Made by a program: the position numbers and the translations under genes
DNA from: Vulcanimicrobiota bacterium
Lineage (GTDB): Bacteria; Vulcanimicrobiota; Xenobia; Xenobiales; JADMJV01
Length of the DNA stretch: 64,000 nt
NCBI GenBank assembly: GCA_019637395.1
Contig: JAHBVR010000010.1
Coordinates: 248,001 to 312,000, forward strand
Direction: 5' to 3'
The notes under the pieces: generated by a model
Databases searched by the model: none
Told to the model about the DNA's origin: nothing
What the model saw: the letters and a program-made list of their open reading frames with translations, nothing else
In this document: positions 1 through 64,000 of the stretch, one piece after another
Layout of the letters: every line of letters starts with the position of its first letter
How positions within the stretch are numbered: the stretch's first letter is position 1

Positions 1-86
1 TCGTTGCACTGGCGCGGGTTCAAGGTTGCGCCCTGGTGACCTCAGACCAGCAAATGCGGCGCTTCTATCCGCTGGCCATCTGGTAA
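1..86 (+). CDS. PIN-domain protein, C-terminal fragment
   Basis: Only the last 27 codons lie in the window, read in the frame starting at base 3 and ending at TAA 84-86. The peptide contains ALARVQGCALVTSDQQMRRF and ends in LAIW. An alternating Ala-rich helix followed by hxLVTxD is the usual end of VapC-type PIN ribonucleases, where this Asp is one of the acidic metal ligands. The fragment is too short to exclude another Rossmann-like fold. A cognate antitoxin, if any, would lie upstream of the window. Confidence 0.5.
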   Translation, partial: VALARVQGCALVTSDQQMRRFYPLAIW

Positions 87-114
87 GCCCGCCTTATCCT
101 CCTTTGCAATTAGT

Positions 115-1101
115 TTAGCGCTTCCAAAACTCCTCAGCCTCATAAATCCGCTTCAAAAACGCCGAATTGAACTGCTCGGCCCGCGGGCACTCCAATAGCA
201 CCGGCTGCTCCCAGGCCCGCAGCGTGGCCTCCACCGACTGGGCCAGCGCCTGCGGATGATAGCCACCTTCCAGAAAACCGACCCGCAAAGCCAAGGGGCA
301 CCAGGCCGCCAGCAGTCCCGCCATCTGTCCAAAACCCGCCGAAGTAATGCCCATGGAGCCCAGCGGATCCGAGGCGTGCGCGTCATAGCCGCAAGACACC
401 AACAACAACTGCGGGTCCCAGCGCTCCAACACCGGCTTCACCAGATGCTGCAACGCGAACAAATATTCCGCGTCCCCACAGCCGGCCGGCAACGGAAGAT
501 TGTATAAATTGCCCTGCCCGCGCTCGTCATACCAGCCCGACCCTGGATACAACGGCCACTGATGAAACGACACAAAGCCAATCTCGGGATGGTTCACCAG
601 GCAATCCTGAGTGCCGTTACCGTGATGTACATCCCAATCCAGCACGAAGACCCGCTCCAGCCCCAGCACCTGGCGCGCATAGCGGGCCGCGATGGCGATA
701 TTCGAATACAAACAAAAACCCATCGAGCGCGTGGGCGTGGCGTGATGCCCCGGCGGTCGCACCAACGCGAACCCCTGGCCCCGCGCAGCCACCACCTCAT
801 CCAATAACCGCAACCCACCGCCCACGGCCAGACGAGCCACTTCCAAGCTGCGCGGACTCACCACCGTGTCAGAGTCCACTGAGCCGCCACCCTCGGCGGT
901 AATCTGCTCCAAAACCTCACTCACCCGCCCCGAGTGGCACAACTCCAACTCGGAAGAAACCGCCAATCGCGGCTCCAGGGACGACCACCCCTGACACTCA
1001 CCCAACCGGTGAAAAATCGCCGCCAGGCGCCCGGCGTTCTCGACGTGATGGCCGGTATCGTGCTCCAAAAAGACCGGCGACTGCAGCAAAAAGCTCCTCA
1101 T
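115..1101 (-). CDS. Histone deacetylase-family (AcuC/HDAC-like) amidohydrolase
   Basis: This is a zinc-dependent deacetylase-fold protein of the class II HDAC/acetylpolyamine amidohydrolase/AcuC superfamily, which removes acyl groups from lysine or polyamine amines in the cytoplasm. Visible hallmarks are RPPGHHA (paired active-site His), DWDVHHGNGTQ (metal-binding Asp and His), FHQWPLYPGSG and SCGYDAHASDPLG (second metal Asp). The length of about 328 residues is normal for the family. I chose the ATG at 1101 because it forms an ATGA overlap with the stop of the upstream transporter gene; an in-frame start at 1125 has no better ribosome site. It is the last gene of a coupled series after the giant coiled-coil and MFS genes. 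The substrate cannot be told from sequence. Confidence 0.9.
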   Translation of the reverse strand: MRSFLLQSPVFLEHDTGHHVENAGRLAAIFHRLGECQGWSSLEPRLAVSSELELCHSGRVSEVLEQITAEGGGSVDSDTVVSPRSLEVARLAVGGGLRLLDEVVAARGQGFALVRPPGHHATPTRSMGFCLYSNIAIAARYARQVLGLERVFVLDWDVHHGNGTQDCLVNHPEIGFVSFHQWPLYPGSGWYDERGQGNLYNLPLPAGCGDAEYLFALQHLVKPVLERWDPQLLLVSCGYDAHASDPLGSMGITSAGFGQMAGLLAAWCPLALRVGFLEGGYHPQALAQSVEATLRAWEQPVLLECPRAEQFNSAFLKRIYEAEEFWKR

Positions 1102-2462
1102 TCGTGCACTGGACCCGCTTTCCAAATCGGCAGGAAGACCAAAGCGCCCAACACCGCTGACCCGGCCAGCATCAAATAGGCTCCGTCCCAGCCAAAGTGG
1201 GCCTGCAAAGAGCTCACACCCACCCCTGAGAGAATGCCGCTCAGATAACCAAAAAAGCCGTGAAAACCGACGGCCGTGCCGGCTGCCCGCTTACCGGCCA
1301 GATCGGCCGACATCAAACCACCCAAAAACTGGGGCCCATACACGGTGAAGCCAATGCCGGCGATGCAGAAAGCCGACATCTGCCAGTGGCCCGCCGGCGA
1401 CTGCCAATAGGCCACAATAAACAGGGCGCATAGCAGCATACTGAAGAAACAAACCGGTGCCCGCCGGCTCTGGAAAAAGCGATCGGTGGCCCATCCCGCC
1501 ATCAGGCAACCCACCAGCCCGGCGATTTCAAAAATGCCGCTGACCAGCCCCGCCTGCACCAAGCTGATAGTTTTCACCTCGGTCAAATAAATGGCCGCCC
1601 AATTTAAAATACCGTAGCGTACCGTGTATACGAAGAAGTTCGCAAAACAGGCCAGCCATAAAGCAGGGTTGCGATAAACCCGGCGGCGCACCAACCCCGA
1701 CAGCTCTTCCTCCTCGGCCACAGGCTGCTTAAATCCAATCGGACCCGGCTCTTCCCCAGGCGCAGGACTAAAAGAAACCGGCGCGTCCTCTACATCCCAA
1801 GGCTCCTCTACCGGAGGTAAGCCCAGCGAAGCCGGCGTATCGCGCACCGAAGCATACAGGAAGACAACCGTCAAAACGCCGATCAGAGCAGGCAAAAAGA
1901 AGCAATAGCGCCAGCCATAGTGGCTACCCCAGTAAGCGCTCATGGTTAAGATGGCAAAAGTTCCGACCTGATGCGAGGTATTGAAAATGCCCCACTTCAG
2001 CCCGCGCTCACTGGGACGAAACCAGTGCGACAGAATACGCGCCGAAGGCGGAAAGCCAAAGCCCTGAAAGAACCCGTTCAAGACCCAGAGCACGCCCAGC
2101 ACGGTCACGGTCGAACCCAGCCCAAAGCCGAAATTGCACGCGGCCGCCAACAGCAAGCCCAAGGAAAGCAGCACGCGGGGGTTGGAGCGGTCGGCCATGA
2201 TGCCGGCCACATACTTGGCAAACCCATAGACTAAATCATGGAGCGTAAAAAAGACCCCGAAAGCGGCCTTGGTAATGCCCAGGTCTTGAGTCATCAGCGG
2301 TGCCGCCACCGGAATGTTCTTGCGCAAGAAATAATAAACTATGTAACCGACGTAGGTGGAAAAAAGCTGACGGTTGCGCCAATAATTATATCTAGAATAA
2401 ACCTCATCGCGGGGTACGGGCGCGGCCGGACCCGGCGGCGCCAACCAGACAGGCATTCCCAT
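1098..2462 (-). CDS. MFS transporter, organophosphate:phosphate antiporter-like
   Basis: A 454-residue, about 12-helix major facilitator protein. The N-terminal stretch YVGYIVYYFLRKNIPVAAP followed by a DLGITKAAFG-type loop and GIMADRSNPR resembles the GlpT/UhpC/PgtP organophosphate antiporter family, which exchanges sugar or glycerol phosphates for phosphate across the inner membrane. The central cytoplasmic loop (about residues 210-260) is long and acidic. The start ATG shares a base with the TAA of the giant coiled-coil gene (TAATG), and its stop overlaps the deacetylase ATG (ATGA), so the three are probably translated in series. A sensor role like UhpC is possible, but no UhpAB partner is adjacent. 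The substrate is inferred only at family level. Confidence 0.9.
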   Translation of the reverse strand: MGMPVWLAPPGPAAPVPRDEVYSRYNYWRNRQLFSTYVGYIVYYFLRKNIPVAAPLMTQDLGITKAAFGVFFTLHDLVYGFAKYVAGIMADRSNPRVLLSLGLLLAAACNFGFGLGSTVTVLGVLWVLNGFFQGFGFPPSARILSHWFRPSERGLKWGIFNTSHQVGTFAILTMSAYWGSHYGWRYCFFLPALIGVLTVVFLYASVRDTPASLGLPPVEEPWDVEDAPVSFSPAPGEEPGPIGFKQPVAEEEELSGLVRRRVYRNPALWLACFANFFVYTVRYGILNWAAIYLTEVKTISLVQAGLVSGIFEIAGLVGCLMAGWATDRFFQSRRAPVCFFSMLLCALFIVAYWQSPAGHWQMSAFCIAGIGFTVYGPQFLGGLMSADLAGKRAAGTAVGFHGFFGYLSGILSGVGVSSLQAHFGWDGAYLMLAGSAVLGALVFLPIWKAGPVHE

Positions 2463-5400
2463 TAAAATCCGGGCAGTTCCAGGCCGCCGCTACGCGACTC
2501 CTGACGCTCAGGAGAAGGCGCTTCCAGCAAAGATAACACCGGCGGCGCCGGCTTGCGCCTGGACACAGCCGGAGCCACCACGCCCGGAGCCGGCGGCCGC
2601 ACCTGCTCGGCCAGTTGCTGGCGGGCGCGCAGTTCGGCCAGCCGCTCTTCGGCCTCGCGCAGGCGCGCGCGCAATTCCTGGTCGGCCTGACCGGCCGCCT
2701 GCAAAGCCTCCTCCAGCTCGGCAACGCGCCCATCGCCCTGGCGCGAAAGGCGGGCCTCCTCCAGCTCTCGCTGTAAATCCACCAGCGCCTGCTCGCTGCG
2801 CTCCAGGCGACCCTCGGCCTGGGTTCGCCAGTAGCGGCTATCGGCCAGCTCCGACTCCAGCTCATCGCCCCGCAAACGCTGCCGCTGAATCTCCAGATCG
2901 GCCTCGGACACCCGCCTGCCCAAATCCTTGTTCTCGCCCTCGAGCCGGTCGATCTCCACCTGCAGGCGGCCGCGTCCACGCATTTGCGTCTTCAAGCCGT
3001 CCACTTCGGTCTGGCGGCCCTCCAGCTCGCGGCGCAACTGAGCCAGGTCGGCCTCATGTTCGCGCTGCATGGCCTGCAGCCGATCGGCCTCCTCGGCCTG
3101 CTGCATGGCCACACCCAACTGCGACTGCAGGGAACGAGCCCGCTCCTCAGTCTCGCGCAACTTATGCTGCAAAGCCTGCTGCTCGTCGCGCATCTGCTCG
3201 GCCTCGTTCAAAGCTCTCTCGTGCTCGCTCTCCAGCTCGGCCAGTCGCCGTGACGTCTGGGCCTGCAGTTCCTCCAGCCGCACCAACTGCAAACGGGCGG
3301 TTTCCGCCGCCAGCGCCTCGCCGCGCGTCCGCTCCAACTCGGCCAGCAGCCGCGTCTGCTCGGCCTGCAGTTCCAACAACTGCTGGCGGGCCTCACCCTG
3401 GTCCTGCTGCAGGCGTATCTGCTGCGCCTGATTCTCCTTGAGCCGATCCTGCAGCCCTTTGGTGAACTCCGCCTCCCGCTCCAGGCGCAGGCGACCTTGC
3501 TCCAACTGGCGCTTCAAATCGCTCACCATCAGCTCATGCTGCTGGCGTGTCTCTTCTAAGTGCTCGCGCAGATGAGTCGCTTGCTCTTCGGCCTGGCGCC
3601 GGGCGCTCTCCAAAGACGCGATTTGGGAACGCACCCCCTCGCGTTCCTGCAGTTGAATCTCCAGATCCTGGCGCTGGCGTTCGCCTTCCTGCAGGCGGGT
3701 ACGCAACGCGGCCGTCTGCTCCTGCTCGGCCAGCCAGGCGGCGCGCACCTGCTCCTCATCCAAAAGCAACGTATCCAGTCGCAACTGCAGACTATCTCGA
3801 TTGGCCTCGGTCTGATGTAATGCCTGTTTCAGCAGCACTTGATCGGCTTCCAACGCCGACACCTTGAGACGTTGGGAGTGGGTCTGCTCCTCCTGGTCGA
3901 GCAACTGGGCCTGCAGCTCCTGGTAGCGGCCCTCCAGGTGCTCCAACTTGGACTGCATGGACGCCTGAGCCGACTCGTTCAGAGCCCGTAGCGAACTCAG
4001 CTCGCCTTCTAAACTGGAACGGCGGGCCTGCATATCTTGCAACTGCATCTCCAGAGAATCGCGTTGACTGCGCTGCTCGCGCTCCAACTGGCTGATGCGC
4101 GACTCGCGTTCCACGGTGACCGCCTGGGCCTCGAAAACCTGCTTCTCCAAGCGGGCGCGCAGCTCGTTGAGGCGCTCCTGACCGCTCTTACGCTCGGCCG
4201 TCAGACGCTGCTCGCGTTCCTCCAGCTCCAATCCCAGCATTTCCACGCGCTGCTGCGAAACCAGCAGGCGGCTCTCCAAATCTTCCTGACGGCGCTGATT
4301 CTCCTCGACCGCCTTCTGCCAGCGAATTGCCTCCACCGCTTTATTTTCCAAAGCCCGATCCAGCTCGCCGGCCAGTTGACCTTTCTGGCGCAGCAACTCG
4401 TCGCGTTCCAGTTGCAGTTGGGCCTGATCCAGCAGCGATTGTTGCAAGCCATCGTAATCGACCTGCAATTGCTCCAACTCGCGTCCCAAGGAGGCGCGCG
4501 TTTCCTCCTCGCGCAGCAGACGCTGCTGAGTCTTATCCAGCTCTAGCTGAAGGCCGGCCAGACGAGAGGAGCGCTCGTTCAGCTCCAGCTCGCGCGCGTC
4601 GGCCTCCTGCCGGACCGTTTCCAAATCCTGACGCAACTGGTCGCGCTCGCGTCCCAGCCGCTCGCCGGCCACATTAACCTCGTGCAACTCGCTCTGGCGG
4701 GCCGATAACTCGCCCATGGCTTTGCCCAGGCGATCCTTGAGCTGCCCGACCACCTGCTCCAGGCGCTGACCCTGACGTTCCGCCTGCTGCAGGCTCTGCG
4801 TCATCTCCTCCAACTGGGTGTTCAAGCGATGCATCGTCTGACCCGAATCGGCCGACTCTTGAGCGGCGCGCTGGCGCAACTGCGCCAGTTGCGCATCCAG
4901 CGAGCGCGAGCGTTCCTGGCTCTGGCGCAATTGCTCGCTCATCTCGGCGGCGCGCATCTCCTGCTCGCTCAGTTGTCCGCGCAGACTGGTCAACTGCGCT
5001 TCCTGCAACTCGCAGCGGTTGCGGCTGCCCTCCAGCAAACCTTGCAGCTCTTCTACATCGCGATCACGCTCATGCAAATCACGCTGCCGGCTGCCCAGCT
5101 CTTCGCTGCGCTCGGCCAGGCGCGCTTCCAGCTCCAGACGCTCCTCGTGAGCCTGGTGCAGTTGGCTCTGCTGAACCTGAACCTGGTGCTCGGCTGCCTG
5201 CAGATGTTCCAGCTCGGCCGTCAGCTTGGCGCGGAATTCTTCCTCGCGTTGCAGACGGTTCTGTATTTGCTGCAGCTCGTGGCGCAGCCCTTCACCCTCC
5301 GAGCGCAACGCATCGCGCTCGCGCCCCAAACGCTCGCCGGCCGTCTGAACCTCGCGCAATTCGGCCTGGCGCTGGGACATCTCCTGAGTAGACTGAGCCA

Positions 5401-8400
5401 GCCGCTGCTTCAGTTGCTCGATGATCTGCTCGCGCCGCTGATTCTGCCGTTCGGACGCCTCCAGACGCGACTGTGCCTCGCTCAGCTCTTGCTGCAACGC
5501 CTGCTGGTTCTGCTGGGACAGACTGTTTTCCTGAGCCAGATTATGGCGCAACTGCTGTATCTGGATTTCCAGATTTCGCCCGCGCTCCTGGCTCTGGCGC
5601 AACTGGTCGGACAGCTCCTCGGTGCGGCTTTCCTGCTCCAGCAAAGCCGTGCGCGAATGGTGCAACTGAGCTTCCAAAAGCTCGACCTGCGAGCCCTTCT
5701 GCTCCAGGCGATCGCGCAGCAGCTCCAGGTCGCGCAGTTGCTCTTCGCGCTCCACCACCTCTCGGGCGCGGGCCTCCAACTGCTTTTCCAGTTCGACTTT
5801 CTCGGCGCGTAGGCTGTGCTGCAGATCCATTTGAATCTGCAAGGTGGCCTCGATCTCTTGAAGCCGCTCCAGTTCGGCCGAGAGGCCCTCGCGCAGCTCT
5901 TCCTCGCGCTGCAGACGATGGCTCAGACGATCCACCTCCAGTTGCAACCCGGCCGCCTTCTGAAAGCGCTCTTCCAGCTCGAGGGTGACCTCTTGCAGCC
6001 GAGCCTCCTTACGCTCGGCCTCGGCCCGGGCCAGCTCTTGCTCACGCGCGTTGCGCTCATTCTGCATTTGAGCGTCGCGCAGCTCACCCTGGCGGGCGGC
6101 TATTTCCTGCATGGCCTGATGCAAACGCTGCTTCAACTGGGTGACGATCTGCTCGCGCCGCTGATTCTGCAACTCGGACTGTTCCAAACGTCCCTGAGCC
6201 TCGCTCAGCTCGTTGGTCAACTGCAAGATGGCTTGCTGCGATAACCCGGCCCGTTCCTCGGTGGCATGCAGCTCGGCCAGGGCCCGCTCGGCCCGCTGCT
6301 CCTGCTCCTGCACCCGCAGTTGACTGTCGCGCAACTGCTCCTGGCCGCTCTGCACCGATGCGCGCAGCTCCTCGCCGGCCCCCTCCAGCTCGTCCACCGA
6401 AGCGGCCAGTTCGGCGACCCGACTTTCCAACTCGTCGCGGCGCCGGCGCACCGACTCCAGCTCGCGCTGCACGTCGGCTTCCGCCTGCAGCCGCCTCCCC
6501 AGTTCAGCCCGCTTTGCTTCCAGCTCCAGTTCGCGGGTATCCAGTTGCTCGCGCAAAGTCTGGCGCTCGCGCACTACTTGCTGTAACTCGGCGTGCATTT
6601 CCTCGGCCCGCTGCTTGAGGCCACTCAAGGCGTCGTTGGCCTTGCCGCGATGCTGGCGCAGGGTCTCCCCCAGGCGCTCCAACTGCTCCAGTAGTTGGGC
6701 CTCGCGCTCGCCGTGTTTTCGCTGCAGCTCGGCCGTGTCGGCAGCTAAACGCTGCTGTAACTCGGCCAACTGTTCTTCCAATCCGGCGATCTGCTTCTCG
6801 CGGCGCCCGGTCAGGCCGCGCGCCTGAGCCAGTTCATCCTGTAGCCGTTGCTCCAGCAGTTGGGCCTGCTGTACATCGCTCCAGGCTCCGGCCAGCTCGG
6901 CCCGCAACCGCTCTTCCTGCTCCAGGCCGCCGGCCAACTGCTGTTCCAAATCCCGTTCGCGCGACAGAGAACGCTGTAGATGGGTATCCAGCTCGCGCTC
7001 GCGCTGTTGTGACTTGCTCAGCTGATGGTCCAGCTCGCGTTCACGCAGGCGCACCCGATCCAGCTCGTCTTGAATCTCTTGCTGACCGGCCGCGGCCGCC
7101 TGCAACTGGGCCTGCACTCCGTCCAACTGGCTGCGCATGTTGTGCAGCTCCAACTTGAGCAGGCGCTCGCCCTCGGCTTCCGACTCCAGCTTGTCCACCT
7201 GGGCCAGCGCCTCGGCCAGACGGGCCTGCTGGACCAGCAACTGCTCCCCGGCTTCCTGATAAAGCCGCTGGTGCAGAGCCAACTGATCGCGCAACTGCTC
7301 TCCGAAGGCTTTCTCTTCGCGTAGATGCCCCTGCATCTGTCCCAGCAGCTGCTTGGACTGTCCGAAGCGGGCCACCGCCTGCTGCAACTTCTCCTGTAAT
7401 TGCTCGGCGCGTTCTTGTTCGGCCGCCAGTTGAGCCCGCAATTCCGCCTGAACTTCACTGCCCGCCGCCAGTTCCTCGCGTAACTCCCGCTGCTGCTCGG
7501 CACCTTCTCGCTCCAGGAACTGCGCCTTACTCAACGAGTGGCGCAACTCTTCCAGCAACGACTCCCGGTCACCCAGTCGCCGCTGCAACTCGTCCACATC
7601 CGCCTGGAGCCCGGCCTGGCGTTCCAGCAGTTCGGTCCGTTCGGCTGCGGAAAACTCCCGGACCTCGGCAAGCTCGGCCGCCGTCTCGCGCAGCTTCTGG
7701 CGCACTTTGTGAAACGCCTCGCTGAGCTTGGCCAAAGCGGCCTGGCGGTGATCCAGCTCGGCCTGCAACTGATCGACGTGCTGATCGCGGTTGTCGATCT
7801 CACCGTGCAACTGCTGCACCAGCGAATTCAGCTCCTGGGCCTCACCCGAAGCTTGCTGGAGCTGCTGGCGCAGACTTTCCAACTCGGAGCCGCGCTGCTG
7901 CAACTGTTCCTGCAATTCCTGTTGGGCCTTTTGCCCGCCGCTCCAACGCGCGCGCATTTCCGATTGCTCGAAGCGCATCGCCTGTTGCTGAAGATGTCCC
8001 TCCTCCAGCTCGGCGCGCAGTTCTTCGAGCTCCTCGCGATGCGAGCGCAGCTCGGCCTCCAACTCGCCCACGCGCTGTTCCAGCTCGGCCCGCTCCTGGC
8101 TCAGTTGAGCCACCTGCTTGCGCGAACTCTCCTCGCGCTCGCTCAGTTGGCGGAGATTCGATTCCTGCCACTGGTTTTCGGTTTCCACCTCGGCCAGGCG
8201 TTGTAAATCCCGATCGGCCTGCAGTTGGCGCTGCACGGAATTCTCCAGACGAACTTCCATGTCGGCCAACCGCTGCACCGTCTGCTCCAGCTCGCTCTGC
8301 AAGTGATCGCGCTCGCTCTCCACCTGGGAACGGCGCAGTTCGCCCACCTCCAGGCGTAGCTCCAAAGCCGTTAGCGACTCCTTGAGCTGCTCGCGTTCGC

Positions 8401-11400
8401 TCTGGAGAACGGTATGATCGTGACTGAGCTGGCGCAGCTTATCCAGCAGGGTCTGGCGCTGCTCGGCCAACCGGGCCAACTGGCTGTGGGCTGTCTCCAA
8501 CTGCAGGCGCGCTTGCTCGCGGCCTTGCTGCTCGCCGCGCAACTGCTCTTCCAGTTGGGCGCGCTCCTCGACGCGCCGGGCCAGTTCGCCCTCCACTTCC
8601 AGCAGGCGGGCTTCCTCGTCGCGCAGCCGTTGTTCCAGTTGGCTCTGCCAGAAAGTGGCCTGGCCCAGTTTCGACTCCCAGGCGGTACGCTCGCTTTGCC
8701 GCTCTTCTCCCAAGCGCGCCAGCTCCGCTACGCGCTCCTCTTGCAGCCGGCCCAGTTCCTCGACCCCGCGGCTCTGCTGCTCTTGAGCTTCGGCCACCTC
8801 GCGCTGCAGGACCGCCGCCTGCTGTTCCAGAGCCTGGCGCCGAGCCCTTTCGCTTTCCAGCAGGCCGGTGATGCGCTCCAGTTCACCGCGGCTCTGGTCG
8901 CTCTGCTGCTGTTGCCGCTGCAGCAGCTCGTGCAACTCCAGCAATTGCTCGCCCTGGCCTTCAGCCAGCGCACGGGAGGCGTTCAGGTCCTGCGCGAGCT
9001 GCTGGTTGAGAGCCCGCGTTTGCTGCAGTCCGGCCACCAGCTCCTTGAGCTTGGCTTCCAACTGCTGCCGCTGCTCCAACACCTTTTGCAGCTGGGCCTG
9101 GGCCTGCTGGGACTCCTTGAGACGGCGCTCGGAAAGCTGCTTGTGCTGCTGCTCCATCTCGCCCAGCCGCCGTTGCAGCGCCAGCGACTCCTTGCGCATG
9201 CCGTCGGTGGAGCTGCGCAGGCGGAAGACTTCCTGGGTTTTCTCGGCCAGCTCGCGAGCCAGCCCCTCGGCCCTCCCTTCGGCCTGGCCGTGCCGCTCTT
9301 CCCAGCCGGCCAAATCCTGTTCCAGCGTCTCGATCTGAGCCTGGGCCAGCTGCAGCTCCTCCTGACTGCGATTGAGTTCGCCTTGGCGGACCCGCAACTG
9401 AGAGACCACTTCCTCGTAGCGCCGTGTCTGATCGACCTGAAACTGTTGTTGCTCGGCCAATTCCTGACGGGCCTGCTGGTAGGCCGCCACCAGCTTCTCG
9501 CGGTCGGCCTGGAGTACTTTCAACTGGCTCTTATAACGGCCCAGATTGCTTTCCTGAGCGTTGATTTGTTGCAAACGCGAGGCGCTTTCAGCGGTTTGCT
9601 GGCGCAGTTGTTGCTCCAGCGCCGTCACCGCCGACTGCAGGGCCTCGCGCCGCGCCTGCTCCTTGCCGGCCTCTTCCTGTTCGTTCTGCAGAGCCGCTTC
9701 CAGCTCGAAAACCTGTTCCTGGCGTTCGATCAATTCCTGAGCGATCTGCTCCGCCTGCTGATTGGCCTGGTCCAACTGGCGGCGCACCACCGTAAGCTCG
9801 GCGTCGCCCTGGCGAATCTTCTCCTCGAACTCTTCCAGATCTCGAGCGCGGCGTTCCAGCTCGCCCTGCCAGCGCTCTTTTTCGGCGCGCGCCTGTTCCT
9901 CTAATTCCTGCTGGCGGCGCTCGGCCAGTCCTTGTTCGGCCAAAAGACGCTGTTCCAGCAGTTGGTGCTTTTGCTCCAGCTCCTGGAAGGCCTGATGCTC
10001 CTGTTGGCGCGTTTCAGCCAACCGGTCCAGGCGCCGTTGGCGCCCCCGGCTTTCCTCTTCCAGTTGAGCGATTTGCTCTTGGAGCGAGTGGTGCAACTGC
10101 AGCCATTCGTTCTGCTGCGCCGTGCTGTCCTGAGCCTGCAATTGCAGCTCTCCCAGTTGAAAGCGCAGCTCCTCCATGTCCTCGGCCTGTTGCTGCGTAA
10201 GCTGCTGCGATTCGCGCAGGCGCGCCACCGCTTCCAGCAGCTTCTCTTTGAGAGCGCTCTGAACCTGACCGGCCTTGCTCAGCTCCAGGCGCAATTTCTC
10301 CAACTGTTGCTCGAGCTTACGGCGCTCCTCGCTCTGGGTATCGCGCCACTGTTCCGAAGCGTGCAGAGCTTCTTCCAAATCTTGCAACTGCTGATGGAGC
10401 GACTCCACCTCAGTTCGACTGCGCTGCCACTGTTGGCGCAACTGCTCTTGCTCGGCCAGCGCCTGCGTCCGCTCACCCCGCAACTGGTCGCGCTGGTTTT
10501 CCAATTCGGCCAGTTGTTGGCCGCGCACTTCCAGCTCGGCCTCCAAGGCGGCCACCTGTTTAGCCGAAAGCTCCCGTTGCTTGAGCGCTTCCTGCAGTTG
10601 CTGCTGGCGCGCCGCCAGTTGCAGTTTGGCCTGCTGAAAGGCTCCGCCCACCTGTTGGAGACGTTGGCTGAGCTTCTCGGTCTGGCGCTGCCGCTCCAAA
10701 TCCTGGGCCCGCGCCTGGCGGGCCGCCTGCTCCTGCAGGGCCAACTGCTTCTGTTGCTCCTCCAAAGCTTGCTGCGCCTGGCGTAAAGACTCCTGAAGCG
10801 TTTCGCCCTCGTGCAGGCGGTGCTCCAGTTCTTCGGTTAAAAACTCGATTTCGTGGCGGGTGGAGGCTTTGAGCTGCTCCAACTGCGCGCTCAACTGCGA
10901 GCGCTCCTGGTCCACCCGCTCGGAGGCAGCCTGTAGCTCCTGCCACTGCGCCTGCAGACTCTCTTCCCGCTGCTGGGCCGCCTTGAGTTCTTGCAACCAG
11001 CCTTCGCCCTGGCGGCGGGCCGCCAGCTCCTGCTCCTGAGCCTTTCCCAGTTCTTCCAGGAGAGCCTGATGCTGCTGGTGTTCTTCCTCCAGCACCGCCC
11101 GCAGCGAATCATTTTCCTGGCCGCGCACCTGGGCCACGTTGCGGGCTGCTTCCAGAGCGATGCGCTGATTGCGCACTTCCTCGTTGAGGGCTTGCTGTTT
11201 GGGCACCAACTGATGCAGCTGCAACTGGCGTTTTTCCAGTTCATCCTGCAACTGGCGCCGCTGCGCCTGGGTTTGCTGCAATTCTTGACGCACCGACTGC
11301 AGTTGCGTCCGGGCCTCATCCTGGTGCTGCTGGCTCTCCAGAATCAGGTTGGCCAGTTCCTGGCGCACTGTCAGCAACTGGTTCTCCAGGCCGGCGCCCC

Positions 11401-14400
11401 GCTGGCGTTCCTGCTCCAATTCCGCCTGCACCGCGGAGGCCTGGGCCCAGGACTCTTCCAGGGCCGCCTGCTGCTGGGCCAGTTCCTCTTCCACCATCTG
11501 CAGCTGGCGCCGGGCCGACAGTCGCTCTTGCTTGAGAGCCCCGGCCACCTGGGTGAGTTTCTGTTCCAGGGCCTGACTGCGCTGCTGGCTCTGATTGCGT
11601 TCCAGCTGCACCTTCTCGAAGCGTTCCTGGGCCTGCTGGGCCTTGTAGCGCCATTGCTCCGCCATTTGCTGCTGGCCGTGTTCGGCCGCCAGCCGTTGGT
11701 TTTCACTTTCACTGAGCTGCTCGCTGAGAACGACCAGCTCGTTCTCCAGCTCAGCCCGCAGGCGCTGCTCGCCCTCCAACTGCCCGCGCAGCCCCTCTAC
11801 CTGGGCGGCCAGCGCCTGCTGAGTCGAACGCTCGCGTTCCAGCAACGCCTGCAACTGGCTGGTCTCTTCCCAGCTCTGGTCGAGCGCCAGCGTCTGTGTA
11901 TCCAGTTCCTCGCGCAGGGCGGCCAGCTCGGTATGGGCTTCGCCGATTTCGGCCTGGGCCTGGCTCAGACTCATGGCCAGCTTGGCCCGCTCGCCCTCGG
12001 CTGCTTCCAGGCGGCCGCGCGCCTGGGCCTGCATCTCCTGGAGCAGCTTGCCCAAGCGCTCGCGGTCGGCGGTTAAGCCGGTGACCTGCTCGATGCGCGT
12101 CTTTTTCTCGCGCGCCAACACCTCGACTACCTGCTTGAGCTTGTCCTCCAGGCGCTGCGAGCGTTCCTCGGCCTGCTGGCGCAATTGCTTGAGTTCGGCC
12201 AGTAGCACCAGGCGCTGACGCAACTGCTCACCGGCCTCTTCGGCCGCCTGACGCGCTTCTTCCAGCTCTCCCCGGTGCTCGATTTCCTGGGAATCACGCT
12301 GGACCCGCTGTTCATCGATCTGGTTTTGCAGCAGCACCAGCTGGCTTTCCAGAGCCAGCCGCGCCTGGCGCTCTTTCTCCAACTGCTCGCTGAGCTGGCC
12401 GGCTTCTTCCCAGGATTGGTCAAGGGCCAGCGACTGAGTATCGAATTCTTCTTGGAGTGTCTCCAACTGCCGGCGCAGCTCGCTCAGGCTGCTCTCAGCC
12501 TGCTGCTGATGCTGTTGGGCACTGGCCCGCAGTTCGGTCAGCAGAGCGGTGACGCGCTCATTTTCGGAGGAAAGGAAATTGAGCTGCTCGACCTGGTGCA
12601 GGCGGGCCGCTTTCTCGCGGCCCAATACCTCCACAACCTGCTTGAGCTTCTCTTCCAGCCGCTGGCTGCGTTCTTGAGCCAGGCCGCGCAGTTGTTTCAG
12701 CTCGCCCAGTTGAAGGACCCGTTGAGCCAGTTGATCGTGGAGCTGCTGGCGTTCCTCTTCCAGCTGCAGGATCTGACCTTGCACCTCATCCTGCTCCAGC
12801 TCGTGCAGCTGCTGGGTCTCTACCAACTGGGCCTCTAAAGCCTCGATCTGGCTCTGCAGCTGAAGCTGACCCTCGCCCAACTGAGCGACTTGCGCATCCA
12901 ACGCCGCCTTACGCTGGCGCTCCGCTTCCAGTTGCTCGTGGAGCACCCCCGCTTCTTCCCAGGATTGGTCGAGGGCCAGCGACTGAGTGTCGAATTCTTC
13001 CTGCAGCGTGGCCAGTTCAGCCCGCAGCGCCTCGCGTTCCCCCTCCACCTGGAGGCGCAACTGGCTTTCCTGCTGGAATTGCTGCAACAACTCGGCCCGG
13101 GCCGCCTGCAGTTCGTTCTCGTTTTGCTGGGACTCCAGCAGACGGCTACGCTCGACCCTAAGCCGTTCGGCCGTCTCGAGCAGCTTGTGCTCCAGCTTGT
13201 GCACGCGCAAACGGCTCTGCTCCAGCGAGCGAGCCAGATCGATCAACTGATTTTGTAGCTCGGCCTGCTCCTGACTGTTCTTCTGGAGCTGGCGTTCCAA
13301 TTCCTGACTGGCCTCCAGCCGCTCCAAATCCGACTGTTGCAGCAGCTCTTCAAATTGCTCGCGAATCTCGTCGCGCTCGGCCTGGGTGTTTTTCAGCCCG
13401 GCCTGCAGACTCTGAAGTTGCTTCTCCAGCTCCTGGCGCAGCTTCTTTTGTTCATCCAATTGGGTGGCCAGTTGAGCCGCGTCTTCCCAGGATTGCTCCA
13501 GGGCCAGCGACTGGGTATCGTTCTCATCCCGCAACTCAGCCAGGGCGCGCGCGTCTTCCTCATGACGCGAGCGCGCCTGCTCCAGCTCCAGCGCCAGCCC
13601 CTGGCGTTCCTCAGATCCTTGCTGAACCAGGGCCTTCTCCTGGCGAGCCACTTCCAGCAGTTGCTGCAGCTTCTCTTGCAGTTTGTGGCCACGCGCCCGG
13701 CTCGTATCCAGCTCGCTTTGCAGGCTGGCGATACGCTCCTTGGCCTGATTCCAGCGCTGCTCAAAGGCCACCCGCTTCTGCTCGGAGCTTTCGCTCAGTT
13801 GGGCCAGTTGCTTTTGCAGTTGGTCGCGCTCTTGCTGGCTCAGCTTCAGGCTGTCAGCCAGCTTGTGGTTGGTGGATTCCAGTTCTTCCACCAGATCGGT
13901 CAGGCTCTCGACCTCCTCCCGGTTCAGTTGTTCGCGCTGGCGCATCTGCTCGTGCAGCTCGGCCAGTTGCCGCTCGGCCAGGCGCGTGGCTTCCTGCTGC
14001 TCGACCAGTTGATGCTCGAGCTGGGCGGTGCCTTCTTGACCCACGGCCGCGATGCTCTGCCACTCGCCGCTGACCGTCTGCCAGCTCTCCAACTGCTGGC
14101 GCAACGAGGATTCCAACTCCTGGCTATCTTGTAAATGGCGCTCCACCTGGCTGGCGCGCGCCTGCCACTCTTCCAGGTCATGCTGCTGATCGTGCAGCGA
14201 CTCGGTCTGCTCGCGCAGGCGCTGCACCGCTTCCTGCAGCTTGGACTGAGCCTTGAGGGCGCGTTCCTCCCATTGCTGGCGTAGCGCCTGTTCCTGAGCT
14301 CCGTGTTCGGCCCGCCGGCGCAGTTCGTCCAGCACTTGCTGAGCTTTGTGCAGGCGGCCTTCCAGTTGGACCTTTTCCTGCCGGCTCCGCTCTAATTCCT

Positions 14401-15667
14401 GAGCGGCCTGCGCTCCCTGTTGACTCAGCCTTTGCACCTCTTCGTGCGCTGTCAGCAAGCGCTGCTGCAGTTCACCCGAGGTGCCCACCTGCATCTCCAG
14501 CGATTTGGCCCGCCCCTTGGATTCTTCCAGCTCCTGCTCGAGCCGGCCCAAGTCTTCCCAGGAAGCCGTCAAGGCGAGGTTCTGCTCGTCCAGCTCCAGT
14601 TCCAGCTCGGAAACGCGCTTCTGGCTGGCGCCCAACTCGGCTTCGGCCTTACGCCGCCCTTCTTCCTCGCGCTGGCGGGCCTCCGCTTCCTGGCGCCGGC
14701 CCTCTGCCTCTTGCTGACGGGCTTCCGCCTCCGCCTGGCTCTGCTTGCGCGATTCGCTCAGGGCCAGGATGGCCTGACGCAGCTTGGCTTCCAACTTGCC
14801 GTTGCGCTCGCTCAGGCGCTGCATTTCCTGATGGAGCGCCGGCTCGGCCTCAGCCTGCCTGGCCATCCAGCGTGACAACTCGCCGCGGGCCCCGGCCAGC
14901 TCTTTTTGCGTCTCCGCCAGGCGCTTTTGCAGCTCGCTGAACTCGCCGGCCAGCATCCCCTGCTCGGCCTCCAGGTCCCCCCGCGAGGTCCGGCTCATTT
15001 GTAATTGCTGCAGCAAGGCCTGTTCGCGCTGCTGGCTCAACTCCAACTGGCTTTGCAGCTCTAAAATTTGCTCGCGCAGGCCCTCCAGGATGGGAGACTG
15101 CACTTCCAACTGTTGCAACGACTGGAGTAGCTCGTCCAGGTTGAGCCCGGCTTCATCAAGTTGTCCCTGCAGACGCTCGACCACGCGCAGCCGCCGTTGC
15201 TGTGATTGCAGCTCGTCGCGCAGACCGTGGACCTTATTCTGGCTGTCCTCCAGTAGACCCTGTTGCTGGACCAACTGCTCGCGCACCTGCTGCAGATGGA
15301 GCTCCAGTTGCTGGCGTACCCCCTCGGCCGCCGCCAGTTGGCGAGCCATGTTCTCCTTCTCATCCAGGCTCAGGCGCAGTTGCTGCGCCAATTGCTCCGC
15401 CTGACGCTTGCGCAGCCCCTGTCCCGACTCGCTTTCCGCCAATTTCCGATGCAACTGGGTAAGCTGGGCATCTCGTTCCTGCAAGCGCTGGCCGAGCTGC
15501 TGCAAACGGGCACGCAAAGCAGCACCCTCGGAAGTTTCGACGGGTGCCCAGTCTTCGCGAGTCTCTTCTTCGGGGCGGGGAGCCTGCGACTCACCTTTCA
15601 CCGCGCTGGCGCGCTGCTTGATCGCCTCGAGACGCTCTTTAAGAGAAACAGTACCTTTTTGGGACAC
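2462..15667 (-). CDS. Giant 4401-residue coiled-coil protein
   Basis: One uninterrupted reading frame of 13.2 kb. Almost the whole protein (about residue 60 to 4340) is heptad-type sequence rich in Gln, Glu, Leu, Arg and Ala, with few prolines or aromatics. It is flanked by a short charged N-terminus (MSQKGTVSLKERLEAIKQ) and a proline-rich tail ending in GLELPGF. No signal peptide, membrane segment or enzymatic motif is visible, so it is probably a cytoplasmic fibrous or scaffold protein; a fully helical rod this long would be several hundred nanometres. Two families of long internal repeats are present (listed separately). The start is GTG at 15667; no strong ribosome site precedes it. Its stop overlaps the MFS start. 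Long open frames on the opposite strand are by-products of its codon bias. Function is unknown. Confidence 0.9.
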   Translation of the reverse strand: MSQKGTVSLKERLEAIKQRASAVKGESQAPRPEEETREDWAPVETSEGAALRARLQQLGQRLQERDAQLTQLHRKLAESESGQGLRKRQAEQLAQQLRLSLDEKENMARQLAAAEGVRQQLELHLQQVREQLVQQQGLLEDSQNKVHGLRDELQSQQRRLRVVERLQGQLDEAGLNLDELLQSLQQLEVQSPILEGLREQILELQSQLELSQQREQALLQQLQMSRTSRGDLEAEQGMLAGEFSELQKRLAETQKELAGARGELSRWMARQAEAEPALHQEMQRLSERNGKLEAKLRQAILALSESRKQSQAEAEARQQEAEGRRQEAEARQREEEGRRKAEAELGASQKRVSELELELDEQNLALTASWEDLGRLEQELEESKGRAKSLEMQVGTSGELQQRLLTAHEEVQRLSQQGAQAAQELERSRQEKVQLEGRLHKAQQVLDELRRRAEHGAQEQALRQQWEERALKAQSKLQEAVQRLREQTESLHDQQHDLEEWQARASQVERHLQDSQELESSLRQQLESWQTVSGEWQSIAAVGQEGTAQLEHQLVEQQEATRLAERQLAELHEQMRQREQLNREEVESLTDLVEELESTNHKLADSLKLSQQERDQLQKQLAQLSESSEQKRVAFEQRWNQAKERIASLQSELDTSRARGHKLQEKLQQLLEVARQEKALVQQGSEERQGLALELEQARSRHEEDARALAELRDENDTQSLALEQSWEDAAQLATQLDEQKKLRQELEKQLQSLQAGLKNTQAERDEIREQFEELLQQSDLERLEASQELERQLQKNSQEQAELQNQLIDLARSLEQSRLRVHKLEHKLLETAERLRVERSRLLESQQNENELQAARAELLQQFQQESQLRLQVEGEREALRAELATLQEEFDTQSLALDQSWEEAGVLHEQLEAERQRKAALDAQVAQLGEGQLQLQSQIEALEAQLVETQQLHELEQDEVQGQILQLEEERQQLHDQLAQRVLQLGELKQLRGLAQERSQRLEEKLKQVVEVLGREKAARLHQVEQLNFLSSENERVTALLTELRASAQQHQQQAESSLSELRRQLETLQEEFDTQSLALDQSWEEAGQLSEQLEKERQARLALESQLVLLQNQIDEQRVQRDSQEIEHRGELEEARQAAEEAGEQLRQRLVLLAELKQLRQQAEERSQRLEDKLKQVVEVLAREKKTRIEQVTGLTADRERLGKLLQEMQAQARGRLEAAEGERAKLAMSLSQAQAEIGEAHTELAALREELDTQTLALDQSWEETSQLQALLERERSTQQALAAQVEGLRGQLEGEQRLRAELENELVVLSEQLSESENQRLAAEHGQQQMAEQWRYKAQQAQERFEKVQLERNQSQQRSQALEQKLTQVAGALKQERLSARRQLQMVEEELAQQQAALEESWAQASAVQAELEQERQRGAGLENQLLTVRQELANLILESQQHQDEARTQLQSVRQELQQTQAQRRQLQDELEKRQLQLHQLVPKQQALNEEVRNQRIALEAARNVAQVRGQENDSLRAVLEEEHQQHQALLEELGKAQEQELAARRQGEGWLQELKAAQQREESLQAQWQELQAASERVDQERSQLSAQLEQLKASTRHEIEFLTEELEHRLHEGETLQESLRQAQQALEEQQKQLALQEQAARQARAQDLERQRQTEKLSQRLQQVGGAFQQAKLQLAARQQQLQEALKQRELSAKQVAALEAELEVRGQQLAELENQRDQLRGERTQALAEQEQLRQQWQRSRTEVESLHQQLQDLEEALHASEQWRDTQSEERRKLEQQLEKLRLELSKAGQVQSALKEKLLEAVARLRESQQLTQQQAEDMEELRFQLGELQLQAQDSTAQQNEWLQLHHSLQEQIAQLEEESRGRQRRLDRLAETRQQEHQAFQELEQKHQLLEQRLLAEQGLAERRQQELEEQARAEKERWQGELERRARDLEEFEEKIRQGDAELTVVRRQLDQANQQAEQIAQELIERQEQVFELEAALQNEQEEAGKEQARREALQSAVTALEQQLRQQTAESASRLQQINAQESNLGRYKSQLKVLQADREKLVAAYQQARQELAEQQQFQVDQTRRYEEVVSQLRVRQGELNRSQEELQLAQAQIETLEQDLAGWEERHGQAEGRAEGLARELAEKTQEVFRLRSSTDGMRKESLALQRRLGEMEQQHKQLSERRLKESQQAQAQLQKVLEQRQQLEAKLKELVAGLQQTRALNQQLAQDLNASRALAEGQGEQLLELHELLQRQQQQSDQSRGELERITGLLESERARRQALEQQAAVLQREVAEAQEQQSRGVEELGRLQEERVAELARLGEERQSERTAWESKLGQATFWQSQLEQRLRDEEARLLEVEGELARRVEERAQLEEQLRGEQQGREQARLQLETAHSQLARLAEQRQTLLDKLRQLSHDHTVLQSEREQLKESLTALELRLEVGELRRSQVESERDHLQSELEQTVQRLADMEVRLENSVQRQLQADRDLQRLAEVETENQWQESNLRQLSEREESSRKQVAQLSQERAELEQRVGELEAELRSHREELEELRAELEEGHLQQQAMRFEQSEMRARWSGGQKAQQELQEQLQQRGSELESLRQQLQQASGEAQELNSLVQQLHGEIDNRDQHVDQLQAELDHRQAALAKLSEAFHKVRQKLRETAAELAEVREFSAAERTELLERQAGLQADVDELQRRLGDRESLLEELRHSLSKAQFLEREGAEQQRELREELAAGSEVQAELRAQLAAEQERAEQLQEKLQQAVARFGQSKQLLGQMQGHLREEKAFGEQLRDQLALHQRLYQEAGEQLLVQQARLAEALAQVDKLESEAEGERLLKLELHNMRSQLDGVQAQLQAAAAGQQEIQDELDRVRLRERELDHQLSKSQQRERELDTHLQRSLSRERDLEQQLAGGLEQEERLRAELAGAWSDVQQAQLLEQRLQDELAQARGLTGRREKQIAGLEEQLAELQQRLAADTAELQRKHGEREAQLLEQLERLGETLRQHRGKANDALSGLKQRAEEMHAELQQVVRERQTLREQLDTRELELEAKRAELGRRLQAEADVQRELESVRRRRDELESRVAELAASVDELEGAGEELRASVQSGQEQLRDSQLRVQEQEQRAERALAELHATEERAGLSQQAILQLTNELSEAQGRLEQSELQNQRREQIVTQLKQRLHQAMQEIAARQGELRDAQMQNERNAREQELARAEAERKEARLQEVTLELEERFQKAAGLQLEVDRLSHRLQREEELREGLSAELERLQEIEATLQIQMDLQHSLRAEKVELEKQLEARAREVVEREEQLRDLELLRDRLEQKGSQVELLEAQLHHSRTALLEQESRTEELSDQLRQSQERGRNLEIQIQQLRHNLAQENSLSQQNQQALQQELSEAQSRLEASERQNQRREQIIEQLKQRLAQSTQEMSQRQAELREVQTAGERLGRERDALRSEGEGLRHELQQIQNRLQREEEFRAKLTAELEHLQAAEHQVQVQQSQLHQAHEERLELEARLAERSEELGSRQRDLHERDRDVEELQGLLEGSRNRCELQEAQLTSLRGQLSEQEMRAAEMSEQLRQSQERSRSLDAQLAQLRQRAAQESADSGQTMHRLNTQLEEMTQSLQQAERQGQRLEQVVGQLKDRLGKAMGELSARQSELHEVNVAGERLGRERDQLRQDLETVRQEADARELELNERSSRLAGLQLELDKTQQRLLREEETRASLGRELEQLQVDYDGLQQSLLDQAQLQLERDELLRQKGQLAGELDRALENKAVEAIRWQKAVEENQRRQEDLESRLLVSQQRVEMLGLELEEREQRLTAERKSGQERLNELRARLEKQVFEAQAVTVERESRISQLEREQRSQRDSLEMQLQDMQARRSSLEGELSSLRALNESAQASMQSKLEHLEGRYQELQAQLLDQEEQTHSQRLKVSALEADQVLLKQALHQTEANRDSLQLRLDTLLLDEEQVRAAWLAEQEQTAALRTRLQEGERQRQDLEIQLQEREGVRSQIASLESARRQAEEQATHLREHLEETRQQHELMVSDLKRQLEQGRLRLEREAEFTKGLQDRLKENQAQQIRLQQDQGEARQQLLELQAEQTRLLAELERTRGEALAAETARLQLVRLEELQAQTSRRLAELESEHERALNEAEQMRDEQQALQHKLRETEERARSLQSQLGVAMQQAEEADRLQAMQREHEADLAQLRRELEGRQTEVDGLKTQMRGRGRLQVEIDRLEGENKDLGRRVSEADLEIQRQRLRGDELESELADSRYWRTQAEGRLERSEQALVDLQRELEEARLSRQGDGRVAELEEALQAAGQADQELRARLREAEERLAELRARQQLAEQVRPPAPGVVAPAVSRRKPAPPVLSLLEAPSPERQESRSGGLELPGF
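4740..6170 (-). repeat. ~225-240-residue repeat family in the C-terminal part of the giant coiled coil
   Basis: Three copies of a second long unit are marked by QRREQIVTQLKQRL, QRREQIIEQLKQRL and QRLEQVVGQLKDRL at about residues 3171, 3411 and 3636. The DNA string ctgctcgcgccgctgattct is identical at 6149 and 5426, and a diverged copy starts at 4754; spacings are 723 and 672 bp. Flanking blocks (SDQLRQSQERGRNLE and MSEQLRQSQERSRSLD; LQREEEFRAKL and LREEETRASL) repeat with the same phase, so the gene grew by tandem duplication of a different unit here than in its N-terminal third. Confidence 0.7.
11861..13530 (-). repeat. ~180-residue repeat family in the giant coiled coil (SWEEA marker)
   Basis: Near-identical marker peptides (DTQSLALDQSWEEAGQL and variants) recur at about residues 1261, 1081, 898 and 721. 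In DNA the shared string cttcccag lies at 11866, 12406, 12955 and 13483, giving spacings of 540, 549 and 528 bp, all multiples of three. A more divergent copy (LDEQNLALTASWEDLGRL) at 14554 is 1071 bp, about two units, from the next. Each unit also carries a block like LEEKLKQVVEVLxREK. The periodic tryptophan in an otherwise aromatic-poor coil suggests a regular contact point or stutter. Confidence 0.75.
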
Positions 15668-15745
15668 AGAACCACCATGTTCGAAAGGTCAGCCGGTTTT
15701 CCCGTTATGAAAGGAAGAAGCTGTGCCGAAGCCTAACCAATCCCG

Positions 15746-15961
15746 ATGCCGATTTTTGAATACGCCTGCAATCAATGCGAACAACGTTTTGAAAAACTCT
15801 TGCGCAAGAGCGACCAGGAAGTCGATTGCCCCAAGTGCCGGAGCCAGGACCTGCGCAAACTCTTTTCCACCTTCGCCAGTCCGGCCGCCGATGCCCCCCA
15901 GGACTTCTGCCCCCCGGGCGGCTGCGGCGCCTGTCCCAACCCCGGAATGTGCATGAACTAG
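15746..15961 (+). CDS. FmdB-family zinc ribbon protein
   Basis: A 71-residue protein starting MPIFEYACNQCEQRFEKL with a second CPKC pair about 17 residues later. This is the compact FmdB/CxxC-CxxC zinc ribbon found in many bacteria, often described as a putative regulatory protein; its biochemical role is not settled. The C-terminus is Cys/Gly/Pro-rich (CPPGGCGACPNPGMCMN), as is usual for the family. It is divergent from the giant coiled-coil gene, and its TAG stop is followed four bases later by the GTG of the glycosyltransferase gene, suggesting a two-gene transcript. Confidence 0.92.
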   Translation: MPIFEYACNQCEQRFEKLLRKSDQEVDCPKCRSQDLRKLFSTFASPAADAPQDFCPPGGCGACPNPGMCMN

Positions 15962-15965
15962 GTGC

Positions 15966-17537
15966 GTGCGCCGCTTCCTCTGGCTGTTTCTATTTTTGGC
16001 GCTGGTAGCGGCCAGTTGGAACATCTATCTGGTGGGGGAATTCAACGACGACGTAGCCTACATCAGCCTGGCGCGCTCCCTCAGCCAGGGCCACGCCTAC
16101 CTCTCGGAAAGTAGTCCAGGAGCCCCGGCTCACCAACGTTTTCCGCCCGGACTTCCGATTTTATTATCCCCGGCTCAATGGCTCTCTCCGCAGAACTATA
16201 CTTTGTGCCGGTTGGTGGTGGTGGCCTGCTCGGCCCTCAGCATGGTTTTGCTGGCGAGCTACACCGGCGGCTTGGCCATTCCCGTGCTGGTGGGCGTGCA
16301 TGCCTACTGGTTGAACAACTCCTCTTCGGTCCTCTCGGAGCAGCCGTTCATGGTCGGCCTGCTGCTCTATCTGCGGGCGGTCGAGCAGCCCCTCACGCGC
16401 CGGCGCTCTATTTTTCTAGGTTTGGGTCTGGGGCTGGTGTGTCTGCTGCGCACCGTGGCCATCGTGCTCCTTCCCGCCACCCTGCTCTTCCACTGGCGCC
16501 AGGGTCGCCGACACCTGAGCTGGTTTCTCTTAGGAGTGGCCCTCTCGGCCGGACCGCTTGTAGCCAGAAGCCTGCTCACCGGCTACGATGGAGAACTCGA
16601 CAAAAATCGCGACCTTATTCACAACGTCCTGGAAAATCTGCAAATTCTCCCGGCTCGTTTAGGTTGGATGCTGTTGCTCAGTCCGGACTCTGTGGTTGGC
16701 TTGCCGCAGTGGCTCGGACTGCTCCCCCTGGCAGTGGCCGCCCTGGGTTTGTGGAAAATGCGCCGGGAAAGTTGCGCTCCCGCCTGGGTGGCCTGTTGTT
16801 TTGCGATCCTGCTGGCCTGGCCTTATCCTTTCACACGACTGCTGTTGCCTCTGGTGCCCTTTCTACTCATGGGACTACAGCGCCAGCTGGGTCCCGTCCG
16901 CTGGCTGTGGGTACTGCTGGTGGTCTTGAACCTGGCCCAGAGCGCCTGGGAAATCCGCCTGCATCCGGCCCGCGCCAACGATCCAGGAGTGATCCGGACG
17001 ATCAAGGCTCTGCCTCCGGGAAGCGCCATTTCCTCTTCGGAGATGATCTGGTGGTTGGAGACCGGCGTCCCTTGTGTCTCCAGCGAACCGGCCCAAGCTT
17101 TAACCATGGAATGGGATTGGCTGGATCGCCTGCGCGAGGGTGGGGTGCGCCTGGTCGTCCTCTACCAAAAAGGCCGCCGGGAGGAGCAGCGAATTGTCGA
17201 CTCCTTTCAGCGCCGTCCGCATTTTTATCGCCTGGTTTATGCCTGTCCTCAAGCGGCAGTCTTTGCCTTCCAGCCTCCCCCTGGGTGGCTCCGCAGCCAC
17301 ACTCACCAAGTGGTGGCCCGCCAGCTTTTGAAACAGGGCCGCCCCGAATTGGCCGTAGCCGTCTTTCAGAAGGCGCTGCAAGCCGCACCCTACGATTTCT
17401 CGGCCGCCTCCGGGCTGGCCTACGCACTGGTGGCCTCGGGGCAAATCCAGGCCGCCCGGCCATTGCTCGAACAGGTGCGCCGGCGCGACCCGGACTGTGG
17501 TGAAGCGGAGCTGGTGCTACGCTTTCTGGCGCGCTAA
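15966..17537 (+). CDS. GT-C (ArnT/PMT-like) membrane glycosyltransferase with C-terminal TPR
   Basis: A 523-residue integral membrane protein. The first extracytoplasmic loop carries GEFNDDVAYISLARSLSQG, an acidic pair followed by Y and LARS as in dolichyl/undecaprenyl-phosphate sugar transferases of the GT-C fold (ArnT, PMT, GT39/83), then a RFPPGLPILL segment. About ten hydrophobic segments follow. Residues about 440-520 form two TPR-like units (VFQKALQAAPYDFSAASGLAYALVASGQ). The expected reaction is transfer of a sugar from a polyprenyl-phosphate donor on the outer face of the membrane; donor and acceptor are unknown. Start GTG at 15966. A clear paralog with the same fusion lies at 29903-31336. 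Confidence 0.8.
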   Translation: MRRFLWLFLFLALVAASWNIYLVGEFNDDVAYISLARSLSQGHAYLSESSPGAPAHQRFPPGLPILLSPAQWLSPQNYTLCRLVVVACSALSMVLLASYTGGLAIPVLVGVHAYWLNNSSSVLSEQPFMVGLLLYLRAVEQPLTRRRSIFLGLGLGLVCLLRTVAIVLLPATLLFHWRQGRRHLSWFLLGVALSAGPLVARSLLTGYDGELDKNRDLIHNVLENLQILPARLGWMLLLSPDSVVGLPQWLGLLPLAVAALGLWKMRRESCAPAWVACCFAILLAWPYPFTRLLLPLVPFLLMGLQRQLGPVRWLWVLLVVLNLAQSAWEIRLHPARANDPGVIRTIKALPPGSAISSSEMIWWLETGVPCVSSEPAQALTMEWDWLDRLREGGVRLVVLYQKGRREEQRIVDSFQRRPHFYRLVYACPQAAVFAFQPPPGWLRSHTHQVVARQLLKQGRPELAVAVFQKALQAAPYDFSAASGLAYALVASGQIQAARPLLEQVRRRDPDCGEAELVLRFLAR

Positions 17538-17571
17538 AGGATAGACTGGACCCGCTTCAAAAGGGCACGGA

Positions 17572-17640
17572 ATGAAATCCAGTTGGCTGGTCATGAAATT
17601 CTCGCTGGCGGCCATCCTGATTCTGAAGCGCGGAGACTAA
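17572..17640 (+). CDS. Possible 22-residue hydrophobic small ORF
   Basis: An ATG at 17572 opens a 22-codon frame (MKSSWLVMKFSLAAILILKR..., TAA at 17638). AAGGG at 17561-17565 is spaced six bases before the ATG, a good ribosome site. The peptide is a short cationic-hydrophobic stretch that could span a membrane once or act as a leader for the DUF983 gene 50 bp downstream. This is sequence inference only; chance occurrence is possible. Confidence 0.35.
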   Translation: MKSSWLVMKFSLAAILILKRGD

Positions 17641-17677
17641 GGGTTTTCCCCGAGGTCTGAATCGGGACTGGGGATGG

Positions 17678-17689
17678 TAGACTTCAGAT
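17678..17689 (+). promoter_or_regulatory. Candidate leaderless -10 element for the DUF983 gene
   Basis: TAGACT at 17678-17683 is followed by exactly six bases before the ATG at 17690, and there is no Shine-Dalgarno sequence. The geometry places the transcription start at the A of ATG. The same TAGAYT-6-ATG arrangement precedes the genes at 41700 and 42160. Confidence 0.35.
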
Positions 17690-18082
17690 ATGAAAGAAAA
17701 AGGACCCCTGGGGCACATCATTGCGGCGCTACGCGCCGTTCTGTGGTTGGGGGCTCGCGGCATTTGTCCGAAGTGCGGACGAGGCCGGATGTTCCGTAGC
17801 CACTTTCAAATTCACCGGGAATGTCCGGAGTGTGGGGTTGTACTGCAGCCCTATGCGGGCGACAGTCTGGGTGTCTACGCCGTTTGCTACTTCCTGACCG
17901 TGATCGCCACCGTGCTGGTGATGGCCGCGACTTACTTACTTTTCCACGTTACCTCACCCTACGTCTACCTGGGCCTGTTCTCGGTCACCTCGGGCCTGAT
18001 ACTGTTCGGCTTCTTTCCCAATATGAAAGGTATCTGGATCGCCTTCGTCTACCTGCTGACCGGACTGCGCCGCCAGCTCTAG
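17690..18082 (+). CDS. DUF983 family membrane protein
   Basis: A 130-residue protein with an N-terminal zinc-ribbon-like GICPKCGRGRMF...CPECG (two CxxC pairs about 20 residues apart) followed by YAGDSLGVYAVCYFL and two hydrophobic helices. This architecture is characteristic of DUF983, a small membrane protein family of unknown function. The TAG stop shares the palindrome CTAG (18079-18082) with the stop of the convergent response regulator gene. Confidence 0.9.
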   Translation: MKEKGPLGHIIAALRAVLWLGARGICPKCGRGRMFRSHFQIHRECPECGVVLQPYAGDSLGVYAVCYFLTVIATVLVMAATYLLFHVTSPYVYLGLFSVTSGLILFGFFPNMKGIWIAFVYLLTGLRRQL

Positions 18083-18936
18083 GCCCACATACGCTTATAC
18101 AGGCCCTCGAGTTCCGAGTTCAGCTGGCGCCGTTCCGGCGGGATGCGGCGCAGGGTGACGGCCAGGCTGAGTTCTTCAGCCGACACCTCAGCCTGCTTGA
18201 CCCGTTCCACAAACCGCCGGAAAGTGGCCCGGTCCACTTTCTCCGGAGAACGCTGGGAGGGCGACACGAAGCTTTTGTTCTCGGCTTCCTTGCTGAGGCG
18301 GGCGGACCAAAGAGCGTAACGGTCGAGCAGGCGCTTGGCGGCCTCGGCGGTAATGGCCGAGGTGTTGGCTATCTTTAAGTAGTCGACTTCCAATTCTTCC
18401 CAGGCGTCCCACAGGGCCAGCGCGGTCTCGGCGTAGTGGACTTTGGAGCGAATGGCCAGAAACAGGGATTTGAGACAAGCTTCGCGGGCGTTCTGCAGCT
18501 CCGCCAGGGCCTGATCGGGAGCGACCTGGCCGAGCACCCGGGACATGACCTGGCGATACCAGGACCTTTGCGAACGGGACTTGCGAACCCGTTCGACGGC
18601 CTGGCAGATATCGTGGACTTCGAATGGTTTGTAGAGATAATCGTCCACCCGGATCTGCAGAGCGCGCAAGGGAGCGGTCTGATCGGCGTAACCGGTGATG
18701 ACGATGCAGGCCAGGGCCGGGTGCTGCTGTTTGAGAGCTTGCAACACGCCCAAACCATCGGTGGGACCGGCCATGCGTATATCGGATATAACCAGGTCAT
18801 ACTCTTTCTCCCGGCCCAGCAGCAGAGCTTCGCGGGCCGAAGAGGCGGCCGTCACTTCATAATCCTGGGATTCCACCGCATCCACCAGCAGTTCCCGCAA
18901 ACTATCGTCGTCTTCCAGTACCAGAACGTGATTCAC
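18079..18936 (-). CDS. Response regulator with uncharacterised helical output domain
   Basis: Residues 1-120 are a receiver domain: VLVLEDDDSL acidic pocket, phosphoacceptor Asp52 in VISDIRMAGPTDG, conserved Thr in IVITGYAD and Lys in LYKPFE. The remaining 165 residues contain no HTH, GGDEF, AAA or other output domain I recognise, but look all-helical and align with the C-terminus of the response regulator at 39547-40491 (IRSKVHYAETALALW against IRSRKLLRTTALACW; similar YL and W-ending segments). The gene starts three bases after the stop of the histidine kinase, so the two form a cognate pair. Position next to a pseudopilin operon suggests control of that machinery. Confidence 0.88.
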   Translation of the reverse strand: MNHVLVLEDDDSLRELLVDAVESQDYEVTAASSAREALLLGREKEYDLVISDIRMAGPTDGLGVLQALKQQHPALACIVITGYADQTAPLRALQIRVDDYLYKPFEVHDICQAVERVRKSRSQRSWYRQVMSRVLGQVAPDQALAELQNAREACLKSLFLAIRSKVHYAETALALWDAWEELEVDYLKIANTSAITAEAAKRLLDRYALWSARLSKEAENKSFVSPSQRSPEKVDRATFRRFVERVKQAEVSAEELSLAVTLRRIPPERRQLNSELEGLYKRMWA

Positions 18937-18939
18937 CGA

Positions 18940-21084
18940 TTACTCCTCACAGATCGGCAGTTTAATCACAAAACAGGCACCCCCTCCCGGGGCCGGCTGG
19001 TAATTCAATTCACCCCCGTGGGCCACCAGGATTTCGCGCGAGATGGAAAGTCCCAGACCCACGCCGGCACCGACGTCGCGGGTGGTGAAGAAGGGGTCGA
19101 AAATGCGATCCACCACTTCATCCGGGACACCCGGGCCATTGTCCAGCACCCGCACTTCCAGCCAGGGTGGCTGGATGACGGTGCGGATGTGGATGCGGGG
19201 GCCGCTCACCCCGGCCAGGGCCAGGCGGCCGTTGACCAGCAAATTGATGAGCACCTGTTGAATTTCCCCGGCGTTGACCTGGACCAGAGCGTCCTCCCCT
19301 TCGAGGATCAACTCGATGCCCTCCAGTTGGAAAGACTGGTCCACCATTTGTACCGAGTCCTGGATGATTTCGGCCATGGAGACCAGCCTGCGACCCTCGC
19401 CGGACTCACGAGAGTAATTGAGCATTTTGCTGACGATGACGCGCATCTGTTCAATGGATTTGCGGGCCGTCTGCAGGCGGGCGGCGGCCTTCTCGGGATT
19501 TTTCTGCAGGTTGGTCATAGCCAGATCCCAGGCCATGCTGATGCTGCCCAGCGGGGTATTCAACTCATGGGCTACCCCGGCAGCCAGTTGGCCGATGGCC
19601 GCCAGCTTGCTGCTCTGCACCAGGCCGGCCTGGGCCTGGCAACGCTCCAGCGCTCCTCCGGCCAGCAGCAACCACAACCGTAAGGCCTCGACTTCAGCCT
19701 CCTCCAGCCCCTCGGCGGCGATAGTGAATTCTCCGCCCGAGAGCGGAAAGGCCATGGCTCCCGGGGGAGGTGTGCCGAGCTTGATGCCGGCGTGGGCCGC
19801 GGCGCACTCACGACCGGTCCAGTGGGCCGCCCGGTCGACGGTGAGCTGCAGAATCTCGCGAGGCTGAACCAGACTGGCCAGTTCACCGGCGCCTTGGAGG
19901 AGTGCTTGCAATCGAGTCACGGCCAGGCTAAGGTCCTTTCGCAGAGCGGCTTGGATATTCAAAGCCTGCACCAGGCTTTCTTGGTGTCGGACCCGATCGA
20001 GCATAACGTTGAGGTAGTAGAAGAAGACCTGCAACGTATGCTTCAATTCCGCACTCAGACACACGGGAACCAGGATCAGCACCAGGCCCCGGTGGGGCAG
20101 GGGCCAAGCCGCCTGGCTGCCCTCTTTGAGATCCCTTAGCCACGGTTCCTGCTGGGCCCAGGCGCTCTGCACTCCAATGCGCACCTCGGCGGCCACCGGG
20201 CTGGAAAACTCCGGGCCGGAGGGCCCCAGCGGCACGAACTCGCAATGGGCGCCGGGCAACTTCTCACGCAGCGCTTTAAGGGCCTGGTCCAAAGCCTGGC
20301 GCTCGGAAAGACCTTGAGCCGACAGTGTTTCCAATAGCTCGAAGGTATCGGCGCGGGCGTCCAGCAAGCGTTGCAGCTTGAGCTGGCGCTCCTCCGTTTG
20401 GCCCAGCATCTTCTCTTGAAACTGGACCTGATTGCGCGCTGAACGCAAGGAACTGTGCTGAGCTCTGCGTTCGTCCAGTTCCACTCCGGTATAGGCCGCC
20501 CGCAACAATCCCAGAATCGGAGGCCAGGTAGCCAACATCAGGGCGGGATGAATGCGCCCCAGCACGGCCGCGCACAGACCCAGGCTGACCAGGGCCGACT
20601 GCTCCAGGGTCAGGGTCGCCCGGTCTCTGCCGGCGCGGGAACGAGGCGCCATCCAGCGCGTGAGCAGGCGTGGCAGGCTGACCGCGGCCAGCCAAAAGAA
20701 GGGAATTCCCCACATCAGACCGAGGGTTCGGGCGGCCACGGCGCACAGGATGGCGGGCAAGAGATCCACTTGCAAGTCAGCCAGGGCTCCGTTGGGGGAA
20801 GCGGGTAAGATGGCGCTACGAAGGGCCAGGGCGCAGGCCAGGCAGGCCAGTACCCAGGGCAGGCCCAGTTGGTCCAAACCGGTCAGGGCTACGGCCCAAC
20901 AACAAGCGGGCGAGAAATAGCCGAGAGCCAGGGGAGTGGCCCGCAGCTCCAGGATGATACTGCTTACCAGAGCGAGGATGGCCAGCTGCGGCGAAGCCGG
21001 CCGGTCGCCGCTCCAGAAAGACCCGGCGATCAGGGCCACGCAGACCACCAGGCCGAGCATCCTGGCCACGCTATTTTCCGCCAC
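18940..21084 (-). CDS. Membrane-bound sensor histidine kinase
   Basis: A 714-residue kinase. About six or seven hydrophobic segments occupy residues 8-200, then a long helical linker and GAF-like stretch (about 210-490), a HisKA domain with AAGVAHELNTPLGS (His506) and a HATPase_c domain with N box (NLLVNGRLAL), G1 (DNGPGVPDEV), F box (DPFFTT) and G2 (GVGLGLSISREIL). All residues needed for autophosphorylation are present. Start GTG at 21084. It is coupled to the response regulator downstream and diverges from the prepilin operon beginning at 21168 across an 83-bp intergenic region, which probably holds both promoters. Confidence 0.92.
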   Translation of the reverse strand: MAENSVARMLGLVVCVALIAGSFWSGDRPASPQLAILALVSSIILELRATPLALGYFSPACCWAVALTGLDQLGLPWVLACLACALALRSAILPASPNGALADLQVDLLPAILCAVAARTLGLMWGIPFFWLAAVSLPRLLTRWMAPRSRAGRDRATLTLEQSALVSLGLCAAVLGRIHPALMLATWPPILGLLRAAYTGVELDERRAQHSSLRSARNQVQFQEKMLGQTEERQLKLQRLLDARADTFELLETLSAQGLSERQALDQALKALREKLPGAHCEFVPLGPSGPEFSSPVAAEVRIGVQSAWAQQEPWLRDLKEGSQAAWPLPHRGLVLILVPVCLSAELKHTLQVFFYYLNVMLDRVRHQESLVQALNIQAALRKDLSLAVTRLQALLQGAGELASLVQPREILQLTVDRAAHWTGRECAAAHAGIKLGTPPPGAMAFPLSGGEFTIAAEGLEEAEVEALRLWLLLAGGALERCQAQAGLVQSSKLAAIGQLAAGVAHELNTPLGSISMAWDLAMTNLQKNPEKAAARLQTARKSIEQMRVIVSKMLNYSRESGEGRRLVSMAEIIQDSVQMVDQSFQLEGIELILEGEDALVQVNAGEIQQVLINLLVNGRLALAGVSGPRIHIRTVIQPPWLEVRVLDNGPGVPDEVVDRIFDPFFTTRDVGAGVGLGLSISREILVAHGGELNYQPAPGGGACFVIKLPICEE

Positions 21085-21167
21085 CGCCCTGATGTTCCGT
21101 GGCTCCTGCCCGAAGTCCTGGAAGCTCCGGGCAGGCCGTCCTCGGCAGTTCGTAGAATGTCTGGGCT

Positions 21168-21941
21168 ATGAGACGGGTGCGGGGGCTGAGCATGATCGAG
21201 ACGCTCTTTTCTCTTTTCTTCATCGCCACCACTCTGCTGCTCACCAGCCAGTTGCTGATCAGCGCCACCCAGTTGCAGCATGAGGTGGAGAAGGCCATGG
21301 GTGGGGCTCACCTGGCCGATCAAATTTTGAGCCAGGTACGGGCCAATGCCAAGAAGAGCGGCAACATGCCCACTCCGCAAAGCGGCGAGAACTTCGATTT
21401 TCCCGGCTATCAGTACCAAATCGAGGTGGTCAAAGCCGGTCTTTACTCTCCTTGTAGCACCCGAGAATTGCAATTCCCCGTGACAGAACGCCGCTGGATT
21501 GCCGATCCGGGGTGCCAGGTCAAAGTTACCGTTACCTGGGAACCGACCAGCGCCCGCAACCGGGCCGTGGCTTACGCCCTGATCTTACGGGAGTTGCCCA
21601 GGGTGAAGGAGCTGAGGGTCGACGCCGACGGGGGCAACACTCTGCCGGTAGCCAAAGATGGCACTGTCCAATACACGGCCAGGGCTGTCGACTCGGGGGG
21701 CCGAGAGGTTCCCGGGGTCTTCTTCAGTTGGTACTGCGCCCCCCGCACGGGCAATGGTTTGGCTGAGGCCAAGACGCGGGACGGGCGGACGGGACAGTTC
21801 ACGCACGTTTACAGAAACCCGTATCGCCCTGCTCCCACCTACTTCCCAGCCGGCAGCGAGTGCCTCTTGCGGACCCGGGCGCGCATCAACGGGAAGGAGT
21901 TTGAGTGCGACAGCAGCGCCATTCCTCTCACCGATATCTAA
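21168..21941 (+). CDS. Prepilin-like protein with Ig-like C-terminus
   Basis: A 257-residue protein whose N-terminus RGLSMIETLFSLFFIATTLL fits the type III prepilin signal: Gly before the cleavage point, Glu at +5 of the mature protein and a hydrophobic helix. Residues about 140-257 read as a beta-sandwich/Ig-like domain (VKELRVDADGG...VQYTARAVDSGGREV). It would be processed by a prepilin peptidase and inserted in the inner membrane as a pseudopilin (GspI/V-like). TAGAAT at 21153 lies nine bases before the ATG. It is the first gene of a coupled five-gene operon. Confidence 0.8.
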   Translation: MRRVRGLSMIETLFSLFFIATTLLLTSQLLISATQLQHEVEKAMGGAHLADQILSQVRANAKKSGNMPTPQSGENFDFPGYQYQIEVVKAGLYSPCSTRELQFPVTERRWIADPGCQVKVTVTWEPTSARNRAVAYALILRELPRVKELRVDADGGNTLPVAKDGTVQYTARAVDSGGREVPGVFFSWYCAPRTGNGLAEAKTRDGRTGQFTHVYRNPYRPAPTYFPAGSECLLRTRARINGKEFECDSSAIPLTDI

Positions 21942-22480
21942 AAGGCGGATTCTCGGTGCTGGAAGCCCTGATGACGCTGGGGCTGATCTGCCTGGTGCTG
22001 TCGATTTTGGGCAGTTTGTTTTCCAGTTACAGCCGCCTGCTCTTGCGCCAGGGTGACCGCCAAAAGTCCCTGCTCGGCTGTCAGGTGGCGGTGGACACGA
22101 TTCGGCGCGACCTGGTCTCTTGCATCAGCTTCTCGATCCCGACCCCAGAAACGTTGCACGTTGAGCAGATCGATCCGCTGGTCAGCTCTCGTCTGCCACG
22201 ACCGCTGCCCGATTCCGCGCCAGCCGACTGGCGGCCCCACCTGAATGAAGAGCGCTTAAAAATAGACTACCGGCTGGCTCGAGGCTCGGTGCTGCGCAAG
22301 ATCATCCGGGGCGGCGGAAGCAACTTCGAGGAAAATGTGACTGACGAAGTCGATGGGCTGGATTTTGACCTGACCACCAACGGCACTCTGCGGGTAACGG
22401 CGACCGCCCTGATTCAAGGCAATTTGAAGCGCTGGAGTGTGGAAATCGCTCCCCACCTGCCTGAGGAGCTCTACCCGTGA
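21905..22480 (+). CDS. PulJ/GspJ-like pseudopilin
   Basis: A 191-residue protein with leader MRQQRHSSHRYLK and processing site GG/FSVLEALMTLGLICLVLS, carrying the canonical Glu5. Size and the QVAVDTIRRDL segment after the helix match GspJ/PulJ-type minor pseudopilins that cap type II secretion or type IV pilus fibres. The best start is GTG at 21905, overlapping the preceding gene by 37 bases; no later start keeps the leader. Its stop overlaps the next start as GTGA. Confidence 0.8.
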   Translation: MRQQRHSSHRYLKGGFSVLEALMTLGLICLVLSILGSLFSSYSRLLLRQGDRQKSLLGCQVAVDTIRRDLVSCISFSIPTPETLHVEQIDPLVSSRLPRPLPDSAPADWRPHLNEERLKIDYRLARGSVLRKIIRGGGSNFEENVTDEVDGLDFDLTTNGTLRVTATALIQGNLKRWSVEIAPHLPEELYP

Positions 22481-22959
22481 CCCCCCGTGGCTTTTTACTC
22501 CCCCTGGCGCTCCTGATCGCCATGTTTTTCGGTATCATCGGAGGCGCCTTCCTCTACAGTCAATCGATTCTTTACCGCGGCACAGTAGGAGCCAATCTGC
22601 TGCTCCAGGCCCGCAGCCTGGCTGAGGTGGGCGTTGAAGACGCGCGCTGCAAGCTGCAGCGAGACATCGATTTTCCGCCGGCCGGCAGCGAAGAGCAAAC
22701 CGAGTACGCCTATGCCGAAACCTATATGGATCCGATCACCCGGGTGCGAGCCGGCAGCTATACCGTGGTGTTGGACCAAACTCACGCGAAAGCTCCCTAC
22801 TTCGTACTCGTGGTGCGTTCGACCGGCAGCGCCTCGAACGGAGACATTGACGTGATTAAAACGATTGTGGCTGAACTGGATGTCAGTCCTAAGGATCGGG
22901 ATGACCCGACCAAGGATAATCCCCACTATCTGCAAGTGCTGAATTGGCAGGAAAAATGA
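22477..22959 (+). CDS. PilX/GspK-like minor pilin protein
   Basis: A 160-residue protein with MTPRGFLLPLALLIAMFFGI at the N-terminus, a single hydrophobic helix and the LLLQARSLAEVGVEDARCKL segment typical of PilX/GspK N-terminal regions. As in GspK-type tip pseudopilins, Glu5 is absent (the residue after GFLL is Pro). Start GTG overlaps the previous stop (GTGA), and its TGA overlaps the next ATG. It probably joins the J-like and H-like partners at a fibre tip. Confidence 0.75.
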   Translation: MTPRGFLLPLALLIAMFFGIIGGAFLYSQSILYRGTVGANLLLQARSLAEVGVEDARCKLQRDIDFPPAGSEEQTEYAYAETYMDPITRVRAGSYTVVLDQTHAKAPYFVLVVRSTGSASNGDIDVIKTIVAELDVSPKDRDDPTKDNPHYLQVLNWQEK

Positions 22960-24929
22960 AAAGACGCGCAATGAGTCTAGCGGAACTGATGGTAGCCATG
23001 GGCATCATGGCACTTTTGACCGGCTTGGCGGTTTTGCCGCTGCGAGCCAAGTCGCCTCTGGCCAAAGCCAATCCTGACGCAGTGGCCACGGTGCTGTCCA
23101 GTGAGCTGCGCTCGGCCCGCCTGCGGGCCATGTCCAAGTCGATGCCGGTGGGTGTGATCATTCCCAGTCAGAACGGGAGCCGAGGCCATTCTCAGTCGAT
23201 TTACGTGCTGGAAGGCTATCTGCCGGGAGCCAGCCCGCGCAATCCGATCCTACCGCCGGAGCCACCTCCCAAAATGGTGCGAGTTCTCGATTTTTCCAAG
23301 GAATATCCGGGCGTTTACATCTACGCCGGCGGCTGGGACGTCGACAGCGCCGCCCTCACCGAGCCCACCCTGACCCCCGCCATCGGTGATAGCCTGGGGA
23401 CTTCCCTGGAAAATTGGACCAAGCCCACCAACAAAGATTACCAGTTGGTCTTTATGCCGGACGGCCGCGTCATCAGCAATGACCTGCCCCATTTTGACGG
23501 AAACTTCCACCTGGTGGTGGCGGCCAATCTCAGTTACACCACGACCGGGCCTCCACCCGGGACGCCCAGCATGACCACCTCGCCGGCCTATTTCAAATTG
23601 ACCGGCGTGCATCAGCCCATCACGCTGTCGATCAGCCTGCAAGGTGGAGTGGCCAGCACCAAAGCCTTGCTGGCCAGCACCGGAGTGGTCGACTGCCAGG
23701 CCGGAGCTCCAAGCATTCCGGCCGCTGGAGCCCCTTTGCTGAGTCTGGTGGTCAACTCCCCGCCCCAGGTGGCCGACGTGACCATCATGCCGCCGCCCAA
23801 TCCCGATCCAGATCTTTCGGGAGGATTTGATGCCGTAGTCCGACCAGATGGCTTCCTGACACTGGTGATTCGCATTGTCGATCCTCAGGGAGATCAGGTT
23901 TCCTGTCAATGGAACGATGAAGAGGTGGGTGGAGCACGCACCGGCTCCTTCACCATCCCCCCGGGCAAGCAGAGCATCGAGTACGACGCCGTGCAGGGCT
24001 GCTGGATAGCCTCGGCCATCTGGCAACCTCCCGTGGACGCCCGATCGGGCGATCGATTTCGCCTGACAGCCACCGTCAGCGATCCGCTGGGGGCCAGCTA
24101 CACCCTGGACGGCGACGCCGCCATCAAGGTGGAAACCCGTAACGCCGGGCGCTTCTTCTTCAGCGACCAGGGCTACGTGTGCAGCCTGAACGGTGACGGC
24201 AGCGGCATTCGCCGCCTGGCCCGCGGCACCGACCCGGAAGTTTCTCCTGACGGCTCCATGGTGGCTTTCCTGCAAGGTACCGACGTGGCCGTCATGCAAT
24301 CGGACGGCTCCCAGGTCAAGGTGGTGGCCACGGGTGAATTGGGCTCGCCTACCTGGTCTCCGGACGGCCTCTACCTGGCCTTCGACCAGGGCGGCACGGA
24401 AGTAAAATTTGTGCGGCTGCACGACAAAAAGGTGTCTACGGTGGCCTTGCCGGGCTCGCGTCCGCGCTGGTCGTCTCGGGATGTGCTGGTTTACCAGCAA
24501 CCGGGCACCACCGTGACCCAACTGACCACCGCGCCGATTGTGGCCGGCAACCTCTTTCTGTCCACCCCGGTGCCGCCCACGCCGACCATGATCACCCTGC
24601 CGGCCCCGCACGACGCCAGCAATGTCCAAAACGCGGCCTGGAGCAGCGACGGCGGTTACCTGACTTTTCAGACCAGCGCGGGCATTCTTTCCTGCGATGC
24701 GGCCGGAACCACCGTGGTGGAACGCTATACTCCCCCTCCGGGAAGTACCGCCCAACGGAGTTGGATGATGGTGGGCGAACCGGCTACCAAGATGGTCTTT
24801 GTGGAAAGCAGCAGCGGCAACGGCAAGCTCAAGATGTGCAACGTAAACCTCTCCGACGCCAACCCGGCTGGAGCCACGGTAGTGTTGCGCACGGGCCAAC
24901 TCGACGGGTCCTGTTCTTGGGTCCCCTGA
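22956..24929 (+). CDS. GspH-like prepilin fused to a TolB-like beta-propeller
   Basis: A 657-residue protein. MKRRAMSLAELMVAMGIMAL gives an Ala/MSLAE processing site with Glu5, followed by the SSELRSARLRAMSKSMPVGV stretch found after the helix in GspH-type pseudopilins. Residues about 240-390 are Pro/Gly-rich beta sequence. Residues about 390-657 are PD40/TolB-like propeller blades with repeated SPDGSMVAF, TWSPDGLYLAF, RWSSRDVLVY and AWSSDGGYLTF motifs. The ATG at 22956 overlaps the upstream stop (ATGA) and follows CAGGAAAA; an alternative TTG lies at 22944. Pseudopilins are normally 150-250 residues, so the added domains are exceptional. Confidence 0.85.
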   Translation: MKRRAMSLAELMVAMGIMALLTGLAVLPLRAKSPLAKANPDAVATVLSSELRSARLRAMSKSMPVGVIIPSQNGSRGHSQSIYVLEGYLPGASPRNPILPPEPPPKMVRVLDFSKEYPGVYIYAGGWDVDSAALTEPTLTPAIGDSLGTSLENWTKPTNKDYQLVFMPDGRVISNDLPHFDGNFHLVVAANLSYTTTGPPPGTPSMTTSPAYFKLTGVHQPITLSISLQGGVASTKALLASTGVVDCQAGAPSIPAAGAPLLSLVVNSPPQVADVTIMPPPNPDPDLSGGFDAVVRPDGFLTLVIRIVDPQGDQVSCQWNDEEVGGARTGSFTIPPGKQSIEYDAVQGCWIASAIWQPPVDARSGDRFRLTATVSDPLGASYTLDGDAAIKVETRNAGRFFFSDQGYVCSLNGDGSGIRRLARGTDPEVSPDGSMVAFLQGTDVAVMQSDGSQVKVVATGELGSPTWSPDGLYLAFDQGGTEVKFVRLHDKKVSTVALPGSRPRWSSRDVLVYQQPGTTVTQLTTAPIVAGNLFLSTPVPPTPTMITLPAPHDASNVQNAAWSSDGGYLTFQTSAGILSCDAAGTTVVERYTPPPGSTAQRSWMMVGEPATKMVFVESSSGNGKLKMCNVNLSDANPAGATVVLRTGQLDGSCSWVP

Positions 24930-25409
24930 ATGAGCCAATCACGACGCCGCGTCCAATTCTCCACCTCCTGGAGCGAGCGCCTGAGCCGGCTGCGCCTGGA
25001 CCGCTCCAGCTTCGTGATAGGCTTCTGCCTGCTGGGGCTGGCCGGAGGGGTCCGCGTGCTTCAGGGTGACGCGAAGGCCACGAGCGGCCCTTCTCGGGGC
25101 CCGGCCATGAGACAATTTGATTTGAAAGTCCAGGGTGAATTTACTGGACTGAGTCCCGCCCAACTTCAAGAAACGGAAGTGACCCTCTATTTTCCGCAAC
25201 TACCCTACAAAGTCACCAGGGATTGGGACGAACTGGAGCACCCTCGGCCGGAGGCTTTCGTAATGCCTGTCCAGTTGCGGGCCGCGGCCTCCGCCAGCCT
25301 GTGTTACCTGCGTCTGCAAGTTCGCGACCAGACTCTGCAGGCCGGCAAGATTCAGGTGGAGGCGGGTAAACCGGCCGCCAGCTTCCCGGCCTTTCAGGTC
25401 AAACTCTAA
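24930..25409 (+). CDS. Hypothetical membrane-anchored protein
   Basis: A 159-residue protein I do not recognise. A basic N-terminus (SRRRVQF...) precedes one hydrophobic helix (SSFVIGFCLLGLAGGVRVL), then a soluble, beta-rich domain containing TEVTLYFPQLPYKVTRDW. Its ATG directly follows the stop of the prepilin-propeller gene, so it is likely the last gene of that operon and could be an accessory inner-membrane component. Its TAA overlaps the stop of the convergent platform-protein gene by four bases. Confidence 0.7.
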   Translation: MSQSRRRVQFSTSWSERLSRLRLDRSSFVIGFCLLGLAGGVRVLQGDAKATSGPSRGPAMRQFDLKVQGEFTGLSPAQLQETEVTLYFPQLPYKVTRDWDELEHPRPEAFVMPVQLRAAASASLCYLRLQVRDQTLQAGKIQVEAGKPAASFPAFQVKL

Positions 25410-26533
25410 CCCAGGTTACCGATGAAGGAGTACATGGGCACGAAGATGGAGAGCACCACGGTGGCGATGATGCTGGCCACACCTCCCAGCAGCAGAGGTT
25501 CGATGGCGGCGCTCAGACACTCCACCAGGTAGTTGCATTCTTCCTCATAATAGGCGGCCGCCCGGCCCAGCAGTTCCGGCAGTTGCGACACTTCCTCACC
25601 GGCCGCTACCAGGTGAACCAGCGTGGGGGGGTAGAGGTCCCGATCGCCTTCCATATGAGCCGAGGCCAGTTCGCCCTCTTGAATAGCCTTGGTCAGGTTA
25701 GCAGCATCCTTTTCCAACAAGGGGCTGCCACTGGAGGCGGCGGCCAGTTTGTAGCACTTGGTCAGTTCCAACCCCGAGTGTATCAGGTTGGCGGCGGCCG
25801 CGCTAAATCGGGCCAAAGCACCGGCCTTCAGCATGCTGCCCAATCCAGGCAGGCGCAGCACCCAGCGATAAGCGATGATTCTCAAACGCCGACGATTAAG
25901 CACATATTGCACACCGCCAAAGGTCAGTCCGAAAAGGGAAAAGCCCAGCAGCCACCCGCCCGGACTGCGAATGATATCGGTTATGGCCATCACCACCCGG
26001 GTGACCAGCGGCAGAGGAATGTTCATCTCGCGGAAGATCTGTAAGAAACCCGGCAACACGGTATAGAAAAGTAACAGGGTGAGAGTGCCGGCCACCGAGA
26101 GAATCAGGGCCGGGTAGGTCAGGGCCGAAATGATTCGCTGGCGTAGCGCTTCGTCTTTCTCCAGCCAGAGAGCCAGCCGGTCCAGAGATTGGTCGAGCTG
26201 GCCTACGTGTTCTCCCATGCTGGCCATGCTGACGTAGATGGAGGGAAAAACCCGGGGAAAGTGCGAGCAGGCGTTGGAAAAGGTATGACCCGCGGCGATC
26301 AGATCGGCCACCACGGTGACCACCTTGCCCAGATCAGGACAATCTTCATTGTGCTGCAAGGTATCGAGGGCCTGTAGCAAAGGCACGCCGCCCAGAAGCA
26401 TGGCGCTGAGCTGGCGAGTAAAAAGAGCCACCACCCGGGGTGGGACCCGTACTCTTCGGTAGGTTGATTCCAGCTCCATGTCGGGGGTCAAGTTGGGGGA
26501 AGTTCGCATTCCAGCGGAGGTAACCCTACTCAT
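25406..26533 (-). CDS. Type II secretion/type IV pilus platform protein (GspF/PilC family)
   Basis: The polytopic inner-membrane platform that couples the assembly ATPase to pseudopilin polymerisation. VPPRVVALFTRQLSAMLLGGVPLLQALDTL is replaced here by its key parts: FTRQLSAMLLGGVPLLQAL in the first T2SSF domain, ISALTYPALILSVAGTL at the first membrane helix, then ARFSAAAANLIHSGLELTKC and VHLVAAGEEVSQLPELLGRA in the second T2SSF domain, with a final helix. The start at 26533 is chosen because GGAGGGG sits just upstream; the frame is open to 26647. Length 375 is normal. It lies convergent to the pseudopilin operon. Confidence 0.9.
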   Translation of the reverse strand: MSRVTSAGMRTSPNLTPDMELESTYRRVRVPPRVVALFTRQLSAMLLGGVPLLQALDTLQHNEDCPDLGKVVTVVADLIAAGHTFSNACSHFPRVFPSIYVSMASMGEHVGQLDQSLDRLALWLEKDEALRQRIISALTYPALILSVAGTLTLLLFYTVLPGFLQIFREMNIPLPLVTRVVMAITDIIRSPGGWLLGFSLFGLTFGGVQYVLNRRRLRIIAYRWVLRLPGLGSMLKAGALARFSAAAANLIHSGLELTKCYKLAAASSGSPLLEKDAANLTKAIQEGELASAHMEGDRDLYPPTLVHLVAAGEEVSQLPELLGRAAAYYEEECNYLVECLSAAIEPLLLGGVASIIATVVLSIFVPMYSFIGNLG

Positions 26534-26643
26534 TGTCGTTGTCCCCTCCGCCGCTGTCCTCTTCAGTCTAGCGGATGGGTCTAATGGATGGCCTATTTTT
26601 TTGGGAAGAATGTGAACAACTTGTAACAGATCTGGCGTTGATA

Positions 26644-27810
26644 TCAATCAGCCTGGCCGCGGTCCGCCATGCGGGCATAGGTATGGGCCACTGAATCGCA
26701 GACCCAGTCCAGCAATTGGCGGTACTTGTCATTCTCCACCGCCTTAAGGCCGGAAAAGTCGGTCTGAATAGAGTGGTTGGCCACGACGATGCCCCAGCCG
26801 TCCTCGGCCAGGGCGGGGAGGTCGATGACCTCCAGTCCGAGCCCGTAGTGGACCAGCTGCAACTTACCCAGCGAGCGTCTGACGCGGAAGAAAGTGGCGT
26901 GGCAGCGAATCAACGAACCGATCCAGGGAGAATAGTCCAGCGGCAAAACCCAGTCCGGCAACAGCGGTAGCTGGTTCCCCTCGGCTCTGGCCGTCTGCAT
27001 GGGCGGGTACGCCAACGGGCCGGCGATTTCCAAAATCCCCAGAGATTCGTCCGACTTGGGGCCACAGATCTCGGGAAACCCGTCTAGAAAGATACGGTGT
27101 GCCGGCCAGGCGTGGGGTGGCGCGGCCGCCAGAGCGGCGGAAGCCTCGGGAGGAGCCAGGACCAGGCGCCGAAAAATCCGGTAGGCCTGAGTCGGTCCGG
27201 ACTTGGGCAGCGTTTGGAGCGCTTCTCCCTGGGCCAGCGGGCGGCTGTCTAAAAACAAGGGGAGGGGACAGTAGCGCAGGGCCGAGCCCAACTGGTGGCT
27301 GAGCAGGGTTACCAATTTTTTAAAATCGGCGTCGGCGGCCGCCGGCCGATAGAGCATTACCACGCGGCGATAGGCGGGAGGCAGGGTCTGGCGGGTTTCG
27401 CTGCCGGCGGCGAGACGGTAGAGGCTGCCTCCCTGAGCATCCTGGCAGAGCAGTTCCACGCTTTGGGGCCCGAGCGCCTGCGCCCAGAGTAAGGCGGAAT
27501 AGAGGAAAGCAGCCGCTTTGGAGCGCTGGCCCGATTGGTCCAACACTTGATCCGGGGTAAACGTCTCCTGGTCCAGCAGAATCTCCACGCTGATGCTGGC
27601 GCGGGAACAACTTACGTTGAGCCCCAGAGCCCGCGCAGCCACACCCGCTTGAGCCAGGAAATAGACCCAACGGGCCGGATATTGTCGGGATAGATCGCCG
27701 ATTTTGGAGAGCGCATGTTGCCAGTCGATGGTGAAGGAACCGCTGGAATCGAGACTGCCCTCCGAAAGCGCGCCGTCGATGAACTGCTCGAGCTTGCTGG
27801 CCCCTTCCAT
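26644..27810 (-). CDS. Uncharacterised protein, paralog of the 61310-62686 product
   Basis: A 388-residue protein of no family I can name. The N-terminal LDSSGSFTIDWQHALSKI and a central stretch of mixed alpha/beta sequence resemble YDSTGAFTLSLGEARRKL in the protein at 61310-62686, and the C-terminal VVANHSIQTDFSGLKAVEND resembles VVATPDLEVDLSQFSP there. No signal peptide or membrane helix is evident. Its ATG overlaps the TAA of the membrane-protein gene upstream (TAATG), so the two are co-translated. Confidence 0.7.
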   Translation of the reverse strand: MEGASKLEQFIDGALSEGSLDSSGSFTIDWQHALSKIGDLSRQYPARWVYFLAQAGVAARALGLNVSCSRASISVEILLDQETFTPDQVLDQSGQRSKAAAFLYSALLWAQALGPQSVELLCQDAQGGSLYRLAAGSETRQTLPPAYRRVVMLYRPAAADADFKKLVTLLSHQLGSALRYCPLPLFLDSRPLAQGEALQTLPKSGPTQAYRIFRRLVLAPPEASAALAAAPPHAWPAHRIFLDGFPEICGPKSDESLGILEIAGPLAYPPMQTARAEGNQLPLLPDWVLPLDYSPWIGSLIRCHATFFRVRRSLGKLQLVHYGLGLEVIDLPALAEDGWGIVVANHSIQTDFSGLKAVENDKYRQLLDWVCDSVAHTYARMADRGQAD

Positions 27811-28661
27811 TACTCGGGCGGCAGGCAGGGCGGAGGTTGGCTGGACTTGGGCGCAATGGGGGACTGAGCCCAGTCCCCCATCAGGGTCAGGCCTTTGAGG
27901 CCGTTCTGTTGAATGTGTGCCCTGAAATTCTGGAGGTCCAGCACCGGGCTGGCCAGCACCGGCACCCCTTTACTCTTGCCCCAGGCCTTGAGTATTTCGA
28001 GTATGCGCCTGGGTTCGTCCGGCTCCAGCACCGGCCTGCCGGGAATCGGCTGCTCGGAGTTAGCCCGGAAGAACCAGTTGGCGACCTCTTCGATCTGGCC
28101 GCCTTCAAAGATCAACGCATGGCGATAAGAGATGTGGTTGCTTTCCGAGCGTTTGCGCCCCACACAGGCGAGGGCCAGCAGTTGACGTGGGTTCTGGCGA
28201 AAGAGCAAACCTCCCCAGGTTACCAGGGTGGTCATGGTGCCTTCTCCGGCCACCAATTCACGATACTGCACGCGCTGGCAGAGTAAAACGCAGGCCCCCA
28301 GCAGAGCCAGCCAGACCAACGGGCACATCCAGCAAAGCGGCAAGAGAAACGTCAACGGAATGCCGAAACAGCCCCACAAGCAACAACCGCCCGGGCCGTT
28401 TTCGTTGATGATGGTATTTCCGGCGGGCACAGGAGGAATACCGCCCGGGAACTTCTCGTGAAACCGGCCCGGCGGGGAGTAGAAGCCGAGCAGGGCCAGA
28501 CAGACCATCAGGCCGGCCATGTTGGCCAGAAAAAAGATATCGAAGTGAAACGGGTCCGGAGAACACAGCGCCAGCCCCGGACTAAGTAGCAACCCGCCCA
28601 AAATACCCGTCCGCTTACCGACGCGCGAACGCCTCTCCCACTCTAGCTGGTCTTCGGTCAT
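27810..28661 (-). CDS. Hypothetical multi-helix membrane protein
   Basis: About 283 residues if begun at ATG 28661. Three or four hydrophobic segments (FFLANMAGLMVCLALLGFY; FLLPLCWMCPLVWLALLGAC) with a Gly/Cys-rich loop precede a soluble C-terminal domain of about 130 residues (ALIFEGGQIEEVANWFFRAN). I recognise no family. The reading frame stays open upstream to 28979, but that part is antisense to the well-supported gene at 28758, so I place the start at 28661, with a TTG near 28724 as an alternative. Neither has a good ribosome site. Confidence 0.6.
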   Translation of the reverse strand: MTEDQLEWERRSRVGKRTGILGGLLLSPGLALCSPDPFHFDIFFLANMAGLMVCLALLGFYSPPGRFHEKFPGGIPPVPAGNTIINENGPGGCCLWGCFGIPLTFLLPLCWMCPLVWLALLGACVLLCQRVQYRELVAGEGTMTTLVTWGGLLFRQNPRQLLALACVGRKRSESNHISYRHALIFEGGQIEEVANWFFRANSEQPIPGRPVLEPDEPRRILEILKAWGKSKGVPVLASPVLDLQNFRAHIQQNGLKGLTLMGDWAQSPIAPKSSQPPPCLPPE

Positions 28662-28693
28662 CTTGAGAGTTTTGGCCCATCGGATAAAAAGCC

Positions 28694-28702
28694 TGGTATA
28701 AA
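28694..28702 (+). promoter_or_regulatory. Possible extended -10 promoter (TGGTATAAA)
   Basis: TGGTATAAA fits TGn-TATAAT in five of six core bases and lies 55 bp upstream of the GTG at 28758 in an otherwise GC-rich stretch. No convincing -35 is seen. It would drive the propeller/glycosyltransferase pair. Confidence 0.25.
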
Positions 28703-28757
28703 AATACGCCCGATTCGGACTCAACGCAGGCCGATATCTGAAGAAAGGGAATTCCTC

Positions 28758-29906
28758 GTGGCAATGCACTGCCCCCACACCGAGCAAGGCTCGGGAAGAC
28801 AAGTCTGCTCCCACCTGCTGGGAGGCCTCGACGACAACTGGACCACCGAGCAATTCAGACATTACCGGCGTTTCACCGGCCACAGTCTGAACTACGTGCT
28901 CACCTGTCCAGAATGCCGAGAGTACCCTCTGTCGGAGCTCTCCTGGGTATGCGACCCATGCTTTGTCGAGATCGCCCATGGTTCGCGACTCGGCACCTCA
29001 GGCCGGCCGCAGGTGGCCGAGACCGACAGCGGCTTAAAACTCCAGCAAGTAGACAGCCTGCCCCCCGAGGCCAACCTGCTCCAGGTAGTCCCCTTCGAAA
29101 AAGGCTGGGCCGCCCTCACCGAGACCAACGAACTCATCCTGCTCGACTCCGGGCGCCGCCGGGCCTTCCCGCTGGCCCGCTGGGAGCTTCCGCTCTACGA
29201 AGAACTCACCCTGGTGGCACGGGAACCCTATGTGGCCATCGCCTCCACCTTCGGAACCCGTGGCGTGGTGGTGGATACCGCTACCGGCCAGGTCAGTATG
29301 TCCCTCGAACGCGCGCCGTCGCCGGCCTGCCGCTTCCCGCTCGGCTTCACCAGAGACGGCCTGCTGGTTCATGGCCCGCAACTCTCCGACCCGGCCAGCG
29401 GCGCTCCCGTCAAAACTCTGCACAACCCCGAGGACTTCCACCAGTCCAGCCTCTCGCCCTCACCCGATCAAGGGTGGCTGGCCATGAACGGCTGGGTCTG
29501 GCACCCCATGGGCGAAGTGCGCCTGCTCAACCTGAACGAGGATCGGCCTTCCCGTGCCCTGTGCCGGCGGGACGGCCTGTGCGACGCTCCGCTCGTCTGG
29601 CTCGGTCCCAACCGGCTCGGCGTCTGGGGGTTGGGCGAACTCGATGTCATGCTGCTACCCGGCCTGCGCGTCTTTGATCTCGAAACTCAACAGGAACTGT
29701 CACCCATTCTTGGGCCCGAAGGGCCCTTTGCCTTCGATCAGTATCTCTTCTGCCACACCACGGAAGACGGCTTTTCCGTCTGGGACATCGAAACCGGCCA
29801 GCGTGTTTACCTTCACCCTCAGGTTCATCCGCTGGCTTATCACCCGGCCGAGAAGCTCTTTCTGGTCCAAACCCCGCAAGGTCTGACCCTGAATCGACTG
29901 CAATGA
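28758..29906 (+). CDS. Cys-rich N-terminal domain plus beta-propeller-like protein
   Basis: A 382-residue protein. The first 75 residues contain a CPH...CSHLL pair, then CPECREYPLSELSWVCDPC, a likely zinc-binding module. The rest consists of short beta-rich segments of the WD/quinoprotein kind (LILLDSGRRRAFPL, GVVVDTATGQVSM, LRVFDLETQQELS, FSVWDIETGQRVYL), probably one propeller. No signal peptide. AGGGA at 28746-28750 is spaced seven bases before the GTG start. Its TGA overlaps the ATG of the next gene (ATGA), linking it to the membrane glycosyltransferase. Function unknown; a zinc-binding scaffold is plausible. Confidence 0.75.
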   Translation: MAMHCPHTEQGSGRQVCSHLLGGLDDNWTTEQFRHYRRFTGHSLNYVLTCPECREYPLSELSWVCDPCFVEIAHGSRLGTSGRPQVAETDSGLKLQQVDSLPPEANLLQVVPFEKGWAALTETNELILLDSGRRRAFPLARWELPLYEELTLVAREPYVAIASTFGTRGVVVDTATGQVSMSLERAPSPACRFPLGFTRDGLLVHGPQLSDPASGAPVKTLHNPEDFHQSSLSPSPDQGWLAMNGWVWHPMGEVRLLNLNEDRPSRALCRRDGLCDAPLVWLGPNRLGVWGLGELDVMLLPGLRVFDLETQQELSPILGPEGPFAFDQYLFCHTTEDGFSVWDIETGQRVYLHPQVHPLAYHPAEKLFLVQTPQGLTLNRLQ

Positions 29907-31336
29907 TCCGCTGGTGCCTGGTCCTCCAGCTTCTCTGGATCCCGTTTCTGTGGAGTCAGTACCAGGTCGGCCAGTTCAACGACGACGCCGCTTACCTGGC
30001 TCTGGCCCGCTCGCTGTCCCAGGGCCTGCCTTACCAGAATCTTTTCGAGATGGAAGCCCCCGCTGCTACCCGCTTTCCACCCGGCTATCCCCTGGCGCTG
30101 CTCCCGCTCCAACTCTTCTTTCCCCAGCAATACTGGATGCCCCGAATCCTCTCGTGCATCTTTGCGCTGGCCGCGGTCCGGGTCTTCAGCCAAGAAGACA
30201 AAACCGCTCCCTGGCTGCTGGCCGCCAACCCTTTCTGGGCCTTGTGCGGCACCATGGCCATGAGCGAAGCGCTCTTTACCCTGCTCACACTGCTTTACCT
30301 ACAAAGACTACAACGTCCGGCTACGCGCCGACAGTGGCTGATCCTGGGGATGGCCGCCGCCCTCTGCTATTACGTGCGCGCCGTGGGTCTGGCGCTGGTC
30401 CCGGCCACCCTGCTCTGGATGCGCAGCCGGCCGCCCTCCCACCTGGCCGCCTATCTGCTGGGCTTCAGCCTGGCCGCCGGACCCCACTTGCTGCTGGGCG
30501 CCGGCTACTCCTCAGAATTCACCGGTTTTGAGATCCTGCTCAATTTGCAGACCATCCCTATCCATTATGGAGCGGTCCTGCTCGGCCTGCCCGGCTTCGA
30601 CCTCAGCCCGCTTTTCCTCGGCCTCTTTCTGCTGGCCCTGCTCGGCCTGGTGCGCCGGCCCGAACTCAGCCTGAACGCCAGCTGGACGCTCTGCTACCTG
30701 CTCGTCATGGTGTGCTGGCCCTACGCCGATCCACGCTTCGCCATCCCGATTCTGCCCTGCCTGTTGCTGGGGCTCTGCCGATTGTTGCCACGGCCTTTCC
30801 TGGCCAGTCTTTTCTTCGCGCAAATTGCCCTGAACCTGCGTCTGGATCCGCCTCAAAGGATTGACCTGCCGGCTTTCCCGGCCGCCGCCCGGGTAGCCAG
30901 CACCTCGATGCTACCCGGCCTTTACCTCAACCTCCCCAGCTATACCCAACCGCCCATCGATCTCCTGGAAAAGGAGTGGGAATGGGACCAGGAGCTGCTC
31001 GACCACCACATCGACACCATCCTGCTTCACGAAACCGAAAAGGAACTGCTGCCCGTATTCCGGGCCCGTTACCGCCAGCTGACCCCCAACCTCTTCGCCT
31101 ACCGGCCCCATCCACGAGCCATCCTGCTCCACACTGCCGCCCGCCGGGCCTTACAAGAAAAACGCTACCGCAGCGCCCAATGGCTCTTCACCCAGGCCCT
31201 CCGCCACGACCCCCACAAGTCGACTCTCCACTCCGGCCTGGCCGTCGCTCTCAATGAATTGCACCAACCGGAAGCCGCCGCCCAAGCGGCCCGCCAGGCT
31301 CTGCAGCTCGACCCTTACAACCTGGAAGCCTTATAG
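29903..31336 (+). CDS. GT-C membrane glycosyltransferase with TPR tail, second copy
   Basis: A 477-residue paralog of the 15966-17537 product. The N-terminal loop QFNDDAAYLALARSLSQGLP and RFPPGYPLALLPL match it closely, preserving the acidic pair expected to act in polyprenyl-phosphate-sugar transfer. About nine further hydrophobic segments are followed by a C-terminal TPR-like pair (WLFTQALRHDPHKSTLHSGL and QAARQALQLDPYNLEAL). It starts within the upstream gene (ATGA) and its last 22 bases overlap the convergent M20 peptidase gene. Donor and acceptor unknown. Confidence 0.8.
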   Translation: MIRWCLVLQLLWIPFLWSQYQVGQFNDDAAYLALARSLSQGLPYQNLFEMEAPAATRFPPGYPLALLPLQLFFPQQYWMPRILSCIFALAAVRVFSQEDKTAPWLLAANPFWALCGTMAMSEALFTLLTLLYLQRLQRPATRRQWLILGMAAALCYYVRAVGLALVPATLLWMRSRPPSHLAAYLLGFSLAAGPHLLLGAGYSSEFTGFEILLNLQTIPIHYGAVLLGLPGFDLSPLFLGLFLLALLGLVRRPELSLNASWTLCYLLVMVCWPYADPRFAIPILPCLLLGLCRLLPRPFLASLFFAQIALNLRLDPPQRIDLPAFPAAARVASTSMLPGLYLNLPSYTQPPIDLLEKEWEWDQELLDHHIDTILLHETEKELLPVFRARYRQLTPNLFAYRPHPRAILLHTAARRALQEKRYRSAQWLFTQALRHDPHKSTLHSGLAVALNELHQPEAAAQAARQALQLDPYNLEAL

Positions 31337-32694
31337 GTCGCCAGCTCGCGCATCAGTTCAATCGACAGGCGGATCCCCAACTGGTAATTGCCCAGGTCGA
31401 AATGCTCGTCGGGAGCGTGCAGATTCTCGGTATTCAACCCGAAGCCCACCAGAAGACCCGGCAGCCCCAGGATGTTTTGGAAATCCACCACGATCGGAAT
31501 GGAGCCTCCCTCGCGCACGAACAGAGCCTGCTCGCCGAAAACCGTCTGCACAGCCCGGTTGGCGCATTCCAGGGCCGGATGCTCCCGGGGGGTCACCCAG
31601 GGCTTGCCACCGTGCAACGACATCACCTCGCACTCCACCGTGGGCGGGCATAGCTTCTTGATGTGCTCGGCCAACAAGCGGGCGATCTCTTCAGGATCCT
31701 GATCGGGCACCAGACGGCAAGAAATCTTGGCCATGGACTTGGCCGGCAGCACCGTCTTGGCGCCCGGGCCGGTCCAGCCGCACAGCATCCCGTTGATCTC
31801 CAGGGTGGGCCGGGCGCTGCGTTGTTCCAACGGAGTCCAGCCTTTTTCCCCGGAAAGCCCCGGCACATTCAGCTCCTTGCGAAATTCCTCGTTGTCAAAA
31901 GGCAGGCGCGCATAGTCGGAACGCTCCTGAGCGCTCAAATCCACCACCTTATCGTAGAAACCAGGTACCGTGACGCGACCGTCCTCATCCTTCAACTGCG
32001 CGATCAGCTTGCACAGTTCGAACCCTGGATTGGGCACGGCACCCCCGAATACACCCGAGTGCAGATCGCTGTCGGCTCCCTTCAGCTCCACCTGCACATA
32101 AGCCAGACCGCGCAGTCCATACACGATGCTCGGCTTACCCGGCGCGAACATGGCGCTGTCGCTGATGACCAGCACGTCCGCCTTCAAGAGCTCCTTGTTC
32201 TTCTCCAGGAAGGGAGCCAGATTGCGGCTGCCGATCTCCTCCTCGCCCTCGATCACGAACTTGACATTGACGGGTAGCTTGCCCTCGGCCTTCATCAAGG
32301 CTTCGACCGCCTTCACGTGGGCGATTACCTGGCCTTTATCGTCGGTAGCGCCTCGCGCATAGACTTTGCCATCGCGAATGGTGGGCACAAACGGCGGCGA
32401 AGTCCACAATTCCACCGGATCCTCGGGCTGCACATCGTAGTGGCCGTAGATCAAAACGGTGGGAGCCCCGGGAGCGCCCAACCACTGCCCGTAGACCAGC
32501 GGATGACCGCCCGTCTCCTTGACTTCAACCCCTTCCAGACCGGCTGCGCGCAGCTGGGCGGCCACTTCCTCGGCGCAACGAGCGACCTCGCCCTGACGCG
32601 CCGGATCCGTGCTCACGCTGGGAATTTCCAGAAGGCGGAACAACTCCGCCTGAAACCGCTCTTGATTCTGCTCCACATAATCCGTAACCGACAC
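31315..32694 (-). CDS. M20 family metallopeptidase (dipeptidase)
   Basis: A 459-residue cytoplasmic zinc peptidase of the M20 ArgE/DapE/CPG2/dipeptidase group. VLIYGHYDVQPED supplies the first metal His and its Asp, ARGATDDKGQV the bridging Asp, VIEGEEEIGS the catalytic Glu pair, and HGGKPW/EGGSIPIV the later ligand region. Start GTG at 32694 is chosen because GGAGG lies six bases upstream at 32701-32705; the frame is open further but not needed. Its size and the dimerisation-domain region match cytosolic non-specific dipeptidases. Substrate unknown. Confidence 0.92.
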   Translation of the reverse strand: MSVTDYVEQNQERFQAELFRLLEIPSVSTDPARQGEVARCAEEVAAQLRAAGLEGVEVKETGGHPLVYGQWLGAPGAPTVLIYGHYDVQPEDPVELWTSPPFVPTIRDGKVYARGATDDKGQVIAHVKAVEALMKAEGKLPVNVKFVIEGEEEIGSRNLAPFLEKNKELLKADVLVISDSAMFAPGKPSIVYGLRGLAYVQVELKGADSDLHSGVFGGAVPNPGFELCKLIAQLKDEDGRVTVPGFYDKVVDLSAQERSDYARLPFDNEEFRKELNVPGLSGEKGWTPLEQRSARPTLEINGMLCGWTGPGAKTVLPAKSMAKISCRLVPDQDPEEIARLLAEHIKKLCPPTVECEVMSLHGGKPWVTPREHPALECANRAVQTVFGEQALFVREGGSIPIVVDFQNILGLPGLLVGFGLNTENLHAPDEHFDLGNYQLGIRLSIELMRELATYKASRL

Positions 32695-32756
32695 AGCTAA
32701 CCTCCAAAAAAGGCTTCGTTCGAATCCTGGAGCGGCCAACCTCTTTACCAGGAAAG

Positions 32757-33377
32757 TCAGGGAGTCGCCGGCGCATTGAGATCGAGCTTGATCACAACTT
32801 CCTTGCGAATCAAGTTGTCGGCCTTGCCCTTGTAGAGAATGCCCCAATCGAAGCGATTGATCGAGAACTCGGCCCGGGCGGTCACCTGGTCGGGCGCCAC
32901 CGTGATGTCGGCGGGGAAAGTGATGCCCTTGACCGTGCCGTGCAGTTCCAGGTCGCCCGCCATCTGATACTTGTCGCCGTCCTTGGTGATGCCCGTCGAC
33001 ACGAATTTAGCGGTGGGAAACTTGTCCACTTCAAAGAAATCGCCCGTCTTCAAGTGGTCGACCAGGTCGTTGTCGTCGGCGAACACCGAGGTCGTGTCGA
33101 TCTCAACGGCGACCGAAGACCTGGTGGGGTCGCCGTCGACCACCGAGATCTCTCCCGAGAACTTCTTAAAGCCGCCGTCATGCTTACCGGTGACTTTCGA
33201 GCCAACCCACTCCACCTTGGAAGTATCCGAAGAAATCGTGTATTTCTTACCGCCCGCCGCCGCCACCGGGGTGGGCAGAGCCGTGGCCGTGCTTACGACC
33301 GCCGACGGCTTACTATCGGCCGGATTCTCAGCGCAACCCGCGAATAACAAAGGCAATAACAACCAGATCCTGTGCAT
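32757..33377 (-). CDS. YceI-family lipocalin-like lipoprotein
   Basis: A 206-residue exported protein. MHRIWLLLPLLFAGCAEN is a lipoprotein signal with lipobox LFAGC, followed by a Ser/Ala/Pro linker to residue 45. The remainder is a YceI beta-barrel domain: YTISSDTSKVEWVGSKVTG at the start, FFEVDKFPTAKFVS in the middle and ITFPADITV near the end. YceI proteins bind isoprenoid or other amphiphilic ligands in a lipocalin-like pocket. GGAGG precedes the ATG at a good distance. It is not coupled to its neighbours. Confidence 0.93.
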   Translation of the reverse strand: MHRIWLLLPLLFAGCAENPADSKPSAVVSTATALPTPVAAAGGKKYTISSDTSKVEWVGSKVTGKHDGGFKKFSGEISVVDGDPTRSSVAVEIDTTSVFADDNDLVDHLKTGDFFEVDKFPTAKFVSTGITKDGDKYQMAGDLELHGTVKGITFPADITVAPDQVTARAEFSINRFDWGILYKGKADNLIRKEVVIKLDLNAPATP

Positions 33378-33433
33378 AAAACCTCCAAATCAACAGCCAC
33401 TTTTGCGCTCCCCGCAAGGATCCCCCCATTCGC

Positions 33434-34012
33434 TCAGTCAGGGTCGGTGAAATCGACGGCTTCGTAGAGATCCGCCAGTGGCAACTCCAGGTTGAGTTCC
33501 GGGATGGGGATGAGGGAATCGAGACCTTGCCAGCTCTCTTTGAGGAAGCCTTCCTCGCTGCGCCGCCACAAGGTGACGGCGGGTTCTTCGGTCTCACAGA
33601 CCAGATAAAGCACCAGCGAGGGAATCGCGAGATAGGCGTCTTTCTTTTCGCTCAGGTCGGTGCGTCGAGTCGAGTCGGAGAGGACCTCCACGATGAGCGC
33701 CGGTTCGTCCTGAAAAGTGTCCCTCTGGGAGTTTTCCCGGCACATCACGGAAGCATCTGGATAGTAAAAGCGGACCTGACCCGGTAGGCGGATGCGGATT
33801 TTGGTGTCGGAATTGTAGGCGCGGCAGGGACCGCCCCGTAAGCGTGCTGCCAGAGCTACGGTCACGTTCGTGGAAATGAGCTGATGAACGTTCCGGCCGC
33901 CCGACATGGCGTAGATAAAGCCGGCAACAAATTCATGCTTTTGGGCCGAATCTGCTTCGAGCTGCAGATACTCTTCACTTGAGTAAGACCGGCTTTTCCT
34001 CAAAGCGTTCAC
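33434..34012 (-). CDS. Uma2 family (DUF820) endonuclease-fold protein
   Basis: A 192-residue protein with the PD-(D/E)XK-like Uma2 signature: YLQLEADSAQKHEFVAGFIYAMSGG, then FYYPDASVMCRE (catalytic Asp), PALIVEVLSDSTRRTDLSEK (Glu-x-Leu core and Thr/Asp helix) and KKDAYLAIPSLVLYLV. Uma2 proteins are expanded in cyanobacteria and several other phyla and are thought to be nucleases, but no specific substrate is established. Start GTG at 34012; no clear ribosome site. Confidence 0.88.
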   Translation of the reverse strand: MNALRKSRSYSSEEYLQLEADSAQKHEFVAGFIYAMSGGRNVHQLISTNVTVALAARLRGGPCRAYNSDTKIRIRLPGQVRFYYPDASVMCRENSQRDTFQDEPALIVEVLSDSTRRTDLSEKKDAYLAIPSLVLYLVCETEEPAVTLWRRSEEGFLKESWQGLDSLIPIPELNLELPLADLYEAVDFTDPD

Positions 34013-34060
34013 GCTACAAGTTTCGAGCCATAGACTGGGCGCCCTTCGTCCCGGGGAACC

Positions 34061-34600
34061 TTAGTATAACTCGTTTTTTAGCAATCGCCCGTTCTCCAAA
34101 AAGCTTTCTACGGTCGGGGACGATCCCTTCACTACAGAGTCAGGTAGGGACCAGGGACAAGGCTTGAAAGGGCCTCTTTCCATACCTCCCCAAGTCTGTT
34201 CTCCTTTCGAGACCCAGGCGTGCCCCGTTGGCATCACTGCCAAAATTAAGCGATCTCCGAGGATGGCAGTAGGAGCTATATCTATGACTGCGGGGAAAAG
34301 GGAGTCTTTGATCAAATGCTCAAGCAATTGGTCTTCTGCCAGAAGCTTCTTGCTTTGGCCGAATAGGAAGAGTTGGTAGCAAACCGTATGGTCCTCAAGC
34401 TTCACTTTAAAAGTCTCGAGATTTCGGGCAATTTCGGCCCTGGCTGAGTGTAACCAGTTCGCGATCTGATTCCTAGCATTCACGGGTGTTTCTTGATCTT
34501 TCCAAATTGTCCAAAGTGGTCCATGTGAACCGTCCGCTTCTCCCATACCTTCTCCGAAGCGGACCGCAATTAATTCAGCGTTCCTTTCATTTGAAGCCAA
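34061..34600 (-). CDS. Hypothetical protein
   Basis: A 179-residue protein with no recognisable family. It has a helical N-terminal half (NARNQIANWLHSARAEIARN) and a hydrophobic beta segment (AILGDRLILAVMPTGHAWVS). Base composition is noticeably less GC-rich than the neighbours, which may mark recent acquisition. If the start at 34600 is right it overlaps the end of the kinase gene by 31 bases; a later start is possible. Treat the function as unknown. Confidence 0.5.
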   Translation of the reverse strand: MASNERNAELIAVRFGEGMGEADGSHGPLWTIWKDQETPVNARNQIANWLHSARAEIARNLETFKVKLEDHTVCYQLFLFGQSKKLLAEDQLLEHLIKDSLFPAVIDIAPTAILGDRLILAVMPTGHAWVSKGEQTWGGMERGPFKPCPWSLPDSVVKGSSPTVESFLENGRLLKNELY

Positions 34601-35985
34601 TCCGCATACACTTCTCCCAGGGTCGGGTAGCGTTTCACAGGGTCTTTCTCCAGCATGCGCGCCAGCAGCAGGGAAACCGGCCTGGGTACGTGTTCGGGAA
34701 AGGGCTTATAGGCCGCATGAAGAGATTCACTCATAACCACCATAAAATTGTTGGGGTCGTTCTTAAAGGGAAACTGGTGGCACCACATTTCATAGCCGAT
34801 CACCCCCAGGGCCCACTGGTCCACCGAGGGGGTGGCGGCTCCGGCGATCTGTTCTGGGGCCATATAAGCGGGAGTGCCGGGGGTATAGCCGGTCTGGGTA
34901 GCCTTGGACGTATGCGGGGATTTGGCCAGTCCAAAGTCAATGATTTTGAGGTTGCCTTTTTCGTCCAGCATGATGTTGGCTGGTTTCAAATCGCGGTGCA
35001 GCACCCCCAGTTTGTGGGCCTGGACCATGGCCTCCAGAGCCTGCTGAAAAAGCCGACAAGCCTCCTGGCGAGAGAGCGGGCCCCGAGCCAGGTGGTCGGC
35101 CAGGGAAAGCCCTCCCACATGTTCAAAAACCAGGCTGATGGGCGACAGTCCCCCCAGCGCCGGGGTACCGTTCACCACCTGGGTTCCATCCGAACGGCTC
35201 GGCGCGGGAGCTTGGGACTCTTCCGGCCTGGCGGTGGTCTTGTACCCGTCCGGCCAATCGAAATCGAGCAATTTGACGATGTGGCCATGGTCCAGAGATT
35301 TCAGCGCCACGATTTCATTGCGCAGCCGCAGCAAATCGGTTTCGTTCTGAGGAACGACGAGTTTCACCGCCACCGCCTGGCGAGGATCCAGGCTGTCTTG
35401 AGGCAATGCTTTATAAACGGTTCCATTGGCCCCCTGTCCCAGGCGTTTCACCAGCGTCCAGCGGATGACATTGCGTCCCAGATTCGGATCCGGGTCCGAT
35501 ACTTTCTGCCGGCTCAGCTCCTCATATTGTTGCTGACGGACCCGTTCGCGTTGGCGCACTCGCCGAAAACGCCACACTCCCGCCGCGGCAAACGCACTCA
35601 GAAGAGCCAGCAGCCAGCCATAGCGCCGCCCATAGAAGTGTAGGGGGGAGCGTAACGCCAACTGCAGAGGCGGCTGGGAAGCAGGAGGAAAGGTTCCTCC
35701 CTGCAGTTGGTCCCAACGCAATACCTGGGGCAAGCTCTGGTAATCTCCCTGGGGATCCTGAAACTCCAGGCGTCTCTGATCCTCGCGCTGGCCGGTCAGA
35801 AAGTCTTTGCGGTACAAGGTCACCTTGCCTTGCCGAGCGGGCTGCAGTTGGTCGTTTAAATACACCTCGGTGGCCGGCTTGGTGCGAAACTCCACCTCCA
35901 CCACCTCCACCGGCTGTGCGACTCCCCAAGCCGAAATCAGCCAAACCAACAACAGCGAGCCCAGTCCTCTCCGAGGAAAAATCAC
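34570..35985 (-). CDS. Membrane-anchored Ser/Thr protein kinase with extracytoplasmic PEGA-like domain
   Basis: A 471-residue kinase of the bacterial PknB/Hanks type with unusual order: N-terminal signal/anchor (LGSLLLVWLISAWGVAQP), an extracytoplasmic domain of about 90 residues with a PEGA-like start (RTKPATEVYLNDQLQPARQG), one transmembrane helix (YGWLLALLSAFAAAGVWRF) and a C-terminal cytoplasmic kinase domain. Catalytic motifs are intact: GQGANG, VAVKLVV, HRDLKPANIM, IIDFGLAK and YMAPEQI. Start GTG 35985 overlaps the stop of the pseudopilin gene upstream (GTGA); this fixes the start, although the frame is open to 36273. It ends a coupled secretion/pilus operon and may sense fibre assembly. 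Confidence 0.92.
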   Translation of the reverse strand: MIFPRRGLGSLLLVWLISAWGVAQPVEVVEVEFRTKPATEVYLNDQLQPARQGKVTLYRKDFLTGQREDQRRLEFQDPQGDYQSLPQVLRWDQLQGGTFPPASQPPLQLALRSPLHFYGRRYGWLLALLSAFAAAGVWRFRRVRQRERVRQQQYEELSRQKVSDPDPNLGRNVIRWTLVKRLGQGANGTVYKALPQDSLDPRQAVAVKLVVPQNETDLLRLRNEIVALKSLDHGHIVKLLDFDWPDGYKTTARPEESQAPAPSRSDGTQVVNGTPALGGLSPISLVFEHVGGLSLADHLARGPLSRQEACRLFQQALEAMVQAHKLGVLHRDLKPANIMLDEKGNLKIIDFGLAKSPHTSKATQTGYTPGTPAYMAPEQIAGAATPSVDQWALGVIGYEMWCHQFPFKNDPNNFMVVMSESLHAAYKPFPEHVPRPVSLLLARMLEKDPVKRYPTLGEVYADWLQMKGTLN

Positions 35986-36569
35986 AGAGCGCCGGCTGCC
36001 AGTTCGGGATTGGGAGAGGCCGTCAAACTGGTCGATTGCGTCCCCGAGGTCCAACTCAGGCGCACGGCCCCTTCCAGCTTCTCCACCTTCAGGGTATCCA
36101 CGGCCATGAAGCGCAGGTCCTTCTCCAGAGAATCGCGGGCCAGGATCTGCTGCAAAGCCGTCGGCTCGATGGCCAGCACCCGGTCTCCCGGTAGCGGTGG
36201 CGTGGCCGGCAGCCGGCGCCGCAGCAAACGGCCGTCCTGGACAGCGTAATGCAAGACCTGGTTGCACTTCCACAGGTTCTGGTCGCTCAACTCCAGCACG
36301 GGCAGCAAGGCGACGGAAGTGGAGTCCACGCTGACCCCCGCCGGCGGGGTCGTTTCCAGGTCAGCTCGGAACTGGCGCCCGAACTGCAGCCCCAACAGCT
36401 CCTCATTAACCTCCGCCGTCAAGGGGCGAGACTTGCGTAAGAGTTCGATGACCACTTCGCTGCTGATAAGCAGAACCACCAGGGCCAGGGCCATGGCCAC
36501 CAGCACCTCCACCAGGCTGAACCCTTGCTTGCCTCGTCTGCGCTGCAAAATCGGCCTCCTTCCGCTCAA
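35982..36569 (-). CDS. PulJ-like pseudopilin
   Basis: A 195-residue protein with leader MSGRRPILQRRRGKQ and processing site G/FSLVEVLVAMALALVVLL, including Glu5. The post-helix LLGLQFGRQFRADLETTPP and overall size fit GspJ/PulJ minor pseudopilins. Start TTG at 36569 overlaps the preceding stop (TTGA). It corresponds in role to the gene at 21905-22480 in the first locus, though the two share little beyond the pilin helix. Confidence 0.85.
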   Translation of the reverse strand: MSGRRPILQRRRGKQGFSLVEVLVAMALALVVLLISSEVVIELLRKSRPLTAEVNEELLGLQFGRQFRADLETTPPAGVSVDSTSVALLPVLELSDQNLWKCNQVLHYAVQDGRLLRRRLPATPPLPGDRVLAIEPTALQQILARDSLEKDLRFMAVDTLKVEKLEGAVRLSWTSGTQSTSLTASPNPELAAGAL

Positions 36570-37945
36570 AGAGTAAATAACGGGTTGGCCACCGAGAAGA
36601 TATCCTGGCGGTTATTGGTGTCGTTTTCCACCAGGTTGGTGGCCTGGCTGGCAAAAACGATGCGCGAACCGTCGGCGCTGATGCGGGGAGAGCCACAGCG
36701 GCCGTTGGGCGGGGTGAATCCCAGTCCCCAGGAGACGCGTTTGCACACATTATTGAGCGTGTCGTAAACATAGACGTCCAGGAAACCATTGGTGTCGGAG
36801 CCGTCCAGATTGGTGGAGTCGGACTGAAAGACGACGAAGCGGCCGTCCCCGGAGATGCCCGGAAAGTCCGAGTCGCCATTGCCCTGGGTTCCGTCGCTGG
36901 CCACCGAGACCCGCCGGGTGGTGCCGGTCATCGTGTCGCGCACAAAGATGTCAGAAAACCCATTGGTGTCTCCGGCCACCAGGTTGCTGGCCTCCGAGTC
37001 AAAGACCACGAAGCGGCCGTTGCTGCTCAGAGCGACGCTATCGCTGAATCCGCCCAGGAAGCCGGAGTTGTTGTTGGCGGGAACGCCCCCCAGACCCACG
37101 CTGATCAAGGTGGTGGCGCCGGTGGCCGGCTGCTTCAAGAAGACATCGCGGAACCCGTTGGTGTCACCGGTTACCAGGTTAGTGGCCTCCGAAATAAAGG
37201 CCACGAAATTGCCGTCCTTGGAAATTTCAGCCCCGTAAGAATCGCCGTCACCTTGCACGCCAGCTGAATCTGTGCTAATCAGGCTAATGCTATTGGTGCT
37301 GATAATACGTAAGAAAACATCTTCGAAACCATTAGTGTCAACGGGCACCAGATTAGTGGCCAGGGATTCAAAGGAGACCCGGTCCCCATCTGCGGAGATC
37401 CCGACATTGGCACTGCTTTCGTTGCCCTGCACGCCTCCCGCCGACACGCTCAGACGCACAATGGCACCACTGCTGCGATCTTTGCGAAAGGTGTCGATGA
37501 AGAAATTGGTGTCGCCCGGCACCAGTGTCTGGGCAGCCGACTGGAAGGCCACGAACTGGCCGCTGGCCGAAACTTTGGCTTGTACGCTGCCGCCCACGGT
37601 GGGGGCGACTCCGGCGGCGTCGGTGCTGACGATGGCCAGAGTCTGAGCGGTCCGATCTCGGGCAAAAACGGCCCCGTTGGGATTGGCTCCGAAGGCAAAG
37701 GACTCAAACACGATCAGGCCACCGTTGGCAGTGATATCCGGAGTCCCTCCATCCCCCTGGGCCTGGCTGCTGTCCACACTCTCGCGCACGATGCCGGTGG
37801 TGGGAGTCGGCGTCGGGGTGGTTGTGGCTGTCGGCGAGACCGTTGGAAACGGGCCGGTCCACACGAACTGTTCGTCGCTGCCGCAGCCGTAGGCCAGCAG
37901 TGCGGCGCTCAACACGGCGGCACCTCGCCAGAAGTTCTTAGACAT
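36566..37945 (-). CDS. TolB-like beta-propeller lipoprotein
   Basis: A 459-residue exported lipoprotein: MSKNFWRGAAVLSAALLAYGC ends in a lipobox (LAYGC), followed by a Pro/Thr linker. The body is about seven blades of roughly 52 residues, each built as VAFxSxATNLVxGDTNGxxDVFxRD then TTxxSVxxxGxQGNGxS and ISxDG. This is the TolB/PD40 propeller class. It begins three bases after the PilX-like gene and overlaps the following pseudopilin gene, so it is part of the assembly operon. In the first locus the matching propeller is fused to a pseudopilin instead. Confidence 0.88.
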   Translation of the reverse strand: MSKNFWRGAAVLSAALLAYGCGSDEQFVWTGPFPTVSPTATTTPTPTPTTGIVRESVDSSQAQGDGGTPDITANGGLIVFESFAFGANPNGAVFARDRTAQTLAIVSTDAAGVAPTVGGSVQAKVSASGQFVAFQSAAQTLVPGDTNFFIDTFRKDRSSGAIVRLSVSAGGVQGNESSANVGISADGDRVSFESLATNLVPVDTNGFEDVFLRIISTNSISLISTDSAGVQGDGDSYGAEISKDGNFVAFISEATNLVTGDTNGFRDVFLKQPATGATTLISVGLGGVPANNNSGFLGGFSDSVALSSNGRFVVFDSEASNLVAGDTNGFSDIFVRDTMTGTTRRVSVASDGTQGNGDSDFPGISGDGRFVVFQSDSTNLDGSDTNGFLDVYVYDTLNNVCKRVSWGLGFTPPNGRCGSPRISADGSRIVFASQATNLVENDTNNRQDIFSVANPLFTL

Positions 37946-37948
37946 CAG

Positions 37949-39550
37949 TTACCTCCAGGAAATCTGTTGAATGGGCAAGCTCAGTCGCAACTGGCTCTCT
38001 TTGGCGATAAATTTATTCAGATCCAGCGAAAAATGCCCCTCGGCCAGGGACTTGCGCTCCAGTTCTTTCTGATACTCTTCGTCGAGCCGGGCAACCTGGG
38101 GCTTGAGGTTTTCGATGGCCTTAGCTTGCTGCTGAGTGAAGAAGGTTCGCCAGTCGCTATAGGGCTGGGGGGGGAGTTGCCCTGTCCGCTCCATGGTTCT
38201 GGCCCCTTCTTCGGCACTGGCAAAAACATCTAATCTCCAGGCCATAGGTACGTGGGTGGCGTCCACCCGCTCGACGTTGAATCCGCCCTGGCCGTTGTTC
38301 ATGCTCGGGTCAAAGAAGTCCTGAGCCCCGCCCACTTTCACTCCCTGCCCCCTTCCGTCATCGGCGGGCGCGAAGGGGAGCAGCGGATACTTGATGGCAA
38401 AACTCTGGCCCACTTCGCTCTGCAGAGCGGTGACATTGTTCATCTTCAAAGGAGCGGCGGAGCTGCCGGAGTCGGATAGGAAAGCACCGACCAGCGTGAT
38501 CTTCTCGGCGGTGAACTGGCCCTGGCAGTAGAGCAGGCCATAGAGGTAGGTATCCGGACCCTTGCCCCGCACCGTTAGATCCCCGGTACAGCAGACCGCC
38601 AGCTCCTGATTGGAGCGCAGCGCCACCCCGTCCTCGATGACCACGTTGCCGTCCACGAAGACAGCCCCCAGACCGGAGATTCCGCCCCGAATGTGCAAGT
38701 TACCCTTGATGTAAAGCACCGCCTCGCTCAGTTCCAGGCCGCCGCTTTCAATGACCAGCCCGTCCGCCGCCCGGCACCAGCCACGCAACACGGTTCCCGG
38801 ACTGTTGGCCGGTAACTCCCGAAGAAAGGGCCGTCCGGCCGTATCATAACTCCTGACATCCAGGTGGGGCAGGTCCACCTTCTGATGCACCACCCCGCCG
38901 CGCACCACCGCCCCCCTCAGCTCGGCCCGCCCGGGTGTGCGCACCGCCCCCGCCACCGAGCTATTCCCCTCCAGCACCACGGCCGGATCGCCCGAGGACA
39001 AACTGGCCACATCAGCCGGATGGAGATTTTCCATGGTCATCGGATTGGGCAATTCATCCGAGTTCCTGATCGCGCCCACCAAAAAATTCCCCGTGACCGT
39101 GATCGGCCCGGTGGCCGCAATGGCAAATGGGTATTTGGGAGTGTGCAGAACGCATTTCAGGGCGCGTCGGGTCCTGCCCTGAACTCCCGTGGCCATCAAT
39201 AAGACACTGTGGGCCGGCACCGGCTGCTGCCCGAAGCCCATGGTGGGCTTGTCGGCGGCGTAATTGTTGATGGAATACGGCTCCTCTGGGGAAATGGCGA
39301 AGCTCAGCTTGCCCTTGGCTCCGTCCGGCATCTCGACTTGAAGCGGCCGGGCAAACTCAAAATCTCGTTGTACTTCAGCAATTCCCATCTGCAGTACACT
39401 ACGCGCCGCCTGCAGTGCGGCCTCCTCCTGGCGAAAAAAATTCATCTGAGTAGCGTTTCCGTAACTGGCCTGGAGAATAGCAGCTAACACCGAAGCCACC
39501 AGGGCCAGCACCATCAGGACATAAAGGAGAACGTGGCCTCGTCTCCTCAT
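37949..39550 (-). CDS. PilX-like protein with beta-helix-like domain
   Basis: A 533-residue protein. The N-terminus (MRRRGHVLLYVLMVLALVAS) is a PilX/GspK-type hydrophobic helix followed by AALQAARSVLQMGIAEVQRD. Residues about 150-370 are short regular beta strands (LYIKGNLHIRGGISGLGAVFV; VDGNVVIEDGVAL; GDLTVRGKGPDTYLYG), suggestive of a right-handed beta-helix like bactofilins. The C-terminal 110 residues are helical. It overlaps the upstream response regulator gene (ATGA). It is far longer than an ordinary PilX and may be a tip or surface component. Confidence 0.75.
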   Translation of the reverse strand: MRRRGHVLLYVLMVLALVASVLAAILQASYGNATQMNFFRQEEAALQAARSVLQMGIAEVQRDFEFARPLQVEMPDGAKGKLSFAISPEEPYSINNYAADKPTMGFGQQPVPAHSVLLMATGVQGRTRRALKCVLHTPKYPFAIAATGPITVTGNFLVGAIRNSDELPNPMTMENLHPADVASLSSGDPAVVLEGNSSVAGAVRTPGRAELRGAVVRGGVVHQKVDLPHLDVRSYDTAGRPFLRELPANSPGTVLRGWCRAADGLVIESGGLELSEAVLYIKGNLHIRGGISGLGAVFVDGNVVIEDGVALRSNQELAVCCTGDLTVRGKGPDTYLYGLLYCQGQFTAEKITLVGAFLSDSGSSAAPLKMNNVTALQSEVGQSFAIKYPLLPFAPADDGRGQGVKVGGAQDFFDPSMNNGQGGFNVERVDATHVPMAWRLDVFASAEEGARTMERTGQLPPQPYSDWRTFFTQQQAKAIENLKPQVARLDEEYQKELERKSLAEGHFSLDLNKFIAKESQLRLSLPIQQISWR

Positions 39551-40491
39551 GGCGCCCCTCTGGTGGCGGCCAGTTCGGGCAGTTCAAATTCCGCTGGCAA
39601 GCCGCCGCTGTAGGAGCGATCCCAGCAAAATCGGTAAAAGGAGGTCAGGGCGGGGGATGCTTCGCGCATCTCCAAGGGAGTGACCCGAACCACTGTCACC
39701 GAGGATAAATGCTCCGCCGCCATTGCCCCCTGGACGATTCGTTCGTACAGCACATTGAATTCGTTCTGTGGGATTTCGGACTGCTCGGAAGGCTGTACCT
39801 TCTGATCCTCGGCCCAGGACTCCATGTGCGAGCGCGCTTGCTGCAACGCCGCAATCCATTCCGCTACCGGCGCTCCCACAAAATCCTGACGCCGGGCCGT
39901 CAAATAAGAAAGTTCCACCTTTTCAAAGAGCTGCCAACAAGCCAGGGCGGTCGTGCGCAGTAACTTGCGAGAACGGATCAGAGTATAGAAGCTCTGTAGA
40001 AACTCCCCACGGACCTGCTCGAGCTTCTGCATCGAATGAGTCTGCAGTGCCTTGAGACGATTCTGAACCAATTGTTTAGGTAATTGCAAAAGCCGATTGA
40101 GCAGGCCTTCGTTGAAGTGCTGCGTTTGGCGGCTTTTGCTGCAGCGACTTAGCGCTTTGCGCAACTCCTCGTGATCGAACGGTTTATAGAGATAATTTTG
40201 GACCAACAATTTCGCCGCTCGCAGCGGCACTTGCTCGTCCGCATAGCCCGTCATCACCACGCATTGAGCCTGAGGGCGGTATTGTTTGAGCTTGGACACC
40301 ACCTCGACCCCGTCCATCTCACCGGGCAGGCGCACGTCGGTCAAAATTACGTCAAAAGGAAAGTCTCGACCCATCCTCAGGGCCGCCGAACCGTCTTCAG
40401 CGGTCTGGATCTCAAACTCTTCATCCAGGGTCTCGGCAAGCAATTCCCTCAGATTCTCGTCATCTTCAATGATGAGGAGGCGGGGCTTCAT
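39547..40491 (-). CDS. Response regulator with the same unknown output domain
   Basis: A 314-residue protein. The receiver domain (residues 1-120) has LLIIEDDENL, phosphoacceptor Asp52 in ILTDVRLPGEMDG, CVVMTGYAD and YLYKPFD. The C-terminal 190 residues lack any known output fold but share spaced similarity with the regulator at 18079-18936 (FYTLIRSRKLLRTTALACW; YERIVQGAMAAEHLSSVTVV; final FYRFCW). The ATG at 40491 overlaps the stop of the platform-protein gene, and its own stop overlaps the PilX-like start. No histidine kinase is adjacent; the kinase at 18940 or the Ser/Thr kinase in this operon are candidate partners. Confidence 0.88.
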   Translation of the reverse strand: MKPRLLIIEDDENLRELLAETLDEEFEIQTAEDGSAALRMGRDFPFDVILTDVRLPGEMDGVEVVSKLKQYRPQAQCVVMTGYADEQVPLRAAKLLVQNYLYKPFDHEELRKALSRCSKSRQTQHFNEGLLNRLLQLPKQLVQNRLKALQTHSMQKLEQVRGEFLQSFYTLIRSRKLLRTTALACWQLFEKVELSYLTARRQDFVGAPVAEWIAALQQARSHMESWAEDQKVQPSEQSEIPQNEFNVLYERIVQGAMAAEHLSSVTVVRVTPLEMREASPALTSFYRFCWDRSYSGGLPAEFELPELAATRGAP

Positions 40492-41642
40492 AGGCTTCGC
40501 AGCACCTGATAGACGGGCCAAAGACCCAGAAGCGCCGCTCCCCCGCAGATCACTCCCTGCACTGTCATAATGGCGGGCTGCAGCAATGCCACCATGCGCT
40601 CTATTAAAGTATCAAATTCCGTTTCGGCGTGGCGTACGTAACTCTGCAGACAGCGGGGTAAAGTGCCGCTTTCCTCACCGGTGCTGACGAACTGCAAGAA
40701 GATTTCAGGGAAAAATCCTGTACCCTCCAAAGCCTTGTGCAAACTGGCTCCGTCTTCAAGCGACCTGGTCACAATTTCCAAAATCGTTTTTAGGAAGGGA
40801 CTCGGAGTACTGGTCAGCATCAGCCTCAAGCCTTGAGCCAGAGGAACCCCGGCTTCCAGCAAGTCGGCAATGTGGCGAGCCACAGCCACGGTGGGAGCAA
40901 TCCGCAGAAATTCCAAGCCGCGCCAGCGAAAAAGAATCTTTTCGAGCGAGTAGCGGTACCCTTTGCTGGCCCAGACCAGTGCCAGGGCCAAACAACCCAA
41001 AGCCAGCAAGACCCCCGCCAGCAAAAACCAGCGCACATCCAAAACCGTAAGCACCGTAGCCAGCCACGGGGGGGGCGGCGCCAGGCTGGCGGCGACCTCC
41101 ATCACCGGGCGCATGACCAGAAGGAGAACCAGGGTTAGAGCCACGGAGGTCACACATAAAAAGGCCGGGTAAGTGAGTTTCGATACCAAGGAGTCGCGCA
41201 GAGCGACTCGCTTTAACTCCTGCTCAGATAACTTGCCCAGGGCTGCGGGAACCGTGCCGGCTTCGTTGGCCACCACCATCGCGCTGATTTGATAGGGAGT
41301 GAATAGTTGGCTTTTCTCCATCGCCTTCGGCAACGAACCACCGGACTCCACTGTCTCCAGGCAGACTTCCAGTGCCTTCGGGCCACCCTGACAGAGAACT
41401 CTCAAAGCCCTCACAATGGGCATGTTGCCATCCAGCATTACGCTAAGGCAGAGTAGATTCCGACTTCGCTCCCGTGGGCTCCAAGGAGCGCCCCGATTGA
41501 ACCTCTCGACACCTCGCCGGAAAACCTCTTGCCAGGACTCCCTCGCGGGACGATTTTTTGCGTCCAGGAGGGAGCGCCCGCGAGGACTTCGCAGTCGAAG
41601 CCCGGCGATCTCCTTTTCCAGTTGCGCTCCTGCATCCGACAT
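40488..41642 (-). CDS. GspF/PilC-type platform protein, second copy
   Basis: A 384-residue inner-membrane protein with two T2SSF domains: LCLSVMLDGNMPIVRALRVL and VVANEAGTVPAALGKLSEQ in the first, ARHIADLLEAGVPLAQGLRL and FVSTGEESGTLPRCLQSYV in the second. Three hydrophobic helices are visible (KLTYPAFLCVTSVALTLVLLL; FLLAGVLLALGCLALALVW; C-terminal ICGGAALLGLWPVYQVL). The first 60 residues are a charged N-terminal extension. It heads the minus-strand operon of the second secretion/pilus locus and diverges from the small pseudopilin at 41700. It is clearly paralogous to, but diverged from, the protein at 25406-26533. Confidence 0.9.
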   Translation of the reverse strand: MSDAGAQLEKEIAGLRLRSPRGRSLLDAKNRPARESWQEVFRRGVERFNRGAPWSPRERSRNLLCLSVMLDGNMPIVRALRVLCQGGPKALEVCLETVESGGSLPKAMEKSQLFTPYQISAMVVANEAGTVPAALGKLSEQELKRVALRDSLVSKLTYPAFLCVTSVALTLVLLLVMRPVMEVAASLAPPPPWLATVLTVLDVRWFLLAGVLLALGCLALALVWASKGYRYSLEKILFRWRGLEFLRIAPTVAVARHIADLLEAGVPLAQGLRLMLTSTPSPFLKTILEIVTRSLEDGASLHKALEGTGFFPEIFLQFVSTGEESGTLPRCLQSYVRHAETEFDTLIERMVALLQPAIMTVQGVICGGAALLGLWPVYQVLRSL

Positions 41643-41687
41643 TTAACTGATTTTGACACCTACTTCAGCAACGCCTCCCCAGTATGC

Positions 41688-41699
41688 TAGATTAAAAAG
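41688..41699 (+). promoter_or_regulatory. Candidate leaderless -10 element for the small pseudopilin
   Basis: TAGATT at 41688-41693 is followed by six bases (aaaaag) before the ATG at 41700. The same spacing occurs before the genes at 17690 and 42160. Confidence 0.35.
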
Positions 41700-42065
41700 A
41701 TGCATCGACGCTCTGGCATTCTGACCGAGGCTATCATTTCCCAGCAAATCCTGGTGATTCTCCTCATCCTGGCGACAGGGATCCTGATCACGGCAATCAT
41801 GAGAGAACGAAAATCCCGGCAAACGGCATACGCCTGGGCCCTCGCTCAAGAAATCTTGCAAGAAACCGATTGGGGGCAAAAACCGGAGGCTAAATCCGTC
41901 GAACGTGCCGGAGTTCTGTATACGGCAAAGACAGCCTGGACACCAATCTCGCCCGGTTACCCGCCGGAACGGAGCCAGCTTCTTCGGGTGGAGGTTGCCT
42001 GGAAAGACGGAGACGTCACCTTTGCAACGGTGAAACGACCTCAACTGGGCCAACCCCAACCCTAG
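41700..42065 (+). CDS. Small GspI-like pseudopilin with atypical processing site
   Basis: A 121-residue protein: MHRRSGILTEAIISQQILVILLI then a hydrophobic helix, LAQEILQETDW and a beta-rich tail (LLRVEVAWKDGDVTFATVKR). The size, the QEILQE segment and the tail resemble GspI/PulI minor pseudopilins. If cleaved after Gly, the Glu falls at position 4; cleavage after Ser would restore Glu5. It diverges from the platform-protein operon with only 57 bp between, so the two are probably co-regulated. Confidence 0.7.
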   Translation: MHRRSGILTEAIISQQILVILLILATGILITAIMRERKSRQTAYAWALAQEILQETDWGQKPEAKSVERAGVLYTAKTAWTPISPGYPPERSQLLRVEVAWKDGDVTFATVKRPQLGQPQP

Positions 42066-42079
42066 CCTATACGAAGAAT

Positions 42080-42107
42080 CTGGTCCCCACCACCATCAGG
42101 GGGCCAG
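42080..42107 (+). terminator. Terminator-like hairpin after the small pseudopilin gene
   Basis: A 9-bp stem CTGGTCCCC/GGGGGCCAG with one G-U pair and a 10-base loop lies 15 bases past the stop codon at 42065. There is no T tract, so it is either a weak intrinsic terminator or only a stabilising hairpin. Confidence 0.35.
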
Positions 42108-42147
42108 TGCACTGATCCTGGTCATACTCCGCCTGTGGGAGTCAGTC

Positions 42148-42159
42148 TAGACTGCTCCT
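42148..42159 (+). promoter_or_regulatory. Candidate leaderless -10 element for the dehydrogenase gene
   Basis: TAGACT at 42148-42153 lies six bases before the ATG at 42160 with no Shine-Dalgarno sequence. It is part of the 10-bp palindrome AGTCTAGACT (42144-42153), which might also be a protein-binding site. Confidence 0.35.
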
Positions 42160-43155
42160 ATGCGCACCGCCTTTTTCAGCACTCATCGCTTCGATCGTGA
42201 TTCCTTTCAAACAAACGAGCACGACATCAGCTTCTTCGAAGCCTCCCTGGATGATTCGACAAGCTCGCTGGCCACAGGCTTTCCCGCCGTCTGCGCCTTC
42301 GTGAACGACCGCCTGAATACGGCGGTGCTGCACAAGCTCAAAGCGGGAGGCACGCAGTATATCGTGCTGCGCTCGGCCGGCTTCAACCACGTGGATCTGG
42401 AGTCGGCCACGCAGCTCGGCCTCAAGGTGGCCCGTGTGCCGGCCTATTCGCCCAATTCCGTCGCCGAACACACAGTAGGCCTTATGCTGTGCCTGAACCG
42501 CAAGCTGCATCGCGCCTATGCCCGCACCCGCGAGCATAATTTTCTCCTCGACGGACTGCTGGGCTTTGACTTCTGCGGACGCACCGTGGGCCTGGTTGGG
42601 GCCGGAAAAATTGGCGGTCTGGTCCAAAAGATCATGCAGGCTTTCGGCTGCCGGGTCCTGGTCTCCGACCCCGCCCTGCCCGACTCGCTGGAGCTGGCGG
42701 AACTGCTGAGCCAGAGCGATATCGTAAGTCTGCACTGTCCCCTGACACCCGCCACCCACCATCTTATTGGCAGAGCTCAACTGGCGGTTATGAAACCAGG
42801 AGCTATGCTCATCAATACGGGTCGAGGCGGGTTAATCGACAGCCGGGCCGTGTTGGCCGCCCTGAAGTCCGGCCAACTGGGCGCCCTGGGGTTGGACGTC
42901 TATGAAGAAGAGGAGTCCCACTTTTTCCGTGACCTGTCGGACAAACCCCTCCAGGACGACATCCTGGCTCGGCTGCTAACCTTTCCCAACGTACTCATCA
43001 CCGCCCACCAAGGATTCTTTACTCAAGAAGCGCTCGCCAACATCGCCCGAACGACACTGGAGAACCTCAGCTCCTTTGAAAGGAAAGGAGAAGCCCCTGG
43101 CCCCAACCGTCTACCCTACCATGGAGCTTCGGCTCTAAGTTCCTCCAGCGAATAA
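42160..43155 (+). CDS. ldhA: D-lactate dehydrogenase-type 2-hydroxyacid dehydrogenase
   Basis: A 331-residue NAD-dependent D-2-hydroxyacid dehydrogenase, reducing pyruvate-like oxoacids in the cytoplasm. VLRSAGFNHVDLESA carries the substrate-binding Arg, GLVGAGKIGGLVQKI is the GxGxxG nucleotide loop, VSDP the acidic end of the second strand, INTGRGGLID the catalytic Arg region, LGLDVYEEE the catalytic Glu and ITAHQGFFTQEAL the catalytic His. The AYSPNSVAEHTVGLML segment is typical of the LdhA subgroup. The last 40 bases overlap the convergent glycosyltransferase gene. Specificity for pyruvate is inferred from family resemblance. Confidence 0.9.
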   Translation: MRTAFFSTHRFDRDSFQTNEHDISFFEASLDDSTSSLATGFPAVCAFVNDRLNTAVLHKLKAGGTQYIVLRSAGFNHVDLESATQLGLKVARVPAYSPNSVAEHTVGLMLCLNRKLHRAYARTREHNFLLDGLLGFDFCGRTVGLVGAGKIGGLVQKIMQAFGCRVLVSDPALPDSLELAELLSQSDIVSLHCPLTPATHHLIGRAQLAVMKPGAMLINTGRGGLIDSRAVLAALKSGQLGALGLDVYEEEESHFFRDLSDKPLQDDILARLLTFPNVLITAHQGFFTQEALANIARTTLENLSSFERKGEAPGPNRLPYHGASALSSSSE

Positions 43156-44240
43156 AAAGTGCCGCGCCAGACGATGCCCCCGCGCCGCATCCCCAACCAG
43201 CAAGATCTCAACATGATGAAGACCATCAGCACCCCGGCCAGCGGAAAAACCAGCCCGGCCCAACGAGGGCTCCCCAGCCCGGGAGCGCTACTCAGCGCGC
43301 ACACCTGCATGCACAGGAATCCCAACAGGCCCCACCAGAAAGAACCGCAGCTCCAAAGCCATAAGGGAGCCAGCGAGCCCACCAGCGTGATCAGCGAGGC
43401 CAGCGCCGCAAATCCCGGTGAATAGCCCAGGCCCCCAAAAGCGTTTTTTTCCAACACCTGGACCTGGTCGCGCAGTCCCGCCGCCCACCGCACCCGCACG
43501 GCCTGACCCGCGCCCACAAAGCCCTGGCGAAAACCCCGCCCCTTCACCAGTCGCCCCAGCTCCATATCATCCAGCACCTGCATGGCCAGTGCCGAATGAC
43601 CGCCCAGCTGGCGGTAAACGGAAGCGCGCACCAGGTTAAAGGCTCCCACCCCCACATAAAAAGGCCCCGGACGGTCCACCAGGTCGGGACGGTAGCGGAA
43701 AAAGAAAGCGGTACAGAAGAAGCTCACAAAGATCTTCTCCCAAAACGTTCCGCACACCAGTCGAGGCCCCAGGCACAGATGGTCCAGTTTCCGCTCCATA
43801 GCCAGCGATACCGCCCGCTTGAGAGCATCCGGTTCAAAGTGAACATCCGCGTCAGTAAAAAGCAGCCATTCCCCCCGGGCCGCTCGACCGGCCAGCTGGA
43901 GCGCATGGGTCTTGCCCAGCCAGCGAGGCGGCAACTCCTGGACGTGCACCACACGGACCCGGCCGTCGCCGGCAGCCAGGCTTTCCATCAAGTCTCCGGT
44001 GGCGTCGCTCGAGCGGTCGTTGACCAGCACCACCTCCAGGTCGGGATAGTCCACCGCCAGCAAGGATTTGAGCGCCTCGACCAGGGTTGCTTGCTCGTTA
44101 CAGGCGGGAATCAAGACCGACAGCCTGGGCAGCTCGGCGGCCACTCGCTCCGGCAGCATTTCCAAACGCAGCGCCACCCGCACCTGGGTGATGGCCACCA
44201 GCACCCAGGCGATGGTGGCCAGCAGGGCCAGCCCGGTCAC
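43116..44240 (-). CDS. GT2 family glycosyltransferase, HpnB-like
   Basis: A 374-residue membrane-associated glycosyltransferase. An N-terminal hydrophobic anchor (TGLALLATIAWVLVAITQV) precedes a GT-A domain: SVLIPACNEQATLVEAL, VLVNDRSSDATGD, WLGKTHALQLAG, LLFTDADVHFEPDALKRA (metal-binding DxD) and VLDDMELGRLVKGRGF (catalytic acidic motif). Three or four C-terminal hydrophobic helices follow. The order and the WLGK..ALQ motif resemble HpnB and hydroxychlorobactene-type transferases, which glycosylate lipids, but no hopanoid or carotenoid genes are adjacent. Start GTG overlaps the methionine aminopeptidase stop (GTGA). Confidence 0.87.
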   Translation of the reverse strand: MTGLALLATIAWVLVAITQVRVALRLEMLPERVAAELPRLSVLIPACNEQATLVEALKSLLAVDYPDLEVVLVNDRSSDATGDLMESLAAGDGRVRVVHVQELPPRWLGKTHALQLAGRAARGEWLLFTDADVHFEPDALKRAVSLAMERKLDHLCLGPRLVCGTFWEKIFVSFFCTAFFFRYRPDLVDRPGPFYVGVGAFNLVRASVYRQLGGHSALAMQVLDDMELGRLVKGRGFRQGFVGAGQAVRVRWAAGLRDQVQVLEKNAFGGLGYSPGFAALASLITLVGSLAPLWLWSCGSFWWGLLGFLCMQVCALSSAPGLGSPRWAGLVFPLAGVLMVFIMLRSCWLGMRRGGIVWRGTFYSLEELRAEAPW

Positions 44241-44986
44241 GGCTTGAGCGTGAGAATCACCGGTTCGCGCTCGGTAATCAGCAGCGAATGCTCGAAGTGG
44301 GTGGACAGCGAACCGTCCTTGGTGCGCAAGGTCCAGCCGTCCTCGTCGGTGACGATCTCCTCGGTGCTCAGCGAGAGAATCGGCTCAATGGTGATCACCA
44401 TGCCAGCCTTCAGGCGGTCGGTGTAGCGGCGATCATAAAAATTGGGAACCACCGGGGCTTCATGGATGCTCTTGCCCACCCCGTGGCCGCACAGTTGGCG
44501 CAAGACCTTAAAGCCGGACTTTTTGACCACGGTCTCGATCGCCAATCCGATTTCCCAAATAGCCCGCCCCTGGCGAGCCAGGCTCAAGGCCTTGATCAGA
44601 GCCGTTTCGGAGCAGCGCGCCAGAGCGCTGGCCCGGGGGTCCACCGGAGCGACCAGCACGGTCCGGCAGGCGTCGGTTATCCAGCCTTCGGACTCGACGG
44701 TTACATCTACTTTGACAACGTCCCCCGGTCGAATCACGCGCGGTCCGGGGATGCCATGCACCGCTTCGTCATTGAGACTCAGGCAAATGTTCCCGGGAAA
44801 GTTGTAAACCTTGCGCGGGGCCGAAAAGGCACCCGCCTCCGCCATCATCTGGCCGGCCATATCGTCGATCGCCTGGGTAGTCACGCCTACTTTCACTTCG
44901 GCGCACAGTTTATCCAGCATACCGGCCACAATCAGCCCACAGCGCCGTAGTTTTTCCACCTCAGTGCGTCGCGTCACAAGGTTCAT
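44237..44986 (-). CDS. map: Type I methionine aminopeptidase
   Basis: A 249-residue cytoplasmic metallopeptidase that removes initiator methionine. All five metal ligands are visible: Asp in VVKVDVTVE, Asp in WITDACRTVLV, His in CGHGVGKSIHEAP, Glu in ITIEPILS and Glu in HFEHSLLIT; the substrate His lies in EAVHGIPG. I start at the ATG at 44986 (MNLVTRRTEVEKLRRCG), the usual family start; the frame is open upstream to 45175 but that part has no family resemblance. It is translationally coupled to the downstream GT2 gene. Outside a ribosomal operon it may be an extra map copy. Confidence 0.93.
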   Translation of the reverse strand: MNLVTRRTEVEKLRRCGLIVAGMLDKLCAEVKVGVTTQAIDDMAGQMMAEAGAFSAPRKVYNFPGNICLSLNDEAVHGIPGPRVIRPGDVVKVDVTVESEGWITDACRTVLVAPVDPRASALARCSETALIKALSLARQGRAIWEIGLAIETVVKKSGFKVLRQLCGHGVGKSIHEAPVVPNFYDRRYTDRLKAGMVITIEPILSLSTEEIVTDEDGWTLRTKDGSLSTHFEHSLLITEREPVILTLKP

Positions 44987-45477
44987 AGGCTCTTGGCGTT
45001 CCAACAATCCCCCAACACTCCTCCGGACGACCAGGCGCAGGCAAAACCCACCCTCCAGCCGCCTGCCGCGAATCTCGGTTGAGACCGGACCACCAGAATG
45101 CTTTCGTTCGCTGGTCGATAGGTGCCCGAGGAGAGCCTTGTCGATCTCGCTTAGATGGCAGGCAGCTGCGGGCATTCCTACAACATCAACGTATGGATCA
45201 CGATCACGACCGTGGCGGCCTGCGGCCCGCTTCGGTTTCCGTCTGGTTGATAGTTCGGTCCGATTCCGGCGCCAGCGCCAGTTTGATGGTCATCTTAGCA
45301 GGGTGGGCCAAACTGCTCTAAAGCGCCCAATACCCACTTAATGATAACGACGGCGTCGTGTTCTCTCACTTAAAGCCATTCCTGAGGTAGTGGCCCGAAT
45401 TCGTCTCCCATCACCCTCAAACGGCGTCAAATCGATGTCTTTTTGCGCCGGCCGGTCCTCTGCCCGGCCACCGTTGC
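44987..45477. other. Gene-free stretch between map and the transposase remnant
   Basis: About 490 bases with no convincing reading frame of normal codon use. A 29-codon minus-strand frame near 45290 (MTIKLALAPESDRTINQ...) is not enough to call. The part nearest the transposase should include one end of the insertion sequence, but I could not find matching terminal inverted repeats by eye. Confidence 0.5.
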
Positions 45478-46554
45478 CTATGCAGCCGCCAACCTTGTCA
45501 TGCGCAACAGGTTGTATGCTGCGCTGGTAATGAGAGTTGCCCAACTGGTTCTGACGCGACCGACAAAGCGAGACTTCCGGATCCAACCGATCACTTTCCC
45601 CCACCCGAAGACTTCCTCGACAAGCTTGCGGCGTATCTGGCTCATCTGGTAGCCCTTATGGCGAGTAGTTCGTCGGTCCAGCCCCGGTGTGCATCGACCA
45701 GCGATCTGGGCGATGTGCGGTCCGATATCGAGGGAGCGGAGAAATTTTACGAATCCGCCCGTGTGATATCCCTTGTCGGCGCCGAGAGACTCCATGTTTC
45801 CGCCTGCAGCCAGCCAAGAGCTGATCAGTTCCTCGGCAGCCGAAGGCTCGGTCTGAGTGGCCGCGGTCACCAGCATTCCTACAACCAAGCCATTACGGTT
45901 CTCCATCAGACAGTGGGCGCCGTAGCTGAGCTTGGCTTCTTTGCCAGGACCTTTTCACATTAGTTTCGCTTCCGGGTCTGTGGTCGACTGGTGAGTATCG
46001 TTCGTCCGCTTTTGACCACGATAGTTAACGTCGCCTTTGTCGTCGGGTTTGTCGCCCGAGTTGTCTTTGGGCCGGAAGCTCTTGTGGCTCGCCCACGCTT
46101 CGATCAGGGTGCCATCAACCGTGAAGTGGTCGTCCGATAGCAGACCGCGCTTCTTGGCCATTTCCACGACCTTTGCGAAGAAGCTAAGGGCAATGGAATC
46201 ATCCTTGACGCGGCGTCGGAGTTCGCTGAAACACGTGTGGTCAAAGCTGGATTCGTCCATCGACATGTCCAGGAACCAGCGAAAGAGGATGTTGTAGTCC
46301 AACTGCTCACAGAACTGACGGTCCGAGCGGATAGTGTAGAGCGCAATGAGGAGCATCGCCTTCATAATCGTCTCGGGCGGTATTGACGGACGCCCCGTTG
46401 AGGAATAGAGCGCTTCGAACTCCGGCGACATTTCGAACAGGATCTTCTCAACATCCGCCTTGATGCGCCTCAACGGATGGTTCTTCGGAACGCGCTCCTC
46501 AGGGACTACCCTGTAAGAAAACATCTTGGACTGACGGTCGACTTGGCCCCGCAC
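45478..46554 (-). mobile_element. IS5-like insertion sequence (transposase region only)
   Basis: The extent given is the transposase frame. Neither terminal inverted repeats nor a target-site duplication could be recognised, so the true ends are unknown; they should lie within a few hundred bases either side. The surrounding DNA is gene-poor, as expected for an insertion-tolerant site. Confidence 0.75.
45478..46554 (-). pseudogene. IS5-family DDE transposase interrupted by an in-frame TGA
   Basis: The frame encodes a transposase of about 358 residues: MRGQVDRQSKMFSYRVVPEE, a DUF772-type N-terminal domain (GRPSIPPETIMKAMLLI; NILFRWFLDMSMDESS), first catalytic Asp in FTVDGTLIEAWAS, second in LGADKGYHTGG and Glu in RKLVEEVFGWGK. 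A single TGA at 45957-45955 stops translation after DPEAKLM; the next codon continues in the same frame as KGPGKEAKLSYGAHC, exactly where intact relatives read ...RKGPGKEAKL. A CGA (Arg) to TGA change would explain it. The catalytic residues lie on both sides, so the element is probably inactive unless TGA is read through. Confidence 0.85.
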
Positions 46555-47728
46555 GAGTCACCCCCAAAGCTTATTGATAATTTAGGGTTCGTACGGTGTT
46601 GGGCAACACCCTGCTAGCGCTCGCTGCAGGTCCTGCCGAAATTGCTTCATGATCATAGGAATTGTCTTCGAATAGGTTTGCAGAGTCAGCCCGGCCACCA
46701 GACCGGAAGCACTGGACTCTATCGCCACCTAACCAAATCCGCTCCTAGCACCCTGGCACTTCCTTCCCATATTTTAGACATGAGCAAAGCCAGGCTTTGC
46801 TCATGGACGTGGAACTCAGGCTACTTGGCGGGGCTTATAGAGTTCTGCTACCGAACAATTTAGGCCGTTGCCATTTCTTTACGATGGAGGCATACGGCTT
46901 TACCCGCAGGCTCCGCTCGCTTTCAGCCAACTCCGCTTGAGTCAGACTTGCGTCGAGTCGAGACCAGCTATTCTCGCTACTTCTTTCTCATAATAGTGCC
47001 TTTCGGCCCGACTGTCTAACCCCTACTTTATCCCTACTTTATCCCTAGTTATCAGGAATTTCAGATATTTCCGAATTCCTCACCAGCCATGGGGAAAGTA
47101 ACCCCGCCCCTTGCGCGAAGCCTCACCAACCTTTAGAGTAGTGACTGACCTGAGGGGCTGGAAGCTTAGGGTCCCGTAAAACACTGAACCTCCTGTCCCC
47201 TGCGGGTCATCTTTTTTCAAGACTGCTTATTCTTCCGATGGGCTTTCCTCCTGATACAACTGAATATACCCAGAGTTCGTATCCTTCGGCCACTCTCGGG
47301 CACCCCAACCCATAGACACACTTCCATCCTCTGCGTAGTTCCTCTCAACAAGCAATTCATACGTATACTATAGCAGATCTATATAGATGTATACAAGAGT
47401 CCGCGGAAGGCCAAAACTTGAATCGTATTCGGCGCGCGGAGCCCGTCCCCATCAGGTTCAAGTAGACCGCGACAGATTTGGTCGCGCAGATAAGATACGT
47501 TAGTTCACGGTGGCGACCGAGAGACTATTTTTTTCCTTCAGATTTTACAAAGACAGGACTGCTTGAGTTACGTAACCATCGACCTGGAAGGGAACTAACT
47601 CCTCAAGAAAAATCCCGATTTAGTCCTGGAGTTTTCGGGTCACCGATTTGCAGATCCGCGCCTGTCCGGCCCCAGTGCGAGCGGCCCGGCCAGGAGGAGC
47701 GCGAGCAGCCAGTATTTTTTTGGCCTGG
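46555..47728. other. Gene-free, lower-GC region of about 1.2 kb
   Basis: No reading frame has believable codon use or family motifs. The region is visibly more AT-rich than its surroundings. It contains a near-perfect 27-bp palindrome (46779-46805), three tandem copies of an 11-base unit ccctactttat at 47021-47053 (the last diverged), and a hairpin CGCGAC/GTCGCG at 47468-47486. It lies between the transposase remnant and the ArsR-type regulator and looks like insertion debris. Confidence 0.5.
46779..46805. repeat. Near-perfect 27-bp palindrome
   Basis: CATGAGCAAAGC (46779-46790) and GCTTTGCTCATG (46794-46805) are exact reverse complements with a 3-base loop (cag). No T tract follows on either strand, so it does not look like an ordinary intrinsic terminator. 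It may be an extragenic palindrome or a recombination site remnant. Confidence 0.65.
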
Positions 47729-48481
47729 CTATCTCCCTTGGTAGTGGAGCGAACCGGGGGTGGTGAGATGCTCGCCGGTCTCGAGCAAGGTTTTCAGGCC
47801 GGATAAGATCATGGGCCAACCGCCGTAAATCTGGTTGTTCCCACCTTCGCGCAATTGCGAGTGGGTGACGCGCAGCAGACAGGAATCTTGGATGGGCTCG
47901 ATCTCCCAGGTGACTTGCGAAGTGCCTTCGGCTTTCACGTCCTCGCTCCATTGGGCGTTGAAGCTCTGCACCAGCTTTCTGGGCGGGTCGACCTCCAGGT
48001 TCTGGCCGCTCATAACCAGGCCGCCCGGGCTGTTGCCCTGATAGCTGGAGCCGGTTTTCCAGTCGGATTGGACATTCAGGCCGAAGGTATATTGGGCGCG
48101 CATTTCCGGGTCGGTGATGGCCTGCCAGAGTCGTTCTGGCGTGGTTTTGATGTAGATTTCGAAGATCTTTTCCATGGTTGCCTCCAGTACTTGTTTGAGA
48201 TGACTGAGCGTGGCCGCCCAGGGTTCCGCAAATTTGCTGACCCAGCGGTCATGGACGAGCCGGATGGGCACCTCGTTGAGGAAGTGAAGCTTTTCGCGGC
48301 CGCGTTTTTGGGTGATGACAAGCCCGGCTTTTTCGAGGATGCGCAGGTGCTTCATGACGCCGAAGCGGGTCATGGGCAGACGCGTCTCCAATGCGCTCAG
48401 AGTCTGCCCGTCTTTTCGATAGAGTTCATCGAGCAGGCTGCGGCGCGTGGGATCGGCCAGGGCTTGAAAGACTTCGTCCAT
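47729..48481 (-). CDS. ArsR-type HTH regulator fused to SRPBCC (AHSA1) domain
   Basis: A 250-residue fusion. Residues 1-90 are a winged helix of the ArsR class (FQALADPTRRSLLDELYRKDG, MTRFGVMKHLRILEKAGLV recognition helix, KRGREKLHFL wing). Residues about 105-240 are an AHSA1/SRPBCC ligand-binding domain (IFEIYIKTTPERLWQAITDPE; EVDPPRKLVQSFN; TWEIEP; GGWPMILSGLKTLLE). Such fusions are usually autoregulated repressors responding to a hydrophobic ligand. A palindromic operator lies directly upstream, and TATGGT at 48494-48489 with seven bases to the ATG suggests a leaderless transcript whose promoter the operator would cover. Confidence 0.9.
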   Translation of the reverse strand: MDEVFQALADPTRRSLLDELYRKDGQTLSALETRLPMTRFGVMKHLRILEKAGLVITQKRGREKLHFLNEVPIRLVHDRWVSKFAEPWAATLSHLKQVLEATMEKIFEIYIKTTPERLWQAITDPEMRAQYTFGLNVQSDWKTGSSYQGNSPGGLVMSGQNLEVDPPRKLVQSFNAQWSEDVKAEGTSQVTWEIEPIQDSCLLRVTHSQLREGGNNQIYGGWPMILSGLKTLLETGEHLTTPGSLHYQGR

Positions 48482-48491
48482 GGTTTAGACC

Positions 48492-48515
48492 ATACGTGAC
48501 TATTTAGTCACATAT
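48492..48515. promoter_or_regulatory. Operator upstream of the ArsR-SRPBCC gene
   Basis: A perfect inverted repeat GTGACTA-TT-TAGTCAC occupies 48496-48511; with one mismatch the arms extend to 11 bases (48492-48502 and 48505-48515). It starts about 10 bases upstream of the regulator's ATG and abuts the putative -10, as expected for ArsR-type autorepression. TAGTCAC-like half-sites are common before regulators of this type. Confidence 0.65.
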
Positions 48516-48713
48516 CAAGCACGCCTGTAAATTCCGCAGGTTTCTTAGGATTCTGGTCTTTATGCGGGTAGCCCGCGATTCGCTCTCTACCGGATTGGCG
48601 TGGGCGACAGTCGATAGAAACACGCCCCTGGTGGCGGCCCAGAGCATGTTATGGCCAGTCAGACGCAGCGTGGACAGGAGGAAGATTGGCCCATCCTCAA
48701 CAAAGGTTGTTGC

Positions 48714-51155
48714 ATGCCGGAAAGGGAGTGGTCCACCAAACAACTGGCGGAACTGGTCGGTCTGTCGCGCGCAACCATTCTCAAAGACGTGGCCAAGGGG
48801 CATCTGCGAGCCCACCATGAGGGCCGCAGACTGCTGGTAAAGGAACGCGACTTCAGGGAGTGGCTGAACTGGCGTTCCAGTCAGTTGCCTCAGGCGAATT
48901 TGCGCGGAGAGCGGCTGACCCTGCTCGAGGGGGCCGAGCGTTGCGGATTAGGGCATCATGTCCTGCTGGGGGCGATCGAGCGGGGGCTGTTACCGGCCAG
49001 CAAAAGGCTCGACGGTGGGCCGGCCCGTTGGGTGATTGGAGCGGACGATCTGGCCGATTTTGTGCGCAGCCGGAATCAGGATGTGCATTGGACCGCCAGG
49101 CGCATCGCCCAGGTCACCGGATTGTCTGAAACGAGTGTGAATCGCGCCCTGGCCGACGGTCAGTTAAGCTTTGAGTTACGGACGCACCCCCGGCATGGCC
49201 CGCAACGGGTGGTTTCAGAGGAGCGATTGGTGGCCTGGCTGGAGCAGTCGGCACCGCCCTACTGCAAGCAGGCGGCTCACCTCCCCCACCTGCTCTGGCC
49301 GGAGGAAGCCGCCCAACGGTTCGGGCCGGAGTTGGCGGAAGTGAAGGAGCACCTGGAGACCGGGCTGTTGGCCGGAGTGGCTGGCCGGGTGACCCGCTAC
49401 GGATTGGACGAATGGCTGCGCGCCCAGGGGCTCTCTCCTTCCTGGCAGTTGGACGAGGACAGCCAATGGATCAGCGTCGGCCGGGCCGCCGAATTGACCG
49501 GCACTCCCATCGTCACTCTTCAGGCCTGGGTGGCCCGAGGCTTGATCCCGCGGCAGCGCCGGGGGCGGCGCTGGCTGCTGGAACGAAAAAGCTTATTGGA
49601 CCAATACGACCGCTACCACCGCAGGGGTTACGAGCATTATTTAACGCCGGGACAGGCGGCCCGCCGCCATGGTGTGCCGGTGACGCGGTTGCTCGAGGCT
49701 ATGAAAGAGGGACACCTGCCTTTTCACCTGCTGGGCCAGAAAAATGGCTACTGGGGCCGCTATCTGGAGCCGGGCGAGCTGCAAGAGTGGTTGGCCCGGC
49801 CCTTTCAGCGCAAGAGCAGCAAGCGCCGGCCGGCCGAATCGTTGCCCCTGGATTGCCCGGCCTTTCTGACCCAGACCCAGGCCGGGCGGGCCACCAACCT
49901 GGGCGCTAAAGCCGTGGCGCGGGCGCTGGCTCAGGGAAAGCTGGAGGCGATCGCCGGTCCCGATGGTTCGCCACGGGTAAAACGCGAATCCCTGGCAGCC
50001 TGGTTGGCTCAGGTAAGGGTGGAGGCGGGCGAAAGCGAGGAGCCGGACCAGCTATCTCTGCGCCGGGCTGCTCAGGAGTGCGCCTACAGCGAGGAGGAGT
50101 TGCGCCGCTATGTAAACACCGGCCAGCTGCCGACCGAGCGAAACTCGCGGGGACGCCTGGTCCTGCGGCGGCGCGTCTGGCAAAAGTGGCTGAAGAGCCG
50201 CCGCCACGCCAGTCAGCTTGACCCGGAGCAGCGTTACTGGAGCCTCGAGGAGATCGCGGAAAAAACCGGGATGCTGCGCGACTCGGTGGGGGCGGCCATC
50301 CGTCGCAAACAGTTGAAGGCCCAGTTGGTGCAGGTACCGGATTCGGCGCGCCCGGCCTACCGGGTGGCCGATCGGCACCTCAAGTCCTGGCTCAAGAAAC
50401 GCGACCGAGGTCTGCCGGCGGTGCAGCCGCGGGGAGAAGTGCTGACTCTGGAGCGGGCGGTGGAGCACTCCGGAATGACGCGCGAACAGCTCTATTATGC
50501 CGTGCGCCATGGCGAGCTGCCGGCCGCCAAGGAGCACTACCGTGGCGCCAAGCGCTGGCTCTTCGGAACAATCGATCTGGACGACTGGGTGCGCCGGCGC
50601 TCCCAGCCCAAAGACTGGACCTGCCGCTCCCTGGCCGAGTTTGCGGGCGTTTCCTACGCCGCCGTGCTGGCCGCCGAAGACCGGGGTGAGCTGAAGTTAG
50701 ATGACTCGGGTGTGCTGGACTGGCTGATACACCGGTCTCCTCCCTATCGGCCGGAAGTGGCCCACCTGGAGAACTGTGTCAGCTTCAAGGCGGCGCTCAA
50801 ACTGAGCCGTGTGCTCAGACCCGTGCTGGTCAAGGCGCTCCAGTCCGGTGAACTGGGCGCCCTGGTGGAGCAGAATCAGGGCAGTCCACGCTACTACATA
50901 CCGCGGTTTCAACTGGATAGCTGGCTGGAGAGCCGTGGCCTGGCTCCGTCGTGGCAGCTCGCCGCCGAAACCGAGTGGCTGCGCGTGGCCGATGCCGCCA
51001 CCTTGACGGGCTATGCCCGGCCCACCATCCAGCTCTGGATTCGCCAGGGTAAAGTGGTGAGCCGCCGACGCGGCCGGCGCTGGCTGGTGGAGCGCCAGAG
51101 CCTGCTGGCTCAGGCAGAGGCCACCTCCCCCAGGACGGACAGGAATCAAGCCTAG
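48714..51155 (+). CDS. Tandem array of 13 excisionase/MerR-like DNA-binding modules
   Basis: An 813-residue protein built almost entirely of about thirteen 45-57-residue modules, each with a T-x-x-x-A-A-x-x-x-G-x-x-x-x-x-V helix-turn-helix, a (R/A)G-x-L-P turn, a short wing and a (D/E)-x-L-x-x-W-L end. Examples are WSTKQLAELVGLSRATI, HWTARRIAQVTGLSETSV, ISVGRAAELTGTPIVTL, LTPGQAARRHGVPVTRLL, WSLEEIAEKTGMLRDSV and LRVADAATLTGYARPTI. Approximate residues: 6-53, 67-121, 125-179, 190-239, 251-301, 309-364, 383-434, 445-496, 507-563, 575-630, 634-676, 685-742, 754-801. Start 48714 follows AAAGG at seven bases; an ATG at 48651 is in frame but has no ribosome site. Excisionase and MerR proteins normally carry one such module. 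No other domain is seen. It is divergent from the ArsR-type gene. Confidence 0.85.
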   Translation: MPEREWSTKQLAELVGLSRATILKDVAKGHLRAHHEGRRLLVKERDFREWLNWRSSQLPQANLRGERLTLLEGAERCGLGHHVLLGAIERGLLPASKRLDGGPARWVIGADDLADFVRSRNQDVHWTARRIAQVTGLSETSVNRALADGQLSFELRTHPRHGPQRVVSEERLVAWLEQSAPPYCKQAAHLPHLLWPEEAAQRFGPELAEVKEHLETGLLAGVAGRVTRYGLDEWLRAQGLSPSWQLDEDSQWISVGRAAELTGTPIVTLQAWVARGLIPRQRRGRRWLLERKSLLDQYDRYHRRGYEHYLTPGQAARRHGVPVTRLLEAMKEGHLPFHLLGQKNGYWGRYLEPGELQEWLARPFQRKSSKRRPAESLPLDCPAFLTQTQAGRATNLGAKAVARALAQGKLEAIAGPDGSPRVKRESLAAWLAQVRVEAGESEEPDQLSLRRAAQECAYSEEELRRYVNTGQLPTERNSRGRLVLRRRVWQKWLKSRRHASQLDPEQRYWSLEEIAEKTGMLRDSVGAAIRRKQLKAQLVQVPDSARPAYRVADRHLKSWLKKRDRGLPAVQPRGEVLTLERAVEHSGMTREQLYYAVRHGELPAAKEHYRGAKRWLFGTIDLDDWVRRRSQPKDWTCRSLAEFAGVSYAAVLAAEDRGELKLDDSGVLDWLIHRSPPYRPEVAHLENCVSFKAALKLSRVLRPVLVKALQSGELGALVEQNQGSPRYYIPRFQLDSWLESRGLAPSWQLAAETEWLRVADAATLTGYARPTIQLWIRQGKVVSRRRGRRWLVERQSLLAQAEATSPRTDRNQA
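48912..51116 (+). repeat. Duplicated four-module block inside the DNA-binding array
   Basis: Modules 2-5 (48912-49616) and 10-13 (50436-51116) correspond one to one, including linkers: APPYCKQAAHL against SPPYRPEVAHL, GLSPSWQLDEDSQW against GLAPSWQLAAETEW, and RRGRRWLLERKSLL against RRGRRWLVERQSLL. The 235- and 227-residue blocks therefore arose by duplication of a four-module unit. Modules 6-9 between them may be a third, more diverged copy (13 = 1 + 3x4), which is inference. Confidence 0.75.
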
Positions 51156-51175
51156 ATTTAAAAATTCTGCAATTA

Positions 51176-51766
51176 ATGGTCGAGAGACTCGAGCGGCTCC
51201 TGAAATTTTTTACCCAGGCCGCCTGGCTTTATTACCTGGGGACCTGGGCGATTCTGAACCAACCCTGGCAATGGTGGGTGGCTCTTCCGCTTATTGTTGG
51301 GGGCCTATCGGTTATGGAAAGACCCGGCCGTTCCCGCTACCTTGGTGACCAAAACTGTTCTCCTATAAACGATGGTGTGTTCCATCCAGGGTCTTTCCAG
51401 CTTCTCCAATCGCAACAGGGTATATATTGAAATCGAATTGCTTAGCGTTCCTCTGGTCTGCACGAGCGACGGCAAGTTCGTGGAACCCGAAAGGACGCGC
51501 CAACTACGCCCTGGTGGACTACGGAGGAATCTACAAGAAACAAATATGACTTCTTCAGCTCGGCCTCTTTCAAAGTTTCTTTGGACCTCCGGCGGAAAGC
51601 CTGGTTGACCAGCCCGATTCGCGAATTCAACATACTCCCTCCTCAAGCTCAACTTCCACAGAAAACGTCCGTCTTATCGACGGTCGCTCGTTGGGAGAGA
51701 GTTCCATCCAATAGCGAACTCGAGCCTGTGCTGCTGGAGCGTCTGAAAAAAGAATTCAAGAAGTAG
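51176..51766 (+). pseudogene. Decayed gene for a two-helix membrane protein
   Basis: A coherent protein of about 195 residues can be followed through several frame changes: MVERLERLLKFFTQAAWLYY with a second hydrophobic stretch (WQWWVALPLIVG), then after a one-base shift near 51300 AYRLWKDPAVPATLVTKTVLL, an in-frame TAA at 51366-51368, VYIEIELLSVPLVCTSDG, a shift near 51490 to NYALVDYGGIYKK, and another near 51545 to YDFFSSASFKVSLDLRR, ending at TAG 51764-51766. Three frameshifts and one stop indicate an inactive gene rather than sequencing error. The family is not recognised. It begins 20 bases after the DNA-binding array. Confidence 0.6.
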
Positions 51767-51824
51767 ACTCCCAAAGGAGCGCTCCCAATCCAAGAAGAAG
51801 GCCTGGCCTTCCTGGGAGGGCAAA

Positions 51825-52892
51825 TTGTTCAAACATTTTTTAATAGCCGTGACATTTTTGATTCCGCTGGCCTGGGCCCAACAAGCCGACGAATTAGAGG
51901 ACCGTCTGAAACTGGAGATCGTCAACGTCCAGGTCGGGCCAGAACTGGTGAAGCCCCTGGTCAGTGGCGAATCAGCTCCTCTGCTCAAGGAAATGGGCGA
52001 TGTTCGCAAACAAATTGAAGAGGAGCGGGGCTTCGTTCTGCCAGGGGTTCGATTTCACGATAACCTCAGCTTGAAGCCCAAGGAATGGGTGATCTACCTT
52101 CGCGGCCAGGAGGTGGCGCGCGGTCAGGTAGAGCCGAAGTTGCTGCTGGCGGCGGCCCGGAATCCGGCTTCCCTGCGAGGCTTACCCGGCCTGCCTCGAG
52201 AAGAAAAAATCGCCGGACGAACCGCCAAATGGATTGCGCCGGCCGGACGGGCCAGAGCGGAAAAAGCCGGGTGCATCGTCTTGACCCCCGAACTCTATAT
52301 CGGTTGGTATCTGAAGAATGCTGTGATTTCGCATGCCTGGCAGGTTTTCGGCCGTCAGGAGATGCTGGTGCTGATGCCCGAGTTGTTGGCCAGCACCTTT
52401 AACACTGACCTGGCCGCCCAGGACCGCTGTTTGGAGGTTTGCGAGAATTTGCTTCGGGAGCGCCTGCCCCTGCGAGTCAAATCGGTAGCCGAGTTGGTGC
52501 TGGACAAGTCCCAGCCGCGTCAGGACGCCGATAGTCTGACCGAGGTGGCGCGCGGCAGTATCAAAACCTGGATTTGTGAAGAAGCAGCCCTGCCCGACAC
52601 CAAGACGATTCCAGCGGTTGTTTTAAGCCCGGCCTGGGAAGCGAAATTGCGGGCGGCGGTCCACTTCGGACCTGATGGACTGGTTATTCGCGACGCCTTC
52701 AATCTAGAACAAGAGCTGGAGAAGCCATTGAGCGCTGCGCTGGCCAAACAGCCGGACGCAGTTCTGTGCGTGCCCGACGATCTGCGGCTGGCGGTGCGCC
52801 GTTTGAGCGAGCGTCAATTCTCTGATTTCAGCGTGCTGGCTCAATCCGAAATCGCTGCCGGCTATTCCGCCAAGAAAGTCCAGGAAATTTAG
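51825..52892 (+). CDS. Exported protein resembling the cytoplasmic domain of FlhA/SctV (first copy)
   Basis: A 355-residue protein. MFKHFLIAVTFLIPLAWAQQ is a Sec signal peptide with cleavage after AWA. The mature part follows the C-terminal (cytoplasmic ring) domain of FlhA/InvA/SctV export-gate proteins: EERGFVLPGVRFHDNLSLKP at residues 67-86, VIYLRGQEVARGQVEP just after, AEKAGCIVLTPELYIGWYLK at about 144-163, FGRQEMLVLMPELL, then NLLRERLPLRVKSVAELVLD and a terminal VLAQSEIAAGYSAKKVQEI. The eight-helix membrane part and FHIPEP motif of true FlhA are absent. GGGAGGG sits five bases before the TTG start. It is followed one base after its stop by a second protein of the same design. An exported location for this fold is unexpected; role unknown. 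Confidence 0.85.
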   Translation: MFKHFLIAVTFLIPLAWAQQADELEDRLKLEIVNVQVGPELVKPLVSGESAPLLKEMGDVRKQIEEERGFVLPGVRFHDNLSLKPKEWVIYLRGQEVARGQVEPKLLLAAARNPASLRGLPGLPREEKIAGRTAKWIAPAGRARAEKAGCIVLTPELYIGWYLKNAVISHAWQVFGRQEMLVLMPELLASTFNTDLAAQDRCLEVCENLLRERLPLRVKSVAELVLDKSQPRQDADSLTEVARGSIKTWICEEAALPDTKTIPAVVLSPAWEAKLRAAVHFGPDGLVIRDAFNLEQELEKPLSAALAKQPDAVLCVPDDLRLAVRRLSERQFSDFSVLAQSEIAAGYSAKKVQEI

Positions 52893-52893
52893 C

Positions 52894-53973
52894 ATGTTCA
52901 AAATTTGCTTATTTTTGCTGCTCTGGCTGAGCCTCCCGGCGCTGGCTGAACGTCCTGAAGTGGAAAAGCTGGTAAATAACCAGAGCTTCGAGACGCGTTT
53001 AGGCAGCGCCCTCAGCCCTCTCACCGAGCAAGGTTTTTCTCCCAAACTGGCCTCCATTCGACGCCATGTAGCCGGCGAACTCGGCTGGGTCGTGCCGGGG
53101 ACCCTGTTCACTCCGGCTGCTTCTCTGCCCCCTAATGAATATCAGATTCTATTCCGGGGTCAGGTGGTGGGCCAGGGCAAGGTGGAACCAGGGCAGTTGC
53201 TGGCCATCGGACCCGAGTCGAAGCTCATCCAGCTCAGCGGAGTTCTCATCCAGGATCCGACTTACGGTATGCCGGGCAAATGGGTGCCTCAGGCCGATAA
53301 GGCAAAAGCCGAAAAGCTCGGTTGCCTGGTCTTTGATCCGGTTTCGGTGTGGGCCACTCACTTGACGGAACTGATCAGAGCTCACGCTGCTGAATATTAT
53401 AGTAGCGATGACCTCACGGCGGCCCTGGCCATCTTGCAGCCGGAGCAGCCGGCCCTGGTCCATCGGTTCCACAGCGATCCGGCAACTTTTCAACGGCTGT
53501 TGGCGGTCGTGCGCAATCTATTAACGGAGCGAGTATGCGTGCGCGATTTGGGGACCATTGGCGAGGTGGTCATCCATTCGCCGCATCAGGATCCGGATCG
53601 CTTGAGTGAGGCCGCGCGTGTCAAGTTGGCCGGCCTGATCCTGGACGACCTGGCCAACGAAAAGAAGATTCAGGTGGTGCGGGTGGGAGCCAGGCTCGAG
53701 GCCGCCGTCGTCAAGCTGGGCAGTTATACCGCCCAGGGCCTGACGATATCCGAAAGCCCCGATATCAATGATCAGATCCTGCCAGCTATCAACACCGCGG
53801 TGGAAAGAATGACGGAGAAGGGGCTACAACCGGTATTGGTGACCACTGCGGCGGCGCGGCTGATTCTGCGCCGGGTGACGCTCAAGGAGTATCCGAATCT
53901 GGTGGTTTTGTCCCGCAACGAATTGACGCCGTATTATTCCGTCGAGTCAGCCGGAGTGATCGAACTCAAGTAG
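52894..53973 (+). CDS. Exported protein resembling the cytoplasmic domain of FlhA/SctV (second copy)
   Basis: A 359-residue paralog of the preceding protein with the better-preserved FlhA-C sequence. Signal peptide MFKICLFLLLWLSLPALA with cleavage after ALA. Then LASIRRHVAGELGWVVPG (about residues 52-69), SLPPNEYQILFRGQVVGQGK (78-97), YGMPGKWV, AEKLGCLVFDPVSVWATHLT (139-158) with the family-typical DPxxVxATHLTE, IRAHAAEYYSSDDL, VRNLLTERVCVRDLGTIGEV and a closing NELTPYYSVESAGVIELK. No membrane export-gate region. Tandem paralogs one base apart must be co-expressed and may form a mixed ring. No flagellar or type III genes occur in this window. Confidence 0.88.
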   Translation: MFKICLFLLLWLSLPALAERPEVEKLVNNQSFETRLGSALSPLTEQGFSPKLASIRRHVAGELGWVVPGTLFTPAASLPPNEYQILFRGQVVGQGKVEPGQLLAIGPESKLIQLSGVLIQDPTYGMPGKWVPQADKAKAEKLGCLVFDPVSVWATHLTELIRAHAAEYYSSDDLTAALAILQPEQPALVHRFHSDPATFQRLLAVVRNLLTERVCVRDLGTIGEVVIHSPHQDPDRLSEAARVKLAGLILDDLANEKKIQVVRVGARLEAAVVKLGSYTAQGLTISESPDINDQILPAINTAVERMTEKGLQPVLVTTAAARLILRRVTLKEYPNLVVLSRNELTPYYSVESAGVIELK

Positions 53974-54763
53974 ATTCGAGTTCCTCGAGAGCCTGGCGGA
54001 TTTGCCACGAGGTGGGGTCGATTTCCAGGGCTTTTTCATAGTCGGCGCGGGCTTTGGCGGGTTGGTTGAGTTTGCGGTAGAGCATGGCGCGGTTGGTCCA
54101 GGGTCCGGGGCGCTCGGGTTCGATTTCGATGGCCTTGTCCATGTCGTACAGGGCGCTTTCGTAATCTTGCATCTCGAAGTAAAGTAGCGAGCGGTTCTGG
54201 TGGATGTTACAGTCGGGGAAGCGATTGAGCAGGGTTTTATAATCGAGCAGGGCGGCTTTGTATTGTTTGGTGTGCCGGTAGAGTGAGGCGCGGTTGAAGA
54301 GGGCGCCGGGGCGGCTGGGGTCAAGTTCGAAGGCGCGAGTGTAGTCGGCGATGGCTTGCTCATCCTGACCTAAGCGATGGTAGGCATCGGCTCGGCGGCT
54401 GTGAGCCAGAGAGTTGGTGGGATCCTGGCGGATGAGTTCGCTGTAGTGCTCGACTTTGTTGAGGGAGTCGGCGTGTTGGGGATCGGGGCTCCAGTTGGGG
54501 GAGCGCCTCCACTGGGTGGGGTCCGGGAAGGCCAGTTCCACCGGACGATCAAGGCTTATGAGCATGGTGATCAGCATGTCCAGGGTGAACTTTTCGATGT
54601 GACCGGAGAGCAGGTTGCTGATGCGGGGCTGGGAGACGGAGAGGAACTGGGCGGCCCGAGTCTGTGTCCAGCCGCGACCGCGGATAACCTGGCCGAGTTC
54701 GCGAGCCGCCTTTTCCTTGAGGTCGTGGAGTCGGTTGTCGGCGGCGATGTGAGCGTAGTGCAT
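53966..54763 (-). CDS. XRE-type regulator with TPR domain
   Basis: A 265-residue protein. Residues about 14-75 are a HigA2/HTH_37-like antitoxin-type helix-turn-helix (RGRGWTQTRAAQFLSVSQPR, ISNLLSGHIEKFTLDML). Residues about 100-260 contain five TPR units (AHSRRADAYHRLGQDEQAIA; ALFNRASLYRHTKQYKAALL; PWTNRAMLYRKLNQPAKARA). Such fusions sense protein or peptide partners. A strong promoter lies just upstream, and AAAGG precedes the ATG by nine bases. No toxin gene is adjacent. The stop overlaps the end of the second FlhA-C-like gene by eight bases. Confidence 0.85.
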   Translation of the reverse strand: MHYAHIAADNRLHDLKEKAARELGQVIRGRGWTQTRAAQFLSVSQPRISNLLSGHIEKFTLDMLITMLISLDRPVELAFPDPTQWRRSPNWSPDPQHADSLNKVEHYSELIRQDPTNSLAHSRRADAYHRLGQDEQAIADYTRAFELDPSRPGALFNRASLYRHTKQYKAALLDYKTLLNRFPDCNIHQNRSLLYFEMQDYESALYDMDKAIEIEPERPGPWTNRAMLYRKLNQPAKARADYEKALEIDPTSWQIRQALEELEST

Positions 54764-54801
54764 GGGCGGTGACCTTTCGCAGTTTATACAAACACAGGCA
54801 T

Positions 54802-54830
54802 AATATATATATTTTTATATAACCTGTCAA
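54802..54830 (-). promoter_or_regulatory. Strong sigma70-type promoter for the XRE-TPR gene
   Basis: On the minus strand, consensus -35 TTGACA (54830-54825) is separated by 17 bases from TATATT (54807-54802), five of six matches to the -10. The start point would lie about 35 bases before the ATG at 54763. The spacer and flanks form a run of alternating A and T, an unusual island in GC-rich DNA that may also serve the divergent gene at 54867. Confidence 0.75.
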
Positions 54831-54866
54831 TAAAGGGGCGGGCGAGGGTTGGGCTAAGGGGTGTTG

Positions 54867-55745
54867 ATGGTTGGACTGGCGGAAAGTTTGGAGTATTTGG
54901 ATTCCGAGGCGGCCGTGCGGAGTTTGCGGCGGGACGCTTACTGGCCGAAGTGGGATTCCCCCTGGTGGCACATGATGCTGCTCCACGAGATGGGCGAGAC
55001 GCGGCGAATCCCTCCGGCGGCTATCGAGGCTCTGGTGCTCGAGATGGAAAAGACGCCCAGCACCGAGTTCCTGGACGGCTCCGACTATCATTGCCACTGC
55101 GCTCTGGGTTGCGTTTATCAATTGCTGGCCGCTTACGGGATCGATGTGGATGGACGGCTGCCCTGGATTCGTCAGTGGTTTTTGCGCTACCAGATGTCCG
55201 ACGGAGGGTTCAACTGTGATGCCGAGGCCTACGCGGTGCCGGGCGAGTGCCCGAGCTCGATGGTGGGCACGATCGCACCGTTTGAGGCAATGCTTTTTTA
55301 CACGCCGCGGGATTTCACGGCCGAGGAGATCGAATTTATGGACCGGGGCGCGCGCTTTTTGCAGGAGCGCGAGCTGTGGCGGGGTTCTCCAACCCGGCAC
55401 AATGCTGAGGAGCGGGAGCAGGCAAAGGCCTGGATGGACCTGTGTTTTCCGCGTTTCTACTTTTACGATGTACTGCGTGGCTTGTATGCGCTGCTGAACT
55501 GGGCCGACCGGCGCGGGGTGACGCTGGAAAGAGCGCGTTTCGCGCCGGTGCTGGAACGGCTGGAGGCGGGCGTGGAAATTGGTCGGCGTGCCTACCTGGG
55601 GGTAGGCACGCGCTTGCCTGAAGGCGGGCGGGCCAAGGAGAGCCTGTTTCCCCTGCTGGAGGCGGTGAGCGGCAACGGTCCGTCTCGGTATCTCCAGGAG
55701 CAGTGGCAAAAGTGCCGGGAGCTTGGAGCCAAATGGTTCCGCTGA
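54867..55745 (+). CDS. Terpenoid cyclase/prenyltransferase-like (alpha6-alpha6 toroid) protein
   Basis: A 292-residue helical protein with repeat segments of the squalene-cyclase/prenyltransferase toroid: IRQWFLRYQMSDGGFNCDAE (a QW-motif-like QxxDGGFxC), EFLDGSDYHCHCALGCVYQL, FYFYDVLRGLYALLNWADRR and LLEAVSGNGPSRYLQEQW. It is about half the length of a full cyclase and lacks an obvious DxDD catalytic motif, so it may be a single-barrel enzyme or a binding protein; the Cys/His cluster could bind a metal. ATG at 54867 is preceded by AAGGG at six bases; a GTG at 54861 is in frame. No terpenoid genes are adjacent. Confidence 0.7.
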   Translation: MVGLAESLEYLDSEAAVRSLRRDAYWPKWDSPWWHMMLLHEMGETRRIPPAAIEALVLEMEKTPSTEFLDGSDYHCHCALGCVYQLLAAYGIDVDGRLPWIRQWFLRYQMSDGGFNCDAEAYAVPGECPSSMVGTIAPFEAMLFYTPRDFTAEEIEFMDRGARFLQERELWRGSPTRHNAEEREQAKAWMDLCFPRFYFYDVLRGLYALLNWADRRGVTLERARFAPVLERLEAGVEIGRRAYLGVGTRLPEGGRAKESLFPLLEAVSGNGPSRYLQEQWQKCRELGAKWFR

Positions 55746-55820
55746 TGACCGCGGGGCGCGGGCGATAAGGACGAGAGATTTTCAGCCTCCTTTGAGGGGA
55801 GCGTTCTAGACTGGTCGGGC

Positions 55821-57644
55821 ATGTGCACCATTCATTCGCAGCCGGCTGCCGCCGCTAAGCTTACGCCTCATAAGCGGGTCTCCGAGACGAGTTCGGAGCC
55901 GGCCGACACGGTAGAATTAGGGACGGCGAAGCCGATGCCCGAGATGCGGCGGCCTTTTTTTGCCGTTCCGCAGAAGCCGGAGTGGATTCGGCGCAGTGAC
56001 AAGGTCACCCAGCAGTTGCTGGACATCGGCTTCCAGAGATTCCCGGAAGATGGCTCTTCGCAGGGTTTGAGCCAGTATGATAAGGAAGTCTTCGTTCCCA
56101 CCTATGCCAACGAACTGGCCTACCGGCAGCAACTGCGCGACTTCAAGGCGGGAGTGGAACAGGCTCTGGTGGACGAGAAGGACACCCGGGTGGCTCAGGA
56201 TCTGCGCATCCTCGGTGATTCAGCTCAGCAAACCTTGGACTATCAAGAGTTTTATGAGAAAAACTGGGTGCCTTTCAACAATCCGACCGGGGCCATTTAT
56301 GCCGGACTGACCACGTTACTGGACGATCAAAATCCGCCCGAGCGCTGGCAGGCGGCCGCCGCTCGTCTGAGCAAATATGCCGGCCTGGAAGAAGGCTATC
56401 GGCCTTTGACCGAGGTGTTTCGCGAGCGCATGGAAGCTCAGATGGCCAAACCGGGAATGATCTACCCTGCCCGAGTGGAGGTCCAGAATGCCCTCGACCG
56501 CGACGGCCAACTGCTGGACGGGATTCACAGCCTGCTGGAAAAGCACGGGGTGAAAGACTGGCAGCCGGCCTTCGCCAAACTCAAGGAGCAACTGACCGGC
56601 TACGACGCCTGGCTGCGGGAGTCGGTGCTGCCCAAGACGCGCGATGATTTTCGCCTGGATCCGGATTCCTACAACCGGTCTTTCGTAAGCATGGGCATCA
56701 CCGACGTTTCGCCGGAAGAGCTGGCCGCCAGGGGTCATCAGGCTTTTGAGAGCATTCAGGCCCAGATGCAGACGGTGGCCGGCCAGTTGGCCCAAGAAAG
56801 GGGCCTGCCCGATAGCGACTACCGGGCGGTGCTGAAGGTTCTCAAGCAGGACCAGATCGCTCCTGACCAGATTTTGCCCCTGTATAAGTCCCGCCTGAAG
56901 CAGATCGAAGGAATCGTGCGGGAGCACGACCTGGTCACCGTGCCTCCGGGAGAGTGCGTGGTGCGCCAGGCCACGCCGGCCGAGGCCGCGGCCTTCCCGA
57001 GTCCGCAGATGATCGCGCCGCCCCTGGTCAACAACCATGGGGAGCGCGGGCAATTCGTGCTGCCGCTGCTGAGCGCCGACGGCCAGAAATTCGACGACTT
57101 TACCTACAACGCCATTTCCTGGCCGGTGACGGCGCACGAGGCCAGACCCGGGCACGAATTGCAATTTGACGGTATGGTGGACAAAGGGGTTTCGCTGGCG
57201 CGCGCGATTTACGCGGGCAACTCGGCCAATATCGAAGGGTGGGGATTGTATTCGGAATGGATGATCCAGCCTTATATGCCTTTGGAGGGTCAGCTGTCGG
57301 CGCTGAATTCACGCCAGTTGCGAGCGGCCCGGGCGTTTTTGGACCCGGAGCTGCACGCCGGCAAGATCACCGTGGAGCAGGCTCGCGAGCTTTTGAGCCG
57401 GGAGGTGGGACTATCGCCCAGCATGGTCAACTCCGAGATCGAGCGCTACACTTTCCGGGCGCCGGCTCAAGCCTGCAGCTACTTCTACGGGTTCGATCAA
57501 CTGCTGAGTCTGCGCAACGAGGTGGAGGAGAAGCTGGGAGACAAATTCGCGGCCAAGGATTTCCACGACTTCGTGCTCGACCAGGGCCTGCTGCCCCCTC
57601 CCCTGCTACGCCAAGCGGTGATGGAAAAGTTCACCGAGAGATAG
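55821..57644 (+). CDS. DUF885 family metallopeptidase-like protein
   Basis: A 607-residue protein of the DUF885 family. The zinc signature is AHEARPGHELQ (HExxPGH), with the third ligand region NIEGWGLYSEWMIQPY about 45 residues later. The C-terminal AFLDPELHAGKITVEQARELL and CSYFYGFDQLLSLRNEVEEK segments are also family-typical. Unlike many relatives it has no evident signal peptide; the first 45 residues look unstructured. Candidate -10 TAGACT (55807-55812) lies eight bases before the ATG, with no ribosome site. Specific substrates are unknown. Confidence 0.9.
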   Translation: MCTIHSQPAAAAKLTPHKRVSETSSEPADTVELGTAKPMPEMRRPFFAVPQKPEWIRRSDKVTQQLLDIGFQRFPEDGSSQGLSQYDKEVFVPTYANELAYRQQLRDFKAGVEQALVDEKDTRVAQDLRILGDSAQQTLDYQEFYEKNWVPFNNPTGAIYAGLTTLLDDQNPPERWQAAAARLSKYAGLEEGYRPLTEVFRERMEAQMAKPGMIYPARVEVQNALDRDGQLLDGIHSLLEKHGVKDWQPAFAKLKEQLTGYDAWLRESVLPKTRDDFRLDPDSYNRSFVSMGITDVSPEELAARGHQAFESIQAQMQTVAGQLAQERGLPDSDYRAVLKVLKQDQIAPDQILPLYKSRLKQIEGIVREHDLVTVPPGECVVRQATPAEAAAFPSPQMIAPPLVNNHGERGQFVLPLLSADGQKFDDFTYNAISWPVTAHEARPGHELQFDGMVDKGVSLARAIYAGNSANIEGWGLYSEWMIQPYMPLEGQLSALNSRQLRAARAFLDPELHAGKITVEQARELLSREVGLSPSMVNSEIERYTFRAPAQACSYFYGFDQLLSLRNEVEEKLGDKFAAKDFHDFVLDQGLLPPPLLRQAVMEKFTER

Positions 57645-57992
57645 TCGAGCAGGGCTTGTTCCCTCCTGCTCAGAGCGCGCTGCTTGGGCACGGTCCAGAC
57701 ATAGCAATGGCCGGCGCAATTGACCTCAACCTCATGGAAGGGATGCTGAGTTTTCCTTTCTCCGGGCCGGCGCAAGTGAAACAGACCTTCGAACGCCCGC
57801 AGGCCGGCGACGAAGCGCTCGAACCGGGCGGGCGCCACCGAACCGCGGGTTGTAGCCGACGGACATCCAAGCTTCCGGCGACATAGACATGGTTCCGCCC
57901 AAGTCGGCAGTTCGCCAATGTTGCTCAAACGCCCCCCTGACCACTTCGCCACGGAAAAGACCCGGGCCATCAGCTGCCACAGCGCAGCTCAT
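57497..57992 (-). pseudogene. Frameshifted hypothetical gene
   Basis: AGGAG sits five bases before the ATG at 57992, and the frame reads MSCAVAADGPGLFRGEVVRG, then TADLGGTMSMSPEAW and SVGYNPRFGG. Near 57835 sensible coding continues only after skipping one base, as PARFERFVAGLRAFEGLFHL, HPFHEVEVNCAGHCYVWTVP and KQRALSRREQALLDYL. The shifted frame runs into the end of the DUF885 gene and stops at 57497, so the original terminus is uncertain. No family is recognised. It may be a pseudogene or hold a one-base sequencing error in a G/C run. Confidence 0.5.
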
Positions 57993-58223
57993 AACGACTC
58001 CTATTAACCAGGCTCTCAGCAAACGCGGAAGACGGGGCCGCGCGGCACCATTGGCAGGATGGCTTCGGCCGGGATGAGGTAGGCGTGGTGGTGGCCGGGA
58101 GCGATCTGGAGGCGGTCGCACTGGGTGTCGGTGGCGGATGCGGGTGGCGATGGTTTCTCGGCCGGTCGGAGGACGACGTTCAGTTGCATGGTGTGGGGAG
58201 GATGCCGGAAGACGGCATTTCTG

Positions 58224-58496
58224 TCAAGCGGGGTGGAGCAGGGTAAGCACCAGGAAGGTCAGGGCGGTGAACAGTAGCGAGGGAGCACAGGCGTGCAAGG
58301 GGTTGCTGGTGAGGGCGGGGCGGGCGAGCAGGAAAAAAGCGGTGGCGGCGCTGCCGGCCAGCCAGGCGAGCAGCACCAGAAAGGGCGCGAAACGGCGGCC
58401 GCGGGCCAGCAGGGGCCAGCAGAAAAGAGCGGTGAGCAGGCTGGGGGTAAGCACGCAGGCCGCCAGGACGAGAACCTCCATTGTCAAACCGGCCAT
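58224..58496 (-). CDS. Small membrane protein
   Basis: A 90-residue protein with three predicted hydrophobic helices (MEVLVLAACVLTPSLLTALF; FAPFLVLLAWLAGSAATAFF; LLFTALTFLVLTLLHPA) and basic residues between the first two. It has no recognised family. An internal ATG at 58481 is an equally good start. Neighbours give no clue. Confidence 0.55.
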   Translation of the reverse strand: MAGLTMEVLVLAACVLTPSLLTALFCWPLLARGRRFAPFLVLLAWLAGSAATAFFLLARPALTSNPLHACAPSLLFTALTFLVLTLLHPA

Positions 58497-58670
58497 GCCT
58501 GGACTTTAGAGCTGGAGGTGGTTAACTCCTGGGCAGGTAGGGCTCCATCGCTTCCAGGCAGGTCAGTTGGAGCCGGCTCCACCAGAGCAGTGGAAAGACG
58601 AGCCAGACCGGCGGATCGATGGGGGTGGATTCTGGCGTAGCGGTATCGAAGGTTTGGGCGGCTTGATGGC

Positions 58671-59288
58671 CTAAACGGCTAGGACGCGACATTTTTGCTC
58701 TACCTCTTCTTTCAATTGTGCGTAAAGTTTGGCGCCGGGGCAGCGGCCGTCGTATTCGAAGATGCTCTGGCCGAAGCTGGCGGCTTCGCTAAGGCGAATG
58801 TTGTTTTTGATTTCGGTCTGGAAGACTTTATCAGGGAAGCGCTGGCGCAAGAGGGCGATGATTTCGTGGGTAACGCGGGCGCGGCTGTCGACCATGGTGA
58901 GCACGATGCCCAACCAGCGGCCGGGGTTGTGCGCGAAGCGAAGCAGGTTGGCCAGGCCTTCCATAGCCAGATACTGAGGTTGTAAGGGAACCAGAAAGCG
59001 GTCGCACAGCTCCAGCGCCCGGTGGGTCAGGGGCGAGAGGGCGGGCGGGCAGTCCAGGAAGACGTGCTCGTAATCGCCAGTATTCTGAGGGAAGCCGCAG
59101 CAGACGTCGAGACGGGGGATATGCGTGGGGCCGCTTTCTCGCCGGCCCAAATGCAGGGAAGCGGAAGCTTGCGGGTCCAAATCAGCCAGTAGCGTCCGGT
59201 AACCGGAGCGCGCGTAGGCGGCGGCCAGGTTGACGGCGGTGGTAGTCTTGCCAACGCCGCCCTTGTTATTGATGAGTGCGAGAATCAC
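58671..59288 (-). CDS. ParA/MinD-like ATPase (short, orphan)
   Basis: A 205-residue P-loop ATPase. MILALINNKGGVGKTTTAVN is the deviant Walker A with signature Lys, LLADLDPQASAS the A' motif and HVFLDCPPALSPLT the Walker B region; PLQPQYLAMEGLANLL is typical of ParA. It is shorter than chromosomal Soj/ParA and no ParB or centromere-like repeats are seen nearby, so it resembles orphan ParA proteins that position cargo such as cell-surface or plasmid complexes. The GTG start has TAAGCT six bases upstream and no ribosome site, compatible with a leaderless transcript. Confidence 0.88.
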   Translation of the reverse strand: MILALINNKGGVGKTTTAVNLAAAYARSGYRTLLADLDPQASASLHLGRRESGPTHIPRLDVCCGFPQNTGDYEHVFLDCPPALSPLTHRALELCDRFLVPLQPQYLAMEGLANLLRFAHNPGRWLGIVLTMVDSRARVTHEIIALLRQRFPDKVFQTEIKNNIRLSEAASFGQSIFEYDGRCPGAKLYAQLKEEVEQKCRVLAV

Positions 59289-59374
59289 TCGCGCAGCTTA
59301 GGTGCGTCCGGTTGCAGGCGGGTTACGGGTAATCAAGGAGGCAGTTGAGGATTCTTCCCAGAAGCGGACGACAA

Positions 59375-60364
59375 ATGGTCAAAAGGTTGCTCTTCCCGGT
59401 GTGGTTGGCGGTGTGGTTGGCGGGGTGCTCGCACACGCCGCCGGCTCCCTCCCCTGCTCCAACCGGCCCGGTTACGGCGCTTTCGGGGGACACTTTCGAA
59501 CTGCTGGGGCGCGATAGCACCATCTCCTATATCCCGGACCAGGCCAAGATCAGGATTGGCAGCATGATGCGGTTGGGCTCCGAAGGGGCGGAGTTTACTC
59601 TGGCGCCCGAACGGGCCCGGAAAATGGAGCAGATCATGCTGGCCTGCCGCCCCCAGGTGATTTCGCTAAGCGAACGATTGACCAGCACGCGCGCCTTGCT
59701 GGCCATGGAACACGACGGAATCCGCTATGTGGCCAGCGCCAATGCCCCGCCCTTGAAGGCGGCCCGCGAAGCGCTGGAGGCTTATATGCCCCGCCAGGGC
59801 GCCATCGGCCCCGACCATAGTTGGCTGATGGGCAAACTGGAAGGCGCCAAAGGCAAGTGGTCGGTGGCCACGGCCAGAGAAAAGTTCGAGCTGACGGGGC
59901 CTTCCACTGACCTGGCCTTTCGGCCGGGCTCGTCCGTGTTGGTGGTAGGAACCCTGAAAGGCGACCATGTCTACGAGACCGCTCGTATCGCGGAATGGTT
60001 CGGCCCGGAGAAGGCGAGGCTGGAGGTGCCGGCCCTGGAGGCCCGCCCGGCTCCGGCCAGCGACTATACGCGGGATCCGGCCAACGGGCTGATGACTTCG
60101 CGCGTGCGCATCCTGGTGAATCTGAAGGCTGGGGCGGGTCCGAAGGATTTGCCCAAGCTGCTGGAGGCGGCGGGTGACGGCGGGCGTCTGATCGCTTGCT
60201 GGCCCGATACCCTGGTCTTGATGCTGGAAATCCCGGACAGTGCGAATTTACAAAAAATCCAGGCGGCGGTGGCGCGTCTGGAGAAGCATCCGGCGGTGGA
60301 ATCGGCGGCCGCCGATGTGGCCATGGGAGAAGCCGGCGATAGTTTTCGCCGGCCCGAGCGGTAG
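59375..60364 (+). CDS. Lipoprotein with protease-prodomain-like C-terminus
   Basis: A 329-residue exported lipoprotein: MVKRLLFPVWLAVWLAGCSH ends in lipobox LAGC, followed by a Pro-rich linker. The central part (about residues 35-220) is unrecognised beta-rich sequence. The last 85 residues (SRVRILVNLKAGAGPKDLPK, LIACWPDTLVLMLEIPDSAN, VARLEKHPAVESAAADVAM) resemble the ferredoxin-like N-terminal prodomains of subtilisin-type proteases, but no protease domain follows. Start ATG 59375 is preferred to an upstream TTG at 59345. It is followed 10 bases later by the NYN-domain gene. Confidence 0.75.
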   Translation: MVKRLLFPVWLAVWLAGCSHTPPAPSPAPTGPVTALSGDTFELLGRDSTISYIPDQAKIRIGSMMRLGSEGAEFTLAPERARKMEQIMLACRPQVISLSERLTSTRALLAMEHDGIRYVASANAPPLKAAREALEAYMPRQGAIGPDHSWLMGKLEGAKGKWSVATAREKFELTGPSTDLAFRPGSSVLVVGTLKGDHVYETARIAEWFGPEKARLEVPALEARPAPASDYTRDPANGLMTSRVRILVNLKAGAGPKDLPKLLEAAGDGGRLIACWPDTLVLMLEIPDSANLQKIQAAVARLEKHPAVESAAADVAMGEAGDSFRRPER

Positions 60365-60374
60365 GAGTATGGAA

Positions 60375-61133
60375 ATGCCAAGCGGAGAAGCCAATCTGGC
60401 CCTCTTTATCGACTACGAAAACCTGGCCATCGGGGCGCGCCAGGCCAGCTACGACCGGCTGGATATCGAGCTGCTGCTCAAGCGCCTGTTGGAGAAAGGG
60501 CGCATTCTTTATAAGCGGGCTTACTGCGATTGGATCAGCTTCGCGCGCGAGAAGCGAGTGCTTCATGAACTGGCCATCGAATTGCTGGACATTCCCCAAC
60601 GCAATCAGACCGGCAAGAATTCCGCCGATATCCGCATGGTAGTGGATGCTCTCGATCTCTGTTACACTCGCCCGCATTTGGACACCTTCGTGGTCGCCTC
60701 GGGCGACAGCGATTTCTCCCCGCTGGTCTCGAAGCTGCGCGAATATGACAAGCGCGTGGTCGGAGTGGGAGTGAAGAATTCAACTTCGAGCTTGCTGATC
60801 GACAATTGCGACGAGTTTATTTTCTACGAGGATTTGATGCGCGGGCGCCCGGTGGAGGAACGCCTGCCCGACAGTTTGCCCAAGAAGAAGCGCGAGGTCT
60901 TCCGCCTGCTCCAGGATGCGGTGCTGGCGCTGCAACGCAGCAATACCGAGATTCTCTGGGGTTCGATGGTGAAGCAGATGATGCAGCGTCTGAAACCTAC
61001 CTTTGATATGCAATATTACGGCTATCGCAATTTTTCCGACTTGTTGCGGGCGGCCGACAAGGCCGGCGTGGTGGTGATTGAACGGGACGAGCGCAGCGGC
61101 TCGTTTATCGTGTTGGACGTGGGCGAGAGTTAA
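60375..61133 (+). CDS. NYN domain ribonuclease-like protein with OST-HTH/LOTUS domain
   Basis: A 252-residue protein. Residues 1-160 form a LabA-type NYN (PIN-like) domain: ALFIDYENLAIGAR (first acidic site), SADIRMVVDALDLCY and TFVVASGDSDFSPLVSKLRE (metal-binding Asp residues). Residues about 175-250 are an OST-HTH/LOTUS-like winged helix (LWGSMVKQMMQRLKPTFDMQ, YYGYRNFSDLLRAADKAGVV), which binds RNA. This LabA-LOTUS combination is widespread in bacteria and is thought to act on RNA. AGGAG at 60363-60367 is spaced seven bases from the ATG at 60375, deciding the start over the ATG at 60369. Confidence 0.92.
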   Translation: MPSGEANLALFIDYENLAIGARQASYDRLDIELLLKRLLEKGRILYKRAYCDWISFAREKRVLHELAIELLDIPQRNQTGKNSADIRMVVDALDLCYTRPHLDTFVVASGDSDFSPLVSKLREYDKRVVGVGVKNSTSSLLIDNCDEFIFYEDLMRGRPVEERLPDSLPKKKREVFRLLQDAVLALQRSNTEILWGSMVKQMMQRLKPTFDMQYYGYRNFSDLLRAADKAGVVVIERDERSGSFIVLDVGES

Positions 61134-61309
61134 TGGCCGCGCGCCGGGTGCGCCCAGCACGTGCAGGTCGGGCGGCAGGTTTCGGGGAGCGGGCTGGTTG
61201 GTGAGGACCCGAAGGCCAGTAGTCGGGCCGGGCGGCCGGACGCTCGAGAAAACTCGTCGCGGTTGGCACTGTGGCGGGAGGGGGCCCGGGCGTCGCGAAC
61301 CTCGTGGAC

Positions 61310-62686
61310 ATGGACTTAGAAGAGTTGCTGCAGCGCGAGGTCGAGGTGGGCACCTACGACTCCACCGGGGCTTTTACTCTGTCTCTGGGGGAAGCGCGGC
61401 GCAAGCTGCAGAATTTTCAGTTGACCTCGCTGGAGCAGGCGGTGCTCAAATTAATCCAGGGAGTGGTGCGCCTGGAGCCGCTGGCTGTCTGGATGGAGAG
61501 CAATGAGCGCGGCTTTGTGATTTCTTGGGCCGATCCCACCGCCCGGGTCGACCCGGCCCAGTTTGTGGGCGAGTTCGAGAAGGTTTTGTTGGGCCCGGAC
61601 TGTCCGGAAAAAGATTTTGCTATCGGTCTGATGGGTTTCCTGGACAAGGAACCGGCCCAGGTTTGGTGGGCTGAATGGAGCGGCGCCCAGCCGGTCTCGA
61701 CCATCAATCTCTTTGGCGGCCTGGCCCAGGCGGAATTGCGGGCGCCGCCGGGGGCCCATGCCCGAACCTTTGCTCTGGTGGTCCAGACCGGCAAACAAAA
61801 GCTCCAGCTCGACCGGCAGATGATCGCCACGCGCACGCTTTTTTGTCCAATTTTGCTGCTTTGGAACGGCCGCCTGATGTGTGAGCTTTCCTGGAATCCC
61901 CCCGGACACCGCAGTAGCCGGGGGCCTTACTGGGCGGACTTCTATTTCCGCCAACCGGGCTCGCTGGCGCGAGGCATCGCCCTGAAACCAATCGGCACCT
62001 GTCTGCGCTGGATCACCAGCGCCGGGGGCCTGGAAGGCAGCGGCTTTTCCATCAGCACCGAGGACTACAGCGTGCACCGCCGCTATGTGTTGGGGGCTCA
62101 GGGACGGGCCCTGGTGCTAAAAGGCCGCAGGCCCCAGTTATCGGGACTGTCGGCCTGGATGTCACCAGGCAATGCGGTGGGATTTCCCGTCGAATTACGC
62201 ACCTCGCTGGGGGAGAGCATCTGGATTGTGGACGGAGCCCAAAAGGGGCGGGCCCTGCTGCTGTGCGTGAAGCACGGCGTGATGCTGGATCCCTGCACTT
62301 TACCCAGGCAATTGGGAGGAACGGTAGCGGTAGTGGCCACCCCCGACCTGGAGGTGGACTTGAGCCAGTTCTCCCCCATTCTCAATTCGCCCAGTTGGCA
62401 GGAATTAGGCCAGCGAGTCAAGCGCCAGGCCTCGGAAGTGGTGAGTAAGCTGGCCCAGGAACCGACTTCGGCCCTGAAGGAGTTGGGCGGCAACTGGCCT
62501 TGGAGCTGGGCCGGTGCGGGTTTGCTGGCAGGAGTGGTGGGCGCCAGCCTTCTGCCCATTCCCTGGTTCGGGGGCTTTCTGCTCAGCGGAGCGGGCGGAA
62601 TCTGGGCGGCCAAGCGCAACGCCGACGTCAAGTTTCAGTCGCGTTTGCGGGCGCTCCAGCAGGCGGTCGGTTCCGGTCCGGATTGA
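61310..62686 (+). CDS. Uncharacterised protein with C-terminal membrane hairpin, paralog of the 26644-27810 product
   Basis: A 458-residue protein of unknown family. VGTYDSTGAFTLSLGEARRK at the N-terminus, LCVKHGVMLDPCTLPRQLGG and VAVVATPDLEVDLSQFSP near residue 340 match the spaced pattern of the protein at 26644-27810. Unlike that protein it ends in two hydrophobic helices (WAGAGLLAGVVGASLLPIPW; GGFLLSGAGGIWAAKR) that should anchor it in the membrane. The ATG at 61310 aligns with the paralog's start; a GTG at 61271 is also in frame. The last 52 bases overlap the convergent radical SAM gene. Confidence 0.75.
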   Translation: MDLEELLQREVEVGTYDSTGAFTLSLGEARRKLQNFQLTSLEQAVLKLIQGVVRLEPLAVWMESNERGFVISWADPTARVDPAQFVGEFEKVLLGPDCPEKDFAIGLMGFLDKEPAQVWWAEWSGAQPVSTINLFGGLAQAELRAPPGAHARTFALVVQTGKQKLQLDRQMIATRTLFCPILLLWNGRLMCELSWNPPGHRSSRGPYWADFYFRQPGSLARGIALKPIGTCLRWITSAGGLEGSGFSISTEDYSVHRRYVLGAQGRALVLKGRRPQLSGLSAWMSPGNAVGFPVELRTSLGESIWIVDGAQKGRALLLCVKHGVMLDPCTLPRQLGGTVAVVATPDLEVDLSQFSPILNSPSWQELGQRVKRQASEVVSKLAQEPTSALKELGGNWPWSWAGAGLLAGVVGASLLPIPWFGGFLLSGAGGIWAAKRNADVKFQSRLRALQQAVGSGPD

Positions 62687-64000
62687 TGAAGAGCGGCGCG
62701 GGCCAGCACTTCGCCGCGTAGCCCCAGGTGGTAGCCCAGGTTGCGCGGGATGTTCCACCACAGTCCGGTGCGACTTTTGTTGAGTCTCTTGGCGATGTGG
62801 GAGAGCGAGTAAAATTGGGTTTTGGCCCATTCGTAGCCGTTGAGCAATTGGTCGGGAGTCATGTGGCGGGGTTGAAAGACGACGTGGGTTTTGCCGTTGT
62901 AATGCCGCCAGTTTTTATCGATGATGCGACCTTGTTGGTCTAACATGGCATAAGAGGGAGTGCCGGGATAGGGCACCAGCAGGCTGATGGTGGCGTTGTC
63001 CAGTCCAATGTCCCCGAAGGTGTCGACAGTTCTTTGGAATATGTCGAGATCGTCGTTTTCGAAGCCGAAGATGATGCCGGCCTGGATGGCGATGCCCAGG
63101 TTGTGGCAACGTTCCAGCAAGTTCCGGTAATCCCGCACCCGGTTGTGGCCTTTTTGGGCTCCGTTGAGACTTTGCTGGTCGATGCTCTCCAGCCCCACGA
63201 AGAGGGCCTTGCAGCCGCTGGCGGCGGCTAATTCCAGAAATTCGTTGTCTTTGAGGGAGTTCATGGTGGTCTGGCTGGTCCACCAGCGTTGGAGCGGCTT
63301 GAGCTGGCGGCACAGTTCCTTGGCGTAGGCGGGCACGGCGGCCAGGTTGTCGTCCCAGAAAACCACCCCTTTATCTCGGAAGTTTTTTATTTCCTGGATG
63401 ACTTCAGGGACGGGGCGCAGGCGCATTTGCTGGGCCTTGGGATAGAGGTGGGGAATGGTGCAGTAATCGCATTTGTGGGGGCATCCCCGGGTGGCGATGA
63501 TGGCTCCCTTGGTGGCCCACCAGCGGTTCCAGCCGCCGTGTTGGATAAGGTCGCGGCGAGCGTGAGGTAGGTGCTCCAGGGTGGCCGGGGCGGTATGCCG
63601 ATAAATTTTTGTATGCTGAGGAGTGACCTCGACAGTGCCCGTATGGAATAGGTGCAAGCCGGGTTTTCTTTGGATGTCGTCGCGCAGGATATGCTGCCAT
63701 AGAGGCTCGGCTTCTCCGACCACTACAATGTCGGCGTGTTCAGCCACTTCGTAGGGCATCAGGGTAGCGTGAGGCCCGCCCATGGCCACCGGGATGTTGC
63801 GGTTGCGAAACTCCCGCGCCAGGTCGTAAGCATGGGGAGCGCCGGGAGTGGCGGCGGTGATGCCCACGAGGTCGCAGGTTCTGGTGGTGTCGACGGGGGT
63901 GATGATTTCGTCTTCGTGGGTAACCGTCCAGTCGTTCGGCGTGAGGCCGGCCAGCAGGGGCATGGTAAGCTGCGGAAAGCGAATCAGCTCGCGGGATCGG
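62635..64000 (-). CDS. B12-binding radical SAM enzyme, 5'-truncated at the window edge
   Basis: The frame is open to the end of the window (IRFPQLTMPLLAGLTPNDW, the usual start region of this family), so the true start lies beyond 64000. At least 455 residues are present: a cobalamin-binding-like Rossmann domain (DLVGITAATPGAPHAYDLAR; VAMGGPHATLMPYEVAEHAD; VVVGEAEPLW), then a radical SAM domain with the 4Fe-4S motif ATRGCPHKCDYCTIP, WDDNLAAVPAYAKEL, FVGLESIDQQSLN and QAGIIFGFENDD. Such proteins carry out radical methylations or ring rearrangements. There is no pathway context here. Confidence 0.92.
   Translation of the reverse strand, partial: RSRELIRFPQLTMPLLAGLTPNDWTVTHEDEIITPVDTTRTCDLVGITAATPGAPHAYDLAREFRNRNIPVAMGGPHATLMPYEVAEHADIVVVGEAEPLWQHILRDDIQRKPGLHLFHTGTVEVTPQHTKIYRHTAPATLEHLPHARRDLIQHGGWNRWWATKGAIIATRGCPHKCDYCTIPHLYPKAQQMRLRPVPEVIQEIKNFRDKGVVFWDDNLAAVPAYAKELCRQLKPLQRWWTSQTTMNSLKDNEFLELAAASGCKALFVGLESIDQQSLNGAQKGHNRVRDYRNLLERCHNLGIAIQAGIIFGFENDDLDIFQRTVDTFGDIGLDNATISLLVPYPGTPSYAMLDQQGRIIDKNWRHYNGKTHVVFQPRHMTPDQLLNGYEWAKTQFYSLSHIAKRLNKSRTGLWWNIPRNLGYHLGLRGEVLARAALHQSGPEPTACWSARKRD

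Follow-up and report, generated by a model that had tools for sequence, protein, structure and literature searches.

Two response regulators in pilus-type gene clusters

The window analysed here is a stretch of 64,000 nucleotides (C2:248001-312000) from the 7.66-Mb genome (36 contigs) of an uncultivated bacterium of the Eremiobacterota type. It contains two response regulator genes, RR1 and RR2, each of which lies in a gene cluster together with prepilin-like and PilX-like genes and a gene for a T2SSF platform protein (Table 1). A histidine kinase gene is located 3 bp upstream of RR1 and is likely to encode its partner, and this kinase-regulator order is repeated at loci L058-L061: the locus of the RR1 orthologue (L059) reads kinase, regulator, T2SSF and then pilin genes beyond, and L060 reads T2SSF, kinase, regulator. 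In the divergent array of the RR1 cluster, an N_methyl Pfam match was obtained for the 661-aa open reading frame, and the remaining prepilin-like N-termini were read by eye. No gene with a HATPase_c domain was found near RR2, the closest being the RR1 kinase approximately 20 kb off. The RR2 cluster also includes a Ser/Thr protein kinase gene, whose true start is probably further downstream than the one called.

Table 1. Features of the RR1 and RR2 gene clusters (positions in the window; C2, contig coordinates)
Feature	Position	Strand	Details
RR1	18079-18936	-	285 aa, GTG start; translation as described in the first-pass annotation
RR1 receiver domain, residues 1-118	18583..18936	-	phospho-acceptor D52; Pfam Response_reg E 1.8e-24
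RR1 uncatalogued helical output domain, residues 119-285 plus stop	18079..18582	-	from tail homology, model and family searches
Histidine kinase, HisKA + HATPase_c	18940..21084	-	Pfam HATPase_c 8.6e-22, HisKA 5.7e-12
Divergent pseudopilin/PilX-like gene array	21168..24929	+	21168-21941, 21905-22480, 22477-22959, 22944-24929
T2SSF (GspF/PilC-type) platform protein, RR1 cluster	25406..26647	-	Pfam T2SSF at C2:273436-274422
Ser/Thr protein kinase, RR2 cluster	34570..36273	-	Pkinase 1.9e-47; kinase domain residues 273-549
Prepilin-like protein, RR2 cluster	35982..36569	-	N_methyl E 2e-7 at C2:284465-284539
PilX-like protein	37949..39550	-	start overlaps RR2 stop by 4 bp; assigned by reading the sequence alone
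RR2	39547-40491	-	314 aa (324 aa from an upstream TTG start); translation as described in the first-pass annotation
RR2 receiver domain, residues 1-118	40138..40491	-	Pfam Response_reg 5.1e-24
RR2 uncatalogued helical output domain, to about residue 290, plus short C-terminal extension	39547..40137	-	
T2SSF platform protein, RR2 cluster	40488..41642	-	3' end overlaps RR2 start (ATGA) by 4 bp; T2SSF at C2:288518-289447

Ordinary receivers and an uncatalogued output domain

The function of a two-component system is defined by its output domain. The receiver parts of RR1 and RR2 are ordinary, as the first-pass annotation had proposed: Response_reg spans residues 4-115 and 6-114, respectively, with E-values of about 1e-24; the acidic pair, acceptor Asp, Thr and Lys (E8, D9, D52, T81 and K103 in RR1) are intact in both; and in an AF2 model of full-length RR2 (pLDDT 80.1, pTM 0.81) the receiver matched CheY and Spo0F with Z of about 20-21. 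The novelty resides in the output domain, hereafter the tail, which comprises about 167 residues in RR1 and about 195 in RR2, including some 24 unconserved C-terminal residues. RR1 and RR2 could be aligned by BLASTP through their tails (32% identity and 56% positives over 293 aa, E 5e-50), and a genome search with the RR1 tail alone recovered RR2 with an E-value of 2.4e-10 among 16 matches, which places the homology of the two tails far beyond chance. The sequence pairs earlier cited for this homology (IRSKVHYAETALALW with IRSRKLLRTTALACW, YLKIANTS with YLTARRQD, and a last helix ending in W) are indeed those paired in the BLAST alignment.

We searched Pfam and NCBIfam with the full-length proteins and with 22 tails. 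Only the receiver was recognized in full-length RR1 and RR2, and where models of DNA-binding regulators were hit, the receiver part alone matched. The 22 tails gave no convincing match to either database and no consistent family; no recognized DNA-binding output (OmpR, NarL, NtrC, LytTR or BTAD type) was found in them, and PATAN/DUF4388 was absent from the full proteins at E-values up to 10 and from the 22 tails at E-values up to 1. A profile search of PDB sequences revealed no relative of the tail; the best candidate, a myosin/alpha-actinin chimera (E 0.01, only about 50 residues), was taken as a chance helical match. Judged by sequence, the output domain is therefore absent from Pfam, NCBIfam and the PDB at the sensitivities used. 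The model of the RR1 tail (AF2; mean pLDDT 79.5, pTM 0.71, from only seven sequences) was all-helical, and no confident match to it was found among PDB folds by Foldseek (best E 0.3, probability 0.15, generic helical bundles) or VIA (best Z 7.8, a designed three-helix bundle); VIA with full-length RR2 re-tests the receiver only. With VIA scores under 8, the fold is shown neither to be new nor to be known. The empty searches and the all-helical model support the earlier suggestion of C-terminal regions of 165-190 residues forming a new helical output module, and that the tail is a real, uncatalogued domain can be regarded as virtually certain.

When 41 tails were compared, conservation was highest (at least 82% at each position; RR1 numbering) at R151, R163, S164, A172, E180, E183, Y207, F239 and W284, and a [VI]RS motif was near-invariant. 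The tails of short proteins are mostly basic (pI of about 8-10.7), with a few acidic ones, and those of the long proteins described below are near-neutral. In the literature searched, one paper mentioned Eremiobacterota together with response regulators, and its subject was photoactive yellow protein.

Occurrence of the tail family

In the genome of the window, 17 copies of the tail were identified, 16 by a tail profile and one divergent copy on contig C33; a query combining receiver and tail was swamped by ordinary receivers and was excluded from the counts. Nine copies are short receiver-tail proteins (approximately 284-336 aa), and eight are long proteins (approximately 518-709 aa as called) in which a kinase-related region follows the tail and which form a single clade in the tree. 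A profile of this C-terminal region matched kinases in the PDB, with StkP as the best match (E 6.7e-7). By eye, its alignment keeps the APE motif, an SDQ-like motif and a C-lobe Arg, and the VAIK Lys, HRD and DFG are absent, so the region appears to be pseudokinase-like.

Among 149 genomes of the phylum, the tail was present in 13, all of which belong to the class of the window (13 of 18; none of the 131 others). Within its phylum, the tail family is thus confined to one class. Beyond the phylum, the search consisted of a pattern scan based on three close tails, which returned close relatives only; the named tail-bearing relatives were Candidatus Eremiobacterota MAGs and isolate SZAS-1. It should be noted that 17 copies in a single genome without a Pfam or NCBIfam entry represent a catalogue gap for a little-studied phylum.

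The receivers of nearly all copies keep all catalytic residues, and receiver decay is limited to one family (f2; genomes G029, G035 and G017, and in part G023). In this family, the acceptor Asp is replaced by Gly in L072 and Ala in L073, which have also lost the Thr, and by Asn in L075; L076 keeps the acceptor, and its receiver was not recognized by the local profile.

Association with pilus genes

The genome contains about 43 T2SSF genes (86 domain matches) and 62 N_methyl prepilin matches among the matches listed. Zones within 9 kb of a T2SSF gene make up 9.3% of the genome, and six of the nine short copies lie within them (binomial p 4.1e-5), as does one of the eight long copies (p 0.54). 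For less closely related genomes of the class, 9 of 14 copies were counted by hand in clusters with both T2SSF and prepilin genes. Direct neighbours of T2SSF include RR2, L011, L014 and L021 and, from many lineages among the relatives, L059, L063, L069, L072, L073, L075, L076, L080 and L082, and the adjacency occurs in both gene orders. In the f2 family (L072, L073, L075 and L076), the tail gene is the single tail copy and lies directly 3' of T2SSF; for L074 (G033), whose tail gene was missed by the gene caller, adjacency was taken from the coordinates of the tail match.

Several tail clusters also encode a REC-BTAD protein, which is plausibly a separate DNA-binding regulator. For example, the L014 cluster (contig C27) consists of REC-BTAD, regulator, T2SSF, PilX-like, prepilin and histidine kinase genes, and the L011 cluster (contig C15) of prepilins, T2SSF, regulator, histidine kinase, PilT and REC-BTAD. 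No REC-BTAD gene was found in either window cluster.

The tie to pseudopilin clusters claimed in the first-pass annotation therefore stands as an enrichment of short copies at T2SSF that is repeated in relatives, whereas an invariable proximity to GspF/PilC and prepilin genes does not: three short copies and seven of the eight long ones are far from T2SSF, so the domain and the link do not always go together. The three short exceptions are found directly after gyrA (L010), at the beginning of a pel-like exopolysaccharide locus recognized by eye (L012) and preceding a penicillin-acylase-like gene (L013). Pilus-linked copies are scattered over the tree; the long forms, most of which are unlinked, group in one clade. 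On the basis of these results, the pilus link of the tail is statistically real and extends over most of the tree, but is not a rule.

Possible role of the tail

Based on gene order and the precedent of PixG (see below), we tentatively favor the view that the tail is an output that works through protein contact with the local pilus or pseudopilus machine, a reading that we would put somewhat short of an even chance; the binding step itself we infer from the arrangement of the genes. The RR1 receiver would be phosphorylated by the adjacent kinase, and that of RR2 by some kinase. Phosphorylation might free or dimerise the basic helical tail, which could then dock on the assembly machine of the same cluster, either at the cytoplasmic face of T2SSF or at its assembly ATPase, and docking would switch assembly of that cluster's filament on or off. 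Copies elsewhere (at gyrA, the pel-like locus and the acylase gene, and the receiver-tail-pseudokinase proteins) may have arisen by duplication, the contact module then being turned to new targets. Contact action is favored by T2SSF adjacency in both gene orders, by persistence of the tail after receiver decay and by the separate REC-BTAD proteins. In the f2 family, the tail keeps its position beside T2SSF despite a decayed receiver, so its role there does not depend on a functional phospho-switch. The copies located away from T2SSF were counted against contact action. A mirror-tree signal between tail and T2SSF, with the receiver as control, was considered as evidence of contact and set aside: the tail correlates at least as well with the histidine kinase, so the signal points to co-inheritance only.

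It is rather unlikely, but deserves consideration, that the tail is an unrecognized DNA- or RNA-binding output; these proteins would then control transcription locally in the ordinary way, at the pilin clusters, the pel-like locus and other adjacent genes. Regulator genes often adjoin their targets, RR1 and its kinase stand divergent to the pilin array, the three non-pilus short copies adjoin other operons, and most short tails are basic, which also suits nucleic acid binding; moreover, as the window clusters have no REC-BTAD gene, control of transcription could fall to the tail protein itself there. Such a role is harder to reconcile with the presence of a REC-BTAD regulator already in several clusters, with copies that remain at T2SSF after losing the acceptor Asp, and with the long forms, in which a near-neutral tail sits between receiver and pseudokinase. 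No tail matches any DNA-binding domain family, an absence that we also counted in favor of contact action.

Two further explanations were considered. The tail might be a generic dimerisation or signal-relay bundle without a pilus-specific partner, specificity coming from other proteins, and its frequent recruitment by pilus clusters would then follow from the abundance of T2SSF genes. The non-pilus settings, the fusion to a pseudokinase and the VIA matches to generic three-helix bundles agree with this idea, but the T2SSF enrichment persists once T2SSF abundance is allowed for (p 4e-5) and the lone tail copy of the f2 family adjoins T2SSF, and we consider it unlikely. It seems quite improbable that the tail acts on protein kinases, with short forms acting on a neighbouring Ser/Thr kinase, long forms being a fused dead version, and the whole forming a relay from histidine kinase to Ser/Thr kinase. 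A kinase-related C-terminus is present in all eight long forms, and active-looking kinase genes occur in or beside the clusters of the window (34570-36273), L021, L068, L078 and L080. However, Pkinase matches number about 93 in this genome, and the roughly three of nine short copies within about 7 kb of one are, by eye, not evidently above chance, so kinase proximity was not retained as a signal.

Taken together, RR1 and RR2 are response regulators with an uncatalogued, lineage-specific output and not a new kind of system; the tail is a new switch module, for which the pilus machine is the best candidate target. About 43 T2SSF genes stand against about 8 strong matches to PilB/GspE-type ATPases in this genome, an imbalance on which a more specific suggestion is based: the tail might be a class-specific output that serves as a phospho-controlled, cluster-specific gate on its own platform, so that a small set of PilB/PilT-type motors held in common is allotted to selected platforms, which we regard as doubtful. 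Action of the tail on the pilus platform would bear on filament choice in a genome that has dozens of platforms for a small number of motors.

Comparison with known systems

REC-BTAD (SARP-like) regulators resemble the tail proteins in being receiver proteins in pilus clusters of the same class, but they carry as output the known transcription-activator domain BTAD, to which the tail is unrelated. PorX-type proteins (receiver, helical region, PglZ) also have a helical region after the receiver, and the RR2 receiver matches that of PorX with Z of about 19; however, RR1 and RR2 lack PglZ, and the RR2-PorX alignment stops by residue 137, short of the tail. The phospho-switch on a cell-surface machine proposed here is shared with contact-acting single-domain response regulators such as an exopolysaccharide activator, which have no output domain, unlike RR1 and RR2 (PMC12802240). 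The closest parallel is with the cyanobacterial PATAN regulators PixG, PixE and LsiR, receiver proteins with a non-DNA-binding output and a link to type IV pili (PMC12288463, PMC7690835), a combination predicted here from genes. Once phosphorylated, PixG of Synechocystis interacts with both PilC and PilB1 (PMC12288463). PATAN, named for the N-terminus of PatA, lies N-terminal to the receiver and matches its own family, whereas the tail is C-terminal, all-helical and without a PATAN match. If the tail does act on the pilus platform, it would add a second and seemingly unrelated answer to the problem solved by the PATAN regulators of cyanobacteria.

Platforms, motors and the surroundings of tail genes

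Genome-wide domain matches revealed about 43 genes for T2SSF (the GspF/PilC-type pilus platform protein) in the source genome, whereas strong matches to the PilB/GspE-type ATPase numbered only about 8, together with a dozen shorter PilT-like matches; assembly motors are far fewer than platforms in this genome.

The tail genes of one family (loci L072, L073 and L076), which encode proteins with decayed receivers, had kept a neighbourhood consisting of T2SSF, the tail gene, a 'DWVHENY' membrane protein and a MutL-like gene. Tail regulators (receiver plus tail) were also observed in non-pilus settings, including the head of a locus resembling a pel exopolysaccharide operon, and gyrA, whose end is overlapped by the regulator's start. 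The latter arrangement recurs by downstream synteny in JALHOV010000406 (L062), a contig that ends before gyrA.

Features in the window and at tail-gene loci
Location	Strand	Feature
Window 2462-15667	-	Single ORF of exceptional size (4401 aa); repeats, rich in Gln/Glu/Leu, coiled-coil in appearance
Window 45478-46554	-	Two ORFs resembling halves of one broken transposase, IS1182/IS5-like (by eye)
L012 3184-8915 (contig C20)		pel-like locus: products resembling PelF and PelG (by eye), a TPR protein and one that is STAS-like
L010 4627-8156 (contig C2)		gyrA/tail regulator overlap
L009 8527-9102		Opposite-strand ORF
L061 10474-11055		Opposite-strand ORF

The opposite-strand ORF at L009 and L061 overlaps the regulator's stop and lacks the T2SSF domain. 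Its N-terminus (MPQFRFRVVTPDGRVRSGRF...) resembles the PilC/GspF N-terminal domain, and it is possibly a platform part that was split off.

Follow-up and report, generated by a model that had tools for sequence, protein, structure and literature searches.

Recombination directionality factors (RDFs) bind DNA head-to-tail; their tandem sites are spaced by one turn, specificity is low, and cooperativity between neighbors is strong (PMC7498355). BldC also binds head-to-tail, on 9-bp direct repeats, and bends the DNA (PMC5859096); the same arrangement, with about one protein per helical turn, weak specificity for any single site, and bending of the DNA, has been described for Xis, Apl, and BldC proteins (PMC7498355, PMC5859096, PMC11963761). 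The phage excisionases and RDFs (lambda and Pukovnik Xis, phage 186 Apl, RdfS; PMC7498355, PMC11963761) consist of a single winged helix-turn-helix (wHTH) module, several copies of which assemble side by side on DNA; they work with a recombinase. BldC is a stand-alone MerR-like wHTH of 68 residues without an effector domain, and the length of its oligomer is set by the DNA, not by the gene (PMC5859096). On their own, excisionase and BldC proteins show weak binding, and they rely on their neighbors. Two MerR/Xis-type modules per chain occur in TraN of pIP501, for which specific sites are known (PMC10877727), and in actinophage proteins. One such actinophage protein (L092, 1219-1647; two-module MerR/HTH_17) is encoded near RuvC-like and WhiB genes and has matches in 92 phage records. 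The eukaryotic proteins UFL1/UFBP1 and RPC62 contain chains of PCI-like winged helices, which make protein contacts in UFL1; the winged-helix repeats of UFL1 have a scaffold role (PMC9627666).

The window, that is, the whole stretch of 64,000 nucleotides analyzed here (G000:C2:248001-312000, genome size 7.66 Mb), encodes an 813-residue protein in which modules of the excisionase fold stand side by side on one chain, 13 in number and with no recombinase among the flanking genes scanned. As in BldC, they are MerR-like and lack an effector domain. Single modules are common and pairs are known, so that the fold of this array is familiar; the number and order of its modules are unusual. A literature search of limited reach returned no paper on a tandem HTH array longer than a pair. 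The initial annotation had assumed that such domains normally occur once per protein. This is overstated in view of TraN and of two-module HTH proteins in about 70 actinophage records, in one of which Pfam confirmed both modules. What is new are relatives with eight and five modules in the same genus and a module tree that is position-specific across these proteins.

Thirteen Modules on One Chain

The full open reading frame spans 48651..51155. An AAAGG seven bases upstream favors the ATG at 48714 as the start codon. GC content by codon position (0.71/0.49/0.78) is normal and marks the frame as genuine. The Pfam family HTH_17 (PF12728) matches the protein over 10 stretches (E = 2.9e-49, 165.6 bits, curated cut-off 27), and the NCBIfam family TIGR01764 "excise" matches over six (E = 5.4e-31, 106.7 bits, cut-off 28.8). 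Excisionase families are the best named sequence matches, and the Pfam scan found no domain other than HTH type. Scanned individually, 10 of the 13 modules match HTH_17 (w1, 2, 3, 5, 6, 7, 8, 10, 12, and 13), while w4, w9, and w11 give no match; w1, w5, w10, and w13 alone pass the curated cut-off of 27 bits (Table 1).

Table 1. Array gene, modules, and adjoining intergenic region (window coordinates; module values are HTH_17 E-values and bit scores unless stated)
Feature	Position	Strand	Description	Basis or remark
Divergent intergenic region	48482..48713	.	232 bp	length would accommodate a 13-site operator
Array gene	48714..51155	+	13 HTH_17-type wHTH modules, 813 aa	ORF could open at 48651
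D-E-F-G block	48891..49634	+	four modules	duplicate of 50439-51152
w1	48714..48890	+	good match (1.2e-9, 38.7 bits); basic wing EGRR	single-module scan
w2	48891..49082	+	type D, copy of w10; 0.0065, 17.1 bits	tree with w10, g4
w3	49083..49286	+	type E, copy of w11; 6.7e-4, 20.3 bits; terminal linker PPYCKQAAHLP	scan, tree
w4	49287..49463	+	type F, copy of w12; shortened wing, acidic, net charge -6; terminal linker GLSPSWQ
w5	49464..49634	+	type G, copy of w13; 1.9e-7 (31.7 bits), MerR 3.4e-6; basic wing QRRGRR
w6	49635..49859	+	position type "?"; 22.0 bits; long linker after w6
w7	49860..50048	+	type A; 19.7 bits
w8	50049..50231	+	type B; 0.065 (13.9 bits), MerR_1 0.02	scan, tree
w9	50232..50438	+	type C; complete wHTH in model	model, tree
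w10	50439..50612	+	type D; 1.6e-6, 28.7 bits	single-module scan
w11	50613..50771	+	type E; wing deleted, acidic; linker PPYRPEVAHLE	model, scan
w12	50772..50972	+	type F; 0.014, 16.1 bits; terminal linker GLAPSWQ
w13	50973..51152	+	type G; strongest match (2.9e-10, 40.7 bits); wing RRRGRR

An AlphaFold2 model of the whole protein, built from a four-row alignment (mean pLDDT 69.6), repeats the pattern strand-helix-helix-strand-strand-helix 13 times, with a shortened wing in w4 and none in w11, which confirms the module count. Modeling w8-w13 separately gave a firmer result (pLDDT 81), and the relative placement of the modules is fixed by neither model (pTM 0.46 for this part, 0.22 for the full protein). 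The modules appear as separate beads rather than as one globule. By profile and fold, the protein thus belongs to the HTH_17/excisionase family, with w4 and w11 lacking a full wing, and the description in the initial annotation of 13 excisionase/MerR-type modules and no other domain holds.

Module w6 superposes on BldC (6AMK; Z 8.1, 51 residues, 1.6 Å) and w7 on Pukovnik Xis (Z 8.8, 56 residues, 1.8 Å). Other modules superpose on MtaN, RacA, and further MerR proteins, several of them solved on DNA. These Z values are middling, yet they agree with the sequence matches. Module and linker together measure 53-75 residues. The linkers in the model comprise about 4-22 residues, so neighboring modules must sit close. 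The linkers contain invariant motifs around PYRKEAAHLP and GLPPSWQ, a hint that modules pack specifically against one another and are not independent beads on DNA. E-F-G may accordingly form one packed unit, which would fit a stiff, DNA-following rod and a protein scaffold alike.

Several known classes do not accommodate the protein. It is not a MerR regulator: the modules run to the C-terminus, with no coiled coil or effector domain there. The BldC family proper consists of single small wHTH proteins. The match to the MADS defense protein Mad1 reaches 29.2 bits against an NCBIfam equivalog cut-off of 80, and the flanks scanned contain no MADS genes. PADLOC returned a generic HTH match only.

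Relatives and Growth of the Array

The search for relatives yielded three further family genes, each from this genus: one of 517 residues with eight modules in G003, and two with five modules, of 318 residues elsewhere in the window's own genome (G000) and of 316 residues in G001. The family thus occurs in three of five species of the genus, and the other two have no member. When 149 genomes of the phylum were searched with a two-module profile, both modules were covered only within this family, and other matches covered essentially one; no other array appeared among the up to 30 candidates scored per genome, a search that weak arrays could escape. The sole match in a profile search of genome contigs was contig JAFEBA010000009.1 (SZAS-1/EREM-KAN-1). 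Phages and plasmids contained no relative at E 1e-3, and the matches examined at E 10 carry one or two such modules only; viral contigs contained none. Among the viral fold matches is A0A6J5L5K8, an HTH protein of 370 residues from a phage, in which several modules may be present. The module profile also matched an HTH-like repeat in PDB 8VD6 ("CAP REPEAT"), which looks like a designed protein and, unlike the array, has exact 33-residue repeats.

Modules 2-5 correspond to modules 10-13 with 37.6% identity over 226 codons, and in the module score matrix each of these pairs is top-scoring or nearly so. The same matrix pairs w7-w13 in order with modules g1-g7 of the eight-module protein, and w8, w9, w11, and w12 with s1-s4 of a five-module protein. 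A maximum-likelihood tree of the 31 modules from all four proteins groups them by position, with eight label changes (minimum 7, shuffled 22.1) and moderate support for single groups (81-95). In this tree, s5/t5 do not join the w13 group, and no position type could be given to w1, w6, or g8. The order of types is ?-D-E-F-G-?-A-B-C-D-E-F-G in the 13-module protein, A-B-C-D-E-F-G-? in the eight-module protein, and B-C-E-F-G in the five-module proteins, where the last G is assigned by position, not by the tree. Since modules group by position across proteins, their order and identity are old and fixed. The proposed growth by unit duplication is borne out as the doubling of one four-module block, D-E-F-G, and the comparison of module number among relatives gave 13, 8, and 5. 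From sequence distances, the duplication dates to about the time when the 13- and eight-module proteins split, since the two copies are about equally far from each other and from the G003 protein.

The five-module orthologues are 78% identical, with dN 0.15 and a near-saturated dS of about 2, a picture that resembles the neighboring MtfA peptidase. These values place the five-module gene under strong purifying selection; the 13-module gene is represented by one sequence, and the selection figures concern its five-module relative.

Genomic Neighborhoods

An ArsR-type/AHSA1 gene is transcribed divergently from the array gene, and two FHIPEP-domain genes lie downstream of the array. An operator search found no periodic direct repeats in the divergent intergenic region. 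The only clear repeat there is a palindrome (48492-48515, GTGACTA-TT-TAGTCAC) at the beginning of the ArsR/AHSA1 gene, likely that gene's own operator. The FHIPEP pair is also present in G001 with no array beside it, so the position of the 13-module gene is not shared. Both FHIPEP genes (51825-53973, adjacent) encode the C-terminal FHIPEP (FlhA-type) part only, each with an apparent signal peptide, and have many paralogues in the genus. For a cytoplasmic domain of an export gate, apparent transport to the outside would be odd. Elsewhere in the window, an open reading frame of 4401 residues occupies 2462-15667 on the minus strand.

G000 and G001 both have the five-module gene between phosphotransferase and M90 (MtfA-type) peptidase genes. 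The M90 peptidase gene of G003 and G004 stands without the phosphotransferase and five-module neighbors within the stretch read. The eight-module gene and the end of a TPR-repeat gene share about 20 bases (L071, 12482-15174), so the two probably form one operon. No tyrosine or serine integrase/recombinase was found among the flanking genes scanned at the three array loci; for an RDF, a cognate recombinase gene would be expected nearby.

Charge and Contact Residues

The 13-module protein carries a net charge of +35 (pI 10.1), of which +32 resides in recognition helix and wing (permutation within modules, p 0.021). The eight-module relative shows the same bias (p 0.018). The five-module relatives show none (p 0.45) and have net charges of +5 and 0. 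This test used four proteins and one approximate division of columns set by eye, and p-values near 0.02 are modest. The recognition helices of the five-module relatives (L002, 994-1950; L005, 1468-2418) contain acidic residues. Their modules have possibly been turned to another use. Because these relatives are near neutral and show no bias, the family may originally have served some function other than DNA binding.

At the positions through which BldC contacts DNA (PMC5859096), residues vary among the modules. Closest to BldC are w13, with Trp at the W31 position, and w5; both have a basic wing. Two modules at least, w4 and w11, seem incapable of DNA binding, and w4 is probably structural.

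Possible Modes of Action

The reading that we favor, at about an even chance, is a filament of the Xis/BldC type whose units are covalently joined head-to-tail and which coats or bends DNA with low sequence specificity. With the modules joined on one chain, binding should be by avidity; this would replace cooperativity between neighbors and permit binding at low protein concentration. Roughly 8-10 of the 13 modules would sit on DNA, one per turn, with the remainder (at least w4 and w11) as spacers. The coated or bent stretch would then measure about 80-130 bp; a value of 9-10.5 bp for each of 8-13 modules, estimated from Xis/BldC-type systems, gives about 70-135 bp. Such a protein might serve as a local regulator of DNA architecture or transcription. 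The profile and structural matches, the charge on recognition helices and wings of the 13- and eight-module proteins, the short linkers, the module tree, and the selection on the five-module gene favor this reading; the near-neutral five-module relatives, the linker motifs, the loosely fixed module placement, and the whole-length Foldseek matches speak against it.

A less probable, though tenable, proposal is an ordinary site-specific regulator in which DNA reading falls to a few modules (w1, w5, w8, and w13), the rest being degenerate spacers, so that the site does not scale with module number. The short list of modules above the HTH_17 cut-off, the defective wings of w4 and w11, the wide variation of recognition helices, and the divergent promoter region upstream of the gene all speak for it. 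Against it, all position types except the end modules are kept across proteins, and at least eight modules contribute to the positive charge on the DNA face.

It is rather unlikely that the array is a protein-protein scaffold like UFL1/UFBP1 or RPC62 that has lost DNA binding or keeps it in a secondary role. The best whole-length Foldseek matches are indeed UFL1-type tandem winged helices and RPC62, but they are weak (E about 4e-4 to 3e-3), and no sequence relation to these proteins was found. The invariant linkers, the near-neutral five-module relatives with their acidic helices, and the overlap of the eight-module gene with a TPR gene are consistent with a scaffold. The basic DNA faces of the 13- and eight-module proteins argue against it, as does the closer similarity of the modules to DNA-bound MerR/Xis proteins than to PCI-type winged helices.

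We consider improbable a natural DNA-reading array, the HTH counterpart of TALE repeats, in which types A-G each read a short stretch in order and module number and order set the length and sequence of the site. The array had been called programmable-looking. The differing base-contact positions, the apparently nonbinding w4 and w11, and the acidic recognition helices of the five-module relatives do not support this impression.

A decaying repeat that grew by drift and has no present function would agree with the patchy occurrence in the genus and the lost wing of w11, but it is very doubtful given the intact frames of 813, 517, and 318/316 residues and the purifying selection on the five-module gene. 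Least credible is a multidomain excisionase of a mobile element, and for the mobile-element role suggested earlier we found no positive evidence: the excisionase families among the best matches, a broken IS transposase upstream of the array (45478-46554, two frames with DUF772 and DDE parts), and the missing gene beside the FHIPEP pair in G001 are outweighed by the lack of a recombinase among the genes scanned, of relatives in phages, plasmids, and viral contigs, and by the shared place of the five-module gene in two species.

Implications

Natural chains of 5, 8, and 13 pre-joined modules provide a direct way to test site length, bending, and specificity against module number without concentration-driven assembly. 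Modules that read DNA in order would make the family a new class of reader for long DNA sites, whereas modules that do not bind DNA would make it a winged-helix scaffold of bacteria.

Follow-up and report, generated by a model that had tools for sequence, protein, structure and literature searches.

FlhA-C, the C-terminal domain of the flagellar export gate, is known as an intracellular docking ring that sets the order of protein export. At the locus described here, two copies of this domain each follow a predicted export signal in place of the membrane gate. The window (the whole stretch of 64,000 nucleotides analysed, from a Vulcanimicrobiota bacterium) contains two neighbouring genes, P1 and P2, on the plus strand. 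As the first-pass annotation of this DNA had it, the two genes are one base apart, with base 52893 alone between them (Table 1). A promoter and terminator scan gave a yield no higher than shuffles.

Table 1. Features of the P1 and P2 genes in window coordinates
Feature	Position	Strand	Basis
Ribosome-binding-like GGGAGGG before P1, 4 bases upstream of the start	51814..51820	+	sequence
P1, exported (predicted) FlhA-C homologue, 355 aa, TTG start	51825..52892	+	FHIPEP, AlphaFold, Foldseek
P1 predicted Sec signal peptide, 18 aa, cleavage AWA^QQ	51825..51878	+	rule-based; in both orthologues
P1-specific cysteines C202 and C206	52428..52442	+	alignment
P2, exported (predicted) FlhA-C homologue, 359 aa, ATG start	52894..53973	+	FHIPEP, AlphaFold, Foldseek
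P2 predicted Sec signal peptide, 18 aa, cleavage ALA^ER	52894..52947	+	rule-based; in both orthologues
P2 D121-Y124, equivalent to Salmonella FlhA D456-F459, dimple	53254..53265	+	alignment; PMC8166844
P2 T155, equivalent to FlhA T490, dimple	53356..53358	+	alignment

FlhA-C identity and fold

The assignment of both proteins to the FlhA-C fold, made at first from the sequence alone, was borne out by profile searches and structure prediction. P1 matched Pfam FHIPEP with an E-value of 2.6e-46 (158.8 bits, profile positions 319-654 of 657) and P2 with an E-value of 7.2e-59 (200.4 bits, positions 322-654 of 657), both well above the cut-off of 29.1 bits. The matches were confined to the C-terminal half of the profile. 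FlhA was the best NCBIfam model for both; the scores (148 bits for P1 and 210 bits for P2) were far below the equivalog cut-off of 772, which applies to the full length, as expected because P1 and P2 are half a protein. The closest PDB structures by sequence were the FlhA-C domains of several bacteria and also SctV-C. A chance match to FlhA-C was ruled out by the FHIPEP E-values and these PDB matches. The FlhA-C motifs originally quoted for both genes were all present in P2; P1 is the more divergent member.

AlphaFold models, for which the input was the two window proteins and 72 FlhA-C sequences, had a mean pLDDT of 90.2 and a pTM of 0.85 for P1, and 91.3 and 0.86 for P2. Low confidence was limited to the signal peptide with the few residues that follow it and, in P1, to one short weaker stretch. 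The best Foldseek match of both models was the FlhA-C structure 6ch1, with an E-value of 8.5e-23 and a TM-score of 0.77 by query length for P1, and with an E-value of 3.9e-30 and a TM-score of up to 0.83 by query length for P2. FlhA-C and SctV-C accounted for all of the best 50 PDB matches listed for P1 and for P2. Because the alignments contained FlhA homologues, the predicted fold and the sequence match are not separate lines of evidence; the two do not conflict.

P1 and P2 share with FlhA-C its four-subdomain fold, a profile match over the whole C-terminal half, and their best structural matches. P2 also keeps the residues of the chaperone dimple and is approximately 40% identical to the C-domain of the full-length FlhAs of the phylum. 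In contrast, P1 and P2 lack the 8-helix membrane domain and FHIPEP loop of FlhA, and their own signal peptide is all that stands upstream of the match. They also differ from FlhA in lying outside any recognised flagellar cluster, in being extra to intact FlhA genes and, in the case of P1, in the loss of the dimple residues. The C-domain of the injectisome gate proteins SctV, InvA, and CdsV has the same fold, and Foldseek returned matches to CdsV, YscV, and SsaV; however, the sequence scores of P1 and P2 are lower to these proteins than to FlhA, and P1 and P2 are predicted to be exported.

Dimple residues, cysteines, and a putative two-subunit scaffold

In Salmonella FlhA-C, the chaperone dimple consists of D456, F459, and T490, and the ring is stabilised by the linker (PMC8166844). 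The P2 of every one of the three species that carry the pair has D, Y, and T at the equivalent sites. The three P1s have E, P, or D at the position of D456, A, S, or T at that of F459, and W, W, or R at that of T490, and the P1 of the window reads E-K-I-A where P2 has D121-Y124. C202 and C206 are invariant in the three P1 orthologues, whereas their FlhA counterparts are hydrophobic; none of the P2s, the 72 reference FlhAs, or the aligned paralogues has them. C150 and C251 of P1 are also invariant, which gives four invariant cysteines in total, and many other FlhA-C proteins of the lineage have these two as well. The pattern of dimple residues and cysteines would suit a pair with divided roles in an oxidising compartment, in which P2 may bind a ligand and P1 may play a supporting role.

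With moderate confidence, we propose that P1 and P2 are a Sec-exported, two-subunit periplasmic adaptor or scaffold with P2 as the ligand-binding subunit and P1 as its partner. The two genes would be expressed jointly as a compact unit, and their products would take the Sec pathway to the periplasm or beyond. P2 would hold a helical ligand in the retained FlhA dimple, and P1, without a dimple and with two cysteines at normally hydrophobic positions, would be the structural partner of P2. This soluble adaptor or scaffold would be additional to the export gate, which the cell retains intact. We infer actual export and cleavage, the interaction between P1 and P2, ligand binding, and any ring; as to the ligand and the P1-P2 contact, we are guessing from residue retention and gene pairing.

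In a stronger form of this proposal, the exported pair would form, outside the inner membrane, a homo- or hetero-ring like the FlhA nonamer or another ordered P1/P2 assembly, and the docking ring would have found a second use as a component of a periplasmic or surface machine. FlhA-C and SctV-C are known to assemble into nonameric rings (PMC8213127; PMC8223533). The pair retains nearly all of FlhA-C, including the helix preceding D1, directly after the signal peptide. However, in D3, the main ring-contact subdomain of FlhA-C, P1 and P2 keep 9-13 of the 18 most conserved FlhA positions versus 17 in the genome's own FlhAs, and cytosolic paralogues are similar to the pair in this respect. We regard an ordered assembly of this kind as a tentative and rather unlikely extension of the scaffold proposal.

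N-terminal signals and the predicted side of the membrane

P1 begins with MFKHFLIAVTFLIPLAWA^QQ and P2 with MFKICLFLLLWLSLPALA^ER, where the caret marks the predicted cleavage. The orthologues in two further species, G001 and G004, begin with MLKHFLLAALLVSPAWA^QA, MFCRLLLALALLSLPVAA^ER, MLRLLMCLWLLLATTVARA^DQ, and MLKLCTFLLLSLTAPLVAGA^SP. The letters differ and the layout is alike: a short positive n-region, a hydrophobic core of 13-15 residues, with 14-15 in the two window proteins, and an AxA-type site (AWA, AWA, ARA, ALA, VAA, and AGA across the pair and its orthologues). Using a simple in-house n/h/c-region rule with a threshold of 35, we found this layout in all six proteins of the three species; five scored above the threshold, and the P1 of G001 reached 33.1. 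The same rule was positive for 34 of the 317 open reading frames of a comparison set (loci of the same and related genomes, first start). The clear Sec signal peptide first noticed on each gene is thus supported by a rule-based layout that is conserved in relatives.

The N-terminal charges of P1 and P2 predict an N-in/C-out orientation, which is opposite to that of the last FlhA helix, and would place the domain on the side opposite to the cytoplasmic one. The Omp85/BamA genes of the genome mark the organism as diderm, with a periplasm. A split or cut FlhA was ruled out by in-frame stops upstream and by the presence of a start site for each gene, and a leftover last FlhA helix by charge orientation, length, and cleavage sites. 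The caveat of the first-pass annotation, that the hydrophobic N-terminus might be the last helix of a complete FlhA, therefore falls away. Judged from sequence, the export of P1 and P2 is strongly predicted, and a normally intracellular domain seems to have moved outside the inner membrane, with export signals replacing the membrane gate.

The same segments may be read as uncleaved N-terminal anchors, which would hold both FlhA-C domains at the inner membrane on its periplasmic side. A hydrophobic core with K/R at the N-terminus would suit an anchor, and AlphaFold shows the N-terminal segment as a helix, with low confidence; however, cores of this length are short for a transmembrane helix, and AxA-type sites follow the core in nearly every orthologue. 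We consider anchoring unlikely. A cytosolic location, with the N-terminus as a relic FlhA helix or a weak tether and the pair as modulators or decoys of a flagellar-type secretion system, appears slightly less probable still. The genome has a secretion cluster of this type, many C-only paralogues look cytosolic and have no hydrophobic segment, and the chaperone dimple is retained in P2. Set against these points are the N-in/C-out charges, the short core with signal-peptidase sites, and a signal-peptide character that persists despite large sequence change.

Conservation of the pair within an FlhA-C expansion

The window genome (G000), G001, and G004, all of a single genus, retain the pair, each gene with its signal peptide; a survey of relatives, as first suggested, thus recovered the signal-peptide-plus-FlhA-C design in two congeneric species. 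A scan of 18 genomes of the class with P1 returned these three genomes with E-values of 1e-182 or better, and the next match (7e-59) was a full-length FlhA. The pair was not found in two other members of the genus, G003 and the incomplete G002 (one of the two is 82% complete), or in the remaining genomes of the 18 scanned. Its absence from two congeners and from the other class genomes scanned shows that it does not belong to the core of the secretion system. The flanking genes differ between species, indicating that the pair itself is the conserved unit; the exception is a 294-aa gene located close to the pair in both G000 and G001. Open reading frame reading in the three genomes, with Pfam searches on ten neighbours, recognised no flagellar or type III secretion genes near the pair, and no conserved partner genes adjoin P1 and P2.

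P1 and P2 are 45-61% identical between the three species and form one fully supported clade each. Their sister grouping had a support of 91 in one tree and 31 in another, and a sister relationship is uncertain. dN was about 0.34-0.56 against a much larger, saturated dS, giving a dN/dS below 1. These values are signs of purifying selection on the pair; the fast evolution could also mean weak constraint. Although identity between G000 and G004 is 47-51% for the pair and 98% for FlhA1, it is very improbable that P1 and P2 are paralogues in decay or under neutral drift whose hydrophobic starts arose by chance, because frames are intact and the pair order is kept in three species, dN/dS is below 1, the fold is confident, and the cysteines and dimple residues are invariant.

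The window genome has 19 FHIPEP matches, which include two FlhA that are intact and full-length, a degenerate copy of nearly full length (matched in two pieces), and C-domain-only paralogues. Ordinary FlhA is thus present in the same genome, and its retention in two intact copies makes P1 and P2 extra copies. The earlier suggestion that an FlhA domain had lost its export-gate part holds insofar as P1 and P2 have no membrane gate domain; however, it was not simply lost from the gate protein, since both intact FlhA persist and the pair is a small branch of a large expansion. The same expansion occurs across the phylum, with up to 17 FHIPEP matches per relative, and is apparently undescribed. As in the pair, FlhA-C is separate from a complete gate domain in the other paralogues of the phylum, which are many per genome. 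Unlike the pair, these have no signal peptide directly before FlhA-C, and most look cytosolic or membrane-anchored (multi-pass); among approximately 70 C-only paralogues of 12 genomes, taken from cut-out genome regions, P1 and P2 are the only ones with this arrangement. The literature searched, which covered few subscription papers, yielded no relevant description of an exported or stand-alone FlhA-C. If P1 and P2 are exported, an FlhA-C domain can be detached, cross a membrane, and take another job, and the paralogue expansion would show export-gate parts re-used as ordinary building blocks. With this pair, it could be examined directly whether FlhA-C folds, pairs, and assembles when the gate is missing.

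The flagellar-type secretion cluster of the genome comprises FliH, FliI, FliK, FlgE/F/G-like proteins, FliM, FliN, FliP, FliQ, FliR, FlhB, and FlhA; a flagellar-type export and switch cluster is located at L084 (G000:C34:100001-120000). Flagellin had no match in the window genome, and it is absent from the complete 3.50-Mbp genome of Vulcanimicrobium alpinus (PMC9758169).

Several paralogues of the window genome carry further segments. At L009:1468-2787 (G000:C36, minus strand), an FlhB C-terminal domain (PF01312 242-335, E-value of 4.2e-11) is fused to the C-terminal part of FlhA-C, which places two export-gate cytosolic domains in one protein; G001 has an 88%-identical copy. At L006:1-2547 (G000:C21), a FliG N-terminal domain (PF14842, E-value of 1.8e-9) and several membrane segments accompany FlhA-C, which follows the FliG domain. 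The loops of this protein resemble FliF by eye, and L220 (G020:C208) looks FliG-N-like by eye; Pfam searches gave no support in either case. FlhA-C also occurs behind a helix-turn-helix domain, and another FlhA-C piece behind a zinc-finger-like N-terminus (L011:1312-2517, G000:C5; L018:1159-1878, G000:C35). A third FlhA-like protein (L004/L016, G000:C1:314922-316295) has the gate domain and a shortened C-domain, in which much of D1-D2 is missing.

Around the pair, window positions 48651-51155 encode an 834-aa protein of several helix-turn-helix (HTH_17/MerR) repeats. The 294-aa protein lies at 54861-55745 and has no Pfam match; a second copy of its gene, interrupted by stops, is present in G000:C5. 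In G004, a SecA gene (L070:15223-18711) is located approximately 5 kb from the pair, possibly by chance.
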